Assembly (NCBI GenBank): GCA_946499505.1
Contig: CAMMSL010000004.1
Span: 62,001-126,000 of the forward strand
Origin: an uncultured Lachnoclostridium sp.
GTDB lineage: Bacteria; Bacillota; Clostridia; Lachnospirales; Lachnospiraceae
Direction: 5' to 3'
Length of the DNA: 64,000 nucleotides
Shown here: positions 1 through 64,000 of the stretch, in pieces
Layout: each line of letters begins with the position of its first letter
Position numbering within the stretch: position 1 is the stretch's first letter
The notes under the pieces: model-generated
Databases searched by the model: none
What the model was told of the DNA's origin: nothing
Seen by the model: the letters and a program-made list of their open reading frames with translations, nothing else
Made by a program: the position numbers and the translations under genes

Positions 1-658
1 GGAGATTGGCCGGCCGCTGTATGACAGCCTGCAGGCAGCAGACAGGGAGCCTTTCGAGATTCTTCTTGCTCATGGGGGAGATGACAGGCATATCCCGATC
101 GACCGTCAGAAGCTGGAAAGATCCGGATTTGATTATGTGGCTCTGGGGCATATTCATAAACCTCAGGTTATGAGAAAAGATCAGATCGTTTATTCGGGCG
201 CTCTGGAACCGATCGATAAAAATGATACAGGAAGACACGGTTATGTGAGGGGCGAGATCACAGAGAAAGGCGCCCGGACGCAGTGGGTTCCGTGTGCATG
301 CCGCGAGTATATCCACTTTGAGTCTGCTGTAGGAGTGGAGGATACGACGGGAAGCGTCAAGAAACAGATTGAGAAAAAAATAAATGAATATGGAAATGAA
401 AATATTTACAAAATTATGCTAGTAGGGAAAAGAAATCGAGATGTCTTTCTTGATCCGGAACGGATGAAAGGGGAGAAAAATATCCTCGAGATCATAGACC
501 GGACCAGTCCTGCCTATGATTTTGAAAGGCTGTACGAGGAAAATGAAGACACGATCCTGGGGAGATATATCGGACGGTTCCGCGGATGCAGGGAGGGAAG
601 CGTGGAGTATCAGGCTCTGTGTGAGGGCGTCGAGGCGCTGCTGGGCAGCAGACAGTGA
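1..658 (+). CDS. SbcD/YhaO-like DNA repair metallophosphoesterase, 3' part
   Basis: The reading frame is open from base 2, so the gene starts before the window. The visible 218 residues contain LLAHGG and VALGHIHKPQ, the last two metal-binding histidine motifs of calcineurin-like nucleases of the SbcD/Mre11/YhaO family, followed by a C-terminal capping region. Family members are Mn-dependent exo/endonucleases acting on DNA ends with an SbcC/Rad50-like ATPase. The next gene, 12 bases downstream, encodes exactly such an ATPase, so the two probably form one complex and one operon. YhaO is more likely than true SbcD because the partner resembles YhaN. Confidence 0.85.
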   Translation, partial: EIGRPLYDSLQAADREPFEILLAHGGDDRHIPIDRQKLERSGFDYVALGHIHKPQVMRKDQIVYSGALEPIDKNDTGRHGYVRGEITEKGARTQWVPCACREYIHFESAVGVEDTTGSVKKQIEKKINEYGNENIYKIMLVGKRNRDVFLDPERMKGEKNILEIIDRTSPAYDFERLYEENEDTILGRYIGRFRGCREGSVEYQALCEGVEALLGSRQ

Positions 659-670
659 GGAAAGAGACAC

Positions 671-2287
671 ATGGTAATAACAGAATTATATATCAGGAAT
701 TTCGGAAAGCTGACGGAGCGGCATTTTTATTTAAGAGATGGTGTGCAGGTGATCAGCGGAGAGAATGAGTACGGCAAGACCACGCTGCACGCTTTTATCC
801 GGGCGATGCTCTTCGGACTGGAGAGGGGGCACGGCAGAGCGGCATCGAAGGATGATTTCAGCAGATACGAACCGTGGGACGATCCGGGAAGCTATGCGGG
901 AGTTATGCGGTTCACCTGCGGCGGACGCAGCTTCCGGCTGGAAAGAAATTTTGCCCGCCAGACAAAGCAGGTATCACTGGTATGCGAGGATGACGGAGAA
1001 GAATTGTCGGTAGAGCACGGAGATCTGCAGATGCTGCTTGGAGGCATGACAGCAGAGCTTTTCGACAATACAGTATCTATCGGTCAGCTCAAGGCGGCGC
1101 CAGGTCAGGAACTCTCCGACGCACTGGCAAACTATGCGGCGAATTATTATGAGACAGGTGGAGGCGAATATGATCTGAGCAAGGCTCTAAAAAGTCTTGA
1201 CGAGAAGAAGCGGGCGGTCCGCCGGGAACTCCGTGATGAGGAGGCTGCCGGTGAGACAGAGCGAAAGAAACTCCTGCAGAAAAGCCGCTATCTGGAAGAG
1301 GATATCAGGCGTCTTGACGCGGAATATAAAGAAAAAGAGAGAATGCTGAGAGGGCTGTCTGTTCCGGAACAGACGGACGTCCGAGAAAAAACGGCGCAGA
1401 GAGAGGTGATTGAGCCTGCAGTCGGGAACTGTAAAGGGCAAGGCGGAGGATTTATCATCGGCGGCGTTGCCGGAATGTGTGCAGGCATCCTGCTTTTGCT
1501 ATGGAGTCTGTGGAACCGCCCGGGGACAGGAGGGCTGTCTGCGGTGACGATTCTGACGGTTCTGGTTCCGGTGATGATCACAGTGGCGGGCATATTTCTG
1601 CTGGCAGCGGGATGCGTGAGAAAATTCAAGTCGTGCAGAAATCGATCCGCGGCAGTTGAGGAGCGCCGCCGTCCGGTGGAGAGAACGGAAAAACCGGGAT
1701 CCTCAAATGAGGATAGAAACGTAGAAGAACAGAAACGACTAAAGTGGGAACTGGAGCGGATCCGTTCGGAGATAAGAGAAAAGGAGATCCGGTGTGAAAA
1801 TATAGGAGAACAGTATGCAGAATCCGGGAAAAGTGACAGGCAGCTCAGGTTGGAAGAACAGTGCCGGGCGCTGGATCTTGCCGCTGAGGAATTGCAGAAA
1901 GCGGCACAGGTAACTGCCGGGAGTATGGAGCGAAGTGTGAGCAGGCGGGCGTCGGAAATATTTTCTGCTATTACAGATGGGAAATATCGTTCGCTTGAGA
2001 CGGATCGACAGAGAGGCATTACTGTGTGGGACGGAGAGCGGAGGATTCCAGCTGATCGTCTGAGCCGGGGGACAGTGGAGCAGATTTATTTCTGTATCCG
2101 GATGGCGGCAGCGGAGATCCTGACGGAAGAACCCGTTCCGGTCATCCTGGATGATGTATTTGCATTTTATGATGACAAAAGGCTGGAATCTGTATTAAAA
2201 TGGTTGAGTGAACAGGGAAAGCAGGTTATAATATTTACCTGTCACAGCCGGGAGGAAGAACTCCTGCGCGGACTGACTGTTATATAA
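671..2287 (+). CDS. SbcC/YhaN-like ATPase with internal membrane segments
   Basis: 538 residues. The N-terminus carries an ABC-type Walker A (GENEYGKTT, residues 30-38). A coiled-coil region surrounds two hydrophobic segments (about 257-277 and 287-315). The C-terminal half has the signature LSRGTVEQ (about 463) and Walker B VPVILDDVF (about 490). This is the Rad50/SbcC/YhaN layout, but much shorter than B. subtilis YhaN, with a reduced coiled coil. Known relatives form a nuclease complex with the SbcD/YhaO protein encoded just upstream. The membrane segments between the ATPase halves are as in YhaN and suggest action at the membrane. The exact DNA substrate is not evident. Confidence 0.8.
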   Translation: MVITELYIRNFGKLTERHFYLRDGVQVISGENEYGKTTLHAFIRAMLFGLERGHGRAASKDDFSRYEPWDDPGSYAGVMRFTCGGRSFRLERNFARQTKQVSLVCEDDGEELSVEHGDLQMLLGGMTAELFDNTVSIGQLKAAPGQELSDALANYAANYYETGGGEYDLSKALKSLDEKKRAVRRELRDEEAAGETERKKLLQKSRYLEEDIRRLDAEYKEKERMLRGLSVPEQTDVREKTAQREVIEPAVGNCKGQGGGFIIGGVAGMCAGILLLLWSLWNRPGTGGLSAVTILTVLVPVMITVAGIFLLAAGCVRKFKSCRNRSAAVEERRRPVERTEKPGSSNEDRNVEEQKRLKWELERIRSEIREKEIRCENIGEQYAESGKSDRQLRLEEQCRALDLAAEELQKAAQVTAGSMERSVSRRASEIFSAITDGKYRSLETDRQRGITVWDGERRIPADRLSRGTVEQIYFCIRMAAAEILTEEPVPVILDDVFAFYDDKRLESVLKWLSEQGKQVIIFTCHSREEELLRGLTVI

Positions 2288-2320
2288 TATGAGATAAAGT
2301 ATGAGAAAGAAGAGTTTCAG

Positions 2321-3655
2321 ATGAAGATAAATTTGCCGAGAAAAGTGCTGATGATCATTAATAATCTGCAGCTCCACGGCTACGAGGCATATGCGGTGGG
2401 AGGCTGCGTGCGCGATTCGATCCTGGCACGGAGACCGGAAGACTGGGATATCACGACATCCGCCCGCCCGGAGGAGATCAAGAAACTGTTCCGCAGGACG
2501 GTAGATACGGGAATCGAGCATGGCACAGTCACGGTCCTGCTGGGAAAGGACAGCTATGAAGTGACGACATACCGGATCGATGGAGCTTATGAGGACAGCA
2601 GGCATCCGAAAGAAGTGCATTTTACGAATAAGCTGGAGGAAGACCTGCGCCGGCGGGACTTCACGATCAATGCTATGGCGTATAACGACGAAGTCCGCCT
2701 GGTAGATGCATTCGGAGGAATGCAGGATCTGAACCATCATCTGATCCGGTGTGTGGGGGATCCGAAAGAACGCTTTTCTGAGGATGCCCTGCGGATATTG
2801 AGGGCAGTTCGTTTCTCTGCACAGCTGAATTTCCCAATCGAGCCGAAGACAGCGGAGGCTGTGAGAGAGCTGGCTCCGACCCTGAAAAATATCAGTGCGG
2901 AACGGATTCAGACCGAACTGGTCAAACTGCTTGTATCTCCTCATCCGGAGCGGATCCAGGATGCATTTGAGCTGGGGATTACAAAGGTCATCCTGCCGGA
3001 GTGGGATGCTATGGTCGGGGTAGAGCAGAATACACCTCATCACAAATACGATGTGGCCAGGCATACGCTCTATGCGTTAAAAAATGTGAAACGGGATAAG
3101 ATCCTTCGCCTGACCATGCTGTTTCATGATATGGGAAAACCGGCGGTCAGGACGACGGATGAGAATGGAAGAGATCACTTCAAAGGCCATGCGCTAGTCA
3201 GTGAGGAGATTGCCAGAAAGGTCATGCGCAGGCTGAAATTTGACAACGATACGGTAAAGAAAGTGACCAGACTCGTGTGCTATCATGATTACAGGATGGA
3301 AGCCACGCCGAAAAATGTCCGGCGTGCCATGAACCGGATCGGTGTGGAACTCTTTCCTTATTATCTTGCTGTCAGGATGGCAGATGCCAAAGCACAGAGC
3401 CCGTACCGCAGAAGAGAGAAGATTGAAAATATCATCGCTGTGAGAGAGCTGTATCAGGAAATCCTTATCAATGAGGAATGTATCACATTGCGCCAGCTGG
3501 CGGTGAGCGGAAGGGACCTGATGGAGCTGGGAATGCGTCCGGGACGGGAACTTGGCAGTACGCTGAGCGAACTCCTGGAATATGTGATCGATGATCCTGA
3601 GCGCAATACCAAAGAAAATCTCTGTGCTTATGTAAAAGAAAAACTGGATTTGTAA
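2321..3655 (+). CDS. cca: CCA tRNA nucleotidyltransferase
   Basis: 444 residues. Adds or repairs the 3' CCA end of tRNAs. The N-terminal nucleotidyltransferase domain shows GGCVRDS and the DWDITT metal-binding acidic pair. The RRDFTINAMAY motif and the RNA-binding neck/body follow (RILRAVRFSAQL). An HD phosphohydrolase-type domain (LFHDMGKP, about residue 266) lies in the C-terminal half, as in many Firmicute Cca proteins. It begins 33 bases after the YhaN-like gene and may be co-transcribed. The ribosome site before this ATG is only a weak purine run. Confidence 0.95.
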   Translation: MKINLPRKVLMIINNLQLHGYEAYAVGGCVRDSILARRPEDWDITTSARPEEIKKLFRRTVDTGIEHGTVTVLLGKDSYEVTTYRIDGAYEDSRHPKEVHFTNKLEEDLRRRDFTINAMAYNDEVRLVDAFGGMQDLNHHLIRCVGDPKERFSEDALRILRAVRFSAQLNFPIEPKTAEAVRELAPTLKNISAERIQTELVKLLVSPHPERIQDAFELGITKVILPEWDAMVGVEQNTPHHKYDVARHTLYALKNVKRDKILRLTMLFHDMGKPAVRTTDENGRDHFKGHALVSEEIARKVMRRLKFDNDTVKKVTRLVCYHDYRMEATPKNVRRAMNRIGVELFPYYLAVRMADAKAQSPYRRREKIENIIAVRELYQEILINEECITLRQLAVSGRDLMELGMRPGRELGSTLSELLEYVIDDPERNTKENLCAYVKEKLDL

Positions 3656-3664
3656 TCATACTCG

Positions 3665-3720
3665 GGCTGCTCCCGTCATACATTAGAGAGAGTCAGAATA
3701 CGCGGTGACAGGGGGCAGCC
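3665..3720 (+). promoter_or_regulatory. Hairpin that can cover the ribosome site of the CotS-like gene
   Basis: GGCTGCTCCCGTCA (3665-3678) can pair with TGACAGGGGGCAGCC (3706-3720) with one bulge. The right arm contains the GGGGG that serves as Shine-Dalgarno for the ATG at 3721. Translation could therefore be gated by opening of the stem. It could equally be a weak terminator for cca, but there is no U-tract. Confidence 0.45.
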
Positions 3721-4785
3721 ATGAGAGAAGAATACGAACTGGAAGTATTGGATCGTTATGATATAGAAGTAAGGAGCACCCGAAGGATAAGGGGTGCGTT
3801 TTTTTGCGATACAGATGAGGGAACGATGCTGTTGAAAGAGACAAAGATATCCGGACAGCGCGCTCCCTTATTATATATGGTGCTCAGCTGTCTCGAAAGC
3901 CGGGGCAATGTTAAAGTTGACACTCCTGTATTCACGCGGGATGGCGAACTTCTTGTGAATTCACGGGACGGCAGGCGGTATATGCTGAAAAAGTGGTATC
4001 AGGGCCGGGAATGTGATGTCCGGCAGGAGAAAGATGTGCTCCAGGCAGCCCAGACACTGGCTGCACTGCATAATGAACTGGAGCGGATCACGCCGGAAGC
4101 AGTACGATCAGCGGTACAGTCCCAAGATCCGGAATTGCAGTCCACGAACGGGACGATGATCATGCATGTGCCGCTCTTTCCGGCGGGACGGAATCCTGTA
4201 GAAGAGATCCAGCGTCATAACCGGGAGCTGAAAAAAGTGAGAAGTTTTATACGCGGCAGGGTTACAAAAAATGAATTTGAATATCTGTTCCTGGAAAACT
4301 TTGAGAAAATGTATCAACTGGCAGAGCAGGTCCTGGCCAGAATGGAGTGCTCGGGATGCTCGTCCCTTTTTCAGAATGAACTTTCCAGAGGCAGCCTTGC
4401 GCATGGAGAATACAATTATCATAATCTTCTTGTGACAGATTCAGGTATGGCGGTGACAAATTTTGAACGCATGCATGCCGGGATAAGAGTACATGATTTA
4501 TATTATTTTGTTAGAAAAATAATGGAAAAATATATATGGAAACAAAAAACAGGACAAAAAATCCTTGAAGCATATGAAAATACCCGCAGACTCGGCGAGG
4601 ACGAAAAGGAATATGTCGGCCTGCGTCTTGCCTATCCGGAGAAATTCTGGAAAACTGCAAGCAGCTATTATCACTCAAATAAAGCGTGGCTGCCACAGAA
4701 ATACGTGGAAAAACTGGAACTGGCAGTGAAGCAGACGGAAGAAAAACGAGCGTTTTTGGAGAATATTTTTTCCATCAGTATCTAG
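3721..4785 (+). CDS. CotS-family spore coat protein, kinase-like fold
   Basis: 354 residues. Shows the aminoglycoside-phosphotransferase/choline-kinase fold of the CotS family: a catalytic-loop-like SLAHGEYNYHNLL (about 222) and a metal-loop-like TNFERMHAGIRVHDLYYFVRK. CotS-type proteins are found in spore coats of Bacillus and Clostridia; whether they phosphorylate anything is unclear. In a normal catalytic loop the aspartate of HGDxxxxN is present; here it is Glu (HGEYNYHN), which is usual for CotS. The start is preceded by a GC-rich hairpin. Confidence 0.8.
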   Translation: MREEYELEVLDRYDIEVRSTRRIRGAFFCDTDEGTMLLKETKISGQRAPLLYMVLSCLESRGNVKVDTPVFTRDGELLVNSRDGRRYMLKKWYQGRECDVRQEKDVLQAAQTLAALHNELERITPEAVRSAVQSQDPELQSTNGTMIMHVPLFPAGRNPVEEIQRHNRELKKVRSFIRGRVTKNEFEYLFLENFEKMYQLAEQVLARMECSGCSSLFQNELSRGSLAHGEYNYHNLLVTDSGMAVTNFERMHAGIRVHDLYYFVRKIMEKYIWKQKTGQKILEAYENTRRLGEDEKEYVGLRLAYPEKFWKTASSYYHSNKAWLPQKYVEKLELAVKQTEEKRAFLENIFSISI

Positions 4786-4795
4786 CAAAGATTTA

Positions 4796-4824
4796 TTGCT
4801 GTTTCAGCGGAAACATGGTATATT
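4796..4824 (+). promoter_or_regulatory. Sigma-A-like promoter for the phosphoglucomutase gene
   Basis: TTGCTG (4796-4801), 17-base spacer, TATATT (4819-4824). It lies 65 bases before the start codon at 4889. Confidence 0.55.
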
Positions 4825-4888
4825 AGTACTGAATTTATTGTGATTTTTTTATGAAAAAATCAATAGAAAAATGGTAGGAGTGGTAAAA

Positions 4889-6571
4889 ATGTATCAAAAA
4901 GAGTATGAACGCTGGATGGCAGCAGATCTGGAAGATCCGGACCTGAAACCGGAATTATCAAAGATTGAGGGAAATGATGAGGAGATCAAGGAGCGTTTTG
5001 CGGTAGCACTGAAGTTCGGAACTGCCGGACTGCGCGGCGTCCTCGGAGCAGGTACAAACCGCATGAATATCTATGTGGTGCGCCAGGCTACACAGGGGCT
5101 GGCAAACTGGGTAAAGACTCAGGGCGGAACACAGACCGTTGCGATCAGCTATGACAGCCGTATCAAGAGTGATGTATTCGCTAAGACAGCGGCAGGCGTA
5201 CTTGCAGCCAACGGGATCAAAGTAAGGATCTATGATGCACTGATGCCGGTGCCGGCACTCTCGTTTGCGACACGGTACTATAACTGCAATGCAGGTGTCA
5301 TGGTTACAGCATCCCACAATCCTGCAAAATATAACGGATACAAGGCATACGGGCCGGATGGCTGCCAGATGACAGACGATGCCGCTGCGATTGTATATGA
5401 AGAGATCCAGAAGACAGATGTGCTTACTGGTGCGAAATATATGCCTTTTGCACAGGGTGTTGAGGAAGGATTGATCCGCTTTGTAGGCGATGACTGCAAG
5501 AGAGCGCTTTACGATGCTATCGAGTCCCGACAGGTACGTCCGGGCCTCTGCAAGACGGCAGGGCTCAAACTGGTATACAGCCCGCTGAATGGTTCCGGTC
5601 TGATTCCTGTGACACAGGTATTAAAAGATATCGGTATTACAGATATCACGATCGTTCCGGATCAGGAGTACCCGAACGGTTACTTCACAACCTGCAGCTA
5701 TCCGAACCCGGAGATTTTCGCAGCGCTTGAGCAGGGACTTAATCTGGCAAAAGAGACAGGCGCTGACCTGATGCTGGCGACAGATCCGGATGCAGACCGA
5801 GTGGGTATTGCAATGAAATGCCCGGATGGCTCCTATGAGCTGGTAAGCGGAAATGAAGTAGGAGTGCTGCTCCTTGATTATATCTGCGCAGGACGCATTG
5901 AGAAAGGCACGATGCCGGAGAAACCGGTGGCAGTGAAATCCATCGTATCCACTCCGCTTGCAGATGCAGTAGCTGAGAAATACGGTGTAGAACTTCGCAG
6001 CGTCCTGACCGGATTCAAATGGATCGGTGATCAGATCGCACAGCTCGAGGAAGCAGGAGAGGTCGACCGCTTTATCTTCGGATTCGAGGAGAGCTACGGA
6101 TATCTTGCAGGCCCGTATGTGCGTGATAAAGACGCAGTTATCGGCTCTATGCTGATCTGCGAGATGGCTGCTTACTACAGAAGTATCGGAAGTTCTCTGA
6201 AGCAGAGAATGGAAGAAATCTATGCAGAGTACGGCCGTTATCTGAACAAAGTGGACAGCTTCGAATTCCCGGGCTTAAGCGGAATGGACAAGATGGCCGG
6301 TATTATGCAGGGGCTGAGAGATAATCCGCTGACAGAGATTGCCGGATACAAAGTGACATCTGTGACAGATTATCAGAAACCGGAAGAGACAGGCCTTCCG
6401 GCAGCGAATGTATTGATCTATAAACTGGAGAACAATGAGACTGTTATTGTCCGCCCGTCAGGCACAGAACCGAAGATCAAAATCTACTATACAACACTTG
6501 GAAAAGACTTAGCTGAAGCAGAGCAGGAAAAAGAAAAACTGGCGGATGCTCTGAAACCGGTCATGGCATAG
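4889..6571 (+). CDS. pgcA: Phosphoglucomutase/phosphomannomutase
   Basis: 560 residues. Interconverts glucose 1-phosphate and glucose 6-phosphate for glycogen and cell-envelope sugar synthesis. The phosphoserine loop is VTASHNP (about 137-143), the metal loop DPDADRVG and the phosphate-binding loop VRPSGTEPK near the C-terminus. An in-frame ATG at 4871 also exists, but AGGAG at 4876-4880 lies inside that longer version and is correctly spaced (8 bases) for the ATG at 4889. Length matches the PgcA type of alpha-phosphohexomutase. Confidence 0.92.
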   Translation: MYQKEYERWMAADLEDPDLKPELSKIEGNDEEIKERFAVALKFGTAGLRGVLGAGTNRMNIYVVRQATQGLANWVKTQGGTQTVAISYDSRIKSDVFAKTAAGVLAANGIKVRIYDALMPVPALSFATRYYNCNAGVMVTASHNPAKYNGYKAYGPDGCQMTDDAAAIVYEEIQKTDVLTGAKYMPFAQGVEEGLIRFVGDDCKRALYDAIESRQVRPGLCKTAGLKLVYSPLNGSGLIPVTQVLKDIGITDITIVPDQEYPNGYFTTCSYPNPEIFAALEQGLNLAKETGADLMLATDPDADRVGIAMKCPDGSYELVSGNEVGVLLLDYICAGRIEKGTMPEKPVAVKSIVSTPLADAVAEKYGVELRSVLTGFKWIGDQIAQLEEAGEVDRFIFGFEESYGYLAGPYVRDKDAVIGSMLICEMAAYYRSIGSSLKQRMEEIYAEYGRYLNKVDSFEFPGLSGMDKMAGIMQGLRDNPLTEIAGYKVTSVTDYQKPEETGLPAANVLIYKLENNETVIVRPSGTEPKIKIYYTTLGKDLAEAEQEKEKLADALKPVMA

Positions 6572-6600
6572 AATAATACTGTAAAAAACAGTGAAAATTC

Positions 6601-6629
6601 TTGACAAAGCATGGTGAAACCGTTATAAC
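6601..6629 (+). promoter_or_regulatory. Consensus sigma-A promoter of the HU gene
   Basis: TTGACA (6601-6606), 17-base spacer, TATAAC (6624-6629). This is one of the best promoters in the window, as expected for an abundant nucleoid protein. Transcription would start about 90 bases before the ATG, giving a structured leader. Confidence 0.8.
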
Positions 6630-6642
6630 AATACATAAAGGC

Positions 6643-6710
6643 GGAAAATGCGGCTGTTTGGGGCATTTTCCCCTTTAAAAATCAGAATAGAAATTGTATG
6701 TACGTACAAT
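6643..6710 (+). promoter_or_regulatory. Structured HU leader: 9-bp hairpin and a near-palindrome
   Basis: GGAAAATGC (6643-6651) pairs perfectly with GCATTTTCC (6663-6671) and is followed by a weak T-containing tract. A second inverted repeat ATTGTA/TACAAT (6693-6710) sits just before the AGAGGAGG ribosome site. The first hairpin could be an attenuator or a stabilising 5' structure; the second could be an operator. Confidence 0.4.
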
Positions 6711-6729
6711 AAAGAGGAGGAATTAATCC

Positions 6730-7002
6730 ATGAACAAAACAGAATTGATCGCAGCTATTGCAGAGAAAGCAGAAATTTCCAAGAAAGATTCTGAGAAAGC
6801 TCTTAAAGCTTTTGTTGACGTAGTTACAGAACAGCTTAAAAATGATGATAAAGTTCAGCTCGTTGGATTCGGAACATTTGAAGTGAGCAAGAGAGCTGCA
6901 AGAGAGGGAAGAAACCCGCAGACAGGAAAGACAATGAAGATCGCAGCTTGCAAGGCTCCGAAGTTCAAAGCAGGAAAAGCTTTAAAAGACGCTATCAACT
7001 AA
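6730..7002 (+). CDS. hup: HU-family nucleoid DNA-binding protein
   Basis: 90 residues, the standard length. It starts [14 protein letters not shown] and has the DNA-binding arm [14 protein letters not shown] and the C-terminal lysine-rich helix. HU dimers bend DNA and compact the nucleoid. A strong AGAGGAGG ribosome site lies 9 bases upstream and an intrinsic terminator follows at 7034. In Bacillus and Clostridia hup is often near the yabO-spoIIE region, as here. Confidence 0.96.
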
Positions 7003-7033
7003 TCTCAGATTGATTATATAGAGAGATAAACAG

Positions 7034-7068
7034 GCACTTACGATGAAAAACATTGTAAGTGCTTATTT
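7034..7068 (+). terminator. Intrinsic terminator of hup
   Basis: GCACTTACGATG (7034-7045) pairs with CATTGTAAGTGC (7051-7062), followed by TTATTTT. Confidence 0.8.
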
Positions 7069-7174
7069 TACGCGATACACCCGGCAAGCGGACGCCATAT
7101 TTTGCTCAAGTGGACATTCGCCGGGCAACGGACAGTGAACGGCGCATGCCGTGAGAAGAGTGTGGTATCGCGTA
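7069..7174 (+). repeat. Structured intergenic repeat, three-way-junction type, copy A
   Basis: An outer stem TACGCGATAC (7069-7078) with GTATCGCGTA (7165-7174) encloses two hairpins: CCCGGC/GCCGGG (7080-7085, 7120-7125) and ACGGC-GCAT-GCCGT (7139-7152). The stretch GCGATA..CCCGG..AGCGGACG and GGACATTCG.CGGGCAACGG recurs at 8772-8881. It lies in the leader of rqcP. It could be a mobile repeat or a leader RNA; function unknown. Confidence 0.6.
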
Positions 7175-7224
7175 ATCAGAAAGAGGAGATTACGCCTCCT
7201 CTATCCGATTAGAAAGGGAGAAAA

Positions 7225-7464
7225 ATGCGGTTAGACAAATTTTTAAAGGTATCCCGGCTGATCAAGCGACGGACCGTGGCAAATGAGGCGTGTGATGCGG
7301 GACGTGTCACGATCAATGAAAAGCCGGCGAAGGCATCGGCACAGGTAAAGCCAGGAGATGTGATCGAGATTCAGTTCGGCACGCGGAATGTGAAGGTAGA
7401 AGTGCTGAAGCTGCAGGATACTACAAAGAAAGAAGAAGCAGCGAATCTGTTCAAATATCTGTAG
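7225..7464 (+). CDS. rqcP: S4-domain RNA-binding protein RqcP/YabO
   Basis: 79 residues forming one S4 domain (MRLDKFLKVSRLIKRRTVANEACDAG..). In B. subtilis the yabO product RqcP stabilises the P-site tRNA in the RqcH-driven ribosome quality control pathway that adds alanine tails to stalled nascent chains. The next genes are yabP, yabQ and divIC in the B. subtilis order, which supports orthology. The GAAAGGGAG ribosome site is well placed. Confidence 0.85.
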   Translation: MRLDKFLKVSRLIKRRTVANEACDAGRVTINEKPAKASAQVKPGDVIEIQFGTRNVKVEVLKLQDTTKKEEAANLFKYL

Positions 7465-7525
7465 CAACAGTTCAGCCATCTGTCCGTCAGTGCGGCTTTG
7501 CGAATGGCGCGGGCTGAACTGTTGC
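7464..7525. repeat. AACAGTTCAG hairpin, copy 1
   Basis: GCAACAGTTCAGCC (7464-7477) is perfectly complementary to GGCTGAACTGTTGC (7512-7525), 14 bp, around a 34-base inner region. The same AACAGTTCAG core forms the stem of the hairpin at 8172-8254, on the other side of yabP-yabQ. There is no T-tract on either side, so it is not an ordinary terminator. Confidence 0.6.
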
Positions 7526-7589
7526 CATCTGTATGCATAATCTGGAACAACCTCTCATATATTTAAAAGCAGAGTGGGAGGGAGCACGG

Positions 7590-7874
7590 ATGGAAGAACA
7601 GCGCATTGCAAAATCGCACAAACTTGTGGTAAATAATAGAAAAACAAGCATGGTGACAGGTGTCCTCGATGTCCTGTCTTTTGACCTGAATGAAATCCTG
7701 CTTGAGACAGAGCAGGGAATGCTCATGGTCAAGGGGACAGATCTTCATGTGAACCGGCTCAGCGTGGAGAAAGGTGAGGTGGATCTGTCTGGAAATATAG
7801 ACAGTATTGCTTATTCCAGCGCCGCGCCGACCGGAAAACAGGCAGAAAATTTCCTGTCGAAACTGTTTAAGTAG
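7590..7874 (+). CDS. yabP: Sporulation protein YabP
   Basis: 94 residues, beta-rich, family YabP/YqfC. Required in B. subtilis for spore development, probably in the mother cell at cortex/coat assembly. An earlier in-frame ATG exists at 7533, but GGGAGGGAG at 7576-7584 points to the ATG at 7590, giving MEEQRIAKSHKLVVNNRK, which matches the family length. Its place between rqcP and yabQ is as in Bacillus. Confidence 0.85.
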   Translation: MEEQRIAKSHKLVVNNRKTSMVTGVLDVLSFDLNEILLETEQGMLMVKGTDLHVNRLSVEKGEVDLSGNIDSIAYSSAAPTGKQAENFLSKLFK

Positions 7875-7882
7875 GGCTGCGT

Positions 7883-8173
7883 ATGATACTGGGGATTGGA
7901 GCGGAAAGCGAAATTTTTCTGTATGCAGGACTGGCTGGCATGTCCGTATTGTGTACATATTATATCCTGATCTACTTCAGGAAGCTGATACCGCACAGTA
8001 ATCTTGCGGCCGGTATAGAGGATGTGATATTCTGGGTCGCTGCAAGTATTTATATTTTCCGGAGAATGTATGAGACAACATACGGGAGTATCCGGTGGTT
8101 TTTTGTGCTCGGCGTATTGTGCGGAGCAGGTATCGGATATCTTTTATTCCGCCTGTTTGGTAAAATATGGTAA
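7883..8173 (+). CDS. yabQ: Spore cortex membrane protein YabQ
   Basis: 96 residues with three hydrophobic segments (about 10-30, 45-60, 70-90). YabQ localises to the forespore outer membrane in B. subtilis and is needed for the cortex. Recognised from size, hydrophobic profile and its position directly after yabP (8-base gap). Sequence alone would leave it as a small membrane protein. Confidence 0.75.
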   Translation: MILGIGAESEIFLYAGLAGMSVLCTYYILIYFRKLIPHSNLAAGIEDVIFWVAASIYIFRRMYETTYGSIRWFFVLGVLCGAGIGYLLFRLFGKIW

Positions 8174-8254
8174 CAGTTCAGTCATGGAGCTGACCAGGAG
8201 AGAAAATCATGCTCGCATGATTTTTCGAGTGGGCTGTTCCATGACTGAACTGTT
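8172..8254. repeat. AACAGTTCAG hairpin, copy 2
   Basis: AACAGTTCAGTCATGGA (8172-8188) pairs perfectly with TCCATGACTGAACTGTT (8238-8254), 17 bp. Inside, AAAATCATGC (8203-8212) pairs with GCATGATTTT (8215-8224). The left arm begins in the yabQ stop codon. Related to the hairpin at 7464-7525. Confidence 0.65.
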
Positions 8255-8276
8255 TGATTAAAATTAAAGAAAAGTC

Positions 8277-8305
8277 TTGAAAAGTACAGGAAAACCAGAT
8301 AAAAT
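8277..8305 (+). promoter_or_regulatory. Sigma-A-like promoter of divIC
   Basis: TTGAAA (8277-8282), 17-base spacer, TAAAAT (8300-8305). It lies 50 bases before the divIC start, between hairpin copy 2 and the gene. Confidence 0.5.
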
Positions 8306-8354
8306 ATTTTAACAATGGGGTATGAAAATATATTAATAAGCAGGGTGAGTATAC

Positions 8355-8696
8355 ATGAGTAAGACAAGACGACAGCAGGAAACAGGCCGTCAGCAGAACA
8401 GAAAGAAGAATTCCAGGCTTCGGCATTATAAACGAAGTATATTGATGATCTGTATGGTGCTCATATTTCTTTCGGGAGCCCTTGCAATCGGTTCCATGAG
8501 CCTCAATGCCAAGAATGCTGAGTACAAGTCGCAGGAGGAAGAACTGCAGGCTCAGATAAAGGAAGAGGAGCAGCGCTCGGAAGAGATTGATGAATTTGAA
8601 GATTACGTGAAGACGGACGACTATATAAAGGATACCGCAGAGGACAAGCTGGGGCTGGTCGATCCGAACGAGATCATATTTAAGCCGTCAAAATAG
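8355..8696 (+). CDS. divIC: Septum formation initiator DivIC/FtsL-like
   Basis: 113 residues: a basic cytoplasmic N-terminus rich in Arg and Gln, one membrane segment (about 31-52), then an extracytoplasmic coiled coil (KNAEYKSQEEELQAQIKEEEQRSEEIDEFEDYVKT) ending in the conserved AEDKLGLVDPNEIIF. DivIC forms a subcomplex with FtsL and DivIB at the division septum. Its place after yabQ and before spoIIE fits Bacillus gene order. Confidence 0.85.
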   Translation: MSKTRRQQETGRQQNRKKNSRLRHYKRSILMICMVLIFLSGALAIGSMSLNAKNAEYKSQEEELQAQIKEEEQRSEEIDEFEDYVKTDDYIKDTAEDKLGLVDPNEIIFKPSK

Positions 8697-8740
8697 ATGA
8701 CTGTTACAATTGAATGAGAAAAAAGAATTATACTAATGAA

Positions 8741-8766
8741 AACTCCGGGAGAATTCTCCCGGAGTT
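8741..8766 (+). terminator. Intrinsic terminator after divIC
   Basis: A perfect palindrome with arms AACTCCGGGAGAA and TTCTCCCGGAGTT (8741-8766), followed by TTT. Confidence 0.85.
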
Positions 8767-8771
8767 TTTGC

Positions 8772-8881
8772 GCGATAAGCCCGGAGAGCGGACGTATGGA
8801 TGGGCAAGCTTGTTTGGACAGACATCCGGACATTCGACGGGCAACGGCGCTGAACGTCCGGTGGACGTTCGCTTAGCGCCG
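8772..8881 (+). repeat. Structured intergenic repeat, copy B
   Basis: Related to 7069-7174 through GCGATA, CCCGG, AGCGGACG and GGACATTCG.CGGGCAACGG. It forms GCCCG/CGGGC (8779-8783, 8838-8842) and a two-part hairpin CGGCGCT/AGCGCCG (8845-8851, 8875-8881) with AACGTCC/GGACGTT inside. The outer stem of copy A is not preserved. It lies 40 bases before spoIIE. Confidence 0.6.
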
Positions 8882-8919
8882 ACCGAAGCAGGCCTATATA
8901 GTTGGAAAGGAGATAAACC

Positions 8920-10317
8920 ATGAGTGAAGGACAGACACTTCACGGCAGCCCCTATGTGGAACAGATAGAAAAGTATGCACATTCTTTGAAGCAGCTCTCA
9001 CGGACATTTCTGGGGCTTGAGGAAAAGAAAAAAGCATTTTCCAATGAAGAAATAGAGGAGATGTTTACCCGGGTCAGGGAAAAAGTGTGCGGAAAGTGTG
9101 AAAAATGCGGCTGGTGCTGGGGAGAGAATTTCGTGCATACGTATCAGATGGGATATGAGATCCTCTCGGCAGTGGATCAGTACGGCAATGAACTTAATAC
9201 GGAGGTGAAGCGGAAGCTGATGCAGCGCTGCATCATGGCGCCGCGGTTCCTGCGGGAGATGCTGGCCGGCTTTCACGACGCGAGACAGAATATTATGTGG
9301 GTCAACCGGATCGCGCGGAGCAGAGAGAGCTGCGCCATTCAGATGGATACCTTTGCTGATATGATCGAGAATACGGCGCGGGAGCTTGAAAACAGCATCG
9401 TTACCGATGAAAGGCTTGAAAAGAAGATTATGACGGCACTTAAGAAGAAAGGGCTCCGCGTATTATATATTTATTTTTTTATGAACGGAGAGGGAAAATA
9501 TGAGATTCATGTTACTGCCAGAAGTATGAAAAAGCAGAAGGTTACCGTCAAGGAGGTCGTGAGTGCGGTCACAGAGTGCGCGGGGCGCAAATTCGTTCTG
9601 CCCGGTGACAGTGCGCAGATGATCGGAAATGAATATATGACAGTGGTGTGTGTGGAGGGCCCGTCATTTTATGTTATGCATGGCACGGCCAGGATTGGAA
9701 AGGACTGCGCCCGGGTATCCGGGGATAATTTTGCTCTCATGGAGCTGCCAGGCGGGAGATATGCCGTAGTATTGTCGGACGGTATGGGGTCAGGAGAAGC
9801 GGCGTGCAGGGAGAGCACCCTTGTCGTCGAACTTCTGGAGGAACTGCTGAGTGCAGGATTCCCCGAAAAGACGGCGATCCAGATGATCAATACAACGCTG
9901 GTCATAGGACGGGAAGAAATTCATTATTCCACGGTAGATATGACTGTCTTCGATCTGTATACTGGTGAGTGCGAGATTATAAAGGCGGGGGCTTCCTCTA
10001 CATTTATTAAGAAGAAAGACCACGTGGAGCACTTGAGTTCCACAAGTCTGCCCATCGGAGTAATGAACCATATTGAGATCGACTCGGTAAAGCGGCAGCT
10101 TGAAGACGGTGACTTTGTGATCATGGTCACTGACGGTGTGCTGGATGCCCTGCCGGTGGGAGAGCAGGATATTCTGCTTGAGACGATCATACAGGGGACT
10201 GAGATCGCAAACCCGAAAGAGATGGCTCACCATGTACTGGAACAGGTACTTGCCTGGACAGGGAAAGAACCGGCGGATGATATGACTGTGATGGCAGTGG
10301 GAATATGGAAAGACTGA
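8920..10317 (+). CDS. spoIIE: SpoIIE-like PP2C serine phosphatase without membrane domain
   Basis: 465 residues. The C-terminal half is a PP2C/SpoIIE phosphatase: SDGMGSGE (about 285), VTDGVLDAL (about 403), DDMTVMAVGIW at the end. SpoIIE dephosphorylates SpoIIAA in the forespore and so releases sigma F. The N-terminal part has a cysteine cluster CGKCEKCGWCW typical of the clostridial regulatory region, but the multi-pass membrane domain of the usual protein (over 750 residues) is absent and no coding remnant lies upstream. It is preceded by GGAAAGGAG. Identity is supported by the divIC-spoIIE-tilS order. Confidence 0.85.
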   Translation: MSEGQTLHGSPYVEQIEKYAHSLKQLSRTFLGLEEKKKAFSNEEIEEMFTRVREKVCGKCEKCGWCWGENFVHTYQMGYEILSAVDQYGNELNTEVKRKLMQRCIMAPRFLREMLAGFHDARQNIMWVNRIARSRESCAIQMDTFADMIENTARELENSIVTDERLEKKIMTALKKKGLRVLYIYFFMNGEGKYEIHVTARSMKKQKVTVKEVVSAVTECAGRKFVLPGDSAQMIGNEYMTVVCVEGPSFYVMHGTARIGKDCARVSGDNFALMELPGGRYAVVLSDGMGSGEAACRESTLVVELLEELLSAGFPEKTAIQMINTTLVIGREEIHYSTVDMTVFDLYTGECEIIKAGASSTFIKKKDHVEHLSSTSLPIGVMNHIEIDSVKRQLEDGDFVIMVTDGVLDALPVGEQDILLETIIQGTEIANPKEMAHHVLEQVLAWTGKEPADDMTVMAVGIWKD

Positions 10318-10361
10318 ACTGTAATCTTTACAATTAGAAATGAATTGGTTATAGTTTACTT

Positions 10362-11894
10362 ATGATGAAGGATATAATAGAACAGACAGAAATATTTATC
10401 AGGAAGCACGGTATGATCAAAGCAGGAGATACCGTGATTGCAGGCGTATCGGGAGGAGCGGATTCGGTATGCCTGCTTTTTATACTCTGGAATCTGCAAA
10501 AAAAGCTGGGATTTGAGATAAAAGCGTGTCATGTCAATCATGGCATAAGAGGCGAAGCGGCGGACGCGGATGAGGATTATGTAAAGAAACTGTGTGAGCG
10601 CTTAAGAGTACCGTGCCGGTTTTTTCATGAAAATGTGGAATGGATCGCCAAAAAAAGGAAACAATCTCCAGAGGAGGCGGGGCGTATGGTCCGGCGGGAG
10701 GCGTTTGAGACAATGTGCAGGGAAGACGGAGGCACAAAGATCGCGACCGCTCACCACAGAGATGATAATGCAGAGACTGTGCTCCTCAATATTGCACGGG
10801 GAACCGGCCTGAAAGGACTGTGCGGGATCCGTCCTGTTCAGGGAAAATGGATCCGTCCGTTTCTCGGTCTCGACAGAGAACAGATTGAAAATTTTCTGAT
10901 AGAGCAGGGGATCGCATGGTGTACGGATGCGACTAATGAGGAAGATGGCTATACAAGAAACCGCATCCGCCATAATATTCTGCCGGCACTTAAGGAGCAG
11001 GTCAATGAAGGCGCGGTCCGTCATCTGGAAGAACTCTCTGTGCAGGCACAGGAAGTGTGGGAGTATCTGGAAAAAGGTACAGAGGCTGCGTGGGAGCGGT
11101 GCGTGGAAATACCAGGCCAGAAAGAGCAGGAAGAAAAGAGCCGGACGTCGGAGCACATGCATGTTACAGGAGACCGCGTGCGCGGCAGATACGAAAGTGT
11201 GCATATAGATGGCACGCACCTGAAAAAGGAGATGCCGGCTGTGCAGAAAATGCTCGTAAAAGAGTGTCTGGCATCTGTCCGTGGAAGTGAGAAAGATATT
11301 GGTGCCGTGCATTTGCATGCAGTTATGGATCTGTTTGACAGACAGTGCGGCAGAAAGCTGGATCTGCCGGGGAATGTGACCGCAGAGCGGACATACCGCG
11401 GAGTTGTGATCAGCAGAGAAACGGAACCGGGGTGTACAGCTGCACTGGAGGATGAGATCCGGCTCAATATTCCCGGAATAACTGTGCTGCCTGACGGAAT
11501 CCGTGAAGTGAGCTGCAGGTTTGTGGATATTTCCGAGGCTGGAAAAGCAAAAGAGATCCCACAAAAAAGCTACACGAAATGGATCGATTATGATATAATA
11601 AAATGTAATCTTTCTGTGCGGACACGGCATAGCGGGGACTTTTTGGTGGTAGATGATAAAGGGAGCCGCCAGAAACTGAAGTCCTGGTTCATCAATGAGA
11701 AGATTCCTAAAAAAGAGCGGGATGAGATGCTTCTTGTTGCAGACGGGCAGCATATCGTATGGATACCCGGGCACAGGATGAGCCGTGCCTGTCAGATCAG
11801 TAACAGGACAGAGAAGATTCTTGAGATAAAGATAACGGAGGATAAGAGAAATGTCAGAAACGATCAGGGTACTGATCCCAGAGGAGAAGGTTGA
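10362..11894 (+). CDS. tilS: tRNA(Ile)-lysidine synthase
   Basis: 510 residues. Converts C34 of the CAU anticodon of minor tRNA-Ile to lysidine, using ATP and lysine. The PP-loop SGGADS is at residues 30-35, with the N-type ATPase core around it. A C-terminal TilS domain (SVRTRHSGDFLVVDDKGSRQ, KLKSWFINEKIP) is present. The gene is essential in most bacteria. Its 3' end overlaps hpt by 44 bases, a common arrangement in Firmicutes that couples their translation. Confidence 0.93.
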   Translation: MMKDIIEQTEIFIRKHGMIKAGDTVIAGVSGGADSVCLLFILWNLQKKLGFEIKACHVNHGIRGEAADADEDYVKKLCERLRVPCRFFHENVEWIAKKRKQSPEEAGRMVRREAFETMCREDGGTKIATAHHRDDNAETVLLNIARGTGLKGLCGIRPVQGKWIRPFLGLDREQIENFLIEQGIAWCTDATNEEDGYTRNRIRHNILPALKEQVNEGAVRHLEELSVQAQEVWEYLEKGTEAAWERCVEIPGQKEQEEKSRTSEHMHVTGDRVRGRYESVHIDGTHLKKEMPAVQKMLVKECLASVRGSEKDIGAVHLHAVMDLFDRQCGRKLDLPGNVTAERTYRGVVISRETEPGCTAALEDEIRLNIPGITVLPDGIREVSCRFVDISEAGKAKEIPQKSYTKWIDYDIIKCNLSVRTRHSGDFLVVDDKGSRQKLKSWFINEKIPKKERDEMLLVADGQHIVWIPGHRMSRACQISNRTEKILEIKITEDKRNVRNDQGTDPRGEG

Positions 11895-12378
11895 CGAGAG
11901 GATCAGAGCACTTGGGCAGCAGATCAGCGAGGACTATGCAGGCAAACAGGTTCATTTGATCTGTGTGTTAAAAGGCGGCGTATTCTTTATGTGCGAGCTG
12001 GCAAAACGGATCACCGTGCCTGTTTCCATGGACTTCATGTGCGTGGGAAGCTACGGGGACGGGACTGCATCCAGCGGCGTGGTGCGCATTGCTAAAGACC
12101 TTGATGAATCCATCGAGAATAAAGAAGTGCTCATCGTAGAGGATATCATTGATTCAGGCAATACACTGTATTATCTGATCGACGTGCTGAAAAAGAGAAA
12201 TCCGGCCAGCATGAGACTGTGCACCCTTCTGGACAAACCGGACAGAAGAGTCAAAGACGTGAAAGTCGATTACTGCGGATTTGAGATCCCGGACGAATTT
12301 GTAGTGGGATATGGGCTTGATTATGCCCAGAAATACAGAAATCTTCCTTACATCGGCGTGGTGGAAGGTCTGGAATAG
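11851..12378 (+). CDS. hpt: Hypoxanthine phosphoribosyltransferase
   Basis: 175 residues. Salvages hypoxanthine and guanine with PRPP. The PRPP-binding loop is VLIVEDIIDSGNT (about 92-104), preceded by LKGGVFF. GGAGG at 11838-11842 fixes the start inside the end of tilS. Order tilS-hpt-ftsH is conserved in Firmicutes. Confidence 0.95.
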   Translation: MSETIRVLIPEEKVDERIRALGQQISEDYAGKQVHLICVLKGGVFFMCELAKRITVPVSMDFMCVGSYGDGTASSGVVRIAKDLDESIENKEVLIVEDIIDSGNTLYYLIDVLKKRNPASMRLCTLLDKPDRRVKDVKVDYCGFEIPDEFVVGYGLDYAQKYRNLPYIGVVEGLE

Positions 12379-12393
12379 GAAGGAGTATAGGAC

Positions 12394-14235
12394 TTGGACA
12401 ATAACAGGAAATACAGGGGCGTCAGCGGCTCCACGATACTGATGTTCATTGTGATCGTGGTAGCGGCGCTCTGGATGGCAAGCCGGATGCAGATACACCG
12501 GCAGGAGATGACATATACGGATTTTGTCTCCCAAGTGCAGGAAGAAAACGTGACGGACGTATATATCGATCAGAACAGCGCCGTGCCTACCGGTACGGTG
12601 TCCTTTATGCTGAAAGATGAGAATGAAGCAAGGTCTGTCAATGTATCAAACGTGGAGACTGTAGAAGACCTGCTTGATGACAACGGAGTAGCATACAGCC
12701 TGTCGGCAGTGCCGGAAGATTCTGTGTTTACAACAGTACTTCTTCCGCTGCTGATCACGCTGGCCGCAGTGCTGCTGCTGTTCTATCTGATGAACCGGCA
12801 GGGCGGCGGAGCCAATGCCAAGGCGATGAACTTCGGCAAGAGCCGTGCCCGGATGACGAACCAGAATGAGATCAAGGTGACGTTTGCGGACGTGGCAGGC
12901 CTGAAGGAAGAGAAGGAAGAACTGGAAGAAATTGTAGATTTCCTCAAATCACCGAAAAAATATGTGCAGGTTGGTGCGAGGATCCCGAAAGGAGTTCTTC
13001 TTGAGGGCCCTCCGGGAACTGGTAAGACACTGCTGGCAAAGGCAGTTGCAGGCGAGGCGGGAGTTCCGTTCTTTAGTATCTCAGGTTCGGACTTTGTAGA
13101 GATGTTTGTCGGCGTAGGGGCATCCCGCGTGCGCGATCTGTTCCAGGATGCGAAGAAAAATGCACCATGCATCGTGTTTATCGATGAGATCGATGCCGTA
13201 GCAAGACGACGCGGAAGCGGTCTGGGCGGCGGACATGATGAGAGAGAACAGACATTGAACCAGCTCCTGGTGGAGATGGACGGTTTTGGTGTAAATGAGG
13301 GAATTATTGTTATGGCAGCGACAAACCGCAAGGATATCCTTGACCCGGCGATCTTAAGGCCGGGACGTTTTGACCGCAATGTCATCGTAGGCCGTCCGGA
13401 CGTGGGAGGACGAGAGGAAATCCTTAAAGTCCATGCAAAGAATAAACCTCTTGGTGAAGATGTAGACCTGAAACAGATTGCCCAGACAACGGCAGGATTT
13501 ACAGGCGCTGATCTGGAGAACCTGTTAAATGAAGCGGCGATCCTTGCAGCGAAGGACAATCGCGTATATATCCAGCAGCAGGATATCCGCCATGCATTTG
13601 TAAAGGTTGGCATTGGTGCGGAGAAGAAGAGCCGTATTGTATCTGAGAAAGAGAAGCGGATTACAGCCTATCATGAGGCAGGACACGCGATCCTGTTCCA
13701 TGTACTTCCGGATGTGGGGCCTGTATACAGTGTATCGATCATTCCGACAGGTGGTGCCGGAGGTTATACAATGCCTCTGCCGGAGCATGATGATATGTTT
13801 AATACGAAGGGGCATATGCTTCAGGAGATCACAGTGGCTCTTGGCGGCCGTGTGGCTGAAGAGGAGATATTTGACGATATCACAACGGGAGCATCCCAGG
13901 ATATCAAACAGGCGACTGCGATCGCCAAATCCATGATCACTAAGTTTGGTATGTCCGAGAGACTCGGACTGATCAACTATGACAACGACAGTGATGAGGT
14001 ATTTATCGGACGCGACTTTGGACATACGTCGCGGGGCTATGGCGAAAAAGTCGCAGGAACGATAGATGAAGAAGTGAAGAGGATCATTGATGAGTGCTAT
14101 CTGAAAGCGCGTGCGATCATTCAGGAACATCATGATGTGCTTGACGCGTGTGCCAAACTTCTGCTCGAGAAAGAGAAGATCACGAGAGACGAGTTTGAAG
14201 CTTTATTTGAGGACAGCGAAAAAGAGGAGGCTTGA
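12394..14235 (+). CDS. ftsH: ATP-dependent zinc metalloprotease FtsH
   Basis: 613 residues with a TTG start (12394) behind AAGGAG. Two membrane segments (about 14-30 and 112-130) bracket a short extracytoplasmic domain. The AAA+ module has Walker A GPPGTGKT (about 204), Walker [10 protein letters not shown] and the second region of homology ([21 protein letters not shown]). The peptidase site is HEAGH (about 428). FtsH degrades membrane and regulatory proteins and is needed for sporulation in Bacillus. It lies 15 bases after hpt, in the same operon. Confidence 0.96.
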
Positions 14236-14239
14236 TGCT

Positions 14240-16291
14240 ATGAACAGAGAAGCGCTGTTCTGCGACGGTACGCAGGATTATGTGATCCCTGCAGAACCGG
14301 AAGCAAATGAAAAGATCACACTGCGTTTCCGCACAGCACACAATGACGTGGAAGAGGTAAGTCTTTTGACTGGTGACCGCAGCTATTCCATGTGGAAGAT
14401 TTCTGCTGGAGATGAATTTGACTTCTACGAGATCGAATGGCAGCTGGGCGAGGAGCCGTTTCACTACTCATTTGAGATCAAGAGTGGTGAACAGATATGG
14501 TTTTATAACCGTTACGGTGTATCGGATCACAGAGAGGATTATTATGCCTACACGATCGTGCCGGGATTTAAGACGCCGGAGTGGGCGAAAGGCGCGGTCA
14601 TGTATCAGATTTTTGTGGACCGTTTCTACAATGGAGATCCGACCAATGATGTGGAAGATAACGAATATATCTATATCGGGGCTCCGAGCAAAAAGATAAA
14701 GGAGTGGAACCAGGTGCCGGAGGCGCTTGATATCCGAAACTTTTACGGAGGAGACCTGCAGGGGGTACTGGATAAACTGGATTACCTGCAGGATCTGGGA
14801 ATTGAAGTGATCTATTTCAATCCACTGTTTGTATCTCCTTCCAATCATAAGTATGATATTCAGGATTATGATTATATAGATCCTCATTACGGAAAGATCG
14901 TGGCTGATGGAGGAGAGCCGCTGCCCGAAGGAGCTCAGGATAATATCCACGCCACAAAGTATCAGAAGAGAGTGGGAGACATCCGCAACCTGGAAGCCAG
15001 CAACGAGCTGTTTGCAAAGCTGGTGGATGAAATGCACAAACGCGGGATGCGCGTGATTCTGGATGGAGTGTTCAACCACTGTGGATCATTTAATAAATGG
15101 CTGGACCGGGAGCGGATCTATGAACCGCAGCCGGAATATCCGAAAGGAGCTTATGTGAGTGTGGACAGCCCGTACCGGGAGTTCTTCCATTTCCATGATG
15201 ACCGCGATGAAGCGTGGCCGTATAACGGAAGCTATGACGGATGGTGGGGACATGATACTCTGCCGAAGCTGGCTTATGAGGATTCACCGGAACTCGAGCA
15301 GTATATCATGGATATAGGAAAGAAATGGGTTTCTCCGCCTTATAATGTAGACGGCTGGCGCCTTGACGTGGCGGCGGATCTGGGCTGCAGTAATGAATAT
15401 AACCATATGTTCTGGAAACGCTTCAGAAAAGAAGTGAAAGAGGCGAATCCGGATGCGCTGATCCTTGCCGAGCACTATGGGGATCCGATCGAGTGGCTTC
15501 AGGGCGACGAATGGGACAGCGTGATGAATTATGATGCGTTCATGGAACCGCTGACCTGGTTCCTTACGGGGATGGAAAAGCACAGTGACGAAAGGCGTAC
15601 GGATCTGTGGGGCAATCCGGATAATTTTGTGGGTGCGATGCGCCACTTTATGGCCAGCATGCTCACACCGTCGCTCCAGGTGGCGATGAACGAACTGTCC
15701 AATCATGATCATTCAAGATTCCTGACACGGACGAACCATATCGTTGGCCGTGCAGAGCATGTCGGCGCAAAGGCAGCTGAGGAAGGAATCAACCAGGCGG
15801 TTATGCGAGAAGCGGTTACGGTCCAGATGACATGGGTGGGAGCGCCTACGATCTACTATGGTGATGAAGTGGGATTGTGCGGCTTTACAGATCCGGACAA
15901 CAGGAGGACGTATCCATGGGGGCGGGAAGACAAAGAGCTTCTGGAGTTCCACAAAGAGATGATAAGGATACATAAAGAGGAAAAGCCTTTGAGAAAGGGT
16001 TCTATCAAACTCCTTCATGCGGATCATAATGTACTCGCATACGCAAGGTTCCAGGAGGATGAACAGATTGTTGTCGTGCTCAATAACAGCAAGGAATTAA
16101 AACAGGTGACAGTGCCGGTGTGGCTGTCAGGAGTACACAAAGAAGGCAGGATGAAACGCCTGATCTACACATATGAAGAAGGATATACAACGGCCTATGA
16201 CGAGTATATCGTGGAAAACGGCGAGATCGTGCTCAATATGGGGCGGCACTCGGCTGTAGTATTGAAACCGGTGCAGCCTGCCTGGTTTTAG
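14240..16291 (+). CDS. GH13 neopullulanase/cyclomaltodextrinase-type glycosidase
   Basis: 683 residues. No signal peptide, so probably cytoplasmic. An N-terminal beta-sandwich (CBM34-like) precedes a GH13 barrel with VILDGVFNHCG, nucleophile region GWRLDVAADLG (Asp about 376), acid/base LILAEHYGD (Glu about 411) and LSNHDHSRF (Asp about 490). Likely acts on maltodextrins, pullulan or cyclodextrins taken up by the cell. An upstream in-frame extension exists, but GAGGAGG at 14224-14230 fits the ATG at 14240, right after ftsH. Exact substrate cannot be decided. Confidence 0.88.
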   Translation: MNREALFCDGTQDYVIPAEPEANEKITLRFRTAHNDVEEVSLLTGDRSYSMWKISAGDEFDFYEIEWQLGEEPFHYSFEIKSGEQIWFYNRYGVSDHREDYYAYTIVPGFKTPEWAKGAVMYQIFVDRFYNGDPTNDVEDNEYIYIGAPSKKIKEWNQVPEALDIRNFYGGDLQGVLDKLDYLQDLGIEVIYFNPLFVSPSNHKYDIQDYDYIDPHYGKIVADGGEPLPEGAQDNIHATKYQKRVGDIRNLEASNELFAKLVDEMHKRGMRVILDGVFNHCGSFNKWLDRERIYEPQPEYPKGAYVSVDSPYREFFHFHDDRDEAWPYNGSYDGWWGHDTLPKLAYEDSPELEQYIMDIGKKWVSPPYNVDGWRLDVAADLGCSNEYNHMFWKRFRKEVKEANPDALILAEHYGDPIEWLQGDEWDSVMNYDAFMEPLTWFLTGMEKHSDERRTDLWGNPDNFVGAMRHFMASMLTPSLQVAMNELSNHDHSRFLTRTNHIVGRAEHVGAKAAEEGINQAVMREAVTVQMTWVGAPTIYYGDEVGLCGFTDPDNRRTYPWGREDKELLEFHKEMIRIHKEEKPLRKGSIKLLHADHNVLAYARFQEDEQIVVVLNNSKELKQVTVPVWLSGVHKEGRMKRLIYTYEEGYTTAYDEYIVENGEIVLNMGRHSAVVLKPVQPAWF

Positions 16292-16376
16292 GCGTAGTTT
16301 ATATGCAATGATATTTAAATGCAATGCGAACAGAGAAACAGTATGGCAGGAATGACCTGCAGCAAAAGAGAAAATT

Positions 16377-18185
16377 ATGGAAATAGTTTCAATGATCCTG
16401 TCCCTGCTTACCGGCGTGGCAATGTTCCTGTATGGCATGCTGCTGATGGGAGACGGGTTAAAAATGGTAGCCGGCGATAAGCTGGAAGCATTTCTTTATA
16501 AGATGACGAACACACCGGTCAAAGGAGTTGCGTTAGGGACCGGAGTCACTTGTGTGATCCAGTCTTCTTCCGCGACTACGGTAATGGTGATCGGTTTTGT
16601 AAATTCCATGATGATGACACTGAGACAGGCAATCAGTATTATCATGGGAGCAAATATAGGAACAAGTATTACAGGATGGATTTTGTGCTTGTCCTATATC
16701 GAAGGAACCGGGGGTGTGGCGGCAATTCTGTCCACATCAACGATTTCAGCAGTGGTGGCCGTGATCGGTATCATTTTCCGAATGTTCAGTAAACGGTCAG
16801 TCTATAAAAATATAGGAAACATCATGCTTGGCTTCGCTATCCTGATGGTGGGAATGCAGATGATGAGCGGAGCAGTGGAGCCGCTTAGGGAAAATGAGAT
16901 ATTTGTCGGGATGCTGACGATGTTTTCAAACCCGCTGATGGGTATTCTGGTAGGGATCGTATTCACAGCGATCCTGCAGAGCGCATCTGCCGCAGTCGGT
17001 GTGCTCCAGGCTTTGTCTGTAACAGGAATCCTTACTTTTGCCAGCGCATTTCCGATCGTGCTTGGCATTGGCGTGGGGGCAGCCTGTCCTGTTCTGATAT
17101 CTTCGATCGGGGCAAATAAGAACGGTAAGAGGACAGCGCTGATCTACTTGCTGAATGACCTGATTGGCCTTATTTTCTGGGGAATTGTTTTCTACAGTGT
17201 GAATGCTGTTGTACATTTTACATTTATGGATATGATCATGACGCCGGTGACAGTCGCACTTCTGAACACAGTATTCCGAGTGGCTACAGTATGCATTTTA
17301 TTCCCGTTTATTCCGAAGCTTGAGAAGCTGGTCTGCACTCTGGTGAAAGACTCAAAAGAAGAGTTAGAGGACGAGGCAGACTTCGGTCTTCTCGATGAAC
17401 GCCTGGTGACTTATCCGGCCCTTGCGATCGGACAGTGTCACCGCGTGATGTCGGGAATGGCAAAAAAAGTCCGGAAAAATGTAAACCGGGCGATGAACCT
17501 GCTCAACGAGTACCAGCAGGATAAGTTTGAAAAGGTGCAGCGTAAAGAAAATCTGATCGATAAATACGAGACTAAACTTGGGGTGTATCTTATGAAACTC
17601 ACGAAAGTGGGGCTGACTACGGCTCAATCGCGCCAGGTATCGTTGTATTTGAGTACGATCAGTGATTTTGAGCGGATCGGCGATCATGCGGCGTTTATCG
17701 CATATACATCTAATGAGATGAATGAGAAGCATACCAAATTTTCTGAGGAGGCCCGCGATGAGCTGAATGTGGTCATGGAGGCAGTACGCGAGATCATCAA
17801 CGTGACCTGCCGCGTATTTATGAATGACGATAAAGAAGAGGCCAAAAAGGTGGCGCCGCTTGGCGTTGTGATCACTACTTTATGTGATGAGCTGAAACAT
17901 AACCATGTGAGACGACTGAGCAGTGGAGCCTGCGGATTGGAAGAGGGAACGGTATTTACGGATATCCTTAATAGTTTCACGCGTATCGCATCGCACTGCG
18001 CGAGTGCAATGACAGCTCTGACGAAAGCGGGAGAGGATGATACGGATATCCATATTCATAATTCCAGAGTATATGCTGCCGATGGGATGGAATACTACTC
18101 ATATTTCAATGAATACAGTCAGAAATATGACATAAGAAAAAATGACGGACATGTAAGAAGCATGGAGCCGGAGGAAGTAGAGTAA
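16377..18185 (+). CDS. Na/Pi cotransporter family protein with PhoU-like domain
   Basis: 602 residues. The N-terminal half has about 8-9 membrane segments and the two inverted QSSSA-type repeats (VIQSSSATTVMVIGFVN and ILQSASAAVGVLQAL) of the NptA/PhoU-type sodium-phosphate symporters. The C-terminal 240 residues are helical and PhoU-like. Predicted to move phosphate across the membrane; related clostridial proteins are not well characterised. A loose AGAG precedes the ATG, and a terminator follows at 18206. Confidence 0.88.
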   Translation: MEIVSMILSLLTGVAMFLYGMLLMGDGLKMVAGDKLEAFLYKMTNTPVKGVALGTGVTCVIQSSSATTVMVIGFVNSMMMTLRQAISIIMGANIGTSITGWILCLSYIEGTGGVAAILSTSTISAVVAVIGIIFRMFSKRSVYKNIGNIMLGFAILMVGMQMMSGAVEPLRENEIFVGMLTMFSNPLMGILVGIVFTAILQSASAAVGVLQALSVTGILTFASAFPIVLGIGVGAACPVLISSIGANKNGKRTALIYLLNDLIGLIFWGIVFYSVNAVVHFTFMDMIMTPVTVALLNTVFRVATVCILFPFIPKLEKLVCTLVKDSKEELEDEADFGLLDERLVTYPALAIGQCHRVMSGMAKKVRKNVNRAMNLLNEYQQDKFEKVQRKENLIDKYETKLGVYLMKLTKVGLTTAQSRQVSLYLSTISDFERIGDHAAFIAYTSNEMNEKHTKFSEEARDELNVVMEAVREIINVTCRVFMNDDKEEAKKVAPLGVVITTLCDELKHNHVRRLSSGACGLEEGTVFTDILNSFTRIASHCASAMTALTKAGEDDTDIHIHNSRVYAADGMEYYSYFNEYSQKYDIRKNDGHVRSMEPEEVE

Positions 18186-18205
18186 AAAATAATACTTAAA
18201 TGCAG

Positions 18206-18237
18206 AAAGGGGCTCGGAACGTTCGGGCTCTTTTTTA
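18206..18237 (+). terminator. Intrinsic terminator
   Basis: A GC-rich stem around GAACGTTC with some G-T pairs, followed by TTTTTT, 20 bases after the transporter gene. Confidence 0.6.
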
Positions 18238-18335
18238 GTGGTACGGTCAAAAATGGAATAACTGGCTGTTTTGAAATATCCAGGTGAGTGATATCATTGT
18301 GCGCAGATAAAAATTGAGAAAGCAGGAATAAAGAC

Positions 18336-19208
18336 ATGACAAAAAAGATAGCAGTGATCAATGATCTGTCCGGTTTCGGGAAATGTTCCCTTACAGCGGC
18401 AATTTCGGCAATAGCCGCGATGGGAGTGCAGCCATGTCCGCTTCCAACGGCGGTCTTAAGTGCACAGACCGGCTATCCGAATTATTACTGTGATGATTAT
18501 ACAGACAGGATGGAACTCATATATAAAGAGTGGGAAAAGATGCAGGTGCATTTCGACGGCATTTATACAGGATTTATGTCGGGAGAGCATCAGATCAGGA
18601 AAGTGCTTGAGTTTCTGGATATATTTTATGAGAAGGATACATTTCTTCTGGTAGATCCCGTAATGGGAGATAATGGGAACCGTTATCCTATCTTTACCTC
18701 CGAGCTGGTGGCTGAGATGAAATCTCTTGTTTCCCGTGCAGATATCATTACTCCAAATCTGACGGAATTATGCCTTCTGACAGGCACGGACTACCATATG
18801 ATAAAGGTGATGACAGAGGAAAAACATCTGGTGACAGTGGCTGAACAGATGGCGAGAAATCTGATGACAGGAGGAACAAAAGAAGTTCTTGTCACGGGAA
18901 TCCGTTTCGCTGATGAGGAGAGCGGACAGGAGATGATGGGCAACCTGGCAGTGACGGAAAAGAATGTCTCATTCTCTGCATTTCCGTTTATCGGGGAGAG
19001 CTTTTCGGGGACAGGAGATCTGTTTGCCTCGGTAATTGCAGGAGGACGGGCGCGCGGCGATAGTCTTCCGGATGCGATGAAACTGGCAGGAGAGATGATT
19101 GAGCAGGCAATCCGGGATTCTGTAAAGAATCATGTACCGAGAAATGACGGTGTGGACTATGAAAAATATCTGTGGATGCTCGGAGAGAAGAACAGGCTGG
19201 ATCAGTAA
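18336..19208 (+). CDS. pdxK: Pyridoxal/pyridoxamine kinase
   Basis: 290 residues. Ribokinase-like fold of the PdxK/PdxY type: INDLSGFGKCSLTAAISAIAAMG at the N-terminus, DPVMGDNG in the middle and the catalytic anion-hole motif FSGTGDLFAS (about 222). Phosphorylates vitamin B6 forms to give pyridoxal phosphate in the salvage route. PdxY versus PdxK cannot be separated by eye. Confidence 0.85.
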   Translation: MTKKIAVINDLSGFGKCSLTAAISAIAAMGVQPCPLPTAVLSAQTGYPNYYCDDYTDRMELIYKEWEKMQVHFDGIYTGFMSGEHQIRKVLEFLDIFYEKDTFLLVDPVMGDNGNRYPIFTSELVAEMKSLVSRADIITPNLTELCLLTGTDYHMIKVMTEEKHLVTVAEQMARNLMTGGTKEVLVTGIRFADEESGQEMMGNLAVTEKNVSFSAFPFIGESFSGTGDLFASVIAGGRARGDSLPDAMKLAGEMIEQAIRDSVKNHVPRNDGVDYEKYLWMLGEKNRLDQ

Positions 19209-19280
19209 TTCCTGAACGGTTCCGGGCCAATGTCCGGATCCGGCAGCTGCAGGGAAGTGAAAAATCCCAGGAGGGGAAAA

Positions 19281-19877
19281 ATGGCGGATATTTTATATAC
19301 GTATAAAAATAATGTTTATGTGAATCTGACAAACAAATGTGACTGTGCATGTACATTCTGTATCCGCAGCCATCGGAACAGTGTGGGCGAGGCGGATACG
19401 CTCTGGCACAAAGGAGATCCGGGGCTTCAGGAAGTGTTGGATGCGTTGGATGCATTTGATTTTACCGGCTACGAGGAGCTTGTTTACTGTGGTTACGGGG
19501 AGCCGACCTGTGCCCTTGACATACTGACTGCATCTGCAAAGTATGCGAAAGAAAAATATGGTATCCGGGTGCGGGTGAATACGAACGGGCTGGCTAATCT
19601 TTACCATGGGAGAGACGTGGTTCCGGAGCTGGCGGAAGTTGCGGACTGTGTGTCTATCAGTCTGAATGCACCAACAGCGGAAAAATATATGGCTGTTACG
19701 CGGCCGAAATTTGACGATGCGTTTGAAGGTATGCTTAAATTTGCATCTGAATGTGCAAAATGCATTGAGAGTGTGCAATTCACAGTGGTGGATGTATTAT
19801 CGGAGAGCGACATTGAAGCAAGCCGCAGGCTGGCGGAGATGATGGGAATCGGGCTCAGAGTGCGGCATTACGCGTGA
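19281..19877 (+). CDS. Radical SAM protein, TatD-linked type
   Basis: 198 residues. The [4Fe-4S] motif CxxxCxxC is at Cys20, Cys24 and Cys27 (KCDCACTFC), followed by GYGEPTC as the SAM-binding GGE-like motif. The short, single-domain layout and the opening YTYKNNVYVNLTNKC match the small radical SAM family often encoded next to tatD in Clostridia; no tatD is in this window. The start at 19281 is chosen from CAGGAGGGG at 19268-19276; a longer in-frame version from 19230 has no ribosome site. Reaction unknown. Confidence 0.75.
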   Translation: MADILYTYKNNVYVNLTNKCDCACTFCIRSHRNSVGEADTLWHKGDPGLQEVLDALDAFDFTGYEELVYCGYGEPTCALDILTASAKYAKEKYGIRVRVNTNGLANLYHGRDVVPELAEVADCVSISLNAPTAEKYMAVTRPKFDDAFEGMLKFASECAKCIESVQFTVVDVLSESDIEASRRLAEMMGIGLRVRHYA

Positions 19878-19891
19878 GTGGATATGAAGAA

Positions 19892-19920
19892 CGGCAGACT
19901 TTTTGGTCTGCTGTTTTTTT
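19892..19920 (+). terminator. Intrinsic terminator
   Basis: GCAGAC (19894-19899) and GTCTGC (19906-19911), followed by a run of seven T. Confidence 0.8.
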
Positions 19921-19928
19921 GTTATTTG

Positions 19929-19957
19929 TGCAACAAATCATATATGATCTGACTCTA
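19929..19957 (+). promoter_or_regulatory. Possible ECF-type autoregulated promoter
   Basis: TGCAAC (19929-19934), 16-base spacer, GACTCTA (19951-19957). The AAC core of ECF -35 elements is present and no sigma-A promoter is evident. It lies just upstream of an ECF sigma gene, where autoregulation is common. Confidence 0.35.
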
Positions 19958-19997
19958 ATATAACACAGGAAAATACTGCACGAGAGGAGGGGTGCGG

Positions 19998-20558
19998 ATG
20001 AATGGGAACGGGAATGAGCCGCAGGAGGAGCTTCAGCTCATTAAGCGGGCGAAAAGGGGAGATGTAAAAGCATTTTCACAGCTATATGCGGGAATTTATA
20101 CGGAGCTGTATAAATTTGCTCTTTATACGATACGGCATCGTCAGGATGCAGAGGATGCCGTGAGCGAGACCGTAATGACTGCATGGGAGAAAATGAAATA
20201 TTTGAGGAAAGATGAATCTTTCAGGAACTGGATGTTCACGATCCTGAATAATCAATGCAGAAAGATTCTGCGTGAACAGCGGAAAGCGTCCGGGATGGCG
20301 GACCAGGGGAAGGAAAGAGAAAATCTTCAGATGGAGAAAAGACTCTGCAGCGAACCGGATTATGCGGGACAGCATGATGTGAGAGAGGCGTTTGGCGCCC
20401 TTGGAGAAGAAGAACGTATCATCGTGGCATTTTCTGTATTCGGAGGTTATCAGAGTGAAGAGATCGGAAAGATGACGGGATATAATCCTGCAACAGTCCG
20501 GTCGAAGAAAAAGCGCGCGCTGGAAAAGATGAGAAAGATCATTGATCCGGAAACATAG
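19998..20558 (+). CDS. ECF RNA polymerase sigma factor
   Basis: 186 residues. Region 2 (FALYTIRHRQDAEDAVSETVMTAWEKM) and region 4 (EERIIVAFSVFGGYQSEEIGKMTGYNPATVRSKKKRALEKM) of sigma-70 are clear, with no region 3 or 1.1, as in ECF factors. GAGGAGG at 19984-19990 suits the ATG at 19998 rather than the GTG at 19992. The stop is followed at once by the membrane-anchored propeller gene, so the pair looks like a sigma factor and its membrane regulator. Confidence 0.9.
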   Translation: MNGNGNEPQEELQLIKRAKRGDVKAFSQLYAGIYTELYKFALYTIRHRQDAEDAVSETVMTAWEKMKYLRKDESFRNWMFTILNNQCRKILREQRKASGMADQGKERENLQMEKRLCSEPDYAGQHDVREAFGALGEEERIIVAFSVFGGYQSEEIGKMTGYNPATVRSKKKRALEKMRKIIDPET

Positions 20559-20581
20559 TGGAGATGGAGAGGAGGATGGAT

Positions 20582-22600
20582 ATGGAAGAGCGGGAAAAGG
20601 AATTGGAAGAACTCATTCGTTCAATGGCAGAAAACACGGGAATCCCGGCGTCGATCCACCCGGACGCTGTGGAGAAAAAGCTCGAGGCGGCGAAAACAGA
20701 GAAGAAACGGAGACTCAGACGAAAATATATTACCGGAGCTGTTGCTGCGTGTCTGTGCATTGCAGTCGGTATTGCAGGCAGTTATCTGCACTTCTCGCAG
20801 GAAACTTCAGAAACATCAGATATGACGGCCAGCTCGTCGGACAGTGCAGCCGGGGCGTCCTCAGACAGCGGAGAATCTGCGGATATCGAAATGGAAGAGA
20901 GTATGATCGCATCAGCAGAGAGCTACGATGAAATATATAAATATATTCAGGCAGAGCGGGAGCAGTCAGAAACAGACGCAGGTATTTTCAGCCGATTCGG
21001 AATTTTGGAGGAGTCGGCGTCAACAGCGGATTCGGCAGCGTCTGGAAGCGCTTCGAACAGCGGGAGTGCAGCATCTGCGGGAGATTCAGGAAACAGTTAT
21101 TCTGATACGAATGTGAGAGAAGAAGGAGTCGGCGAAGCAGATATTGTAAAGACGGATGGCAGCAGCCTGTATATTGTGAACGGCCAGGCGGTTGAAATCG
21201 TCGGGATCAAGTCGGCAGAGATGGAAGAACTGGCAGAGATCCGTATGGCGGACGACTGTTATATAATAGAACTTTATGTGCAGGATGACAGACTGGTCAT
21301 AATGTATACCAGGACGGAACCCAGTGTTGACGAGGATGGATATTACAATAATTACAGAGATTATACAAATGCGCTCGTGTATGATATAAGCGACAGGACG
21401 AACCCAGTGAAAGTGGGAAATATTTCTCAGAGCGGATATTACAATACGATGCGTGTGAGAGACGGCTATGTATATGTGATCAGTAATTTTTACGCGGATG
21501 CGGCGGCATCTCGTGCAGATACAGCCGCCTATATCCCGGAAGTGCAGGGAAGTACGATGGCGGCGTCAGATATTTATATGCCGCAGAGACAGATGGGAGA
21601 CCAGTATACAGTGATCACATCCTTCTCACTCGAAGATCCGTCGGAGAAAACAGACAGCAAAGCAGTGTTCGGCAGCAGCGGTATGTGTTATGTAAGTACG
21701 GAAAACATCTATGTGACAGAGGGCTGGTACGGGCAGGACGATGCAGAGGTCACCCAGACCTCGATCCGCAAGGTCGCATACAAGGACGGCATACTTCAGG
21801 GCGAAGCTCAGGCAAAGGTGGACGGAACGCTGAATGATTCCTTCAGTATCGATGAATATAACGGATACCTCAGGCTAGTGACTACAGTCAGTCCGGTCAG
21901 CAGCGGGGGTGGCGGGATCGCAAGGTTTTTCAGTGGAGATACCGGGGAAAGACAGCAGGAGGACAGCAACTCCCTCTACGTACTGGATGAAAATCTGGAA
22001 ATCGCCGGAGAAATCCATGACCTGGCGAAAGACGAAAGTGTATATTCAGCGCGCTTTATGGGAGATGTGGGATACTTTGTGACATTTAAACAGGTTGATC
22101 CTCTTTTCTCTGTAGATCTTTCTGATCCGTCGGATCCGGAGATTATCGGAGAGCTGAAGATACCGGGCTTCTCTGAATATCTCCATCCCTATGGAGACGG
22201 GCAGCTTCTCGGGATCGGGATGGATGTGGATGAAGAGAGCGTGACAACGGACGGCGTAAAAATATCCATGTTCGATATATCCGATCCGGCCGATGTAAAC
22301 GAGGAAGAGAATTATGTCCTGGAAGACCTGTACGGAACAGACGTGGGATATAATTATAAGGCAGTTTTCGTCGATGTAGAAAAAAATCTTTTCGGATTTA
22401 TGGCATATGGAGATACAACAAAATACTTTATCTTTACCTATGACGAAAACGGATTCCGGGAAGTGTTTTCAAGAGAACTGACGTTATACGGAGATGTCCG
22501 CGGCCTGTATGCAGGAGACCGGTTCTATCTGGTGAATGGGAATACGGTGGAGTCCTTTACAATGGATGAGTTTCAGAAAGTGGATGATATCGTGCTGTGA
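20582..22600 (+). CDS. Membrane-anchored beta-propeller protein, possible anti-sigma regulator
   Basis: 672 residues. A charged cytoplasmic N-terminus of about 48 residues and one membrane segment (about 49-69) precede an extracellular Ser/Ala-rich linker and a large propeller domain with repeated VDLSDPSDPEIIGEL-like blades (C-terminal beta-propeller family). AGGAGG at 20570-20575 favours the ATG at 20582; earlier in-frame starts overlap the sigma gene. Genes of this kind lie beside ECF sigma factors in many Clostridia. The layout (short cytoplasmic part, one membrane helix, outside sensor) fits an anti-sigma factor, but no zinc-binding ASD motif is seen, so this role is inferred. Confidence 0.75.
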   Translation: MEEREKELEELIRSMAENTGIPASIHPDAVEKKLEAAKTEKKRRLRRKYITGAVAACLCIAVGIAGSYLHFSQETSETSDMTASSSDSAAGASSDSGESADIEMEESMIASAESYDEIYKYIQAEREQSETDAGIFSRFGILEESASTADSAASGSASNSGSAASAGDSGNSYSDTNVREEGVGEADIVKTDGSSLYIVNGQAVEIVGIKSAEMEELAEIRMADDCYIIELYVQDDRLVIMYTRTEPSVDEDGYYNNYRDYTNALVYDISDRTNPVKVGNISQSGYYNTMRVRDGYVYVISNFYADAAASRADTAAYIPEVQGSTMAASDIYMPQRQMGDQYTVITSFSLEDPSEKTDSKAVFGSSGMCYVSTENIYVTEGWYGQDDAEVTQTSIRKVAYKDGILQGEAQAKVDGTLNDSFSIDEYNGYLRLVTTVSPVSSGGGGIARFFSGDTGERQQEDSNSLYVLDENLEIAGEIHDLAKDESVYSARFMGDVGYFVTFKQVDPLFSVDLSDPSDPEIIGELKIPGFSEYLHPYGDGQLLGIGMDVDEESVTTDGVKISMFDISDPADVNEEENYVLEDLYGTDVGYNYKAVFVDVEKNLFGFMAYGDTTKYFIFTYDENGFREVFSRELTLYGDVRGLYAGDRFYLVNGNTVESFTMDEFQKVDDIVL

Positions 22601-22604
22601 AAAA

Positions 22605-23118
22605 TTCTACTTTATCGAATTCGGCAGTCACTTCGACAAATATGAAAGTCAAAGAAATCATTTCGGCTCGAATTCGAACCCTTGGCTTAACTGATTCTTT
22701 ATCAGTTAGAATTCATATAAATCTTAGTCGGAAAAGTTCTGATTTCTTCCTGTTGATATAAGTATTTCGTAACGGTTTGATAATTGGTAAAACGTCAAAA
22801 AGCAGATGGGTACAGCCACTTTGATGTGCCTTCCGCAGACAGAGAAAAAGGTTGAGAACGGCGACTGTGGAAGGAAATTATGAAAAGTTAAAAGCAGGGA
22901 AATGACGTTAAGTGAAAAAATGCGGTTGTTTGAGCAATTGCGAGTTCCGCATTTTTTCACTTGGTTTTAGTCATTTTCCTGCTTTGTTACTTTGAGTTAT
23001 TTCCTGTAACCGGAGCCGGTATCAACCTTTTTCTCTGTCTGCGGATACGTGAGTCAGGCGGCTTGCCTAACTGTGTTTCAGACTTTGCTTGGAATATCAA
23101 GCCGGTACGAAAAATACG
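22605..23118 (+). ncRNA. Large structured non-coding element, copy 1
   Basis: This 526-base gap between two convergent genes has no credible ORF. It matches, in inverted orientation, the sequence at 57378-58086 over its whole length (shared blocks include ATTCGGCAGTCACT, GAAAGTCAAAGAAA, TAAATCTTAGT-like, GTTCTGATTTCTT, CGGAG, GCCGGTACGAAAAAT). Its 3' half is a 212-base hairpin (22833-23044) described separately. It could be a large RNA or a mobile DNA repeat; no promoter was identified with confidence. Confidence 0.65.
22833..23044 (+). repeat. Long hairpin H1 with TGTTTGA/GAGTT cap
   Basis: A perfect 23-bp basal stem (22833-22855 with 23022-23044), an internal loop with GGCGACT opposite CGGAGCC, a 16-bp stem with one G-T pair (22891-22906 with 22970-22985) and a perfect 15-bp apical stem (22911-22925 with 22947-22961). 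The cap is TTGTTTGA-GC-AATT-GC-GAGTT. Two other hairpins in the window share the internal loop and cap but not the stem sequences. Confidence 0.75.
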
Positions 23119-23126
23119 AATAAATC

Positions 23127-23714
23127 TTATTCTTCTGTGGCTTCTTCGTCTGTTTCTGTATCAGCCGCAGCTACATGTACTTCTGTAACAGTAACTACTG
23201 TTGCCTCCAGATCAGTTGTCACATCAACATCTTTATCTTTTGCAATGTCAAGATCTTTTACGCGGATCGTATCGCCGACTTTCAGATCGCCGACATCCAG
23301 CTCGATCTTCTCAACCAGAGCTGACGGCAGCGCTTTGAAATCTACTTCATGGAGCATCTGCTGCGGTACGCCTGCTACCAGTTTGTCCGCATTGATTAGA
23401 TGGATCTCTGCAGATGAGTGAACTTTCTCGGTGCTTACGAGTGCCTGGAAATCAATCTCATCTACTCCGCCTTTTAACGGATTAAAGTCAACCTCTTTGA
23501 TCAGGGCATCGTATGGCTCTCCGTCAACTTCCAGACGGATCCTGCCGCCTTTACCTTCTGTCTTGAGAAGCTTCTCCACATCGCCTTTTGTCATCTTGAG
23601 CGGAATGGACTCTTTCATCTCACGGCCGAAGATACAGCCTGTAACAAATCCCTCACGTCTAAGTTTCTTGGCTTTGATTGTCATGTCTCTTTTTTCAGCT
23701 TTTAAAGTATTCAT
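23127..23714 (-). CDS. rplY: 50S ribosomal protein L25/CTC
   Basis: 195 residues, the long CTC form: an N-terminal L25 domain binding 5S rRNA and a C-terminal TL5/CTC domain, ending in an acidic tail (DTETDEEATEE). CTC proteins are general-stress related in Bacillus. A GGAGG ribosome site lies upstream (CTCC at about 23725 on the plus strand). The gene converges with the propeller gene across the structured element. Confidence 0.92.
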   Translation of the reverse strand: MNTLKAEKRDMTIKAKKLRREGFVTGCIFGREMKESIPLKMTKGDVEKLLKTEGKGGRIRLEVDGEPYDALIKEVDFNPLKGGVDEIDFQALVSTEKVHSSAEIHLINADKLVAGVPQQMLHEVDFKALPSALVEKIELDVGDLKVGDTIRVKDLDIAKDKDVDVTTDLEATVVTVTEVHVAAADTETDEEATEE

Positions 23715-23913
23715 TTATCTTTTCCTCCAATCACTGAATCACGCTTAGCAGCCTTCAACTTTGTATTAACAAATAGGTGTTGTTAAGTGTATTTCTTTGT
23801 TACATCTACAGTATAGCACCGTTGTCAAGGGGGTGATTTACAAGAAAAATCCGGTGTGTTAAGATAGGGGATAGAAACGGCTTGAGAAAAGAGAAAGGCA
23901 GGACATTCAGTAT

Positions 23914-24540
23914 ATGAAATTAATGATCGCATCAGATATTCACGGCTCTGCATTTTACTGTGAGCAGATGCTGGAAGCTTACCGAAGAGAAGGCGCAGAC
24001 AGGCTGCTGATACTGGGAGATATTCTCTATCATGGACCGAGAAATGATCTCCCGGAGGGATATGCGCCCAAAGAGGTGATCGCTATGCTTAATCCGATGA
24101 AAACACATCTTTTATGCGTGAGGGGAAACTGCGATACGGAAGTGGATCAGATGGTGTTAGAGTTCCCGATTCTCGCGGATTACTGCCTCCTCGAACTTCC
24201 GGCTGGCGGAGCGAAAGATCAGAAAGCGGAACCGGAGCGGACAGATACGTGTATGGAAACCATCAGCATATTTGCCACTCACGGACACATATATCATCCG
24301 AAGCATCTTCCGCCGATAAAGAACGGAGATATCCTGCTGAACGGGCATACACATATACCGGCATGTGAGGAACTTACGGATACGAATGGGAACAGATACC
24401 GGTATCTGAATCCGGGATCTGTATCGATCCCCAAAGAGGGATCTGCCCACAGTTATATGATTTACGAGAATGGCTGTTTCCAATGGAAGAATATGCAGGG
24501 GGAGGAATACATGACATGGAAGACCGATTCGCGCTCTTGA
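23914..24540 (+). CDS. yfcE: YfcE-type metallophosphodiesterase
   Basis: 208 residues. Calcineurin-like fold with metal motifs ASDIHGS, GDILYHGPRN, GNCD, THGH and LNGHTHIP in order. E. coli YfcE is a Mn-dependent phosphodiesterase of unknown physiological substrate. It overlaps the next gene by 25 bases, so their translation is probably coupled. Confidence 0.85.
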   Translation: MKLMIASDIHGSAFYCEQMLEAYRREGADRLLILGDILYHGPRNDLPEGYAPKEVIAMLNPMKTHLLCVRGNCDTEVDQMVLEFPILADYCLLELPAGGAKDQKAEPERTDTCMETISIFATHGHIYHPKHLPPIKNGDILLNGHTHIPACEELTDTNGNRYRYLNPGSVSIPKEGSAHSYMIYENGCFQWKNMQGEEYMTWKTDSRS

Positions 24541-25487
24541 TCGATGCAGACAATGTATCTGCAAAATATATCCAGCCGATCCTGGATGAACTTTCAAAAT
24601 ACGGGAAAGTGACATATAAGAGAATCTACGGCGACTGGACCAAGACGAATAATGCAAGCTGGAAAGAGGAACTTCTGCAGAATTCGATCACACCGATCCA
24701 GCAGTTCAGCTACACATACGGGAAAAATGCGACTGATTCAGCTATGATCATCGATGCGATGGACATGCTGTATACGAGCGATCTGGAAGGGTTCTGCCTG
24801 GTATCCAGTGACAGCGATTTTACCAGGCTGGCAAGCCGTCTGCGCGAGAGCGGAAAGACAGTGATCGGGATGGGGGAAGACAAAACGCCGTCTCCATTCC
24901 GTAAGGCCTGTGATATATTTACAGAGTTGGAGCTGCTGCTTGAAGATAGTACGATGGATAAGGATGAGCGGGAGGAAAAGAACACGGCTCATCACGTTCA
25001 CGGGAAGGAGCAGAAGAAGCGGACGGCAGTGTCTAAAGAGCAGATCGAGGAGGCTGTGGTCAAGATCATCACAGAGAATCAGAATGACGATCGTGAGACC
25101 GGACTGGGCGAGGTTGGAAGCCGTCTGGTCAAGCTGTATCCGGACTTTGATGTGCGGCGCTACGGCTATAGTCTTCTGTCGAAATTTCTGGAAACGCTGC
25201 CGAAGCTGAAACTGATCCAGGAAGGCACAAAGGTTTCTGTGACATTATATGAGGACAAGAGCCGGAAAGAGATGCTGGAGGAATATATTTTGCAGCAGAT
25301 CAAAGGCAGCGGCAGATACGGGATCGCGCTCAGTTCTCTCGGAAACCGGATCCGGATGAAATTCGGGGATTTCAAAGTACGGGATTATGGCTTCTCCCAG
25401 TTTAAACAGTATATCCAGAGCTTTCCGGATGTGGAGATCGTGGATGACGGGGAGCGCACGAGAGCAGTATATATAAAAGAAGCATAA
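24516..25487 (+). CDS. NYN-domain nuclease-like protein with two LOTUS/OST-HTH domains
   Basis: 323 residues. The N-terminal NYN/PIN-like domain (FALLIDADNVSAKYI, TDSAMIIDAMDML, CLVSSDSDFTRLA) keeps the acidic residues expected of an RNase active site. It is followed by two winged-helix LOTUS-type domains (about 172-240 and 250-320), which bind RNA in other proteins. A role in RNA turnover is likely but untested. The start at 24516 follows GGGGGAGG at 24498-24505; a longer in-frame version from 24483 is less likely. It overlaps the YfcE-like gene. Confidence 0.8.
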   Translation: MEDRFALLIDADNVSAKYIQPILDELSKYGKVTYKRIYGDWTKTNNASWKEELLQNSITPIQQFSYTYGKNATDSAMIIDAMDMLYTSDLEGFCLVSSDSDFTRLASRLRESGKTVIGMGEDKTPSPFRKACDIFTELELLLEDSTMDKDEREEKNTAHHVHGKEQKKRTAVSKEQIEEAVVKIITENQNDDRETGLGEVGSRLVKLYPDFDVRRYGYSLLSKFLETLPKLKLIQEGTKVSVTLYEDKSRKEMLEEYILQQIKGSGRYGIALSSLGNRIRMKFGDFKVRDYGFSQFKQYIQSFPDVEIVDDGERTRAVYIKEA

Positions 25488-25518
25488 CTCTGAAAATAAT
25501 GCAGTGAACAAAAAAGTC

Positions 25519-25577
25519 TACAGGGGTCTGCCATACCAGGCTGAAATATTTCAGCAGGTAGGGCAGGCCTTTCTGTA
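25519..25577. other. Long hairpin downstream of the NYN gene
   Basis: Nested pairs TACAG/CTGTA, TCTGCC/GGCAG-like, ACC/GGT and the self-complementary GCTGAAATATTTCAGC (25540-25555) build a hairpin of almost 60 bases. No T-tract follows, so terminator activity is uncertain. Confidence 0.5.
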
Positions 25578-25631
25578 TGTATTGCCGAAAGTATGAGCAA
25601 TTTCTGTAAAATATTTGTAAATTCATGTGTC

Positions 25632-25660
25632 TTGTCACCTGTAAAACCAAGCGGTATAAT
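25632..25660 (+). promoter_or_regulatory. Sigma-A promoter of the nadABC operon
   Basis: TTGTCA (25632-25637), 17-base spacer, TATAAT (25655-25660). The start is about 45 bases before nadA. The sequence TTGTCACCTGTAAA overlapping the -35 box is a candidate binding site for the NiaR repressor encoded in the same cluster; that is a guess. Confidence 0.75.
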
Positions 25661-25712
25661 GATGTATTATGATCAGAGAATGTGAACTGTAATAAGATAA
25701 AGAGGTGTACAC

Positions 25713-26618
25713 ATGACAGTCAGAGAAGAGATTGAACAATTAAAGAAGGAGAAAAACGCGGTCATACTTGCTCATTATTACGTCAGACCCGAAGTGCAGG
25801 AGATCGCGGATTACATAGGGGATTCTTTTTATCTCAGTAAAGCAGCAGTGGGTCTGAAGGAGCAGACGATCATTTTCTGCGGCGTTTCATTTATGGGTGA
25901 GAGCGCCAAGGTGCTCAATCCGGACAAGACAGTACTCATGCCGGATATCCATGCGGACTGTGCCATGGCCCACATGGCAGATGAGGAAACAATCCGGCGG
26001 GTGAGAGCGAAATACGAGGATGTTGCAGTCGTATGTTACATCAATTCTACAGCAGAATTGAAAAGATATTCTGACGTCTGTGTCACGTCGGCAAATGCAG
26101 TGCAGATCGTAAAAGCACTTCCGAACAGAAATGTCTTTTTTATTCCGGATCGGAATCTGGCGCATTTTGTGGCGGAACAGGTGCCGGAGAAGCATTTTAT
26201 TTTCAATGAAGGTTACTGCCCGGTCCATGAAAATATACGGACGGACCAGATTCAAAAAGCGAAGGAAGAACATCCGGATGCCGAAGTGCTGACCCATCCG
26301 GAATGCACGCAGAAAGTTCTGGAAATGTCGGACTATGTGGGCAGTACATCAGGGATCATCAAGTATGCAGGGGAGAGCAGCGCAGATGAATTTATCATAT
26401 GTACAGAAAATGGAGTCAGAGCTGAGCTTGAAAAGAGATATCCGGACAAGAAGTTTTATTTTACTGATACAGTACCGGTCTGCGAGGATATGAAACTGAT
26501 CACTCTGGAAAAAATCCTGCATGTCTTAAAGACCGGGGAAAATGAAGTGATTCTGGATGAAAGGCTCCGGGAAGGATCGGAGAAACCTCTACAAGAAATG
26601 TTGAAGCTGGCAAAGTAG
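25713..26618 (+). CDS. nadA: Quinolinate synthase
   Basis: 301 residues, the compact form. Condenses iminoaspartate with dihydroxyacetone phosphate to quinolinate. Candidate ligands of the [4Fe-4S] cluster are the cysteines of HADCAMA (about 84), EGYCPVHENI (about 170) and PVCEDMK (about 257), spaced as in structurally known NadA proteins. First gene of nadA-nadB-nadC. Confidence 0.95.
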   Translation: MTVREEIEQLKKEKNAVILAHYYVRPEVQEIADYIGDSFYLSKAAVGLKEQTIIFCGVSFMGESAKVLNPDKTVLMPDIHADCAMAHMADEETIRRVRAKYEDVAVVCYINSTAELKRYSDVCVTSANAVQIVKALPNRNVFFIPDRNLAHFVAEQVPEKHFIFNEGYCPVHENIRTDQIQKAKEEHPDAEVLTHPECTQKVLEMSDYVGSTSGIIKYAGESSADEFIICTENGVRAELEKRYPDKKFYFTDTVPVCEDMKLITLEKILHVLKTGENEVILDERLREGSEKPLQEMLKLAK

Positions 26619-26705
26619 GCTGAAACATCTGAGACAGGACCAGCAGCAACTGAAACGGTAACGGATCAAAGGAACAGATCAACAGGAAGAAAGAAGAGAG
26701 ATAAA

Positions 26706-28055
26706 ATGAACAGAAATCTTAAACAGAATGAGGATATGGAAACGGAGAAAGAAATGCAGGCAGATGTTGTGATCGTCGGAACCGGTGCAGCAGGCCTTTT
26801 TGCTGCCCTGAATCTGCCCCGGGACAGGAAAGTCCTTATCATTACAAAGAAAGATGCTGAGAGCAGCGATTCTTTTCTTGCCCAGGGCGGAATCTGTGTG
26901 CTCAAAGATGAGTCGGATTATGAGAGCTATTTTGAAGATACGATGCGGGCGGGGCATTATGAAAACAGAAAAGAGTCTGTGGACATCATGATCCGAAGTT
27001 CCAGGGAAATTATCAGGGAGTTGATCGGATATGGCGTGAAGTTTGAGCGGAAAGACAGCGGCAGGGAGCAGGATGCGCCGGAGGCTCAGAAAAAAACGGA
27101 AAAACAGCAGTCAGAGGGGCATGAGAACTTTCTGGACGACTATGCATTTACCAGAGAGGGCGCCCACTCCAAACCGCGTATCTTGTTCCATGAGGATGTG
27201 ACGGGAAAAGAGATCACCAGCAAGCTGCTTGCCCAGGTGCGTTCTCTTGAAAATGTGTGTATCATGGAGTACACTACTATGACAGATATTATTGTAGCAG
27301 GAACAGATGGGCAGACGGGAGAAGACAGCATGCAGTGTGCAGGGATCATTGCAGAGGATGCTCAAGGAAACGTATTGAAGATCTATGCGCCGTACACGAT
27401 TCTTGCAAGCGGCGGCATTGGCGGACTGTATGAGCACTCTACAAATTATCCTCATCTGACCGGGGATGCGTTACGTATCGCCGAAAAGCACGGGATACGT
27501 CTGGAACATCTGGATTATGTGCAGATCCATCCGACGACGCTTTATTCCAGGAAGCCGGGAAGGAGATTCCTGATCTCGGAGTCTGTCAGAGGAGAGGGGG
27601 CTATTTTGCTGGACAAGAACGGAAAGCGCTTCACAGACGAACTTCAGCCCCGCGATGTGGTCACAGCGGCAATCCGGGAACAGATGAAAAAGGACGGGAC
27701 AGACCATGTCTGGCTGTCTATGGAACGGATCGACAAAGATACGATCCTGAACCATTTCCCGAATATATACGAGCACTGCCTTGAAGAGGGATATGATGTG
27801 ACAAAAGAGTGGATTCCGGTCGTTCCGGCACAGCATTATTTCATGGGCGGCATCTGGGTGGACAGTGACAGCCAGACCTCCATGGAGCATTTGTTTGCGG
27901 CAGGAGAGACGAGCTGCAACGGAGTTCACGGGGCAAACCGGCTGGCCAGCAACTCCCTGTTGGAGAGTCTTGTCTTTGCAAAGCGGGCCGCGCAGAAGAT
28001 CGAGGCTGAGCTGGATGCAGGCGGGGAAGCTGAGCAGCTGGACGAAACGGCCTGA
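26706..28055 (+). CDS. nadB: L-aspartate oxidase
   Basis: 449 residues. Oxidises L-aspartate to iminoaspartate for NadA. The FAD-binding start VVIVGTGAAGLFAAL is at about residue 20; the active-site region of the fumarate reductase family follows (HPTTLY, ISESVRGEGA, RDVVTAAI, PAQHYFMGGI). It is about 90 residues shorter than the E. coli enzyme, lacking the C-terminal helical domain, as in other clostridial NadB proteins. Confidence 0.94.
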   Translation: MNRNLKQNEDMETEKEMQADVVIVGTGAAGLFAALNLPRDRKVLIITKKDAESSDSFLAQGGICVLKDESDYESYFEDTMRAGHYENRKESVDIMIRSSREIIRELIGYGVKFERKDSGREQDAPEAQKKTEKQQSEGHENFLDDYAFTREGAHSKPRILFHEDVTGKEITSKLLAQVRSLENVCIMEYTTMTDIIVAGTDGQTGEDSMQCAGIIAEDAQGNVLKIYAPYTILASGGIGGLYEHSTNYPHLTGDALRIAEKHGIRLEHLDYVQIHPTTLYSRKPGRRFLISESVRGEGAILLDKNGKRFTDELQPRDVVTAAIREQMKKDGTDHVWLSMERIDKDTILNHFPNIYEHCLEEGYDVTKEWIPVVPAQHYFMGGIWVDSDSQTSMEHLFAAGETSCNGVHGANRLASNSLLESLVFAKRAAQKIEAELDAGGEAEQLDETA

Positions 28056-28126
28056 ATGAAGAGCAGAAAAGCGGTTTTATGGGATCCGCTGATATAAAGA
28101 AAAACAGAAGAAAGCAGGGAACGATC

Positions 28127-28981
28127 ATGAATAAGATCACAATGACGCTTCAGGCAGATCATCTGATCCTGGAAGCGCTGAAGGAAGATATATCAAGTGA
28201 AGATGTGAGCACAAATGCGGTGATGAAAGAGGCGGTTACCGGCGAGGTGGACCTGATCTGCAAGCAGGACGGGATCATAGCCGGCCTGGAAGTGTTCCGC
28301 AGGGTATTTGAGCTGCTGGATGCGGATACGGCGGCAGAGTTTTTCTGCAGCGACGGAGATGAGGTGAAAGCGGGACAGCTCATGGGAAAAGTGAGAGGAG
28401 ACATTCGCGTCCTCTTATCCGGTGAAAGAGTTGCGCTGAATTATCTCCAGAGGATGAGCGGGATCGCCACATACACTCATTCGGTGGCAGAGCTTTTAAA
28501 AGGCAGTAAGACCAAACTTTTGGATACACGTAAGACTACACCGAACATGAGGATTTTTGAGAAATACGCAGTCCGGGTGGGCGGCGGATATAACCATAGA
28601 TACAATCTTTCTGACGGTGTGCTGCTGAAGGATAATCACATCGGCGCCGCCGGCGGAGTAGCACAGGCTGTGAAGATGGCGAGAGATTATGCGCCGTTTG
28701 TCCGGAAGATCGAGGTGGAAGTGGAAAATCTGGATATGGTCCGCGAGGCGGTCGATGCTGGAGCAGATATCATTATGCTTGACAATATGTCACCTGACGA
28801 GATGCGCGAGGCGATCCGGATCATCGATGGACGGGCAGAGACGGAGTGCTCCGGCAATGTGACGAAAGAAAATATTGCAAGGCTGACAGAGCTTGGAGTG
28901 GATTATATTTCCAGCGGAGCGCTGACACATTCTGCATCTATACTTGACATTTCAATGAAAAACCTGCATGCTGTAGAGTGA
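28127..28981 (+). CDS. nadC: Nicotinate-nucleotide pyrophosphorylase
   Basis: 284 residues. Converts quinolinate and PRPP to nicotinate mononucleotide. Signature motifs are LNYLQRMSGIAT, LDTRKTTP, GGGYNHR and LLKDNH, with VDYISSGALTHS near the end. AGCAGGGA before 28127 fits that ATG; an in-frame ATG at 28079 is less likely. The operon ends with the hairpin at 29004. Confidence 0.95.
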   Translation: MNKITMTLQADHLILEALKEDISSEDVSTNAVMKEAVTGEVDLICKQDGIIAGLEVFRRVFELLDADTAAEFFCSDGDEVKAGQLMGKVRGDIRVLLSGERVALNYLQRMSGIATYTHSVAELLKGSKTKLLDTRKTTPNMRIFEKYAVRVGGGYNHRYNLSDGVLLKDNHIGAAGGVAQAVKMARDYAPFVRKIEVEVENLDMVREAVDAGADIIMLDNMSPDEMREAIRIIDGRAETECSGNVTKENIARLTELGVDYISSGALTHSASILDISMKNLHAVE

Positions 28982-29003
28982 GAATGAACAGAAACTTTCA
29001 GCG

Positions 29004-29049
29004 GCGCGCATGTACAGAGAAGATCTGTTCTGCGCGCTTTTCTCATTTT
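29004..29049 (+). terminator. Intrinsic terminator after nadC
   Basis: GCGCGC (29004-29009) with GCGCGC (29032-29037) and ACAGA/TCTGT inside, followed by a T-rich run. Confidence 0.75.
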
Positions 29050-29138
29050 TGGGGAAGATTTTTTTGATTTTCTGATATATAATGGTGAAGGCGTCAAAAG
29101 GTATTTTAACGCCCTTGATACACGTAGGAGGAGATCTG

Positions 29139-29648
29139 ATGACAGGTTCAGACAGAAGAAGCGCGATCGTAGACCGTATCCGGAACAGTGATGTACCTGT
29201 ATCCGGAAAGGAGCTTGCGTCCGCATTTGATGTGAGCCGGCAAGTGATCGTTCAGGACATTGCACTGATCCGCGCAGCCGGACATGACATTATATCTACA
29301 AACAGGGGATATATTATAAATGAGCCGCATTTGGCAAGGCGTGTCTTTAAAGTCAGGCACACGGATGAACAGCTTGAAGAGGAACTCAATGCCATTGTCG
29401 ATCTGGGAGGAAAAGTCTGTGACGTGATAGTGAACCACAGAGTATATGGACGGCTGGAGGCGGAGCTTAACATTACTTCCAGGCGGAATGTAGCGGAGTT
29501 TATTGCCGATATAAAAAACGGGAAATCCAGCCCGCTCAAAAATATTACATCCGATTACCATTATCATACAGTGGAGGCAGACAGCGAAGAGACGCTGGAT
29601 CTGATCGGGAAAATGCTGCGTGAAAAAGGATTTCTCATAGAATCATAG
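29139..29648 (+). CDS. niaR: NAD biosynthesis repressor NiaR
   Basis: 169 residues. An N-terminal winged helix (VSGKELASAFDVSRQVIVQDIALIRAAG) is followed by a 3H domain with conserved histidines (VNHRVYG, DYHYHTVEA). NiaR (YrxA) binds nicotinate and represses NAD synthesis and salvage genes in Firmicutes, so its position directly after nadABC suggests it controls that operon. AGGAGGAG at 29125-29132 sets the start at 29139. Confidence 0.9.
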   Translation: MTGSDRRSAIVDRIRNSDVPVSGKELASAFDVSRQVIVQDIALIRAAGHDIISTNRGYIINEPHLARRVFKVRHTDEQLEEELNAIVDLGGKVCDVIVNHRVYGRLEAELNITSRRNVAEFIADIKNGKSSPLKNITSDYHYHTVEADSEETLDLIGKMLREKGFLIES

Positions 29649-29663
29649 TGGAAATGGAGACTT

Positions 29664-30923
29664 ATGGAAGATATTGTAAAATTACTCGACAGAGTTTTAA
29701 ATATAGATTTTATCCGTGCGGTGATCAGTAATCCGCGGGATAAAGAGGGCATAATAAAGGTAAAAGTCCGACCGCTGGAGAAGAAAGGAAATCTGCTGTT
29801 CCAGTTCGAGGCTTTTACGGCAAAACAGGCATTTCACAGAAATCTGGCAAAAGAGGAGGCCAAAGTACAGTTTGCCGAATATGCGGAACAGTTCCGCCAG
29901 ATGCAGATAGAGACTGTAAGTGATATATATACAGTGCTCATCAGTAAGAAAGGAAAGATTACTGTTAAGAGAAGGAAACGCAGGGAGAAGGCGCAGGCGG
30001 CAGACCGTAAGAAACAGTATATCCTGGAAGAAGGAATTCCGGTGCCGTTCCTCAGAGATCTGGGCGTAATGACAGAGGACGGGAAGATTGTGAGAACAAA
30101 GACCGATAAATTTCGTCAGATCAACCGTTTTCTGGAATTTATAGAAGATATTCTTCCGCAGCTCGATAAGGAGAGAGAGCTTACGATCCTCGATTTTGGA
30201 TGCGGAAAATCTTATCTCACATTTGCCATGTATTATTATCTGCATGAGTTGAAAAAATATGATATCCGCATTATCGGTCTGGATCTGAAAGAGGATGTGA
30301 TCGAGCACTGCGGAGAACTGGCAGATAAATACGGCTATGAGAAACTGACGTTTCTGGTGGGGGATATCGCGGATTATAAAGGTGTCGAACAGGTGGATAT
30401 GGTCGTCACGCTCCATGCCTGCGACACGGCGACAGATTATGCACTGGCAAAGGCGATCGGCTGGAACGCAAAAGTGATCCTTTCGGTACCGTGCTGTCAG
30501 CATGAACTGAATATACAGCTTTCGGATTCCGGCAGACGAGAGAATGGAAACGGCGGGGAGATCAGAGGAGATGTTTCGGAAATGCTTGCTCCGGTTATGG
30601 ACTACGGGCTTCTGAGAGAACGTTTTGCAGCTCTTGTGACTGACGGCCTGCGTGCGAAATATCTGGAGCGTATGGGATATGAGACACAGGTGCTCGAATT
30701 TATCGATATGGAGCACACACCGAAGAATATTCTGCTCCGCGCGGTGAAGAAAGAAACGTTCGCTGGAAACGTGCCAGAGGGCGGAAAAGATCCGGGCAGG
30801 AGCCGGACCGCAGAGCAGCAAAAAGAGAAAAAAGCAGCGGAAGATATTATAAAATGTGAACAGTTTCTGCAGGCTGACCTGACATTGGGGCGTCTGCTTT
30901 CAGATAAAAGGGAGAATAAATAA
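29664..30923 (+). CDS. SAM-dependent methyltransferase, class I
   Basis: 419 residues. A Rossmann-type methyltransferase domain begins at about 160 with LTILDFGCGKSYLTFAMYYYL, then IIGLDLKEDVIEHC and VTLHACDTATDYALAKAI. About 150 residues precede it without a recognised domain. The family occurs widely in Clostridia; the substrate is unknown, possibly RNA. It ends two bases before the next gene, so the two are co-translated. Confidence 0.75.
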   Translation: MEDIVKLLDRVLNIDFIRAVISNPRDKEGIIKVKVRPLEKKGNLLFQFEAFTAKQAFHRNLAKEEAKVQFAEYAEQFRQMQIETVSDIYTVLISKKGKITVKRRKRREKAQAADRKKQYILEEGIPVPFLRDLGVMTEDGKIVRTKTDKFRQINRFLEFIEDILPQLDKERELTILDFGCGKSYLTFAMYYYLHELKKYDIRIIGLDLKEDVIEHCGELADKYGYEKLTFLVGDIADYKGVEQVDMVVTLHACDTATDYALAKAIGWNAKVILSVPCCQHELNIQLSDSGRRENGNGGEIRGDVSEMLAPVMDYGLLRERFAALVTDGLRAKYLERMGYETQVLEFIDMEHTPKNILLRAVKKETFAGNVPEGGKDPGRSRTAEQQKEKKAAEDIIKCEQFLQADLTLGRLLSDKRENK

Positions 30924-30925
30924 GG

Positions 30926-33433
30926 ATGAAAAGAAGGATCATCAAAGCAGGAGTGCTGATCGCTGTGTTTATCGCGGCACTTGTGATCAGCAGTCTGGTC
31001 ATAAACAGTGGAACAGATGACGAGATTGTTGATATGGGGGCGCCTACGCTTCCGCGGATTTCATTTACGGTAGATGGAACAGAAGTGAATCCGCTCTTCG
31101 GTTACGTGCAGGATATGGATATCACAGCTATGCGGGATACGATCACACCGCTTAATTCAGACGGGTCGCTGACGATGAATATAGAGGCGGACGGAAATGA
31201 AATCTCAGATATCCGGTACGAGGTATATTCGCTGGACGGAGAGGATATGTACACGGATGGCAAAGCAGATGTACCGGCCGAGGGAGAACAAGTTTCTCTT
31301 TCTGTTGGAAATGTTCTCTCTGGTGACGTGCGGGAGGCGGTGCTTAAGGTGATTCTGACAGCTGACGAGGAGACGGTCAGTTATTATACAAGGATTGCTT
31401 CGCCGTCGGATTTAACAACATCTGAGTGCCTTGCTTATGCGCTGGATTTTCACGACAAAGCGATAAATAAAAAAGGAACAGAGGATCTGGAAAGCCATCT
31501 GGAGCCGAGCGAAGAAAGTGATAATACAACGTATCAGACGGTCAATATCCATTCGGATGTTACGCATGTGCAGTGGGGAGATCTCTCACCGGAGATTGTC
31601 GGAAATGTAGAGTGGAGCATCAAGGAGAGCAACACGGTATATACTTCTATTCTTGCGAAGTACCAGGTTTCCTGCCAGGATGAAAACGGAGATACGGACC
31701 TTTATAATGTAAAGGAATTCTTCCGTGTGCGCTTTCTTGTAGATACGATTTATCTGCTGGATTATAACAGGGACATGGAACAGGTTTTCCAGGGAACCGC
31801 ATCGGACTTCGATGACAATGGGATACTGTTCGGAATTACATCACAGGATGATATTCAGTATGAGACAAACAGTGATGAGACGATCGTTGCATTTGTCCAG
31901 GAAAGAAACCTCTGGCTGTACAATGGTGAGGCGGATGAACTGACGGAAGTGTTCAGCTTTTCAGATCAGGAAGGCCGCGATATGCGAAGCAAGAATGACC
32001 AGCATGCAGTCAGGATCATCAGTATGGATGATGACGGAAATCTGGCATTTGCTGTTTACGGCTATATGAACCGCGGCTATCATGAAGGAGAAGTCGGGGT
32101 CGGAATCTATTATTTCAGTGTGGATACAAATGCGATCGAAGAGAAAGCATTTATACCAAGTACCAAGTCCTATGCAATTGCGGCAGATGAGCTTGGCAAA
32201 ATGGTATACTATAATCATGATCAGTCCATGCTCTACGTGCTTGCTGACGGAACCCTGTATCAGATCGATCTGGGCAATGATGAGCAGACGACTCTGGCAG
32301 AAGGCCTCACAGAAGAGCAGTATGCCGTATCGGATGACGGACATCTCATGGCGTACCAGACAAACGGCAGCTCGGAAAATGGCAAAGAAGATACGGGAGA
32401 AAATGCAGGAGAAAATAGCAAGGATGATAGTACAGGTACAGCCGGTTCCGGGCTCTGTGTGATGAATCTGAGAAGTGGTGATACGTATATGATAGATGCT
32501 GCAGAAGGCGAAAACGTACGTCCGCTTGGGTTTATCAATGGAGACTTTGTATTTGGAAAAGCGCGTTCTGCAGATGAAGGCGTGACAGTCGCCGGTGAAG
32601 AAATCAGCCCGATGTATGAGATTGAGATACGAAATTCCGACAATGAGACAGAGGCTCAGTATTCATTTGAAGATCAGGGCATATATACGACAGATATCCT
32701 CATAGACGGAAACCTTCTGACTCTTAACCGCGTTGTTAAAGAAGGAGATGCGTACAACTCTACTTCTCAGGAATATATTACCAATAATAAGGAGCGGGCA
32801 GAGACAGCCATTTCACTGGAGACATATACAACAGATGTTAAAGAGACACAGGTAAGACTGACATTTGCAGACGGAATCGGTAATACAGAGCCAGAGCTTG
32901 TAAAACCTGGTCAGATTGCTTCCCGAGAACCGCTCACAGTCACTCTGAGCGGCGGCGACAGCGGAGAAAAGTTCTACGTGTATGGCATGGGTGAACTGGT
33001 TGCAGTATACGATAAGGCAGGATATGCAGTCCAGAAGGCCAATGAAGTATCCGGAGTGGTGATCTCGTCAAACCAGCAATATGTCTGGGAGAGAGGGAAC
33101 AGAGACCTTGTATATTCTACGGATGCGGCGGCATTTGGCAAAGAAAGCGGAGAAACTTCGCTGGCGGCCTGCGAGCGGTATATGGAGCAGTATGAAGCCC
33201 ATCAGGTCGATCTGACAGGATGTACGCTGGATCAGGTGCTCTATGTGATCAACAGAGGATGCCCGGTGATCGCGCTGGTGGATTCGGGCCATGCGGTTCT
33301 GCTGACGGGATATACAACGACAGATATCACATATATCGATCCGGACGACGGCGGTTCTCATACAGTGGGAATGAGTACGCTGGCAAGTCAGACGGAGAGC
33401 AGTGGAAATGTGTTTATCGGATATATAAAGTAA
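30926..33433 (+). CDS. Large membrane-anchored extracellular protein with C39-like C-terminal domain
   Basis: 835 residues. One N-terminal membrane segment (about 7-28), then a long acidic extracellular region with propeller-like repeats (MSMLYVLADGTLYQIDLGN and others) and a Ser/Gly/Asp-rich low-complexity insert near 490-510. The last 110 residues (LAACERYMEQYEAHQVDLTGC, INRGCPVIALVDSGHAVLLTGY, TYIDPDDG) look like a peptidase C39-like fold: the His of GHAVLLTGY and the Asp of YIDPDDG are present, but no clear Cys nucleophile is seen, so it may be a non-catalytic version. Function unknown. Confidence 0.6.
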   Translation: MKRRIIKAGVLIAVFIAALVISSLVINSGTDDEIVDMGAPTLPRISFTVDGTEVNPLFGYVQDMDITAMRDTITPLNSDGSLTMNIEADGNEISDIRYEVYSLDGEDMYTDGKADVPAEGEQVSLSVGNVLSGDVREAVLKVILTADEETVSYYTRIASPSDLTTSECLAYALDFHDKAINKKGTEDLESHLEPSEESDNTTYQTVNIHSDVTHVQWGDLSPEIVGNVEWSIKESNTVYTSILAKYQVSCQDENGDTDLYNVKEFFRVRFLVDTIYLLDYNRDMEQVFQGTASDFDDNGILFGITSQDDIQYETNSDETIVAFVQERNLWLYNGEADELTEVFSFSDQEGRDMRSKNDQHAVRIISMDDDGNLAFAVYGYMNRGYHEGEVGVGIYYFSVDTNAIEEKAFIPSTKSYAIAADELGKMVYYNHDQSMLYVLADGTLYQIDLGNDEQTTLAEGLTEEQYAVSDDGHLMAYQTNGSSENGKEDTGENAGENSKDDSTGTAGSGLCVMNLRSGDTYMIDAAEGENVRPLGFINGDFVFGKARSADEGVTVAGEEISPMYEIEIRNSDNETEAQYSFEDQGIYTTDILIDGNLLTLNRVVKEGDAYNSTSQEYITNNKERAETAISLETYTTDVKETQVRLTFADGIGNTEPELVKPGQIASREPLTVTLSGGDSGEKFYVYGMGELVAVYDKAGYAVQKANEVSGVVISSNQQYVWERGNRDLVYSTDAAAFGKESGETSLAACERYMEQYEAHQVDLTGCTLDQVLYVINRGCPVIALVDSGHAVLLTGYTTTDITYIDPDDGGSHTVGMSTLASQTESSGNVFIGYIK

Positions 33434-33449
33434 CAGTTTGAACTGAACT

Positions 33450-33510
33450 GTATCAAGTAAAAAAGCTTCCCGGATGCGGAATGAACCGCATTAGGGAAGC
33501 TTTTTGATAC
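33450..33510. terminator. Bidirectional terminator between converging genes
   Basis: AAAAGCTTCCC (33461-33471) pairs with GGGAAGCTTTT (33494-33504), with ATGCGG/CCGCAT inside. T-runs on both strands can end the 835-residue gene and queT. Confidence 0.88.
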
Positions 33511-33526
33511 TGCCTTTTATGACAGA

Positions 33527-34027
33527 CTATACAGTTGTCTTAAATAATAATCCTCTGTATCTGTTCAGTGCTGTGTACAGGATCAGTCCCAGCACTCCGC
33601 AGGAAATCACCTCTCCGATTCCGACAGTCAGCATCATAAACGGGATCGGAAGCGGCACCATATAGCCGTATTTTAACACGAACGGTACAACGAGCACATT
33701 TGCAATGATCGGCGGAAGCGGTGCAAGATATTTACTCTTGTTTCTCAGCATCCATGTGAAAACTGCTCCGATCAGTGTGGCAAGGCTTCCGAAGATGATA
33801 TCCGGAAGAATGCATCCGCCAAGGATGTTGCTGATCAGGCATCCTAAAAATACACCTGGGATAGCTGCGGGGGTAAATGCCGGAAGAATGGTCAGTGCCT
33901 CGGAAATACGGACCTGAACCTCTCCGTAACTGAATGACGCGCCGATAAGAGTCAGCACAACGTAGATCGCGGCGATCATAGCCGCCTGTGCTATGAAGAG
34001 CACTTTGCCTGATTGATTGTTTTTCAT
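33527..34027 (-). CDS. queT: Queuosine precursor transporter QueT, ECF S component
   Basis: 166 residues, five to six membrane segments, with the QueT pattern SYGEVQVRISEALTILPAF. QueT is the substrate-binding subunit for a queuosine precursor and works with a shared energy-coupling module, not seen here. The start at 34027 follows AAAGGAG (CTCCTTT at 34037-34043 on the plus strand). A preQ1-I riboswitch directly precedes the gene. The mobile element at 34044-51272 has replaced its upstream region, including its promoter. Confidence 0.9.
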   Translation of the reverse strand: MKNNQSGKVLFIAQAAMIAAIYVVLTLIGASFSYGEVQVRISEALTILPAFTPAAIPGVFLGCLISNILGGCILPDIIFGSLATLIGAVFTWMLRNKSKYLAPLPPIIANVLVVPFVLKYGYMVPLPIPFMMLTVGIGEVISCGVLGLILYTALNRYRGLLFKTTV

Positions 34028-34036
34028 TTTTCTGTT

Positions 34037-34081
34037 CTCCTTTAGTTTTGTTTTACGAGTGGAAGGTCTCGAACACTCGAT
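34037..34081 (-). promoter_or_regulatory. preQ1-I riboswitch of queT, also the left attachment site
   Basis: On the minus strand a 6-bp stem CGAGTG/CACTCG encloses a 12-base loop that aligns to the preQ1-I consensus as UUCnAG-N5-CC across the loop and stem edge. An A-rich tail AAAACAAAACU leads into the AAAGGAG ribosome site, so ligand binding could close the pseudoknot and hide that site. Association with queT supports the assignment. Bases 34044-34081 are repeated exactly at 51235-51272. Confidence 0.78.
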
Positions 34082-34091
34082 AATGATACGC

Positions 34092-34126
34092 CAGAAACAA
34101 CGTGTTTGCGTTGCTTCTGGCGTTTT
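34092..34126. other. Hairpin at the left element end
   Basis: CGCCAGAAACAACG pairs with CGTTGCTTCTGGCG, about 14 bp with one wobble, between the element-borne promoter and the aptamer. In the queT direction it forms part of the leader. No T-run follows in that direction. Confidence 0.5.
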
Positions 34127-34128
34127 GT

Positions 34129-34157
34129 AGTATACCATGAATATATAAGAAAATCAA
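34129..34157 (-). promoter_or_regulatory. Element-borne outward promoter facing queT
   Basis: On the minus strand TTGATT (34152-34157), 17-base spacer, TATACT (34129-34134). It lies inside the mobile element and reads out through the left att aptamer into queT. Confidence 0.7.
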
Positions 34158-34160
34158 GAA

Positions 34161-34186
34161 TGTCCAAAAAATGTCCAAAATGGGAA
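34161..34186 (+). repeat. Left integrase arm-type repeats
   Basis: TGTCCAAAAAATGTCCAAAA followed by TGGGAA. The right end has the matching pair TGTCCAAAATTTGTCCAAC with TGGGA at 51111-51135. Paired short direct repeats inside each att site are typical of arm binding sites of tyrosine integrases. Confidence 0.6.
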
Positions 34187-34215
34187 ATTGATATTACTAA
34201 AAGGCGGTGCAACCA

Positions 34216-34503
34216 ATGAAGAATTATACTATAAAAATAGAAGTATACAGTAACAGCAAGGATAGGGTAAGAGTTTTAATAAATAAATATAAGCTGGATT
34301 TAATTATCGATGGATTTCGTGTTACAGGTGTTGAAGATACAGGAAATTACGTTATTGATGGTAAATTTCTAAAAAATATTATACGAGCAGAGCTATACAT
34401 CAGTGGCAATGATCGAAAAGATGTTATTCGGTCTATTGTACCTTTGACTACAGATGAAACAGTTTTGTCGTGGGAACTAGTATGTGATGACGAAAATGAA
34501 TAA
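34216..34503 (+). CDS. Small hypothetical protein of the element
   Basis: 95 residues, mixed alpha/beta, acidic end (CDDENE). No recognised domain. A GTG at 34207 is in frame, but AAGGCGGTG upstream fits the ATG at 34216. First gene at the left end of the element. Confidence 0.55.
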   Translation: MKNYTIKIEVYSNSKDRVRVLINKYKLDLIIDGFRVTGVEDTGNYVIDGKFLKNIIRAELYISGNDRKDVIRSIVPLTTDETVLSWELVCDDENE

Positions 34504-34574
34504 GTAATGCATTCAGCATTTGCACCAGATATAAGAATTTTTTTAGAAAATTGGAAAAAGGAGTGGTTATAAAC

Positions 34575-34883
34575 ATGGATTATATACAGAAAATTTTTGC
34601 AAGGGCAAAAATAAAGAATGTAATAGATCATCTTCTATACGGTCATGAGCCGGATACAGAGATTAACGACTATGAGAGCAGGATGGAAAAGGCATTTGCA
34701 CAGTATGGGGAAATTGTAGCTAAATACGATCCGAAGCGTAATTCAGAATTGTATGATGCTGCGAACGCACTGACAGAGGTAATATCAGCAGTTTATATGG
34801 AAATCGGTTTTCAGGCTGGACTCCTTTTTATGCAGGAGATTTATCACAATGGTGAAAAGCACAGAAGAGCGAACGGGGAATGA
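34575..34883 (+). CDS. Small helical hypothetical protein
   Basis: 102 residues (MDYIQKIFARAKIKNVIDHLLYG..), predicted all-helical. Small proteins with this kind of opening are common on clostridial plasmids and integrative elements; function unknown. AAAGGAG at 34557-34563 precedes the ATG. A bidirectional hairpin follows. Confidence 0.6.
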   Translation: MDYIQKIFARAKIKNVIDHLLYGHEPDTEINDYESRMEKAFAQYGEIVAKYDPKRNSELYDAANALTEVISAVYMEIGFQAGLLFMQEIYHNGEKHRRANGE

Positions 34884-34927
34884 ATTTAGTGAAATAGATG
34901 TTCTTAAACGATACAATGATGGAGAAA

Positions 34928-34951
34928 GGAGGGAAAGGGATATTTCCCTCC
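34928..34951. terminator. Terminator between converging element genes
   Basis: GGAGGGAAA (34928-34936) with TTTCCCTCC (34943-34951), followed by a short T-rich stretch. Confidence 0.65.
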
Positions 34952-34963
34952 TCGGCTAATTTT

Positions 34964-35152
34964 CTAATCAGAACAACTACCATGATAGATGTAATCTATT
35001 ACAGCCTGTCTTGCAATTTTCCAAGTTCGACCAATGCGGAATGCTTTTATCTTTTGAGCGTTTAGTAAATTGTAAGCAGTATTTTTCCCGATTGCCAGCA
35101 TATCACATAGCTCATCTACTGTTATCAGGTCACTGTATATATCTCGATTCAT
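34964..35152 (-). CDS. Excisionase-like helix-turn-helix protein
   Basis: 62 residues. A MerR/excisionase-type helix-turn-helix (LITVDELCDMLAIGKNTAYNLLNAQKIKAFRIGRTWKI) of the kind found in Tn916-type Xis proteins. The start at 35152 follows AAAGGAGG on the minus strand. It may help excision or regulate the mob genes that diverge from it. A second such protein is encoded at 49686. Confidence 0.75.
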   Translation of the reverse strand: MNRDIYSDLITVDELCDMLAIGKNTAYNLLNAQKIKAFRIGRTWKIARQAVIDYIYHGSCSD

Positions 35153-35280
35153 TAAAAAACCTCCTTTAATAAAATACTTATTTAATGTAGTGTTTAACAC
35201 TTTTTATATTCAAAAACAAAAAAGATAAAGTTAAAAAAGCAGAGATAAGTATTAAAAATTAAATGTAATTAACAATGAAG

Positions 35281-35350
35281 TAATCGACGCTTGGATAAGC
35301 TATCAGCGATTAATTTTATGTTTTGAGAATGGTATATACTTTTGCCATTC
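35281..35350. other. Candidate origin of transfer
   Basis: Nested inverted repeats TAATCG/CGATTA (35281-35286, 35307-35312) and GCTT/AAGC (35289-35292, 35297-35300), then GAATGG/CCATTC (35327-35332, 35345-35350), sit directly upstream of mobC and the relaxase gene. This is the usual place and architecture of an oriT. Confidence 0.45.
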
Positions 35351-35384
35351 TGGTTGAATACTGAAAAGAAAGGAGAAGATTTAT

Positions 35385-35687
35385 ATGCAAAGTAAGAAAA
35401 ATAGTAGATCTGTATGTTTAAAGCTATCAAAGGAAGAGTATCAGACACTTGAGAATAAGGCTAAACAAAGGAAGTTGGATAAGACTAATTATATAAGATA
35501 TTTAATATATACAGATCAAGACGATCTGTACAGTGTAAAAGCGGACAAGGCATTACAACAGATATCAGCGAGTACTGAGAATTTAGCTGACATCTGTAAT
35601 ATGAATAAACCAGATCTGGATGAGATCCATGAGAATTGTGATGAGATTATAAAGGGGGTAAAAATGTTATGGCGTTGTTTAAGGTAG
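35385..35687 (+). CDS. MobC-like relaxosome accessory protein
   Basis: 100 residues. The N-terminal part (SVCLKLSKEEYQTLENKAKQRKLDKTNYIRYLIY) is a ribbon-helix-helix DNA-binding motif as in MobC proteins, which open oriT DNA for the relaxase. It overlaps the relaxase gene by 19 bases. A good AAAGGAG site precedes the ATG. Confidence 0.75.
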   Translation: MQSKKNSRSVCLKLSKEEYQTLENKAKQRKLDKTNYIRYLIYTDQDDLYSVKADKALQQISASTENLADICNMNKPDLDEIHENCDEIIKGVKMLWRCLR

Positions 35688-36271
35688 CGAAAGAATTAGA
35701 GGAAGAATCACTGAATTATAAAGAATGTATATACAGATACAATAAAGATTTACGGAATTTACTCTTCTACTGCCATAATCATTGTACTTCCTGTGTAATG
35801 AATAATCTTTATTCTTTTGGAATGGAGTGTGTATATGATCAATTTCTGTATCTTCAAAAGAGAAGATTTAAGAAAATGGATACAAAGGCATTACACTTTA
35901 TCATCAGCTTTGATTCTTTGAATTATGAAAGCAATCTGGATAATAATACTCTTGAAAGTATTATGCAAATGCTGAGCAGATTCTGTTTTGCGGAGTATCA
36001 ACATATCTTGTTCCTGCATACTGATAAGCCGAGTCATCATCATATTCACTATATAGTCAATCCGGTGAATATAAGTAATTTACATATCTGCAGATGGTCT
36101 TTTTGGGGTGTGGCGTACAGTTTCGCAGAGGTTTTAAGCGACCTATATAATATGCCTTTAATTCCTGTAACTTATCAGGATGAACAGGGTCGTATAGTAA
36201 AAGGTACAGAAACAGGAAGTATGGCTTATCAGCAGCAGTTTATACAAAGATACAATTTAAAGGAAGGATAA
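35669..36271 (+). CDS. Short relaxase
   Basis: 200 residues. The three-histidine motif of rolling-circle relaxases is visible as SHHHIHYIVNPVN (about 127-139), preceded by a helical stretch and KALHFIISFD as the beta-strand motif. A catalytic tyrosine cannot be assigned with certainty (Tyr16, 22 and 24 are candidates). Only the endonuclease domain is present; no helicase or primase follows. Translation is coupled to mobC. Confidence 0.75.
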   Translation: MALFKVAKELEEESLNYKECIYRYNKDLRNLLFYCHNHCTSCVMNNLYSFGMECVYDQFLYLQKRRFKKMDTKALHFIISFDSLNYESNLDNNTLESIMQMLSRFCFAEYQHILFLHTDKPSHHHIHYIVNPVNISNLHICRWSFWGVAYSFAEVLSDLYNMPLIPVTYQDEQGRIVKGTETGSMAYQQQFIQRYNLKEG

Positions 36272-36354
36272 AATAGGAACAGGAGATTAAAAAATCATGC
36301 TGTTGTCGGCTGTAATGATTGCGAAGGTTACTCATTTTAGGAGGAATTGGAAAA

Positions 36355-37302
36355 ATGGAACAATTTAATATATTTGATTTTATAGATTCGGAAGATATCA
36401 GAAAGCATAATAAGGATACTTTGTTTTCTCCGACACAGAAAGCTTTTTTAATTAGACACTCTCAGAAACAGTCAATAGAAAATAAGATAAAGGCTATGGA
36501 CAGCCTGCTTCTTGAAAATTTGGACTGGGATTTTCCGTATATAGATGCTGATAATAAAAAGAGATCATTTAGAGAAATAGTTTCTGAAGAGGTCAGAGAA
36601 TGGAAAGAGGTTCTTGAAAAACGTTATGACAACAGAGAAGCTGTCTATATCTCCAGATTAAGTGAAGTAGAGTTTTTATCAAGTGATGAAGGGAATCCAA
36701 GATTCTTTTCTAATTATGCCAAAGCATATGAGAGCCTTGTGATTGCTAAAAAAAGATATCTTGATGACCTGGATCTGAAGGATGTACAAACATTAGGAGA
36801 GATTATCAGGATCACGGTAGATGCAGGTAATGCAAGTTATGGTTACGATGAAAGACACTATCTGTTCGATACAGATATGAGATTGATTGATGTGTACAGA
36901 AAATGCCATGAGGATAACTGCCTTGTGAACGGCATGGATGCTTACCGGTGTTATATTCCAGTGCCGTTTAAAGCTGGAGATATTGTGAAGTGTGTATCCC
37001 CTTATCATGAGACATATTATGGAGTGTTTCCATATGACTGGGAGGAGCCGAAAAACAAATATGGGATATCAATGTATGCATCGTTAGATACGTATTATGC
37101 AAAAGAAAAGCTCTTTGAAATTACAGATGATACGTTGGTTCTGGAATTGTCAAAATGTAAGCATGATGAATTACCAGAGGATCAGAGAATACTCAAGGTG
37201 ATTAGCGCTGTAAGAAAAGGAGAGCTGGATTTTTATACTGTACTGAATCAAATGAGTTTTCATAAACTGGATGATTTGGTAAAGTGGTTTTATAAAGAAT
37301 GA
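36355..37302 (+). CDS. Hypothetical protein, element-encoded
   Basis: 315 residues, no recognised domain. Rich in Asp, Glu and Tyr; a C-terminal repeat-like end (VISAVRKGELDFYTVLNQMSFHKLDDLVKWFYKE). The start at 36355 follows TAGGAGGA. Similar soluble proteins occur next to mob genes on clostridial elements. Followed by a strong terminator. Confidence 0.6.
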   Translation: MEQFNIFDFIDSEDIRKHNKDTLFSPTQKAFLIRHSQKQSIENKIKAMDSLLLENLDWDFPYIDADNKKRSFREIVSEEVREWKEVLEKRYDNREAVYISRLSEVEFLSSDEGNPRFFSNYAKAYESLVIAKKRYLDDLDLKDVQTLGEIIRITVDAGNASYGYDERHYLFDTDMRLIDVYRKCHEDNCLVNGMDAYRCYIPVPFKAGDIVKCVSPYHETYYGVFPYDWEEPKNKYGISMYASLDTYYAKEKLFEITDDTLVLELSKCKHDELPEDQRILKVISAVRKGELDFYTVLNQMSFHKLDDLVKWFYKE

Positions 37303-37312
37303 TTGCTTGATG

Positions 37313-37338
37313 GTGGTAAGACCGTACGGTCTTACCAC
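37313..37338. terminator. Perfect palindromic terminator
   Basis: GTGGTAAGACCGT (37313-37325) is followed at once by its complement (37326-37338) and TTTGT. Confidence 0.7.
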
Positions 37339-37461
37339 TTTGTACTTGTGGAAAAATAAGGAAATTTACAAGAGAAAAAACAATGGTAAAAGCAAAAGAT
37401 TTAGTTTTGAAAAATGTGTATAGTAAAGGTATTTCAACAGGAAAGGTGGGGAACCAATGCA

Positions 37462-37716
37462 TTGTATATTGAAATGAAAAATAAGGACGGCTTGGTGGAG
37501 ATATATGGTCAGCTGGTTGATCTGGTAGGGCTCGAGAACACAGAAAAAATTTATTATACTCTCCGGGGACAGCAGATAGTATTTCCAATGAGACTGTATA
37601 AAACGGAGTTTATATCAAAAGAAGTAAGAAGGCGATATAACGGTAAGAATCTAAAAGAACTTGCAAATGAATATGGATATACAGAAAGATATCTACGTAG
37701 TTTTTTAAAAAAATAA
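37462..37716 (+). CDS. Mor-like helix-turn-helix protein
   Basis: About 84 residues if the TTG at 37462 is used (GGTGGGG lies 10 bases upstream); the ATG at 37474 would give 80. The C-terminus RRRYNGKNLKELANEYGYTERYLRSFLKK is a helix-turn-helix resembling the Mor transcription activators of phages. The N-terminal part DLVGLENTEKIYYTLRGQQIVFP also fits that family. A likely regulator of the element. Confidence 0.6.
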   Translation: MYIEMKNKDGLVEIYGQLVDLVGLENTEKIYYTLRGQQIVFPMRLYKTEFISKEVRRRYNGKNLKELANEYGYTERYLRSFLKK

Positions 37717-37730
37717 GATGGGAGAATCAG

Positions 37731-38747
37731 ATGAAAAAGATATTTAGTATAGCTTTAATTTGTGCCATGATTTTAACTGCTGGTGGATGTGGGCAAGATA
37801 AAAAACCAACATCCGATGAAATTGAAGGAGGCAAGGTTACATTAGCTGACGACATGGAATCGAACAATGACAAGGAAACTGTTGAAGAACCCGAGCAATC
37901 TGAAGAGGAGCTTGGAACTTTAGAACAGTTTGAAAAGGATGTCAAAGCAGGTCTGTTATATGAAAATGACCAAGGACAGGTTACAGATAAGGATGGGAAT
38001 GTTCTTCCGGAATATGAGTGGGTCTTAAGAAATGATTATTCCACATTGGCTACGATGGACGGAGAAGACTATACTCTTTTAGAGCATTTTTGGATAGAGG
38101 ATACCGGTTTGATTACATATAATGAAGAGGTGGAAATCGATAAGCCTGAACCATTAGAATCAACAGGTAATCCTTATCTTGATAATTTGCGTAATAATGT
38201 TGCAAATTTAGATAGAGAAAATGCAGAAATAGTTGTTGAGGAAAATCCTTTTGGTACAGGAGATACACAGACGCGGATAGCATCAGATTTAAATGAATAT
38301 CACTCTGATATTATATTTGGTAATTGGTGGGTTGATAAGCAGATTAATGGTACACCTATTGCAGAACAGCTTCCGATGACTATAGCCCGTGCAATGGCAA
38401 ATGCCAATTATTCTTCAAATAGTTATTCCGAGTTTAATGCAACAACTGTTCTCGATAAATTTAGATTTGTAGATCAGGATACATGTACTGTAGATTCTAT
38501 AAAGCGGATGGATTCATCAGATACTACTTGCTATGGTTTTTACTTGGAAAGCTGTCAGAAGAATACAGATGATTACGGCAACAGATATTTTACAGGATAT
38601 ATAGATACTGATTATGTTGTAGTATATGGTGATTTTGACAAGATATTGAATGATGACAATGTATTTATGTATGCCGATTTTATAGGCTTAAGCGATGATG
38701 ATGTTCCGATTTTTGTTGGTGCTTACGCTGAAATAATCACGGAGTAG
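37731..38747 (+). CDS. Predicted lipoprotein
   Basis: 338 residues. A signal peptide with lipobox AGGC (Cys about 20) is followed by an acidic Glu-rich linker and a domain with no recognised family. Exported and lipid-anchored on the outer face of the membrane. It forms a pair with the membrane protein 13 bases downstream. Confidence 0.65.
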   Translation: MKKIFSIALICAMILTAGGCGQDKKPTSDEIEGGKVTLADDMESNNDKETVEEPEQSEEELGTLEQFEKDVKAGLLYENDQGQVTDKDGNVLPEYEWVLRNDYSTLATMDGEDYTLLEHFWIEDTGLITYNEEVEIDKPEPLESTGNPYLDNLRNNVANLDRENAEIVVEENPFGTGDTQTRIASDLNEYHSDIIFGNWWVDKQINGTPIAEQLPMTIARAMANANYSSNSYSEFNATTVLDKFRFVDQDTCTVDSIKRMDSSDTTCYGFYLESCQKNTDDYGNRYFTGYIDTDYVVVYGDFDKILNDDNVFMYADFIGLSDDDVPIFVGAYAEIITE

Positions 38748-38760
38748 AGAGAGATTAGTT

Positions 38761-39246
38761 ATGAAAGAAACATATGGAAAACTAAATAAAAATACAAGGA
38801 TTGCTGTCTATATTATTATTGAGCTTATTGCAATTGTGCTTATGTACAAAACTGTTGTTGCTATGGCAACTTATATTAGTTGGTTTGGCATTATTGACGG
38901 AGGTCTGGCAAACTTATCGTTCTGGTTAAATCTTGTAGGATTTGTTGTTGGATGTTTTCTTATGAATACAGGCTATAAGCTGATGGATGAAACAAATACT
39001 TTTATTACTAATACCAAAATTGCGATGATTATGGTAGTTTTATCAAAAATATTAATGGTTATATCTGGGATTGTATTTATATATAACATAGTAGTGATAT
39101 TCAGGTTTAGTGGCATTAGTATTGCAATACTGTATGCAATAGTTCCGTCTGCGATATGGGAAATGCTTTCTCTTGCAGTAAAAAGTATAATGGTTATATT
39201 CGCTGAAAAAGGCATTTCAGATGATATAAAGAACGGAATAGTTTAA
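38761..39246 (+). CDS. Four-helix membrane protein
   Basis: 161 residues with four hydrophobic segments (about 15-37, 52-72, 88-110, 118-148). No recognised family. It follows the lipoprotein gene closely and may work with it at the cell surface. Confidence 0.6.
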   Translation: MKETYGKLNKNTRIAVYIIIELIAIVLMYKTVVAMATYISWFGIIDGGLANLSFWLNLVGFVVGCFLMNTGYKLMDETNTFITNTKIAMIMVVLSKILMVISGIVFIYNIVVIFRFSGISIAILYAIVPSAIWEMLSLAVKSIMVIFAEKGISDDIKNGIV

Positions 39247-39332
39247 TGATAAAAGATGCTGTTCTTTAGAGACCAATAAAAGATATTTATACAATTTCAA
39301 TTATATATTATAATAGTGATAACACTACCTGC

Positions 39333-39367
39333 GGGCAGAACTCATTACGGGTTCTGTCCTATTTTTA
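39333..39367 (+). terminator. Attenuator-like hairpin before a small peptide gene
   Basis: GGGCAGAAC (39333-39341) with GTTCTGTCC (39351-39359), followed by TATTTTTAT. It lies 20 bases before the small peptide gene at 39388 and after a TATAAT-like box (39308-39313). Confidence 0.55.
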
Positions 39368-39387
39368 TGTCCGGAAGGAGGGTGCCA

Positions 39388-39462
39388 ATGGATAAGATCA
39401 TTATAGCTCTTCTGGGAGCTGCTGCTGTAATCGTCCAGCAGATTTTCAGAGATGACGATTAA
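39388..39462 (+). CDS. 24-residue hydrophobic peptide
   Basis: MDKIIIALLGAAAVIVQQIF then charged RDDD. One membrane helix with a charged tail behind GGAAGGAGGG. Size and layout resemble small membrane peptides, including type I toxins, but no antisense RNA is proven. It could also be a short leader peptide for the DUF932 gene. Confidence 0.5.
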   Translation: MDKIIIALLGAAAVIVQQIFRDDD

Positions 39463-39533
39463 GAAATCTTTGTAACAGAAACAAACCAATTTACAAACAA
39501 TTATGAATTAAAAAATCAAAGGAGGACTTTATT

Positions 39534-40469
39534 ATGTCAGCAAATGTAGAATCAATGTTTTATGTAAGAGAAACCCCGTGGCACGGACTGGGAACAAAGG
39601 TTATGACAGCTCCGGATTCAAGAGAGGCTCTGATCGCGGCAGGGTTAAACTGGAACGTGATTCAGGAACCGATTTATACGACAGAAAATGAGCCGATCAA
39701 AGGTTATAAAGCAAATGTCCGTGATTCAGACCGCAAGGTGCTGGGAGTCGTTACAGACCGCTATAAGGTTGTCCAGAATCACGAAGCCTTTTCATTTACG
39801 GATGAACTTCTTGGTCAGGGTGTCAGATATGAAACAGCCGGAAGTCTTCAGGACGGTAAGAAAGTATGGTTACTGGCACATATGCCCCATGAATATATCA
39901 TTTCAGGTGAGCGGATCAGCCCGTATCTCCTGTTCTCCAATACCCATGACGGATCAGGCGCAATCAAAGTGGCTCTGACTCCGATCCGTGTCGTATGCAA
40001 CAATACCTTGAATCTGGCGTTAAAGACGGCTGAACGGTCATGGTCTATGATCCATACAGGGGATATTAAAAGCAAAATGAAAGAAGCGAGCGACACGCTT
40101 TTTAAAGCAGAGAGATATATGGACGAGCTTGGAAAAGAGTTTGAACAGCTCAGGATGCATAAGCTCACTGATCAGGAGGTCATGGATTATATCGAGATCC
40201 TGCTTCCTGTTGAGGATGGATCAACGCCACAGCAGATCAGGAACATGAAACGCCTGCAGGAAGATATGAAGAGCAGGTATTTTGATGCTCCCGATCTGAA
40301 AGATACCGGAAAGAATGCTTACAGATTCATCAATGCAGTATCAGACTTCGCTACCCATGCTAAACCATTAAGGCAGACTGCGAAATATAAAGAGAATCTG
40401 TTTTCTAAAACTGTAGAGGGCAATCCGTTAATTGACAGAGCATATCAGCTTGTAAGCATGGCTGCATAG
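39534..40469 (+). CDS. DUF932 phage/plasmid-like protein
   Basis: 311 residues. The opening MFYVRETPWHGLGTKV and TPIRVVCNNTLNLAL are typical of the DUF932 family found on phages and plasmids, biochemical role unknown. It heads a tight run with YqaJ and RecT, suggesting a link to DNA recombination or anti-restriction. Confidence 0.85.
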   Translation: MSANVESMFYVRETPWHGLGTKVMTAPDSREALIAAGLNWNVIQEPIYTTENEPIKGYKANVRDSDRKVLGVVTDRYKVVQNHEAFSFTDELLGQGVRYETAGSLQDGKKVWLLAHMPHEYIISGERISPYLLFSNTHDGSGAIKVALTPIRVVCNNTLNLALKTAERSWSMIHTGDIKSKMKEASDTLFKAERYMDELGKEFEQLRMHKLTDQEVMDYIEILLPVEDGSTPQQIRNMKRLQEDMKSRYFDAPDLKDTGKNAYRFINAVSDFATHAKPLRQTAKYKENLFSKTVEGNPLIDRAYQLVSMAA

Positions 40470-40483
40470 GAGGCACAAACCGT

Positions 40484-41410
40484 ATGAAGAAACTTGTATC
40501 AACATTAAATCTTGATAAAGAAAGTTGGCTCAAATACAGAAAACAAGGGATTGGCGGTTCAGATGCAGGTGCAGTATGCGGGCTGAACCCATACCGTACT
40601 GCGATTCAGGTCTACTATGATAAGACTTCCGATTCGATAGAGGACGTTGATAACGAGGCTATGAGACAGGGAAGAGAGCTTGAAGAGTATGTTGCAAGAC
40701 GTTTCTGTGAAGCATCTGGAAAGAAAGTAAGGCGCGCAAACGCTATGTTCTATGATGAAAAGAACCCGTTTATGCTTGCAGATGTTGACCGTATGATCGT
40801 TGGTGAGAACGCAGGATTAGAGTGCAAGACAGCAAGTCCGTATTCAGAAGAAAAATGGCGGGATGATAAAATCCCGCTTTCGTATCAGCTTCAATGCTAC
40901 CACTATATGAGCGTGTGTAATGCGGACTCATGGTATATTGCCGTGCTGATCTATGGGAGAGACTTTAAATATTACAGGATTGAAAGAGATGATGAAGTGA
41001 TCGAAAATCTGATCCGTATAGAGAAAGAATTTTGGAATGAATATGTACGAAAACAAGTCATTCCTGATCCTGACGGTTCCAAAACAGCGGACGTGGCGAT
41101 TGCAGAACGATTCAAAGAATCTAAGAGCATTACCATACCATTGACAGGTTTTGATGAACGATTGGAACGCAGACAAGAGCTCCTGTCTTTATTGGAGAAG
41201 ATAGAGACGGAAAAACGGCAGATCGATCAGGAACTGAAATTATATCTTGGTGACGCAGAAATAGCTGAAAATGAGCATTACCGGGTATCATGGAAAAACT
41301 TCAGCCGGAGCAGTATAGATGAAAAGCGCCTGAAAGCAGAACAGCCGGAAATCTATGAAAAATATCGGAGGAAAACTATAAGCCGAAGATTTACAGTGAA
41401 AGCAGCATAG
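40484..41410 (+). CDS. YqaJ-family exonuclease
   Basis: 308 residues. Lambda-exonuclease-like PD-(D/E)XK fold: WLKYRKQGIGGSDAGAVCGLNPY at the N-terminus, the catalytic MLADVDRMI and LECKTAS motifs in the middle, and LSYQLQCYHYM. Partner of RecT: the exonuclease resects DNA ends and RecT anneals the single strands. It is 14 bases after the DUF932 gene. Confidence 0.92.
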   Translation: MKKLVSTLNLDKESWLKYRKQGIGGSDAGAVCGLNPYRTAIQVYYDKTSDSIEDVDNEAMRQGRELEEYVARRFCEASGKKVRRANAMFYDEKNPFMLADVDRMIVGENAGLECKTASPYSEEKWRDDKIPLSYQLQCYHYMSVCNADSWYIAVLIYGRDFKYYRIERDDEVIENLIRIEKEFWNEYVRKQVIPDPDGSKTADVAIAERFKESKSITIPLTGFDERLERRQELLSLLEKIETEKRQIDQELKLYLGDAEIAENEHYRVSWKNFSRSSIDEKRLKAEQPEIYEKYRRKTISRRFTVKAA

Positions 41411-41426
41411 GAGAGGATAAAACACA

Positions 41427-41540
41427 ATGAAGTTTAGTGTCATAAAGCTATGTATTATTTTAGTGATGGTGCTCATCTTTCTGATACTTTTCAAAGAACA
41501 GCTTATTGAATTGATTTCAGAGATTGTACATGGGATATGA
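41427..41540 (+). CDS. 37-residue single-span membrane peptide
   Basis: MKFSVIKLCIILVMVLIFLI followed by LFKEQLIELISEIVHGI. One membrane helix then an amphipathic helix, behind GGAGAGGA. Between the exonuclease and recT genes. Function unknown. Confidence 0.5.
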   Translation: MKFSVIKLCIILVMVLIFLILFKEQLIELISEIVHGI

Positions 41541-41554
41541 AATATATGGATAAG

Positions 41555-41584
41555 GCGGCAGGATTTTCTGGTCCTGTCGCTTTT
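41555..41584 (+). terminator. Intrinsic terminator in the recombination module
   Basis: GCGGCAGGA (41555-41563) with TCCTGTCGC (41572-41580), then TTTT. Confidence 0.6.
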
Positions 41585-41660
41585 GAGGTCAGGGAAATGA
41601 AATACAGAGAAAAATTATTATATTGGATTCTTAAAATATTATTGAAGGAGGACTAGGAAA

Positions 41661-42479
41661 ATGGCAGCGAGAGCTACAAACAGTGTAAAAGAAGAACTTG
41701 CAAAGAAAGCGGAAACAAAAGCAGTAGGAGAAAAGAAACTGACAAGATCTATGAGTATTGCAGATCTGATAAAGGCAATGGCGCCGGAGATTAAGAAAGC
41801 TCTGCCGGAGGTTATTACACCGGAACGGTTTACCCGGATGGCTTTGTCAGCATTAAATACAACGCCTAAATTACAGGAGTGTACACAAATGAGTTTCCTT
41901 GCGGCGCTTATGAATGCGGCGCAACTTGGTCTGGAACCGAACACACCGCTCGGGCAGGCATATCTGATTCCGTTTAATAATAAAGGAACTATGGAGTGTC
42001 AGTTCCAGATCGGATATAAAGGGCTGATCGACTTGGGATACCGCAATCCTCAAATGCAGATCATTTCTGCACAGGCAGTCTATGAGAATGACGAATTTGA
42101 ATATGAACTTGGTCTGAATCCGAAACTGGAGCACAGACCTGCATTGCATGACCGTGGGGAGCTGAGACTTTTCTACGGTCTTTTTAAACTTGTCAACGGT
42201 GGATTTGGGTTTGAGGTTATGAGCAAAGAGGCTGTGGACGCATACGCGAAGGAATACTCTAAATCGTTTGATTCTTCATTCAGTCCGTGGAAAACAAATT
42301 ATGAAGCAATGGCGAAGAAAACCGTGATCAAACAGGCCCTTAAATATGCTCCGATCAAAGCAGATTTCAGGAAAGCATTATCTACAGATGAAACGATCAA
42401 GAACGAGATTGCGGAAGATATGTCGGAAATTCAGGACGAAAATATTTTTGATACAGAATATACAGAGCAGACAGCATAA
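41661..42479 (+). CDS. recT: RecT single-strand annealing protein
   Basis: 272 residues with RecT family motifs LIKAMAPEIKKALPEVITPERFTRMALSAL, CTQMSFLAALMNAAQLGLEPN and CQFQIGYKGLIDLGYRN. Anneals complementary single strands made by the YqaJ exonuclease. Preceded by AAGGAGGA. The pair gives the element its own homologous recombination, useful in repair or after transfer. Confidence 0.94.
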   Translation: MAARATNSVKEELAKKAETKAVGEKKLTRSMSIADLIKAMAPEIKKALPEVITPERFTRMALSALNTTPKLQECTQMSFLAALMNAAQLGLEPNTPLGQAYLIPFNNKGTMECQFQIGYKGLIDLGYRNPQMQIISAQAVYENDEFEYELGLNPKLEHRPALHDRGELRLFYGLFKLVNGGFGFEVMSKEAVDAYAKEYSKSFDSSFSPWKTNYEAMAKKTVIKQALKYAPIKADFRKALSTDETIKNEIAEDMSEIQDENIFDTEYTEQTA

Positions 42480-42504
42480 TCAATAAGAAACGGAGAAGAT
42501 AAAA

Positions 42505-43398
42505 ATGTTAAGTTATGATGAATTTAAAATGGAATTATTAAAAAGAGTACGTGAAAAAGCAGGCAGGGATGTGACAGTGGAGATTGTCGCGATCCAGAAA
42601 AATAACAGGGCTGAAAAGGATGCGATCGCATTTTCAGACAAAGAAAATAATCTGCAGCCGTTAATCTATCTGGACAGCATTTACAGCCAGTATCGCGCCG
42701 GAGCGGAATTGTCTGTCTGTGTTGGCTTTACTGTGGAAGTCTATCGTTCTGCCATGGAAATTGATATAGATATGGCATATAAAGAATGGAAAGATGTCCG
42801 TGGGAAAATTGAGATGACGGTAATCAATAAAGCATGGAATGCAGATGCTATGTCGGGAATACCGCACATGGATTTCCTTGATCTGGTCCTGTACTGCCGG
42901 GTTATCATTGATAAAAATGAGAACGGAGTTGCCAGTACGATTGTCCAGAACCATATGCTAAAAGAGTGGGGAATCAGTGAAGAAGCTCTGTGGGAGACAG
43001 CTTTTTCCAATCTGAAAACAGAAGAATTTGACATAAAAGACTTGAATGAAGTCCTCAGATTTATATTTCCCAAGGGAGACTTAACCGGACTGCCGGATAA
43101 GAATAAGTTTGAGTCTGCACTGTATGTTCTTACAAATAAATATCAGAACAGGGGCGCGATCGGAATGCTCAGGACAGACTTGTTGGATAAGTTCGCTGAT
43201 TGGAGCGGGTGCGATCTTTACATACTACCCAGTTCGATCCATGAAGTGTTGCTTTTAAGAGATGATGAAATACCTGTGGACGAGTTGAGAAGAATGGTCC
43301 GGTCTGTAAACCGCGGTGTGGTAGATGAAATGGACCGGCTTTCAGATGAAGTGTATCATTATCAGAGAGGAAGTGGAAAATTGGAGATTGCGGCGTAG
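42505..43398 (+). CDS. DUF5688-like protein
   Basis: 297 residues, starting MLSYDEFKMELLKRVREKAG. I recognise it as the DUF5688 type seen often in Lachnospiraceae mobile elements and accessory regions. Function unknown. It follows recT by 25 bases, in the same transcription unit. Confidence 0.65.
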   Translation: MLSYDEFKMELLKRVREKAGRDVTVEIVAIQKNNRAEKDAIAFSDKENNLQPLIYLDSIYSQYRAGAELSVCVGFTVEVYRSAMEIDIDMAYKEWKDVRGKIEMTVINKAWNADAMSGIPHMDFLDLVLYCRVIIDKNENGVASTIVQNHMLKEWGISEEALWETAFSNLKTEEFDIKDLNEVLRFIFPKGDLTGLPDKNKFESALYVLTNKYQNRGAIGMLRTDLLDKFADWSGCDLYILPSSIHEVLLLRDDEIPVDELRRMVRSVNRGVVDEMDRLSDEVYHYQRGSGKLEIAA

Positions 43399-43496
43399 GA
43401 GAATAGACGCTTTTAAATGAGAAACAGGTGGAGATTATTATGTTTTTGAAGTATAATTTAGAAGAAACACGGAAACACCGACAGGGGAGACATAAT

Positions 43497-44861
43497 ATGC
43501 GGAAATATTTGAAAAGAAATGTTTACGATCAATTAGTTAATTGGAAACAAAGACCAGATCATTCTACACTGGAAGTTTCAGGAGCACGTCAGGTAGGAAA
43601 AACCTATATTGTGAATAAGTTTGCTGATGAACAGTACAAAAGAAAGATTTATATTAATCTCCTTGATTTTACGGGGGAGCTGTTTCTTGAGAAGTACGAA
43701 GAACTGAGGAATGAGATAAAGAATGGTCTCAGATGTGATAATCCTGTCTATGAATTGATCCGAAGAGTACATCCAGACTTTGAAGATACGGCTGATACAA
43801 TTGTGATTATTGACGAGATACAGGAATCGGCGGCTATATATAACCGGATACGTGAGTTCACAAGACAACTGAAAAGTGATTTTATCATTACGGGAAGTTA
43901 TCTTGGACGGATATTGAACCGTGAGTTTAAGTATTCAGCAGGTGATCTTGATTCTCTGGAGATCCACACATTAGATTTCAGAGAGTTCCTTATGGCTCTG
44001 GAAAAAGAAGACTTGTATCAGGAACTTGATCTGTATGGAAATAGTTCAGAAGAGGTCTATAAGAGTCTGGCTGATCTGTATAAAATTTATACAAAGATTG
44101 GCGGATATCCTGCGGTGATCCTGCGATATCTGGAGTCGGGATCAGTGGAAGAAGCCAACACGGAGCTGTTGAAGATCATCAAATTGTTTACGAATGAGAG
44201 CAAACGATATTTTGACGATATATTAGATGATGAAGTATATGATAATATCTTTTCCAGTGTGGCTCGTGTCCTTGTGAAAGAGAAGAAAGGGTTTGACGAA
44301 GACAGCTTCAGCGAAGAACTACAGAATATCGTTGTAAAGGACTATTCAAGCAATATAAGCAAGGCATCCGTAAACCGGGCGATTGACTGGCTCTATAGTT
44401 CCGGTATTATTGGATTTGCGGGGAAAATCAAAGACTGCAATATACTTGACTTCAAACCAAAAGCACGCTGCTATTTTATGGACGTAGGGTTGACAAGCTA
44501 TTTCCTGACTCATATCGGCTGTTCTGAGAGTGACGTATCGGGAATCGTGAATGAGAACTTTGTATTTCTTGATCTGAAACGAAGAATTGTTCCGCCGAGT
44601 GAGATTGCTCTTGAAACACCTGCATTTGCTACAATGGGAAGAGGAGAGATTGATTTCTATCTGAAATCACTGAGGACGCAGAAGACGTATGCGATAGAAG
44701 TGAAGACAGGGAAGAACCAGAGTAAGACCGTGCAGGATATTCTGGATAAGAAAAAAGCTGACTATGTGGTCTATGCAAAGGGGAATACACATGGTGGAGT
44801 AAGAGGGAATATATATACAATACCGATCTATGGAATCGGGAAGTTCGAGTTTAAAAAGTGA
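43497..44861 (+). CDS. AAA ATPase with DUF4143-type C-terminus
   Basis: 454 residues from MRKYLKRNVYDQL, which is the usual family start; GGGGAGA lies 7 bases upstream. A second in-frame ATG at 43440 (GGTGGAG) would add 19 residues. Walker A is GARQVGKT, Walker B TIVIIDEIQES, followed by a winged region and a C-terminal PD-(D/E)XK-like DUF4143 domain (AFATMGRGEIDFYL, YAIEVKTGKNQ). The family is widespread and uncharacterised, often exchanged between gut bacteria. Followed by a terminator. Confidence 0.85.
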   Translation: MRKYLKRNVYDQLVNWKQRPDHSTLEVSGARQVGKTYIVNKFADEQYKRKIYINLLDFTGELFLEKYEELRNEIKNGLRCDNPVYELIRRVHPDFEDTADTIVIIDEIQESAAIYNRIREFTRQLKSDFIITGSYLGRILNREFKYSAGDLDSLEIHTLDFREFLMALEKEDLYQELDLYGNSSEEVYKSLADLYKIYTKIGGYPAVILRYLESGSVEEANTELLKIIKLFTNESKRYFDDILDDEVYDNIFSSVARVLVKEKKGFDEDSFSEELQNIVVKDYSSNISKASVNRAIDWLYSSGIIGFAGKIKDCNILDFKPKARCYFMDVGLTSYFLTHIGCSESDVSGIVNENFVFLDLKRRIVPPSEIALETPAFATMGRGEIDFYLKSLRTQKTYAIEVKTGKNQSKTVQDILDKKKADYVVYAKGNTHGGVRGNIYTIPIYGIGKFEFKK

Positions 44862-44939
44862 CTCATGGAGGGGGCTTCATGAGGTATCATGAATTCCTCC
44901 CAAATATATAGGATTGAAAAATTTAGACCTCAAAAGGAG

Positions 44940-44970
44940 ATAGCCCATAGAAAAAATCTATGGGCTATTT
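44940..44970 (+). terminator. Intrinsic terminator
   Basis: ATAGCCCATAGA (44940-44951) with TCTATGGGCTAT (44957-44968), then TTT. Confidence 0.8.
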
Positions 44971-45082
44971 TAAATGGGGAAACGGTTACGGTTCACACCT
45001 AACCGCCGCCCGCATGCGCACTCGTCGCGCTGATGTGCTCCAGTCCCGCATTACGTGCTAAGGCTGCTTATAGTGACGGCGA

Positions 45083-46684
45083 TTACGAGTTCCACTCGTA
45101 TTCAGGAACAAGGAAACGCCTCTCATATGTGAGCCTGACGCTGTATTCCCTTATTCCTGAGTACGGTGTGAACTGTAACTGAAAAAGTGTTTTAAAATTT
45201 ATTATCATTTCAGCAACTTCCGCTTGTGTCATTGAAAGAGAAAATCCTGTGTTTGGAATATGGCTCATTATTAACTCTAGAGCTGGTAAGTCAAATTCAG
45301 GAATTATAGAGCATATTAGCTTTAGAATGTCTGTTGTTTTCCATTCTACTGAATTGGGATATCTTAAACTATTATAGATTACGCCGCTTATATATATGGA
45401 GAAAATTGCGTGACTTTTTTGAAACTCATTATTTATACATTTTTTGAAATGTTCGAGGTTTTTCTTAAAAGATTTTTCTAGCTCTGCCAAATAATCAATA
45501 TTAGTTGGTAAAGAAGTATAGGAAGGGGAAGACGGAGAACTGCACTTTTCTTGGTTCTCCTTAAACTTAGAAAAATCTTTAATTGTTTCATTGTAATATT
45601 TAGTGATAATTTTAGATATAGATGTCATATGTATATTATACTCATGTGTTGACATACTTATCGCCCCATTTTTCAAGCGTTCTGAGATTTGAGAATCCTT
45701 TTTTACATTGTTGATATAATCGGTGAAGTCTTTTTCTATAGCGCCAGAAATGGATTTGAGTTTTTTTAAATAGCAAGTATATTTAGGCAGAATATCAGAG
45801 AAATTGTCAATTGCAATTGACTTACTTGGATTATGCCCGTTTGCTTTGATAATGTCAGAGACAGTGGAAACAATCTCGTCAGAATAGTATTTTAGTGTAC
45901 CGTAATAAGTGTTGACAAATTTCAATTCTGAATCGAGCAAATAGGGAATTCGCCTATCATAAAGTTGGTCAGATGCATATGAACTTAGAATTTTCCTATA
46001 AGTATCAAGAGAGCATGTTAAATACGAAGAAATATGTTCTGGATTGTAGAGGAGCAAAAGAGTAAGGCCGCGTGTAGAACTCTGCAGTATCCGTTTTTGT
46101 TCAGGTGTTTTGGAAAATTCATTATATAATTTGTTTAAACGGATGAAATAATTTTGACCTAAATGTTGATTTGCCCAATTATCATATATTGAAAAAAAGT
46201 TTTCTTTTAAGGGAGTACGAATGTATGGTATTCCTCTTTTTAAATAATACGCCCAAGTAGAAAAAAAGTTAGATATGGATTGGCTATCGGATCCGGTGGC
46301 AGAAAAGAAATATGCCGCAAAAATGGGCATAAAGTTATAAGGTATATTCCAAATAAAATCAGTCATCGCATAGCCATCCTGAGAACAAGTTGTTTTGTTA
46401 AATTGGATATACTTATTGTGAACCAAGTAGTTACACATTATTTTATGAATATATAAAAGTTCTTCGCAATCAGAAATATTTAATTGAGTTAAAGAAAGAT
46501 ACATAGGATTACTCAAATCAAATGAACAAAAATAGAGTTTTTCTTCTAACGCATTTAGACGCTTATTAAAAGTATTATACGCATAGATATCACTGATTTG
46601 TTTTATGAATGTAAAACTCTCTTTTTTGGTTCTGATTGTTTTTCCGCAGGATAAATAATTTTCAAGATTTATTGGGTTACTCAT
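45083..46684 (-). CDS. Unknown 533-residue protein, lone minus-strand gene
   Basis: 533 residues, rich in Ser, Asn, Tyr, Ile and Lys, predicted soluble and mostly helical. No known motif is visible: no P-loop, nuclease or helix-turn-helix motif that I can recognise. Codon use is markedly AT-rich compared with neighbours. AGGAG precedes the ATG on the minus strand, and an inverted repeat (46710-46744) lies in its upstream region. It is flanked by a terminator and a divergent operon, the position of a cargo gene. Confidence 0.6.
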   Translation of the reverse strand: MSNPINLENYLSCGKTIRTKKESFTFIKQISDIYAYNTFNKRLNALEEKLYFCSFDLSNPMYLSLTQLNISDCEELLYIHKIMCNYLVHNKYIQFNKTTCSQDGYAMTDFIWNIPYNFMPIFAAYFFSATGSDSQSISNFFSTWAYYLKRGIPYIRTPLKENFFSIYDNWANQHLGQNYFIRLNKLYNEFSKTPEQKRILQSSTRGLTLLLLYNPEHISSYLTCSLDTYRKILSSYASDQLYDRRIPYLLDSELKFVNTYYGTLKYYSDEIVSTVSDIIKANGHNPSKSIAIDNFSDILPKYTCYLKKLKSISGAIEKDFTDYINNVKKDSQISERLKNGAISMSTHEYNIHMTSISKIITKYYNETIKDFSKFKENQEKCSSPSSPSYTSLPTNIDYLAELEKSFKKNLEHFKKCINNEFQKSHAIFSIYISGVIYNSLRYPNSVEWKTTDILKLICSIIPEFDLPALELIMSHIPNTGFSLSMTQAEVAEMIINFKTLFQLQFTPYSGIREYSVRLTYERRFLVPEYEWNS

Positions 46685-46709
46685 TAGTGATGCTCCTTTT
46701 CAAAAAGTC

Positions 46710-46744
46710 AATTATCAAAAATACGTCACTTTTTTTTGATAATT
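46710..46744. promoter_or_regulatory. Inverted repeat in the divergent control region
   Basis: AATTATCAAAAA (46710-46721) faces TTTTTTGATAATT (46732-46744). It lies between the lone minus-strand gene and the plus-strand ATPase module. Possible operator. Confidence 0.4.
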
Positions 46745-46914
46745 GTTCGGCTCCTTATGCCTGTGTTTTAATATAGCTGTCAACAAATTATATCACGCCC
46801 GGTTTTTTTATAAAAGTTTTTTTCGCTGATTTAAAAGTACAGTAATTTTCGGGAAATTTGCGGAAATTTATTTTGGATTTTGAAAAAATCCGGGCAAAAG
46901 GAGGTAGAAATCGA

Positions 46915-47532
46915 ATGTATGAAAATGCAATGGCATCCCAGCAAAACGCAATGGCGGAGTATTGGAACCGGAAAGCAATCGACACAAATATGTCTGTGGC
47001 GAAAGAGTGGCAATTGAACGAAGCTAAATTGGCTCTGGCGCACCAAAAAATGACACTGCAGGAATGGCGGAAGGAGCAACAGAAGACGAGGCATGAAAGC
47101 ATCGCGATCTCTGAAAATGGCGAGATTAAGCGTACAGTCGAAAATGCAATCGTGAAAGTTCCGGAGTGTTCATGTGTCAATTTCCAGTTTATTTCTCTTG
47201 TAGAGGTGGTAAGCACGGAAGGAGACGAAGGATTATATCGGCTTCGATTACGGATTGGACAGGCGGTGAAAGTGCTCGTTCTTGATGCACAAAAGATGGG
47301 GAGCCCAACGTACTTCGTCCGTAAGCTCACAGAGGTTGGAGCCGTAATCTTGCTGGACAGACGGCGTGACCGGGAGAATTTCCTGGTGCAGCTGTGGAGT
47401 TTGTTGCTCTCCTTGTGTAGAGAGAGGATTTTAGTACCGACGTGTGCCGGATGGAATAAGGTTCAAGGAAGATTTAGGTTTGTGGAAGAGGAGGTGATGT
47501 TATGGGGAGAAATGAAGAAATCTGCAAAATAA
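46915..47532 (+). CDS. Unknown protein, first of a three-gene ATPase module
   Basis: 205 residues. The N-terminal 60 residues are Gln/Ala-rich and helical (ASQQNAMAEYWNRKAIDTNM); the C-terminal part has beta-strands and PTCAGWNKVQGRFRFVEEE, reminiscent of the xGWxxxxGxWxF segment of DUF927 helicase-like proteins. AAAGGAGGT precedes the ATG at 46915. Its end overlaps the next gene by 31 bases. Confidence 0.6.
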   Translation: MYENAMASQQNAMAEYWNRKAIDTNMSVAKEWQLNEAKLALAHQKMTLQEWRKEQQKTRHESIAISENGEIKRTVENAIVKVPECSCVNFQFISLVEVVSTEGDEGLYRLRLRIGQAVKVLVLDAQKMGSPTYFVRKLTEVGAVILLDRRRDRENFLVQLWSLLLSLCRERILVPTCAGWNKVQGRFRFVEEEVMLWGEMKKSAK

Positions 47533-48620
47533 ATTGGCTGGCGCTCATGCTGTTTGCTAGTTCTTTTCTGAGGGTCATCCTGTCCGATTTTGGGAGTCAG
47601 ATGGACGAAGGTTTCGTCATTTTGACAGATCAAGAGATAGAAGCCCGTCAGTTCATTACAGATTACTGCGGAAATGCTGGAAGAAACGGACAGCGTATTT
47701 ATAAGTGGAAGAGAGAGAAGATGCAAGTGTCCAATTTTTGTTGTGGAATGCTACTCTTAAATCCTAAAAAACCTGGAGAAGCCATGGAATTTCTCGAAGA
47801 AACAGAGTTTTTTCCGGTGGTTGTAACAGGCGGGATAGTGCCTGCCGAATTGCGTTGTGCCCGTTATATATTTCGGGCTACGCGTGAAGACACGTTGTAT
47901 ATGCAGAAAGAAGAAAGTGCAGATTCTATAGGAAAATTCCGGACATTTATCATTTCGGAAACAGAAACGGTCTGTAAGGTCATACGCTCTGCCCAAAATA
48001 GTACTGCCCTTGCAGAATATCAAGGAAGAGATGAATATCTGAGGCTTTTTACTTCATGCATTACAATCGGCAAGGTATACAAAAGCTATCTGGAGCAGGA
48101 TACATCAGATGGAGATGCCGAAAGATTTTGGAAGAATTTCTTGCGGGAGACGTACAGGAGGATCCAGACGATACCGGATTTCGCATCCGGGGAAGATCTG
48201 TGTGAAATGGTGGCAGATTTGGTCTGGACCTATGTAAAACAGCAAGGAAATGTATTGTTAGCTGATGCGGAACAGATATGTGGGAGGGCCTTTAATGCAT
48301 TGGAAGAGAATAGGCTCATCATCTACGATGCCGAGTACTACTACTTTACAACCCCATTATTCTCTGAAATTTTTCGACCATTGTTACAAACAATGTCTGT
48401 CCCGGAACTAAAGCGGTGTATGTCGGATGAAGGAATTTTGCGTTGCAATTCATCTGATTACACCGTGAAAAAACAGGTTACCACAGTGTTTGGGACGAAA
48501 GAGAGAATAAGAGTGTTAAGAATGACAAAAGAAATGCTGATGTCACGGGATAATCTTTTTTTGGAAGATTTTTTTGATGATGTAGAAGGTGGGAGGAGTG
48601 AAATCGAATGTTCTATGTAG
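47502..48620 (+). CDS. Unknown protein, second of a three-gene ATPase module
   Basis: 372 residues, no recognised domain and no P-loop. A hydrophobic stretch near the start (LALMLFASSFLRVIL) precedes TDQEIEARQFITDYC. It overlaps both neighbours (31 and 13 bases), so the three proteins are made together. Starts at 47502 behind GAGGAGGTG. It might be a remnant or variant of an ATPase domain, as the position corresponds to that part of DUF927-type proteins; this is speculation. Confidence 0.6.
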   Translation: MGRNEEICKINWLALMLFASSFLRVILSDFGSQMDEGFVILTDQEIEARQFITDYCGNAGRNGQRIYKWKREKMQVSNFCCGMLLLNPKKPGEAMEFLEETEFFPVVVTGGIVPAELRCARYIFRATREDTLYMQKEESADSIGKFRTFIISETETVCKVIRSAQNSTALAEYQGRDEYLRLFTSCITIGKVYKSYLEQDTSDGDAERFWKNFLRETYRRIQTIPDFASGEDLCEMVADLVWTYVKQQGNVLLADAEQICGRAFNALEENRLIIYDAEYYYFTTPLFSEIFRPLLQTMSVPELKRCMSDEGILRCNSSDYTVKKQVTTVFGTKERIRVLRMTKEMLMSRDNLFLEDFFDDVEGGRSEIECSM

Positions 48621-49666
48621 GAAAAATCACCGGAGGAGTAGATGTTTTAATCGGTAATGGATCTCCCAATGAGCATGTTGTTATTTCGGGTATGAGCGGG
48701 GCAGGAAAATCAGTGAGAATAGCGGACATCGAGAGACATATCCTTGAACAAAATAGAACAATCATTGCCTTAGATATCAATGGGACGCATGCTGATATAG
48801 GAGGCCCATCATGTCTTCATATTTCAGCGCAGAAAGACGGATTGGATTTTCGCTTTCTCGACACATCATTTGTAAAAATAGGGCAGGAGACAAGGTCGAA
48901 TTTGGTGCAGTATGCAGTGGAAACCTTGTGCCCACGGCAATTACGAGGAGCCTGTCAATTAGCGGCGGTATATAAGGCGATGGATTTTGCAATCGAAAAT
49001 GCCAAAGATTTTGATTGCGAGATGGATGCGATTGCCAACGGCTTAAAAGAACAAGATGATGCGGCTGCAGTAGGAGCTTATAATCATCTTCGGCCTATTC
49101 TGGAAGGACAAATTTTCAGAAAAAGCCGAAAGCATATTGAAAGAGGGAAGTTGAATGTGTTTTCTCTCCAAGGGCTTAATCCGAAAACCCAGAAGCGAGT
49201 GAGCGAAATTGTGCTTTCTGCTATCTGGCGGAGGCTTAGGATCGAAGGAATGTGTGGAGCAAAATTCACGCTGGTTTTGGACGAATTTCAGAACTTGGAC
49301 TTACATAAGGACACAGCCTTTTTTCAGATGCTGACAGAGTCGAGGAAATATGGCGTGAACATGATACTGGCAACGCAAACGCTTGCAACTTTCTCAAAGA
49401 AGGAGCTTGCAATTATTGATCAGGCAGCGGTAAAACTGTATTTTAAGCCAAGTACTTCGGATGTGAAAACAATTGCGGCGTTAGTTGACACGAAACATTA
49501 TGATCGATGGGTCTCAAAATTATTAAAACTTCAAATAGGACAGGCAATCACTGTCGGAGACTTTGAAGTGAAAGGGCGAAGAATTATACAGCCTATTCTG
49601 ACATATTCAGAATTTTTCGAGGCGAACAAAGTGGTTCCGGTTGGTTTGAAGTTTAGAGAGGTATGA
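48608..49666 (+). CDS. HerA/FtsK-like DNA translocase ATPase
   Basis: 352 residues. Walker A GMSGAGKS (about 28-35), Walker B FTLVLDEFQN (about 220) and MILATQTLATF as the sensor segment place it in the HerA/FtsK/VirD4 superfamily. It is short, with no membrane segment. On a mobilizable element it could be a coupling protein that hands relaxase-DNA to a helper secretion system; HerA-like ATPases also occur in defence operons. Confidence 0.8.
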   Translation: MFYVGKITGGVDVLIGNGSPNEHVVISGMSGAGKSVRIADIERHILEQNRTIIALDINGTHADIGGPSCLHISAQKDGLDFRFLDTSFVKIGQETRSNLVQYAVETLCPRQLRGACQLAAVYKAMDFAIENAKDFDCEMDAIANGLKEQDDAAAVGAYNHLRPILEGQIFRKSRKHIERGKLNVFSLQGLNPKTQKRVSEIVLSAIWRRLRIEGMCGAKFTLVLDEFQNLDLHKDTAFFQMLTESRKYGVNMILATQTLATFSKKELAIIDQAAVKLYFKPSTSDVKTIAALVDTKHYDRWVSKLLKLQIGQAITVGDFEVKGRRIIQPILTYSEFFEANKVVPVGLKFREV

Positions 49667-49685
49667 TGCAAAGGAGGAAATTTTA

Positions 49686-49883
49686 GTGAGGAAAACAACG
49701 GAGAGAGAAGATACAATTCAGACGTTATGTGTAAACCGAACAGAGCTTCCTAAGCTTTTGGGCTGTGGTCAGGCAACTGCGGACCGGCTTTCAATTGACG
49801 CGGGAGCACGAATAAAAATTGGAAAGCGAGTTTTGATCAAGCTGGATAAGCTGAACAGTTATCTGGAGACGATCGCAGAATAG
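49686..49883 (+). CDS. xis: Excisionase/DNA-binding protein
   Basis: 65 residues with a helix-turn-helix TELPKLLGCGQATADRLSIDAGARIKIGKRVLI of the Tn916-type excisionase class. GTG start behind AAAGGAGGA. Directly upstream of the integrase gene, as expected for the excision helper. Confidence 0.8.
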   Translation: MRKTTEREDTIQTLCVNRTELPKLLGCGQATADRLSIDAGARIKIGKRVLIKLDKLNSYLETIAE

Positions 49884-49888
49884 AAATT

Positions 49889-49924
49889 GAAATCCGGGGA
49901 TGCCTGAGGGCATCCTCGAATTTC
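49889..49924 (+). promoter_or_regulatory. Hairpin between xis and int
   Basis: A 16-bp stem with one mismatch: arms 49889-49904 and 49909-49924 (core GGATGCC-TGAG-GGCATCC). It ends five bases before the GGGAGGA ribosome site. It could limit integrase expression relative to excisionase. Confidence 0.5.
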
Positions 49925-49941
49925 TAAGGGAGGAATTTTTA

Positions 49942-51066
49942 ATGGCAGTTGACAAAAAAGGCAGGAAACTGCCGAAGGGAATACGACAGAGGGGTCAGAC
50001 ATACGAAGGACGCCTAATGTATGAATACCAGAATTATACTGTTCATGGGCGGACGATCAGTGAAACCCAGAAAGCACTAACAGATCTGAAATACAGGTTA
50101 GAGCATGGAATGTATACAAATAATGTAAAATTGACCTTTGATAAATGGTTTAATACGTGGATGGAAGATTATAAAAAGAATCAGGTAAAGATTGGAACAT
50201 ATTTATGTTATCGGAAGTATTATGCTGGGATGATAAAAGAGACGATAGGACAAAAGCAGGTTAATAGTATACGTGGTGATGACATACAAAAATTGTATAA
50301 TGTATGGGTAAAAAGGGAATATGCGATATCTTCGATTAAAATAGCATCAGCAGTATTAAACGGCTGTTTTAAGCAGGCGGAGAAAAACGGACTTATCGAG
50401 CGGAACCCCGTAAAACTTGCCACATTACCAAGAAAAGGGAAAAAGAGAAAGAGGATAAAAGTCTTGACAAAAGATCAGCAGATATTATTTATGGAATATG
50501 CAAGACAGAGCTATCTATACAATTTGTTTGAGGTGATGATAAGAACTGGAATGAGAAGCGGTGAGGTAAGAGGTCTTATATATGGCCTTGATATTGATAA
50601 GAAAAAGAGGGTTATACATATTCAACGGACTTTGAAATATGAAAGTGGAATGGGTTTTTTTACAGATACACCCAAAACAAAAACGTCTGAACGGGAAATA
50701 CCGCTGACAAAAGAAGTTGAACAGTATTTAGATGCTCAGCAAAAGCTATGGTGGGGAAATGTGATCCGAATGGATCGCTTCCTATTCTGTAATTATAATG
50801 GAGATCCGTTGAGCAGAGAATGCTTGCAAGGAGAAATAGACCGAATTGTAGATCAGATTAGAAAAGACGGTCATAAATTCCCACGAATCACCTCCCATGT
50901 ATTCCGCCACACATTTGCTACCAGAGCAATAGAGGCAGGGATGCAGCCACAGGTTCTTAAGGCGATATTAGGACATAGTTCTCTGGCAATGACAATGGAC
51001 TTGTATTCCCATGTGTTGCCGGATTCAAAAGCAGAAGAAATGGAGAAGATAGCAAAAGCATTTTAA
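49942..51066 (+). CDS. int: Tyrosine-type integrase
   Basis: 374 residues. An N-terminal AP2-like arm-binding domain and a core-binding domain lead into the catalytic domain with Arg in TGMRSGEVRG (about 203), HxxR in HVFRHTFATR (about 319) and the Tyr nucleophile in MDLYSHV (about 354). GGGAGGA upstream supports the ATG at 49942. It catalyses insertion and excision at the 38-bp att repeat, 168 bases downstream. Family as in Tn916 and ICESt-type elements. Confidence 0.95.
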   Translation: MAVDKKGRKLPKGIRQRGQTYEGRLMYEYQNYTVHGRTISETQKALTDLKYRLEHGMYTNNVKLTFDKWFNTWMEDYKKNQVKIGTYLCYRKYYAGMIKETIGQKQVNSIRGDDIQKLYNVWVKREYAISSIKIASAVLNGCFKQAEKNGLIERNPVKLATLPRKGKKRKRIKVLTKDQQILFMEYARQSYLYNLFEVMIRTGMRSGEVRGLIYGLDIDKKKRVIHIQRTLKYESGMGFFTDTPKTKTSEREIPLTKEVEQYLDAQQKLWWGNVIRMDRFLFCNYNGDPLSRECLQGEIDRIVDQIRKDGHKFPRITSHVFRHTFATRAIEAGMQPQVLKAILGHSSLAMTMDLYSHVLPDSKAEEMEKIAKAF

Positions 51067-51097
51067 GCAGGATATTTGAGGGTATCCTGCTTATTTT
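51065..51097 (+). terminator. Intrinsic terminator of int
   Basis: AAGCAGGATA (51065-51074) with TATCCTGCTT (51083-51092), followed by ATTTTAAT. Confidence 0.8.
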
Positions 51098-51110
51098 AAT
51101 ATTTTGGACT

Positions 51111-51135
51111 TGTCCAAAATTTGTCCAACTTGGGA
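51111..51135 (+). repeat. Right integrase arm-type repeats
   Basis: TGTCCAAAATTTGTCCAAC followed by TTGGGA, matching the left copy at 34161-34186. Confidence 0.6.
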
Positions 51136-51165
51136 TATTAAGTGATAGGTAAAGATAAAAAGAAA

Positions 51166-51194
51166 TTCTCCTGAAATCAACTGTTTCAGGAGAA
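51166..51194 (-). terminator. Terminator facing the displaced queT promoter
   Basis: TTCTCCTGAAA (51166-51176) with TTTCAGGAGAA (51184-51194); on the minus strand it is followed by a T-run. It would stop transcripts entering the element from the host promoter at 51342. Confidence 0.7.
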
Positions 51195-51234
51195 GATATA
51201 ACGTGATAAACTCATTAAAATCTATGGATTATAA

Positions 51235-51272
51235 AGTTTTGTTTTACGAGTGGAAGGTCTCGAACACTCGAT
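51235..51272 (-). repeat. Right attachment site, second copy of the preQ1 aptamer
   Basis: Identical to 34044-34081 over 38 bases, including the CGAGTG/CACTCG stem. Without the AAAGGAG site and queT it can no longer control translation. It is still transcribed from the host promoter at 51342. Confidence 0.85.
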
Positions 51273-51341
51273 TCATTTAACGCCGGGAATCGGCGGCAAG
51301 CCCGATAGACCTTGGTTTTTGTGGACTTTGCAACGTGAGAT

Positions 51342-51370
51342 AGTATAACACGGCAATAATACAAAATCAA
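51342..51370 (-). promoter_or_regulatory. Former promoter of queT
   Basis: On the minus strand TTGATT (51365-51370), 17-base spacer, TATACT (51342-51347). It points at the right att copy and into the element. Confidence 0.65.
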
Positions 51371-51414
51371 GAAAAGTATCAAAAAACGTTATGCTCCTTA
51401 CGCTTTCTGCCGCG

Positions 51415-52110
51415 TTATCCCTTCAGCAGCTCATCGATCATCCTAGATGCTTCGCTCCGTGTGATCGTATCCGGATCCCATTGGAGCTTTGCCCGTTTCT
51501 TACGAATCAGATTGGTCAGAAATGCGATCTGCTTCGGTGTGGCAGGCTGAGGCTTTTTTATTTTATATGTAAGCTGTACCGGTTTGAAAATCTTTGGATC
51601 TTTCTCTTCAAAATAGTGAGCAAGTGTCTGATAAAGCTTGGCAGTCGCAAGTGCATCGTGGTATGCACGGTGGGCAGACTTGTTTTCAATATGATAGTAG
51701 TCGCACAGGCTGCCGAGACTTTTGGAATCCAGTTCCTTGAGTACTTTCTGGGCAATTTTCAGCGTATCGATCCCCATTTTTTCAAAAGGCAGTCCGTCTG
51801 CGGCAGCGCTGCATTTCATGAAGCTGTAATCAAAAGATACATTGTGTCCGATCAGTACATCCTCTTCACAGAAGTCGAGAAAATCTGCGACAACACTGCA
51901 TCTCGGCCGCGCTTCCGCTACCATCTCATTGGTGATTCCGGTCAGAGATGTGATGGCGGGTGAGATGGAAGTGGTTGGCCTTATAAATTCCATGAAGCGT
52001 TCCGCCACTTTCCCGTCCCGCACTTTCAGAGCACCAATCTCTATGATCTCATTTTCAAGCGGATTCAGTCCTGTTGTCTCAACGTCAAATGCTATATATG
52101 ATCTTAACAT
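51415..52110 (-). CDS. DnaQ/PolC-type 3'-5' exonuclease
   Basis: 231 residues. DEDD exonuclease with motif I (YIAFDVETTGLNP), motif II (VLIGHNVSFDYSFM) and motif III (AHRAYHDALATAKLY), so the DEDDh type. About 50 extra C-terminal residues (KKPQPATPKQIAFLTNLIRKK) may bind DNA. Likely a repair or proofreading nuclease acting alone. Before insertion of the mobile element it was probably followed by queT. Confidence 0.9.
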   Translation of the reverse strand: MLRSYIAFDVETTGLNPLENEIIEIGALKVRDGKVAERFMEFIRPTTSISPAITSLTGITNEMVAEARPRCSVVADFLDFCEEDVLIGHNVSFDYSFMKCSAAADGLPFEKMGIDTLKIAQKVLKELDSKSLGSLCDYYHIENKSAHRAYHDALATAKLYQTLAHYFEEKDPKIFKPVQLTYKIKKPQPATPKQIAFLTNLIRKKRAKLQWDPDTITRSEASRMIDELLKG

Positions 52111-52264
52111 GATGAAAATCTCCTTTTCTTTCGCTATTATACTTGAAAATGGCAGGAAATGACAGCAAAGTTTTTGTAGTGATTTACATCAAATCTTGAT
52201 CTTTTTTAATCTTTACAAATATAACCAAATCATGAAATTTATAAAGAATTTATAAAATACATCA

Positions 52265-52293
52265 TTTACAACCATTCACTGCGTTGTTATACT
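52265..52293 (+). promoter_or_regulatory. Promoter of cstA
   Basis: TTTACA (52265-52270), 17-base spacer, TATACT (52288-52293), in an AT-rich region 56 bases before the start codon. Confidence 0.6.
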
Positions 52294-52348
52294 GTTTTAG
52301 AGTATTAAAGTTTCTTAGGCGTATCTAAGGAAAAGGAGGGTGTTTTTA

Positions 52349-53836
52349 ATGATCACATTTATCATTGGTCTCGTGATCCTTTTCGTGGGAGCTGCGCTCT
52401 ACGGAAAGTTCTGCGAGAAAGTATTCGGTCCTGACGACAGGAAGACTCCTGCCTACACAAAAGAGGACGGTGTAGATTATGTACCTATGAGAGGGTGGAA
52501 GAACAGCCTGATCAACCTGTTGAATATCGCAGGTACAGGCCCGATCCTTGGCCCGATCCAGGGTATCCTGTTCGGACCGATCGCTTTTATCACGATCCCG
52601 ATCGGAAACATTATCGGCGGAGCGATGCACGATTACTTTTCCGGTATGATCTGTCTGCGCGACGGCGGAACGCAGATGCCGGATATGATCCGCAAGTACA
52701 GCAACAAAGGTGTTTATACATTTTACCAGATCTTCTGCAGCCTGCTGCTTCTCCTCGTAGGCGCGGTGTTCATCTATACGCCGGGAGATATTGCGGCAAC
52801 TCAGGTGTTCGGGTTCGATGGATCGGTAACATCCGTGTCCACATGGGTGATCTACGGGGTGATCTTTGTATATTACCTGATCGCAACTGTATTCCCGATC
52901 GATAAGATCATCGGACGGATCTACCCGATCTTCGGTGCGATCCTTCTGTTCTCCGCAATCGGAGTATTTATCGGTATTTTCGTACTTGGATTCCCGCTTA
53001 CTGAGATATGGGATGACTGGAATGCAGGCAGTGTGCTGTACGGCGATTATTTCAGCGCGAACCACTTTATCCCGATCTTCTTTATCACGGTTGCATGTGG
53101 TATCCTCTCCGGATTTCATTCCACACAGACGGCGATCATCTCCCGTACGATGAAGAGCGAGAAGCAGGGACGTATGACATTCTACAACATGATGGTAGTA
53201 GAAGGATTTATCGCTATGGTATGGGCTGCCGGTGCAATGGGCGTTTACAACCTTGGCCTTCAGGAGGCGAATGCATCTCTGGCAACAGCTACGATCGGTG
53301 TAGTATGTAAACACATTCTCGGACCGGTCGGCGGTATCATTGCTCTTCTCGGAGTTATCGTGCTTCCGATCACATCCGGAGATACAGCGCTGCGTGCGCT
53401 CCGTCTGGCGGTTGCGGACGGGCTTCACATTGATCAGAGATCCACGAAGAAGAGGCTCGGTCTTGCTGCAGTTATCTTTGTGCTTGTTGCAGTGATCCTT
53501 GTATTTGCAAAGAGCAATGCGGACGGATTCAATATACTGTGGAGATATTTTGCATGGTCCAACCAGAGCCTGTCCCTGTTCGCGTTCCTTGCGATCACGG
53601 TATGGATGTTCGAGACAGGCAGGACAAAATTTGTCTGGATGCCGCTCATCCCGGGCGCATGGTATACGTTCGTTACGGTTACATATATTGCGAATGCCCA
53701 GATCGGCTTCAATATCCCGTGGCTTGGCGCATATATCATCGGTGTTGTCGCAGCGGCGGCTTATGTGGCGGTACTGCTCTGGTACGGCAGAAAACGTTCG
53801 GCAATCAAAGCAAGGCAGGCCGGTAAAGTAGCATAA
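52349..53836 (+). CDS. cstA: Carbon starvation protein A, peptide or pyruvate transporter
   Basis: 495 residues, about 12-14 membrane segments, with CstA motifs GPILGPIQG, GGAMHDYFSGM and FHSTQTAIISRT. CstA proteins import peptides or pyruvate at the end of growth. The start at 52349 follows AAGGAGGG; an in-frame GTG at 52340 overlaps that site. Shorter than the E. coli 701-residue form, as in the Firmicute CstA class. Confidence 0.92.
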   Translation: MITFIIGLVILFVGAALYGKFCEKVFGPDDRKTPAYTKEDGVDYVPMRGWKNSLINLLNIAGTGPILGPIQGILFGPIAFITIPIGNIIGGAMHDYFSGMICLRDGGTQMPDMIRKYSNKGVYTFYQIFCSLLLLLVGAVFIYTPGDIAATQVFGFDGSVTSVSTWVIYGVIFVYYLIATVFPIDKIIGRIYPIFGAILLFSAIGVFIGIFVLGFPLTEIWDDWNAGSVLYGDYFSANHFIPIFFITVACGILSGFHSTQTAIISRTMKSEKQGRMTFYNMMVVEGFIAMVWAAGAMGVYNLGLQEANASLATATIGVVCKHILGPVGGIIALLGVIVLPITSGDTALRALRLAVADGLHIDQRSTKKRLGLAAVIFVLVAVILVFAKSNADGFNILWRYFAWSNQSLSLFAFLAITVWMFETGRTKFVWMPLIPGAWYTFVTVTYIANAQIGFNIPWLGAYIIGVVAAAAYVAVLLWYGRKRSAIKARQAGKVA

Positions 53837-53875
53837 TATAAAGAAAATTAAATGAAATCATACTAGTCAGTATAA

Positions 53876-53923
53876 AAGCCCGGAGCAGCAGAAATCTTCA
53901 CCGAGATCTGCAGTTCCGGGCTT
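53876..53923. terminator. Bidirectional terminator
   Basis: AAGCCCGGA (53876-53884) with TCCGGGCTT (53915-53923) and CAGA/TCTG inside. Serves cstA and the opposite 53932 gene. Confidence 0.75.
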
Positions 53924-53931
53924 GTTCAGTG

Positions 53932-54363
53932 TTAAAGATAATCTTTCAGCTTCTTCATCAGATCTTCTTCTGTCCGGATAATCTTCTGGGCAAGATCCGC
54001 CGCTTTTTTATCTGCCTTGTTATACTGATGCGCCTTTTCGCCCAATGTTTTGACTCCCATGTTGCACCCGTCCATAAGAAGCTTGGCGACCTGAGTGTTG
54101 TCACTGTTGAATGTCAGTTTTATTTCTGTAGTGAAACGGGATAATGTACTGGCCATGACTCCAGGGGAAACTGCTTCGTTTCCGGCTTCCTTTAGAAGGG
54201 AAACTGCTTCGTCTTCAAGGCATCGGTGCTTTTCTGTATAATCATTGATCAGCTTCCTGAATTCGGTATCCTTAACATATTCCTTTATCTGTTCAAAGCT
54301 TTCCACTGCCATCCGGCATCCGCTGCAGCATTCTTCGAGAAGCTTTCGTGTCTGTTCATCCAT
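53932..54363 (-). CDS. Four-helix-bundle protein, ferritin-like/DUF2383-like
   Basis: 143 residues, all helical. Starts MDEQTRKLLEECCSGCRMAVES with three cysteines near the N-terminus. Weak resemblance to DUF2383/PA2169-type bundles. The start at 54363 follows GGAGGG on the minus strand; upstream in-frame residues are unlikely. Function unknown; a stress or storage role is a guess. Confidence 0.6.
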   Translation of the reverse strand: MDEQTRKLLEECCSGCRMAVESFEQIKEYVKDTEFRKLINDYTEKHRCLEDEAVSLLKEAGNEAVSPGVMASTLSRFTTEIKLTFNSDNTQVAKLLMDGCNMGVKTLGEKAHQYNKADKKAADLAQKIIRTEEDLMKKLKDYL

Positions 54364-54569
54364 AGTGAATCCCTCCTGTGATCTGTTTACAGTTATAGTT
54401 TGTATTTTTTTCAATAATATGTGCCAAATACGGCAGAATTCAGGCATCATAAATTGATTTTTATACTTTCTTACAATATAATAAAGCCGAACCGGAGCAA
54501 TCCCGATGAAAATGCGGGATGTTCACACTTATTAAGATCGGTTCTAAAAAGACAGAAAGGGGGAAGCTT

Positions 54570-55778
54570 ATGCTGACAGGAAAAACAGTTCTTCTGGGTG
54601 TATCAGGCAGTATAGCGGCGTATAAGACGGCGTATCTTGCCAGCGCTCTCAAAAAACTCAATGCGAACGTCCATGTCCTTATGACCCGGAATGCGACAAA
54701 CTTTATCAATCCTATTACATTTGAGACGCTCACGGGCAACAAATGTCTGGTTGATACATTTGACCGGAATTTTGAGTTCAGCGTGGAGCATGTGTCTCTG
54801 GCCAAACAGGCGGATGTGGTTATGATCGCACCGGCCAGTGCCAACGTGATCGGCAAGCTTGCACACGGAATCGCAGATGATATGCTTACCACAACAGTGA
54901 TGGCATGCAAATGCAGGAAACTGATCGCACCGGCAATGAACACGAATATGTTTGAAAATCCGGTGGTTCAGGACAACCTTAAGACGCTTGTCCATTACGG
55001 GTATGAGGTCATCAGCCCGGCTGTGGGATATCTGGCGTGCGGCGACACGGGCGCGGGAAAGATGCCGGAGCCCGAGGTGCTTCTGGAGCATATCCTGCAG
55101 GAGATTGAATTTGAAAAAGACATGCAGGGACTCCGGGTGCTGGTGACGGCGGGGCCTACGCAGGAGGCAATCGATCCGGTTCGGTATATTACTAATCATT
55201 CTACCGGAAAGATGGGGTATGCCATTGCGAAAATAGCGTCAAGGCGCGGCGCAGAGGTGACACTGGTGACTGGGCAGACGGCACTGAGTGATCCGAGGTT
55301 TGTAAACGTCGTGCAGATAAAATCCGCCAGGGAGATGTTTGACGAAGTGACCGGACGGGCAGCGGAACAGGACATTATCATTAAAGCCGCGGCTGTGGCA
55401 GACTACAGGCCGAAGCATGTGAGCAACCGGAAAATGAAGAAGCAGGACGGAAATCTTGTTATTGAACTGGAGCGCACGGATGATATTCTGGCATATCTCG
55501 GAGAGAACAGAAAGCCCGGGCAGTTCCTGTGCGGATTCGCAATGGAGACGGAGAATCTGTTGGAAAACTCCAGAAGGAAGCTGGAGAAAAAGCATCTTGA
55601 TATGATCGTCGCCAACAGTCTGAGAGTAGAAGGCGCCGGTTTTGGCGGCGACACCAACGTGGTGACCTTGATCACAGACTCAGAGGAAATCTCACTCGGT
55701 AAAATGTCAAAAGAGGAGACCGCCTCGCACATTCTTGATCAGATCATGAAGATGCGTAGAGACGGCAAAAATGTTTAA
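54570..55778 (+). CDS. coaBC: Phosphopantothenoylcysteine decarboxylase/synthetase
   Basis: 402 residues. The N-terminal CoaC flavoprotein domain shows GVSGSIAAYK, the active-site PASANVIGKLAHGIADD and PAMNTNM; the C-terminal CoaB domain has TAGPTQEAIDPVRYITNHSTGKMG and AAAVADY. Two consecutive steps of coenzyme A synthesis. AAAGGGGGAAG precedes the ATG at 54570. Grouped with a transporter and coaX. Confidence 0.96.
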   Translation: MLTGKTVLLGVSGSIAAYKTAYLASALKKLNANVHVLMTRNATNFINPITFETLTGNKCLVDTFDRNFEFSVEHVSLAKQADVVMIAPASANVIGKLAHGIADDMLTTTVMACKCRKLIAPAMNTNMFENPVVQDNLKTLVHYGYEVISPAVGYLACGDTGAGKMPEPEVLLEHILQEIEFEKDMQGLRVLVTAGPTQEAIDPVRYITNHSTGKMGYAIAKIASRRGAEVTLVTGQTALSDPRFVNVVQIKSAREMFDEVTGRAAEQDIIIKAAAVADYRPKHVSNRKMKKQDGNLVIELERTDDILAYLGENRKPGQFLCGFAMETENLLENSRRKLEKKHLDMIVANSLRVEGAGFGGDTNVVTLITDSEEISLGKMSKEETASHILDQIMKMRRDGKNV

Positions 55779-55920
55779 CCGTAACGCGGACAGGCATAAC
55801 CGGCGGACGGTAAAAGAAAGAGAAAAATTGAATAAAGAGTAACAGGGTAAATAAGCAGAAGACAGTTCTGCGCCAAAAGTATTGTATCCCGTAAGGGAAT
55901 GATAACAAGGAGGCAATATT

Positions 55921-56604
55921 ATGAACAATTCAACAACACAGAAACCCGCAGGAAGCAGATATAGCACGATGAGCATGGTCCAGGTGGCGATATTCGGTGC
56001 AATCATATGCATCATGGCCTTCACCCCCTTTCTGGGCTATATCCCGCTTGGATTTACAAGGGCAACAATCATCCATATCCCTGTCATTATCGCTTCACTG
56101 CTGATGGGACCGAAGAAAGGCGGCGCGCTTGGCTTCCTGTTCGGTCTGACGAGTTTTATTAATAACACGATCAATCCCAGCGCTACGTCATTTGTATTCA
56201 CTCCATTTTACAGCTTAGGTGAGTTCAGCGGCGGCATCGGGAGCGTGATCATCTGTTTTATCCCACGTATTCTGGTAGGAATCGTTCCGTATTTTGTATA
56301 TAAATTAGTACTCAGACTTTCAAGTGAAACAACAAAGAACCGGGGCGTGTCCAATATCGGGCTCGTATTGGCGGGAATATCAGGAGCTCTTGTAAATACA
56401 CTCCTGGTCATGAACCTTATCTATGTTTTTTTCGGAGATGCCTATATTAAGGCAAGTGAAAAAGCGGTATCACTGGGATATATGGTTATTCTGTCTATAA
56501 TCGGGATCAACGGAGTTCCGGAGGCAATCATTGCAGGCATCCTTACCCTGTGTATCGGCAAAGTACTCCTGAAGAAAAATGTGAGAGAAAGGCTGGGATT
56601 TTAG
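55921..56604 (+). CDS. panT: ECF transporter S component, probable pantothenate transporter
   Basis: 227 residues, six membrane segments. S-component layout (MVQVAIFGAIICIMAFTPFLGYIPLGFTRATIIHIPVIIASLLMGPKKGG). Position between coaBC and coaX suggests that it imports pantothenate, so the specific name PanT rests on context. Needs the shared EcfAAT module, not in this window. Confidence 0.82.
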   Translation: MNNSTTQKPAGSRYSTMSMVQVAIFGAIICIMAFTPFLGYIPLGFTRATIIHIPVIIASLLMGPKKGGALGFLFGLTSFINNTINPSATSFVFTPFYSLGEFSGGIGSVIICFIPRILVGIVPYFVYKLVLRLSSETTKNRGVSNIGLVLAGISGALVNTLLVMNLIYVFFGDAYIKASEKAVSLGYMVILSIIGINGVPEAIIAGILTLCIGKVLLKKNVRERLGF

Positions 56605-56606
56605 CG

Positions 56607-57374
56607 ATGATCTTAGCAATTGATATTGGAAATACGAATATTGTGATCGGCTGCATCGACGGGAAAAAATGTCTTTTCGTCGAGAGGCTGTCCACGGTCC
56701 GGACAAAGACAGAACTGGAGTATGCTTTTGATGTGAAAAATGTACTGGATATTTACCACATTAAGAGGACGGATATTGAGGGCGGAATTATATCTTCAGT
56801 GGTACCTCAGATTACGACTGTGGCAAAGCTTGCGGTTGAGAAAATATTAAAGAAAGAAGTGCTTGTCGTAGGGGCAGGTATCAAGACCGGTCTTAATATC
56901 CGAATCGATAATCCGGCGCAGCTCGGAAGTGATCTTGTGGTTGATTCCGTGGCAGGCATCACCGAATATCCGGTGCCGCTCCTTATTTTTGACATGGGAA
57001 CGGCGAATACTGTCTGCGTGATCGACAAGAACAAAAATTATATCGGCGGGATGATCTACCCGGGAATCGGGGTATCTCTGGATTCTCTGACCGCGCACGC
57101 ATCCCAGCTGGGCGGCATCAGCCTTGAGGCGCCCGAGCATATTATCGGGAAAAATACAGTAGATTGCATGAAGAGCGGAACAATCTACAGTGCTGCGGCT
57201 GCCATTGACGGGATCATTGACAGGCTCCAGGAAGAACTGGGCGGCCAGGCAACCGTGATTGCTACCGGGGGGCTGGCGAAAAAGATTGTACCGTACTGCA
57301 GGAGAAAGATTATATTGGACGATAATCTGCTGCTCAAAGGGCTGGCAGTGATCTACCGCAAAAATAGGAAGTGA
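56607..57374 (+). CDS. coaX: Type III pantothenate kinase
   Basis: 255 residues. ASKHA fold with MILAIDIGNTNIVIG at the N-terminus, FDMGTANT in the middle (the family has DxGTAT-like) and GGMIYPGIGVSLDSL. Phosphorylates pantothenate, the first step of CoA synthesis. Starts two bases after panT ends. CoaX, panT and coaBC together cover uptake and the early steps. Confidence 0.92.
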   Translation: MILAIDIGNTNIVIGCIDGKKCLFVERLSTVRTKTELEYAFDVKNVLDIYHIKRTDIEGGIISSVVPQITTVAKLAVEKILKKEVLVVGAGIKTGLNIRIDNPAQLGSDLVVDSVAGITEYPVPLLIFDMGTANTVCVIDKNKNYIGGMIYPGIGVSLDSLTAHASQLGGISLEAPEHIIGKNTVDCMKSGTIYSAAAAIDGIIDRLQEELGGQATVIATGGLAKKIVPYCRRKIILDDNLLLKGLAVIYRKNRK

Positions 57375-57451
57375 AATCGTAATTTTTCGTACCGGCTATG
57401 ATTGGAAAATCCTTCGAAAAATAGATAATTACAGATTGTCTGATTTACGTA

Positions 57452-57661
57452 TTCGCGGACAGAGAGGGATTGATTCCGACTCCGGCTACAGAGTATAAGA
57501 GAAACTAACAAAGCAGGACGAATGCTAAATACAAATCGATCAAACGGAGAACTCCCAAAGGTCAAACAACTCCGTTTGATCGATTAACGCATTCATCCTG
57601 CTTTTAAGTTCCTCTAACACTCTTACGCAGTCGCCGGAATCAATCCCTCTCTGTCCGCGAA
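57452..57661 (-). repeat. Long hairpin H2 with TGTTTGA/GAGTT cap
   Basis: A perfect 27-bp basal stem (57452-57478 with 57635-57661), an internal loop with GGCGACT opposite CGGAGTC on the minus strand, and a perfect 16-bp apical stem (57534-57549 with 57570-57585). The cap on the minus strand reads TTGTTTGA-CC-TTTG-GG-AGTT. It is the counterpart of H1 with different paired bases. Confidence 0.75.
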
Positions 57662-57833
57662 AGGCGCATCAAATCGTCTTTATATATCTGTTTCCCACGT
57701 CTTCCTATCCATCCACCGGTTCAATAAATACTCATATGAGCTGAAAGAAATCAGAACTTTTTTAACTAAGATTCCATGTATTCTAACTGACATAAATCCA
57801 TTAAGTTGTGGGTTCGAATTAGAACCGCAATGA

Positions 57834-58039
57834 TTTCTGGTCTGCTTGATTAATATTTATCTGCAGGATACTCCCATGTCAAGCCCTTGCCTGTAAACAG
57901 GTGCATCGCAGGCTTGACATGGGAGCATCCTGCAGACATAAAGCAGACAAGCGGAACCAGAAATCTCTATAACCGGAAGCGATTCTCTTCCTGATATATA
58001 AATAAGCTCTTCTCGATCTCTCCCCCTCAACCGGTTTCT
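57834..58039. repeat. Palindromic insertion within copy 2
   Basis: Compared with copy 1, 196 bases (57839-58034) are added between two TTTCT pentamers (57834-57838, 58035-58039). The insert has a 25-base inverted repeat with one mismatch (CTGCAGGAT.CTCCCATG.. against its complement) and flanking GTCTGCTT/AAGCAGAC. A MITE-like insertion with target duplication is one reading; an extra RNA arm is the other. Confidence 0.55.
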
Positions 58040-58092
58040 TTGACTTTCAGTTTGTCGGAGTGACTGCCGAATCCGATAAAGCAGAAAACAGG

Positions 58093-58353
58093 CGGAGATG
58101 GGGCATGGGAAGACTTAAAAAGAGCTGGGAGGTATGTGAGGAAGGCGACTTCGAAATAATCTGTTGGAAAAAGTTAAGGGTCTGGAAGCTGATGTTAAGC
58201 CGCAAAATGGACTGTTTGAGCCAAAGGCGAGTTGTCCATTTTGCGGCTTTGCTTTTAATCAGATTTCAGATCCTTTAGTTTTTCTCAGATTATGGAGCGG
58301 AGCCTGAAGCACATGCCTCTCAGTTCAAAAAGTATTTCCGTGCCTCATCTCCG
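58093..58353 (+). repeat. Long hairpin H3 with TGTTTGA/GAGTT cap
   Basis: A 261-base imperfect hairpin. Basal pair CGGAGATG/CATCTCCG (58093-58100, 58346-58353), an internal loop with GGCGACT opposite GGAGCC, and a perfect 16-bp apical stem (58197-58212, 58234-58249). The cap is TGTTTGA-GCC-AAA-GGC-GAGTT. Located next to copy 2 but in the opposite direction, without the other conserved blocks. Confidence 0.75.
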
Positions 58354-58402
58354 TTTGTTTTCGTATATTATGCGTAAGGCATTTAATCCAACAAATTAAA
58401 AT

Positions 58403-59266
58403 TTATTTTGTCAAAACCTCTATTCCATTTTCTGTGACAAGCACCATATACTCAATCTGGGCGGACAGTCCGTCATCTATGGTATACACGGTCCAGCCGT
58501 TATCTTCATCTACAAAGTAATCCGGGCTGCCTTCGTTGATCATGGGTTCGATGGTAAACATCATGCCCGGCACGAGGAGCATTTCGCTTCCCTTTGGCGT
58601 GACGTAGCTTACGAATGGATCTTCGTGAAATTCAAGGCCGATACCGTGGCCGCCGATTTCTTCGACTACGGAATACCCGTTTGCTTTTGCGTGCGTGTTG
58701 ATCGCATCGGCGATATCACCTAAGTGTCCCCATGGCTTTGCGGCTGCAAGGCCGAGTTCTACGCATTCTTCCGTGACGCGGATCAGGCGCTCGGCGCGCT
58801 CCGAAATCTTTCCCATTTTGAACATACGTGAAGCATCGGAGAAATATCCGTCCACAATAGTGGACACATCGACGTTGATGATGTCTCCTTCTTTCAGGAT
58901 GATATTTTCATCCGGGATGCCGTGGCAGATTTCATTATTCAGCGATGTGCAGACGCTCTTCGGGAATCCCTGATAATTCAGGGGAGCAGGAATACCGCCG
59001 TGCTCGGTCGTAAAGCGGTATACGATGTCGTCGATCTCGGCGGTGCTCATTCCGATATGAATGTGTTTTGCCACTTCATCAAGCACTGCTGTGTTGAGTG
59101 CGGCGCTCGTCTTTATCTTTTCTATCTGGGCCGGTGTCTTGAGCAGTTTGCGGGTGGGTACGATCTCGCCCTTTTCTGCATGTAAAAGCATTTTTTCTTC
59201 AATCGGCATATGGCATTTTTTATATTTTTTGCCGCTGCCGCACCAGCATAGCTCATTTCTTTCCAT
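58403..59266 (-). CDS. map: Methionine aminopeptidase with SEC-C zinc motif
   Basis: 287 residues. The N-terminus MERNELCWCGSGKKYKKCH is a SEC-C zinc-binding motif. The peptidase domain carries metal ligands in NVDVSTIVDGYFSDASR, GHGIGLEFHEDP and FTIEPMI. Removes initiator methionine. The start at 59266 follows AGAGGAG on the minus strand; eight extra upstream in-frame residues are unlikely. The SEC-C form is a second, Clostridia-common MetAP type. Confidence 0.93.
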   Translation of the reverse strand: MERNELCWCGSGKKYKKCHMPIEEKMLLHAEKGEIVPTRKLLKTPAQIEKIKTSAALNTAVLDEVAKHIHIGMSTAEIDDIVYRFTTEHGGIPAPLNYQGFPKSVCTSLNNEICHGIPDENIILKEGDIINVDVSTIVDGYFSDASRMFKMGKISERAERLIRVTEECVELGLAAAKPWGHLGDIADAINTHAKANGYSVVEEIGGHGIGLEFHEDPFVSYVTPKGSEMLLVPGMMFTIEPMINEGSPDYFVDEDNGWTVYTIDDGLSAQIEYMVLVTENGIEVLTK

Positions 59267-59357
59267 GAAATACATCTCCTCTAAATACAATCATTTATTA
59301 TTACACAATGGCAGAGCAAAGCTGCCAAATAGCAGTGTACAGGGACACTGCAGCAGA

Positions 59358-60593
59358 TCAGAAACGATGGATGAACAGACCGCTTCGCAGTTTCGGTTCA
59401 AACCATGTTGATTTCGGCGGCATGAGCATCCCGGCATCGGCTACGGACAGGAGTTCATCCATTGATGTGGGATACATGGAAAATGCCATTCCGTCAGAGG
59501 CATCTGCCGTCTCCTCAAGTGCTTCGAGTCCGCGGATACCTCCGATAAATCGGATGCGGGGATCGGTCTTGGGGTCAGCTATGCCGAAAACAGGCTCCAG
59601 GATATGATCCTGCAGGATCGAGACATCCAGACCCTTTACAGGATCGTCGGACATCAATTCGGGAGAAGCGGTGATCTGATACCATTTTTTTTGGAAGTAC
59701 AGGCCGAATTCTCCTTTGTGCGCAGGATGGTATGCCTCTGTCCCGATTTCTCTGATCTTAAAGCCATCCTTTATCTTATCAAGAAATGCGTCAAATGTAC
59801 ACCCATTCCTGTCTATGACTACGCGATTGTAGTCATAGATCCGGAGCTCATCTGAGGGAAAGAGGACCGAGAGAAAGTAGTTGTACTCTTCCCTGCCGGT
59901 ATTATCTGGATTTGCGGCCCTCCGCATCTGTCCGACTCTGACGGCGGATGCTGCTCTGTGATGTCCGTCAGCAATATAAAGATGGGGAATATCTTTGAAT
60001 AATTGAGAAATAGTATCAATATATTCTCTGCCGTCAATTTTCCATACCTGATGGCGCACCCCGTCATTGCTGGTGAAATCATACAGAGTCGGATTTGTTT
60101 TTACGTCATTGATGATCTGACGGAGCGCTGTACAGGGCCTGTATGCAAGAAAGATCGGTCCGGTCTGGGCGCTGCAGGCGTCAACATGATGCACACGGTC
60201 TTCTTCTTTGGCGGCCAGTGTGTTCTCGTGTTTCAGGATCACACCGTTAATATAATCATCGATAGCGGCGCAGCCGACCAGTCCGGTCTGTGTCCTGCCG
60301 TTCATAGTAAGCGCATATATATAATAACACTCCGTGCTGTCCTGTATAAAGGATCCGTCTGCGATCATAGCGTCAAGAGTACGCCGCGCTGTTTGATAGA
60401 CCTCGGGGGAGTAGATGTCAGTATTTTCCGGCATAAGTGTTTCCGCACGGTCAATCTTTAAAAATGACAGGGGATTTGTCTTGACAATTTCCCTTGCTTC
60501 ACTGCTGCTGTATACATCATAGGGAAGCGCTGCTATGGACGCGGCCAGATCAGCAGCCGGGCGTATCCCTTTGAATGGGCGGATAGTGCTCAT
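59358..60593 (-). CDS. DUF1015 family protein, SerK-like
   Basis: 411 residues, starting STIRPFKGIRPAADLAASIAALPYDVYSS, typical of DUF1015. YIADGHHRAASAVRVG is a ParB/Srx-like nucleotide-binding motif. Relatives of this fold include archaeal free serine kinase SerK and SbnI; the activity of bacterial DUF1015 proteins has little direct evidence. Lies 92 bases upstream of map on the same strand. Confidence 0.8.
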   Translation of the reverse strand: MSTIRPFKGIRPAADLAASIAALPYDVYSSSEAREIVKTNPLSFLKIDRAETLMPENTDIYSPEVYQTARRTLDAMIADGSFIQDSTECYYIYALTMNGRTQTGLVGCAAIDDYINGVILKHENTLAAKEEDRVHHVDACSAQTGPIFLAYRPCTALRQIINDVKTNPTLYDFTSNDGVRHQVWKIDGREYIDTISQLFKDIPHLYIADGHHRAASAVRVGQMRRAANPDNTGREEYNYFLSVLFPSDELRIYDYNRVVIDRNGCTFDAFLDKIKDGFKIREIGTEAYHPAHKGEFGLYFQKKWYQITASPELMSDDPVKGLDVSILQDHILEPVFGIADPKTDPRIRFIGGIRGLEALEETADASDGMAFSMYPTSMDELLSVADAGMLMPPKSTWFEPKLRSGLFIHRF

Positions 60594-60760
60594 AGATGAT
60601 CTCCTTTTTAAAATAATTTTTTAAATACGTCTCTTTACCATGGATATTCTAACACACCTGAAAGTCATTTACTACCGCGCGATTCGACAAAAACCTCTAT
60701 TTTTACTTGCCCGCGGGTGAAAAGTATAGTAGTATTAATATCCGAAGGAGAGATATTTTT

Positions 60761-61333
60761 ATGTGGTATTGGATCGTAATGTTCATCCTCATTGCCGGCA
60801 GCATCGGCATGCTGGGTGTATCATTTAGCAGTATAAAGAAAAACAAGGCGATTGCCGCAGCACAGACAGATGGCAGCGGCCGGAGGCGCAGACGCCGGGA
60901 CGAAGAAGAGGAAGAAGACGAATATGTTGCGCCGCCCCGGCGGAGAAGACGTCCGGAGCAGGATCCGGAGGAGCAGCCGCAGAAGCGGCAGCGCAGAAAG
61001 AAACGCCAGTGGAAGATCCTTCTGGAAGATATTGACAGCTGGGATAAATACAGCTTCACCTTTTACGATACTGTAGGTATCGGCAGGGGAAAAGATGGAA
61101 GCATGTATGAAAAATATCTTCCGATCATGGGGGATGGCAGAGTGTCAAAGATACACTGCGCGATTATCCACCGAGGAGATAAACTTTACCTGAAAGATGA
61201 GGGCTCCAGGAACGGAACTTATCTGAACGGTGAGCGGATCGACCGGCCGGTGGTAATACAGAGGGATGATATCATCGGTATCGGAGAGACCCGTCTGGAA
61301 ATCCAGAGAATCCTGAGAGAAAGCGAGTCATAA
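60761..61333 (+). CDS. Membrane-anchored FHA-domain protein
   Basis: 190 residues. One N-terminal membrane segment (WIVMFILIAGSIGMLGVSF), an Arg/Glu-rich low-complexity linker (about 38-85), then an FHA domain (GRGKDGSMYEKYLPIMGDGRVSKIHCAI and DEGSRNGTYLNGERI). FHA domains bind phosphothreonine, so it probably reads out Ser/Thr kinase signalling. AAGGAGAG supports the ATG at 60761. A terminator follows. Confidence 0.88.
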   Translation: MWYWIVMFILIAGSIGMLGVSFSSIKKNKAIAAAQTDGSGRRRRRRDEEEEEDEYVAPPRRRRRPEQDPEEQPQKRQRRKKRQWKILLEDIDSWDKYSFTFYDTVGIGRGKDGSMYEKYLPIMGDGRVSKIHCAIIHRGDKLYLKDEGSRNGTYLNGERIDRPVVIQRDDIIGIGETRLEIQRILRESES

Positions 61334-61338
61334 CAGTG

Positions 61339-61376
61339 AAAATCGTTCGGAACAAAAAGTCCGGGCGATTTTTTTG
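61339..61376 (+). terminator. Intrinsic terminator
   Basis: AAAATCGTTCGGA (61339-61351) with TCCGGGCGATTTT (61360-61372), continuing into T. Confidence 0.8.
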
Positions 61377-61441
61377 CAGAACAGAAAGTATTTGCGTTGC
61401 ATATAATAGCCATATAATGTCTCCACGGGAGTGAATGATCT

Positions 61442-61906
61442 ATGGATGTAAAAATGCCTTATTATATGGCCTACCCGATGCCATTTTCGTATGATGACGA
61501 GAGAACAGAGCGGATGGATTTTGAATATATGAAGAGTATGTATCCGGATACGGCAAAGAGGATCCTGCCTTATGTGGAGGAGGAATGCGACCGTATGGAA
61601 TACGAAAACAGTATGGTTTATGATCAGTGCCCGGATAAACTTCAGCTTAAATTGATGAGCAGAAGAGTGTATGATAATGTCAGAAAACACGAGCGTATGT
61701 TTTGCGGAGATGGAGAAGATGAAGGGCTCGATGAGATGCCCGGTGGTCAGGAGAACGGTGTTTCCGGGACTGTACAAGATCATGAGCGCGGCCGGGATGG
61801 CAGGAACAATGCGTTATCACTGCGGGATTTTATCGAGGTGATGCTCTATCAGGAGCTTTATAAGCGCAGAAGCGATCACAGGAGGAGATGCAGAAGATTT
61901 TACTAA
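61442..61906 (+). CDS. Conserved hypothetical protein, acidic
   Basis: 154 residues. Begins MDVKMPYYMAYPMPFSYDDE with a Met/Tyr/Pro-rich stretch, then a helical core with conserved-looking MKSMYPDTAKRILPYVEEECDRMEYENSMVYDQCPDKL, a Gly-rich linker and a basic end RRSDHRRRCRRFY. I do not recognise a named family; small Tyr/Met-rich proteins of this kind are frequent in spore formers, so a spore-related role is possible. Confidence 0.6.
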   Translation: MDVKMPYYMAYPMPFSYDDERTERMDFEYMKSMYPDTAKRILPYVEEECDRMEYENSMVYDQCPDKLQLKLMSRRVYDNVRKHERMFCGDGEDEGLDEMPGGQENGVSGTVQDHERGRDGRNNALSLRDFIEVMLYQELYKRRSDHRRRCRRFY

Positions 61907-61919
61907 TAAGATGATCCAT

Positions 61920-61990
61920 GGTATAATGATTGCGCAAAACGCAATCCGAAGCGAGGGCATCGCTTCGCCCTGCTGTGCAGGGATTATACC
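61920..61990. repeat. Perfect four-way-junction cloverleaf
   Basis: All junction bases pair: outer stem GGTATAAT/ATTATACC (61920-61927, 61983-61990), arm 1 GATTGCG-CAAAA-CGCAATC (61928-61946), arm 2 CGAAGCGA-GGGCA-TCGCTTCG (61947-61967), arm 3 CCCTGC-TGT-GCAGGG (61968-61982). No unpaired junction nucleotides. It is not a tRNA. A further hairpin GGAAGC/GCTTCC follows at 61991-62034. It lies upstream of aroK. Confidence 0.7.
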
Positions 61991-62089
61991 GGAAGCTGCG
62001 GCTTGAAAAGTAAATGCCGCTGCGCAGCGCTTCCTTTTCTGCCATACAGTATAATGATTGTGCAATATGAGATAAAGAGAGAACGTGCT

Positions 62090-62650
62090 ATGAAGAGAAA
62101 CTTGATTTTTATAGGTATGCCGGCAGTGGGCAAGAGTACCGTCGGTATTGTAGTAGCAAAACGGCTGGGAATGCGTTTCATTGATACAGATCTCCTGATC
62201 CAGGAGCGGGAGGGAAAACTTCTCCGTGAGATAATTGCCGAGAAGGGAGAGGACGGCTTCCTGGAGATAGAGAATGAGGTGAATGCTTCGGTAAATGCGA
62301 AGAATTCAGTTATATCGCCAGGAGGCAGCGTGATCTACTGCAAAGACGCTATGAAGCATTATAAAAAGATTGGAACGATAGTATATTTAAAAGCATCTTA
62401 TCAGACAATAAAAAGGCGAATCAAAAATCCGAAAAAGCGAGGGGTAGTGCTGAAAGAGGGACAGTCTCTGAGAGACTTGTATTATGAGCGGGTGCCATAT
62501 TTTGAAAAATATGCTGATATAACGGTATGCGAGGACGGATGTCGTATAGAAGATACTATAAAAAACGTATTGAATGCAGTAAAAAAGTACAGAAAAACGA
62601 CGGAATTCAGGAAAAAACTTGACAATGTACCAAAGAGCAAACTAAAATAA
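62090..62650 (+). CDS. aroK: Shikimate kinase
   Basis: 186 residues. P-loop GMPAVGKS (about 9-16), shikimate-binding DTDLLIQ and SPGGSVIY, and an Arg-rich lid (IKRRIKNPKKRGV). Phosphorylates shikimate in aromatic amino acid synthesis. The start at 62090 follows AAAGAGAG. The C-terminus is somewhat basic; otherwise an ordinary AroK. Confidence 0.9.
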   Translation: MKRNLIFIGMPAVGKSTVGIVVAKRLGMRFIDTDLLIQEREGKLLREIIAEKGEDGFLEIENEVNASVNAKNSVISPGGSVIYCKDAMKHYKKIGTIVYLKASYQTIKRRIKNPKKRGVVLKEGQSLRDLYYERVPYFEKYADITVCEDGCRIEDTIKNVLNAVKKYRKTTEFRKKLDNVPKSKLK

Positions 62651-62713
62651 GACGTTGAGCCGGGGGCTGTAAAGTCCTGCGGTCAAAAACCGATTTAAAA
62701 ACAGCAGGTTTTA

Positions 62714-62722
62714 TGATATAAT
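62714..62722 (+). promoter_or_regulatory. Extended -10 promoter of murA
   Basis: TGATATAAT (62714-62722) is a TGnTATAAT extended -10; the -35 TTTAAA (62694-62699) is weak. The start codon is 112 bases downstream. Confidence 0.5.
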
Positions 62723-62833
62723 GTGTTCATGGGTGCAGTTTACTGCAATTCCCTTGCACAGACGTAAGCGACAGACATTAAGATACAGAGGGGACATACA
62801 AATAAGATAATAAGATCGAGGTCGAGGTGCAAA

Positions 62834-64000
62834 ATGGAACAATATATAATCAAAGGCGGAAATCCGCTTGTGGGAGAAGTGGAGATCGGCGGTGCTAAAA
62901 ATGCCGCTCTTGCTATACTGGCAGCGGCTATCATGACAGATGAGACAGTTTTGATCGAGAATCTGCCGGATGTCAATGATATCAATGTAATGCTTGAGGC
63001 AATCAGTGAGATCGGAGCGATGGTGCAGAGAATTGACAGACATACAGTCAAGATCAATGGAGGCACGATCGGAAATTTCAATATCGAGTATGATTATATC
63101 AAGAAGATAAGGGCGTCCTATTATCTGCTGGGGGCTCTGCTTGGTAAATATAAACATGCGGAAGTGGCTCTTCCGGGTGGATGTAATATTGGAAGCAGAC
63201 CGATTGACCAGCATCTGAAAGGTTTTCGGGCGCTGGGAGCAGACGTGGATATCGAACACGGGAAAATCGTGGCTGAAGCAGAGTCTTTACGCGGTACTCA
63301 TCTCTATTTCGATGTTGTGAGCGTAGGAGCTACGATCAATGTGATGATGGCAGCAGCTATGTCTGAGGGACTCACCATTATGGAAAATGTGGCGAAAGAG
63401 CCGCATGTCGTTGATGTGGCGAATTTCCTTAACAGTATGGGTGCGAATATCAGAGGCGCCGGAACTGATGTGATCAAGATCAGAGGTGTACGCTCCCTGC
63501 ACAAGACGGAGTATTCCATTATTCCGGATCAGATCGAGGCAGGAACATTTATGTTTGCTGCTGCGGCGACAAAAGGGGATGTAACAGTTCTGAACGTTAT
63601 TCCGAAACATCTTGATGCAACCATATCCAAGCTCATAGATATCGGCTGCGAAGTCGAGGAGTTTGACGATGCAGTGCGTGTCGTGGCGAAAGGACGTTTG
63701 AGAAGTACCCAGGTGAAAACACTTCCATATCCGGGGTATCCTACAGATATGCAGCCGCAGATAGGTGTTGCCCTGGCGCTTGCAAAAGGTACAAGTACGA
63801 TCACGGAGAGTATTTTTGAGAATCGTTTTAAATATCTCGGCGAGCTGGCACGCATGGGTGCACAGGCAAAGGTGGAAGGAAATTCTGCTACCATCGAGGG
63901 AATTGAGAAATTCTCCGGAGCAAGAGTCAGTGCTCCTGACCTGAGAGCCGGAGCGGCCCTGTGTATTGCAGGACTCGCGGCTGATGGAATCACGATCGTA
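62834..64000 (+). CDS. murA: UDP-N-acetylglucosamine 1-carboxyvinyltransferase, 5' part
   Basis: The frame is open to the window end (389 codons visible). Starts MEQYIIKGGNPLVGEVEIGGAKNAA; the lid loop PGGCNIGSRPIDQH carries the catalytic cysteine that fosfomycin attacks. First committed step of peptidoglycan synthesis. Length to the window edge is already close to the usual 420 residues. GAGGTCGAGGTG lies before the ATG. Confidence 0.95.
   Translation, partial: MEQYIIKGGNPLVGEVEIGGAKNAALAILAAAIMTDETVLIENLPDVNDINVMLEAISEIGAMVQRIDRHTVKINGGTIGNFNIEYDYIKKIRASYYLLGALLGKYKHAEVALPGGCNIGSRPIDQHLKGFRALGADVDIEHGKIVAEAESLRGTHLYFDVVSVGATINVMMAAAMSEGLTIMENVAKEPHVVDVANFLNSMGANIRGAGTDVIKIRGVRSLHKTEYSIIPDQIEAGTFMFAAAATKGDVTVLNVIPKHLDATISKLIDIGCEVEEFDDAVRVVAKGRLRSTQVKTLPYPGYPTDMQPQIGVALALAKGTSTITESIFENRFKYLGELARMGAQAKVEGNSATIEGIEKFSGARVSAPDLRAGAALCIAGLAADGITIV

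Follow-up and report, generated by a model that had tools for sequence, protein, structure and literature searches.

At tRNA and tmRNA genes, a short, conserved and structured RNA offers integrases a constant target, which the incoming element restores. A preQ1 riboswitch has also been described as an integration site, as it is for the element analysed here: an Enterococcus cecorum prophage, related to a Streptococcus EJ-1 record and with a nucleoside hydrolase as downstream gene, is integrated in a PreQ1 riboswitch, and altered expression was proposed (PMC10117131). The original prediction, which knew of no described preQ1 case, was therefore mistaken on this point. We compare this prophage by its description; unlike our proposal, the passages describing it are silent on a supplied promoter or aptamer (PMC10117131). 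The dusA-specific islands, IMEVchUSA3 and SXT in prfC are tyrosine-integrase elements of proteobacteria that target the 5′ end of a gene; in the passages that describe them, they replace its promoter and N-terminal coding sequence, displacing the native 5′ part (PMC8409611, PMC4482086). The present element would likewise bring in a promoter and 5′ part of its own, but in Lachnospiraceae, and what it would replace is a promoter, a leader and a riboswitch hairpin. It differs from tRNA and tmRNA sites in that the RNA is a cis-regulatory riboswitch, of which the element would restore the 5′ side plus a promoter. The portions seen of a C. difficile riboswitch review (PMC11477304) contained nothing on a preQ1 attachment site, and those of a Listeria paper (PMC3556495) nothing relevant.

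Within a 64,000-nucleotide stretch of Lachnoclostridium DNA (the window), we examined a 17.2-kb element that has an integrase, direct-repeat ends and an empty site in relatives, and that lies between queT, whose ATG start codon we read at 34027, and an exonuclease gene (Table 1). Its two 38-bp repeat copies, 100% identical and in direct orientation, formed the only family of repeats 20 bp or longer found within 33500–52000. As had been predicted, the repeat coincides with the queT preQ1-I aptamer and stops right before the ribosome site, on the evidence of the RF00522 match and the exact repeat. Repeat-free relatives had been expected as well, and empty queT leaders were found in the congeners L065 and L069, in the order exonuclease gene, short leader, aptamer, queT. 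The queT–exonuclease interval also carries other insertions, for example sugar-uptake genes and Uma2 genes. A tRNA- or tmRNA-gene attachment site was ruled out, as ARAGORN found neither kind of gene in the window, and a chance repeat was ruled out by recurrence in other genomes. Among the candidate mobilization genes, the relaxase is short with a clear domain, the MobC-like protein is a weak match and the ATPase is HerA/TraD-like; the element is integrative and probably mobilizable.

Table 1 Positions in the window of the element's features and of its host neighbours
Feature	Positions	Strand	Basis
queT, preQ1 transporter gene under riboswitch control	33527..34027	-	PF06177, E 3.2e-49
Ribosome site of queT, AAAGGAG, immediately after the repeat	34037..34043	-	sequence
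Attachment repeat at the queT side, comprising aptamer hairpin and tail	34044..34081	-	exact repeat
Promoter-like site TTGATT-17-TATACT within element end, directed at queT	34129..34157	-	
Left arm-type repeats TGTCCAAA	34160..34181	+	
NikA/MobC-like mobilization protein	35385..35687	+	PF21983, 22.4 bits, under cut-off 27
Short MobA/VirD2-like relaxase	35669..36271	+	PF03432, E 4.5e-12
DUF932, YqaJ nuclease, RecT module	39534..42479	+	
HerA/TraD-like ATPase, possible coupling protein	48608..49666	+	PF01935, PF10412, PF12696
Small protein with DUF6462, candidate excisionase from its position	49686..49883	+	PF20063, E 4.7e-8
Tyrosine integrase	49900..51066	+	PF00589 E 3e-25, PF14659
Right arm-type repeats TGTCCAA	51110..51130	+	
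Terminator-like hairpin, between far copy and integrase gene	51166..51194	-	
Far attachment repeat (putative displaced hairpin; tail CUU instead of CUA)	51235..51272	-	exact repeat
Promoter-like site TTGATT-17-TATACT, putative displaced old queT promoter	51342..51370	-	position matches empty sites
Exonuclease gene of the host, neighbouring queT where the site is empty	51415..52110	-	PF00929

The proposed search of both repeats with the preQ1-I model (RF00522) matched the queT copy end to end with 26.7 bits (34036–34084, minus strand; E = 0.00093 in 201 bases and 0.0034 over the whole genome, of which it was the top match) and the far copy with 16.8 bits. Neither score reaches Rfam's gathering threshold of 39 bits, and at that threshold the window and the 15 related loci tested gave no match; other Bacillota matches fall in a similar score range. 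Ten further RNA-family matches in the same 201 bases (NrrF, SpF25, a miRNA and others) were all far under their gathering scores and were rejected. Type I preQ1-I riboswitches are described as having UU atop the 5′ P1 strand, UC before the 3′ strand, and C and CUA in the tail (PMC8752633, PMC11625349). As we read the alignment, the queT copy has UU, UC and the CUA of the tail at these places. The locus thus resembles those described in both signature and target gene, queT, and differs from them in that its RNA scores below the gathering score and doubles as an integrase target (PMC8752633, PMC11625349). One P1 pair was A-U in 9 and U-A in 9 of 18 distinct rows, another had a single unpaired cell among the 18, and P1 stems of GGTGAG/CTCACC occurred at other loci. 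Far-copy tails read CUU in 13/15 cases and CAU in L101, and the tail was lost in L105.

A related integrase beside queT had been anticipated in other genomes, and we found 11 loci, the present one included, in which a pair of copies, one of them at queT, encloses a related integrase or what remains of one. Within the genus, a second copy was present in exactly 5/58 genomes, those with an integrase at least 64% identical. Together, these loci and this concordance give good support to a mobile element that uses the queT preQ1-I aptamer as its attachment site. When the integrases of 30 congeners were searched, only that of G003, among the matches listed, lay within the queT–exonuclease interval. 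Six related integrases of 42–62% identity (L090, L091, L092, L094, L095 and L097) had no such site in the stretch examined, and two of these were placed among queT-site integrases in the tree. A single origin of queT targeting was dropped because the queT-site label needs three changes on the integrase tree. No integrase relative was found in viral contigs, and the relatives in phage and plasmid records were all below 60% identity. In the phylum survey, 48/398 genomes had a preQ1-I match, and G449 alone had a closely spaced pair of copies on the same strand, separated by 1.5 kb.

Arm motifs were common to both ends in 7/7 elements examined, a set hand-picked from the loci then at hand having both copies. 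Seen from queT, the integrase arm-type repeats come after the promoter on that side, which makes the promoter and leader there element-derived; the queT-side aptamer hairpin most likely is as well. The promoter scan found one site at the queT-side end, with 1.2 expected in shuffles, and is therefore no evidence by itself; at the far end it found two, with 1.1 expected. The same type of promoter-like site was present at other queT leaders, and most two-copy loci had, on the side of queT and directly beside the arms, an extended −10 and a −35 of this type. A period-11 tandem stood at the queT-side −35 in 12/14 two-copy loci (0.08 expected) and was seen on the far side in 1/14. Terminator-like hairpins numbered three in the region, against 0.2 expected. 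At the level of sequence, the element contains a promoter for its target gene, as dusA/prfC-type elements do, and the old and new queT leaders are both found within one genome.

We propose, with a probability of roughly 0.8 for the explanation as a whole, that the element's own tyrosine integrase inserts it into the type I preQ1-I riboswitch of queT, replacing promoter, leader and hairpin. The invariant tail (TAAAACAAAA), which follows the hairpin directly on its 3′ side, would be where strands are exchanged. With its end, the element would supply queT with a new promoter, leader and aptamer hairpin, the host contributing only the tail end and the ribosome site, and with these parts supplied queT is predicted to remain expressed and preQ1-controlled. 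The host promoter, leader and hairpin would be displaced to the far end and directed into the element's right end; that end of the present element has the terminator-like hairpin ahead of the integrase gene. Because the RNA requires an unchanged loop and tail, it would present integrases with a constant DNA target. Insertion had originally been thought to leave an intact aptamer at queT and a spare at the far end. A hairpin is indeed present at queT, but it is most likely not the host's own, coming like the promoter and leader from the element. The supposed spare would be the displaced host hairpin with its old promoter, and is unlikely to work since its tail is without the type I CUA.

The sub-gathering scores, here and at the 15 related loci, would fit a hairpin that is no preQ1 aptamer but some other conserved element, RNA or DNA, belonging to queT; given the end-to-end match, the type I signature, the queT context, the stem covariation and a score range common to other Bacillota matches, we regard this as very improbable. 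Least probable of all is an origin of the two copies by leader duplication or homologous exchange and not by site-specific integration. The queT–exonuclease interval does receive other insertions, and L101 and L105 have two copies with no integrase detected, but the precise common ends, the matching arm repeats at both ends and the 5/5 integrase concordance in the genus argue for integration.

Exchange 5′ of the hairpin would leave the host aptamer with queT and replace promoter and leader alone. P1 differs between the two ends in the same-contig pairs L083, L084 and L102, yet all 28/28 hairpins from 14 two-copy loci are fully paired, which places the exchange outside the hairpin, and exchange on its 5′ side would equally preserve this matching. 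When pairs were compared (leaving out L098 and L110, each with a single copy in the sequence compared), a 3′ block of 10–12 bp was common to both ends in 15/15, against a common 5′ block of only 0–2 bp in 13/15. Such a 5′ block is too short for a tyrosine recombinase overlap. Larger 5′ blocks in L102 (9 bp) and L101 (5 bp) make 5′ exchange possible in those two pairs; overall we give it little credence. Slightly less doubtful, though still unlikely, is that insertion breaks control, leaving queT severed from its promoter and silent or unregulated. Consistent with this, the old promoter has moved 17 kb away, the element-end promoter scan was at chance level and an expression change was proposed in the E. 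cecorum prophage passages (PMC10117131); however, the same-type −10 and −35 elements beside the queT-side arms recur in most two-copy loci, and nothing of the hairpin, the tail or the ribosome site is lost.

Replacement of promoter, leader and hairpin by the element may also bear on queT leaders with one copy, since 7/27 leaders without a second copy had arm repeats at the queT promoter. The scan of queT leaders for −10 sites left out L073, in which no −10 was found, and leaders with fewer than 250 bases upstream; in L093 the automated −10 assignment was wrong, and the CTGTGTA repeat there was identified by visual inspection. These arm relics suggest serial replacement and, with the element-derived promoter, leader and likely hairpin and the displaced old parts beside a tail without CUA, are what is new here. 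We tentatively suggest, leaning slightly to the side of doubt, that Lachnospiraceae queT has a promoter, leader and aptamer hairpin that are themselves mobile DNA, overwritten repeatedly by elements of differing arm specificity whose decayed ends remain. If so, a host nutrient gene would have had its regulatory RNA swapped repeatedly, and elements would influence host preQ1 uptake, the riboswitch serving them as landing site and as cargo. A metabolite-sensing RNA would join the kinds of conserved RNA exploited by integrases, and control need not be lost when an element occupies a regulatory RNA, provided that it carries a matching replacement. In view of the arm relics at some single-copy queT promoters, such insertions may be one means of exchange for bacterial promoters and riboswitches, here through an element family in gut bacteria that targets the short RNA switch for uptake of a vitamin-like compound.

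A repeat search of the region returned a single repeat family of at least 20 bp, the two identical 38-bp copies tabulated below. Read on the minus strand, the repeat lies upstream of queT (identified by a PF06177 match) and gives a hairpin of 6 bp around a 12-nt loop, followed by an A-rich tail. RF00522, the Rfam preQ1-I family, matched the repeat at queT end to end and at the top-scoring place of the whole genome, in keeping with the original prediction of an aptamer there, but at 26.7 bits it fell short of the gathering score of 39; at that score there were no matches in 15 related loci, and many other Bacillota matches score in the same range as the window's repeat. The type I signature, as given in excerpts of PMC11625349 and PMC8752633 (UU on the 5' strand of the hairpin stem P1, UC before its 3' strand, C and CUA in the tail), was found by alignment in the window's aptamer. 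At one P1 pair, 9 of 18 distinct rows have A-U and the other 9 have U-A, and the covariation score at P1 was reached by 0 of 500 shuffles, which ignore relatedness. By its sequence, we take the queT leader hairpin to be a preQ1-I type I riboswitch.

A tyrosine integrase gene adjoins the far end of the interval between the copies. The interval also encodes a short relaxase, a small DUF6462 protein, a HerA/TraD-like ATPase and a weak MobC-like match, and includes a RecT/YqaJ/DUF932 module. Among congeners (genus Mediterraneibacter, Lachnospiraceae), loci L065 and L069 are empty sites, with exonuclease gene, short leader, aptamer and queT in succession; the exonuclease gene shares a stretch with queT in 11 of 29 congener queT loci. 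A related integrase turned up in 5 other congeners out of 58 (46-66% identity), in 7 further genomes of a 200-genome family sample (45-62%) and at 9 loci of named genomes; these sets overlap. R1, a covariance model of the attachment site, located a site in 52 of the 58 congeners and a second copy, truncated to R1 positions 1-36, in five (genomes G000, G003, G270, G275 and G278). The same five, and no others, have an integrase of at least 64% identity; a sixth integrase, at 46% (G021), has no second copy. The chance of such concordance is about 1 in 4.6 million, worked by hand with kinship ignored. Judging from the empty sites and this five-for-five match, the queT aptamer repeat is, as predicted, the attachment site of a mobile element.

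Features of the window and of the compared loci (L) and genomes (G)
Feature	Locus or genome	Position	Remark
Repeat copy	window	34044-34081	queT side
Repeat copy	window	51235-51272	far side
Terminator-like hairpin	window	51194-51166	far end
AAGGTC-bearing leader	window	51273-51340	minus strand
End motif TGTCCAAAAT	window
End motif GTACCAAAAAAGTACC	L081, L082		variant in L089
End motif GTACCCACAAT	L083, L084
End motif TTTTACACAGATT	L086
Two copies, integrase	window, L081, L082 (Claveliimonas bilis), L083, L084, L086 (Galacturonibacter), L100, L102, L104
Two copies, integrase remnant	L089/L107 (Faecalicatena contorta), L103
Two R1 matches, same contig and strand	G000, G084, G198, G204, G215, G689, G707, G737, G756
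Opposite-strand copies	L108 (G223)	2322-6280
Split integrase gene	L092/L088	5570-8528
Two preQ1-I matches	G449, contig 6	2532, 4077	same strand
Integrase near apparent TPP riboswitch	L097	downstream of 1257	by eye
Gene resembling transporter S component	L091	below 10103	by eye
Extra hairpin modules	L012, L019, L022, L026, L030 and L013, L021, L029
Uma2-family gene	L047	1047-1622	minus strand; Pfam
Exonuclease gene close to queT	L051 (G008)	1007-1050

Related integrases also sit beside queT elsewhere: at 11 loci two copies flank an integrase or an integrase remnant, and the copy with AAAGGAG adjoins queT. No integrase was found between the two copies of L101 and L105. A single displaced or partial copy was seen in the stretch examined at L085/L098, L087, L106, L109 and L110; in L096, which has a single copy, an integrase fragment lies roughly 2 kb away from queT, and L090, L091, L092, L094, L095 and L097 have related integrases and no such site in the stretch examined. 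The queT-target label needs three changes on the integrase tree, so the choice of target is not confined to one clade. Across the family, R1 sites occurred in 236 of 397 sampled genomes, with two matches in 22. In nine of these the two matches share contig and strand at a spacing of 2-17 kb; in the others the second match is on a different contig or, for G223, on the opposite strand. There, an integrase fragment lies outside the opposite-strand copies, an arrangement that suggests inversion.

At L092/L088 some 1.8 kb interrupts an integrase gene, of which the C-terminal part is 94% identical to the window's integrase. G449, another of the Bacillota, has two preQ1-I matches, both above gathering and 1.5 kb from each other. 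The riboswitch of L097 looks by its motif like a TPP riboswitch, and the S-component-like gene of L091 lies downstream of the integrase; other metabolite-gene targets for related integrases are conceivable.

The two ends differ in P1 in the same-contig pairs L083, L084 and L102, and in L106/L111 (two contigs), yet in all 28 hairpins of the 14 two-copy loci the six stem positions are all paired. P1 mismatches would be expected had exchange occurred inside the hairpin, which argues against it. Pair members share 12 bp on the 3' side (TAAAACAAAACT) in 13 of 15 cases (11 in L101, 10 in L105), and 0-2 bp on the 5' side, also in 13 of 15 (5 in L101, 9 in L102). The best reading is that strand exchange occurs in the tail; the queT-side hairpin would therefore be supplied by the element. 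After insertion the hairpin at queT is fully paired, but it appears to be the element's. The spare copy expected at the far end is there as a displaced hairpin that still has its old promoter, but with a tail reading CUU in 13 of 15 pairs (CAU in L101, lost in L105). By eye, the L086 far end has a new ribosome-site-like stretch and ATG. A terminator-like hairpin lies within 190 nt downstream of the far copy in 8 of 18 cases by strict rules (0.5 expected in mononucleotide shuffles), and a similar one with an interruption was seen by eye in L082-L084.

Each of seven elements examined has its own motif common to both ends, which from position and repetition we infer to be integrase arm sites. At the queT end these sites start some 80-115 bp inward from the hairpin, with a promoter-like site in the DNA between arms and aptamer. 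Of the 14 two-copy loci, 12 have a tandem of period 11, exact over at least 7 bases, directly next to the -35 of the queT-side leader, against 0.08 expected from shuffles. The other two are L101, whose repeat has period 12, and L093/L086, for which the wrong -10 was picked automatically; in the far-side leaders of these 14 loci the tandem occurs in L082 only. By this distribution, the queT-side promoter-like site is element DNA and the far-side one the displaced host promoter. The case rests on recurrence, a promoter scan of the window alone being at chance level. L109, whose lone partial copy was classed automatically as a far copy, also has the tandem and might be an element end separated from queT.

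The tandem is also intact at the -35 in 7 of 27 leaders without a second copy (0.14 expected in shuffles), and some of the other 20 look degenerate by eye. In L082 the displaced leader has GTGGGTA-type arms and the resident element GTACC-type arms, a pattern suggesting that a later element inserted on top of an earlier one's end. Some of the seven tandem-bearing leaders could instead belong to undetected elements beyond the stretch examined; together with the L082 arms, these leaders support serial replacement, short of proof.

Upstream of the aptamer, AAGGTC occurs in 44 of 58 distinct leaders (AAGGTCT in 43; 1.0 expected in mononucleotide shuffles, kinship ignored), often inside a hairpin loop; the window's own queT-side leader is without it. 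It is complementary to the aptamer loop AGACCTT and could compete with the aptamer fold. In some congeners, inspection by eye shows additional hairpin modules between leader and aptamer, of two recurrent kinds and roughly 50-90 nt long. A Uma2-family putative nuclease gene adjoins the queT leader in L047, and genes resembling it do so in L050, L059 and L066. In L051 the exonuclease gene reaches almost to AAAACTAAAGGAG of queT, and the queT promoter, leader and hairpin are gone.

Among the matches listed, from a literature mostly without subscription papers, none reported a queT attachment site or an element supplying a riboswitch hairpin. A prophage in a PreQ1 riboswitch is on record in an excerpt of PMC10117131. 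Whereas the elements at dusA and prfC, as excerpted from PMC8409611 and PMC4482086, supply a promoter, this element would supply a promoter and, probably, the riboswitch hairpin as well.
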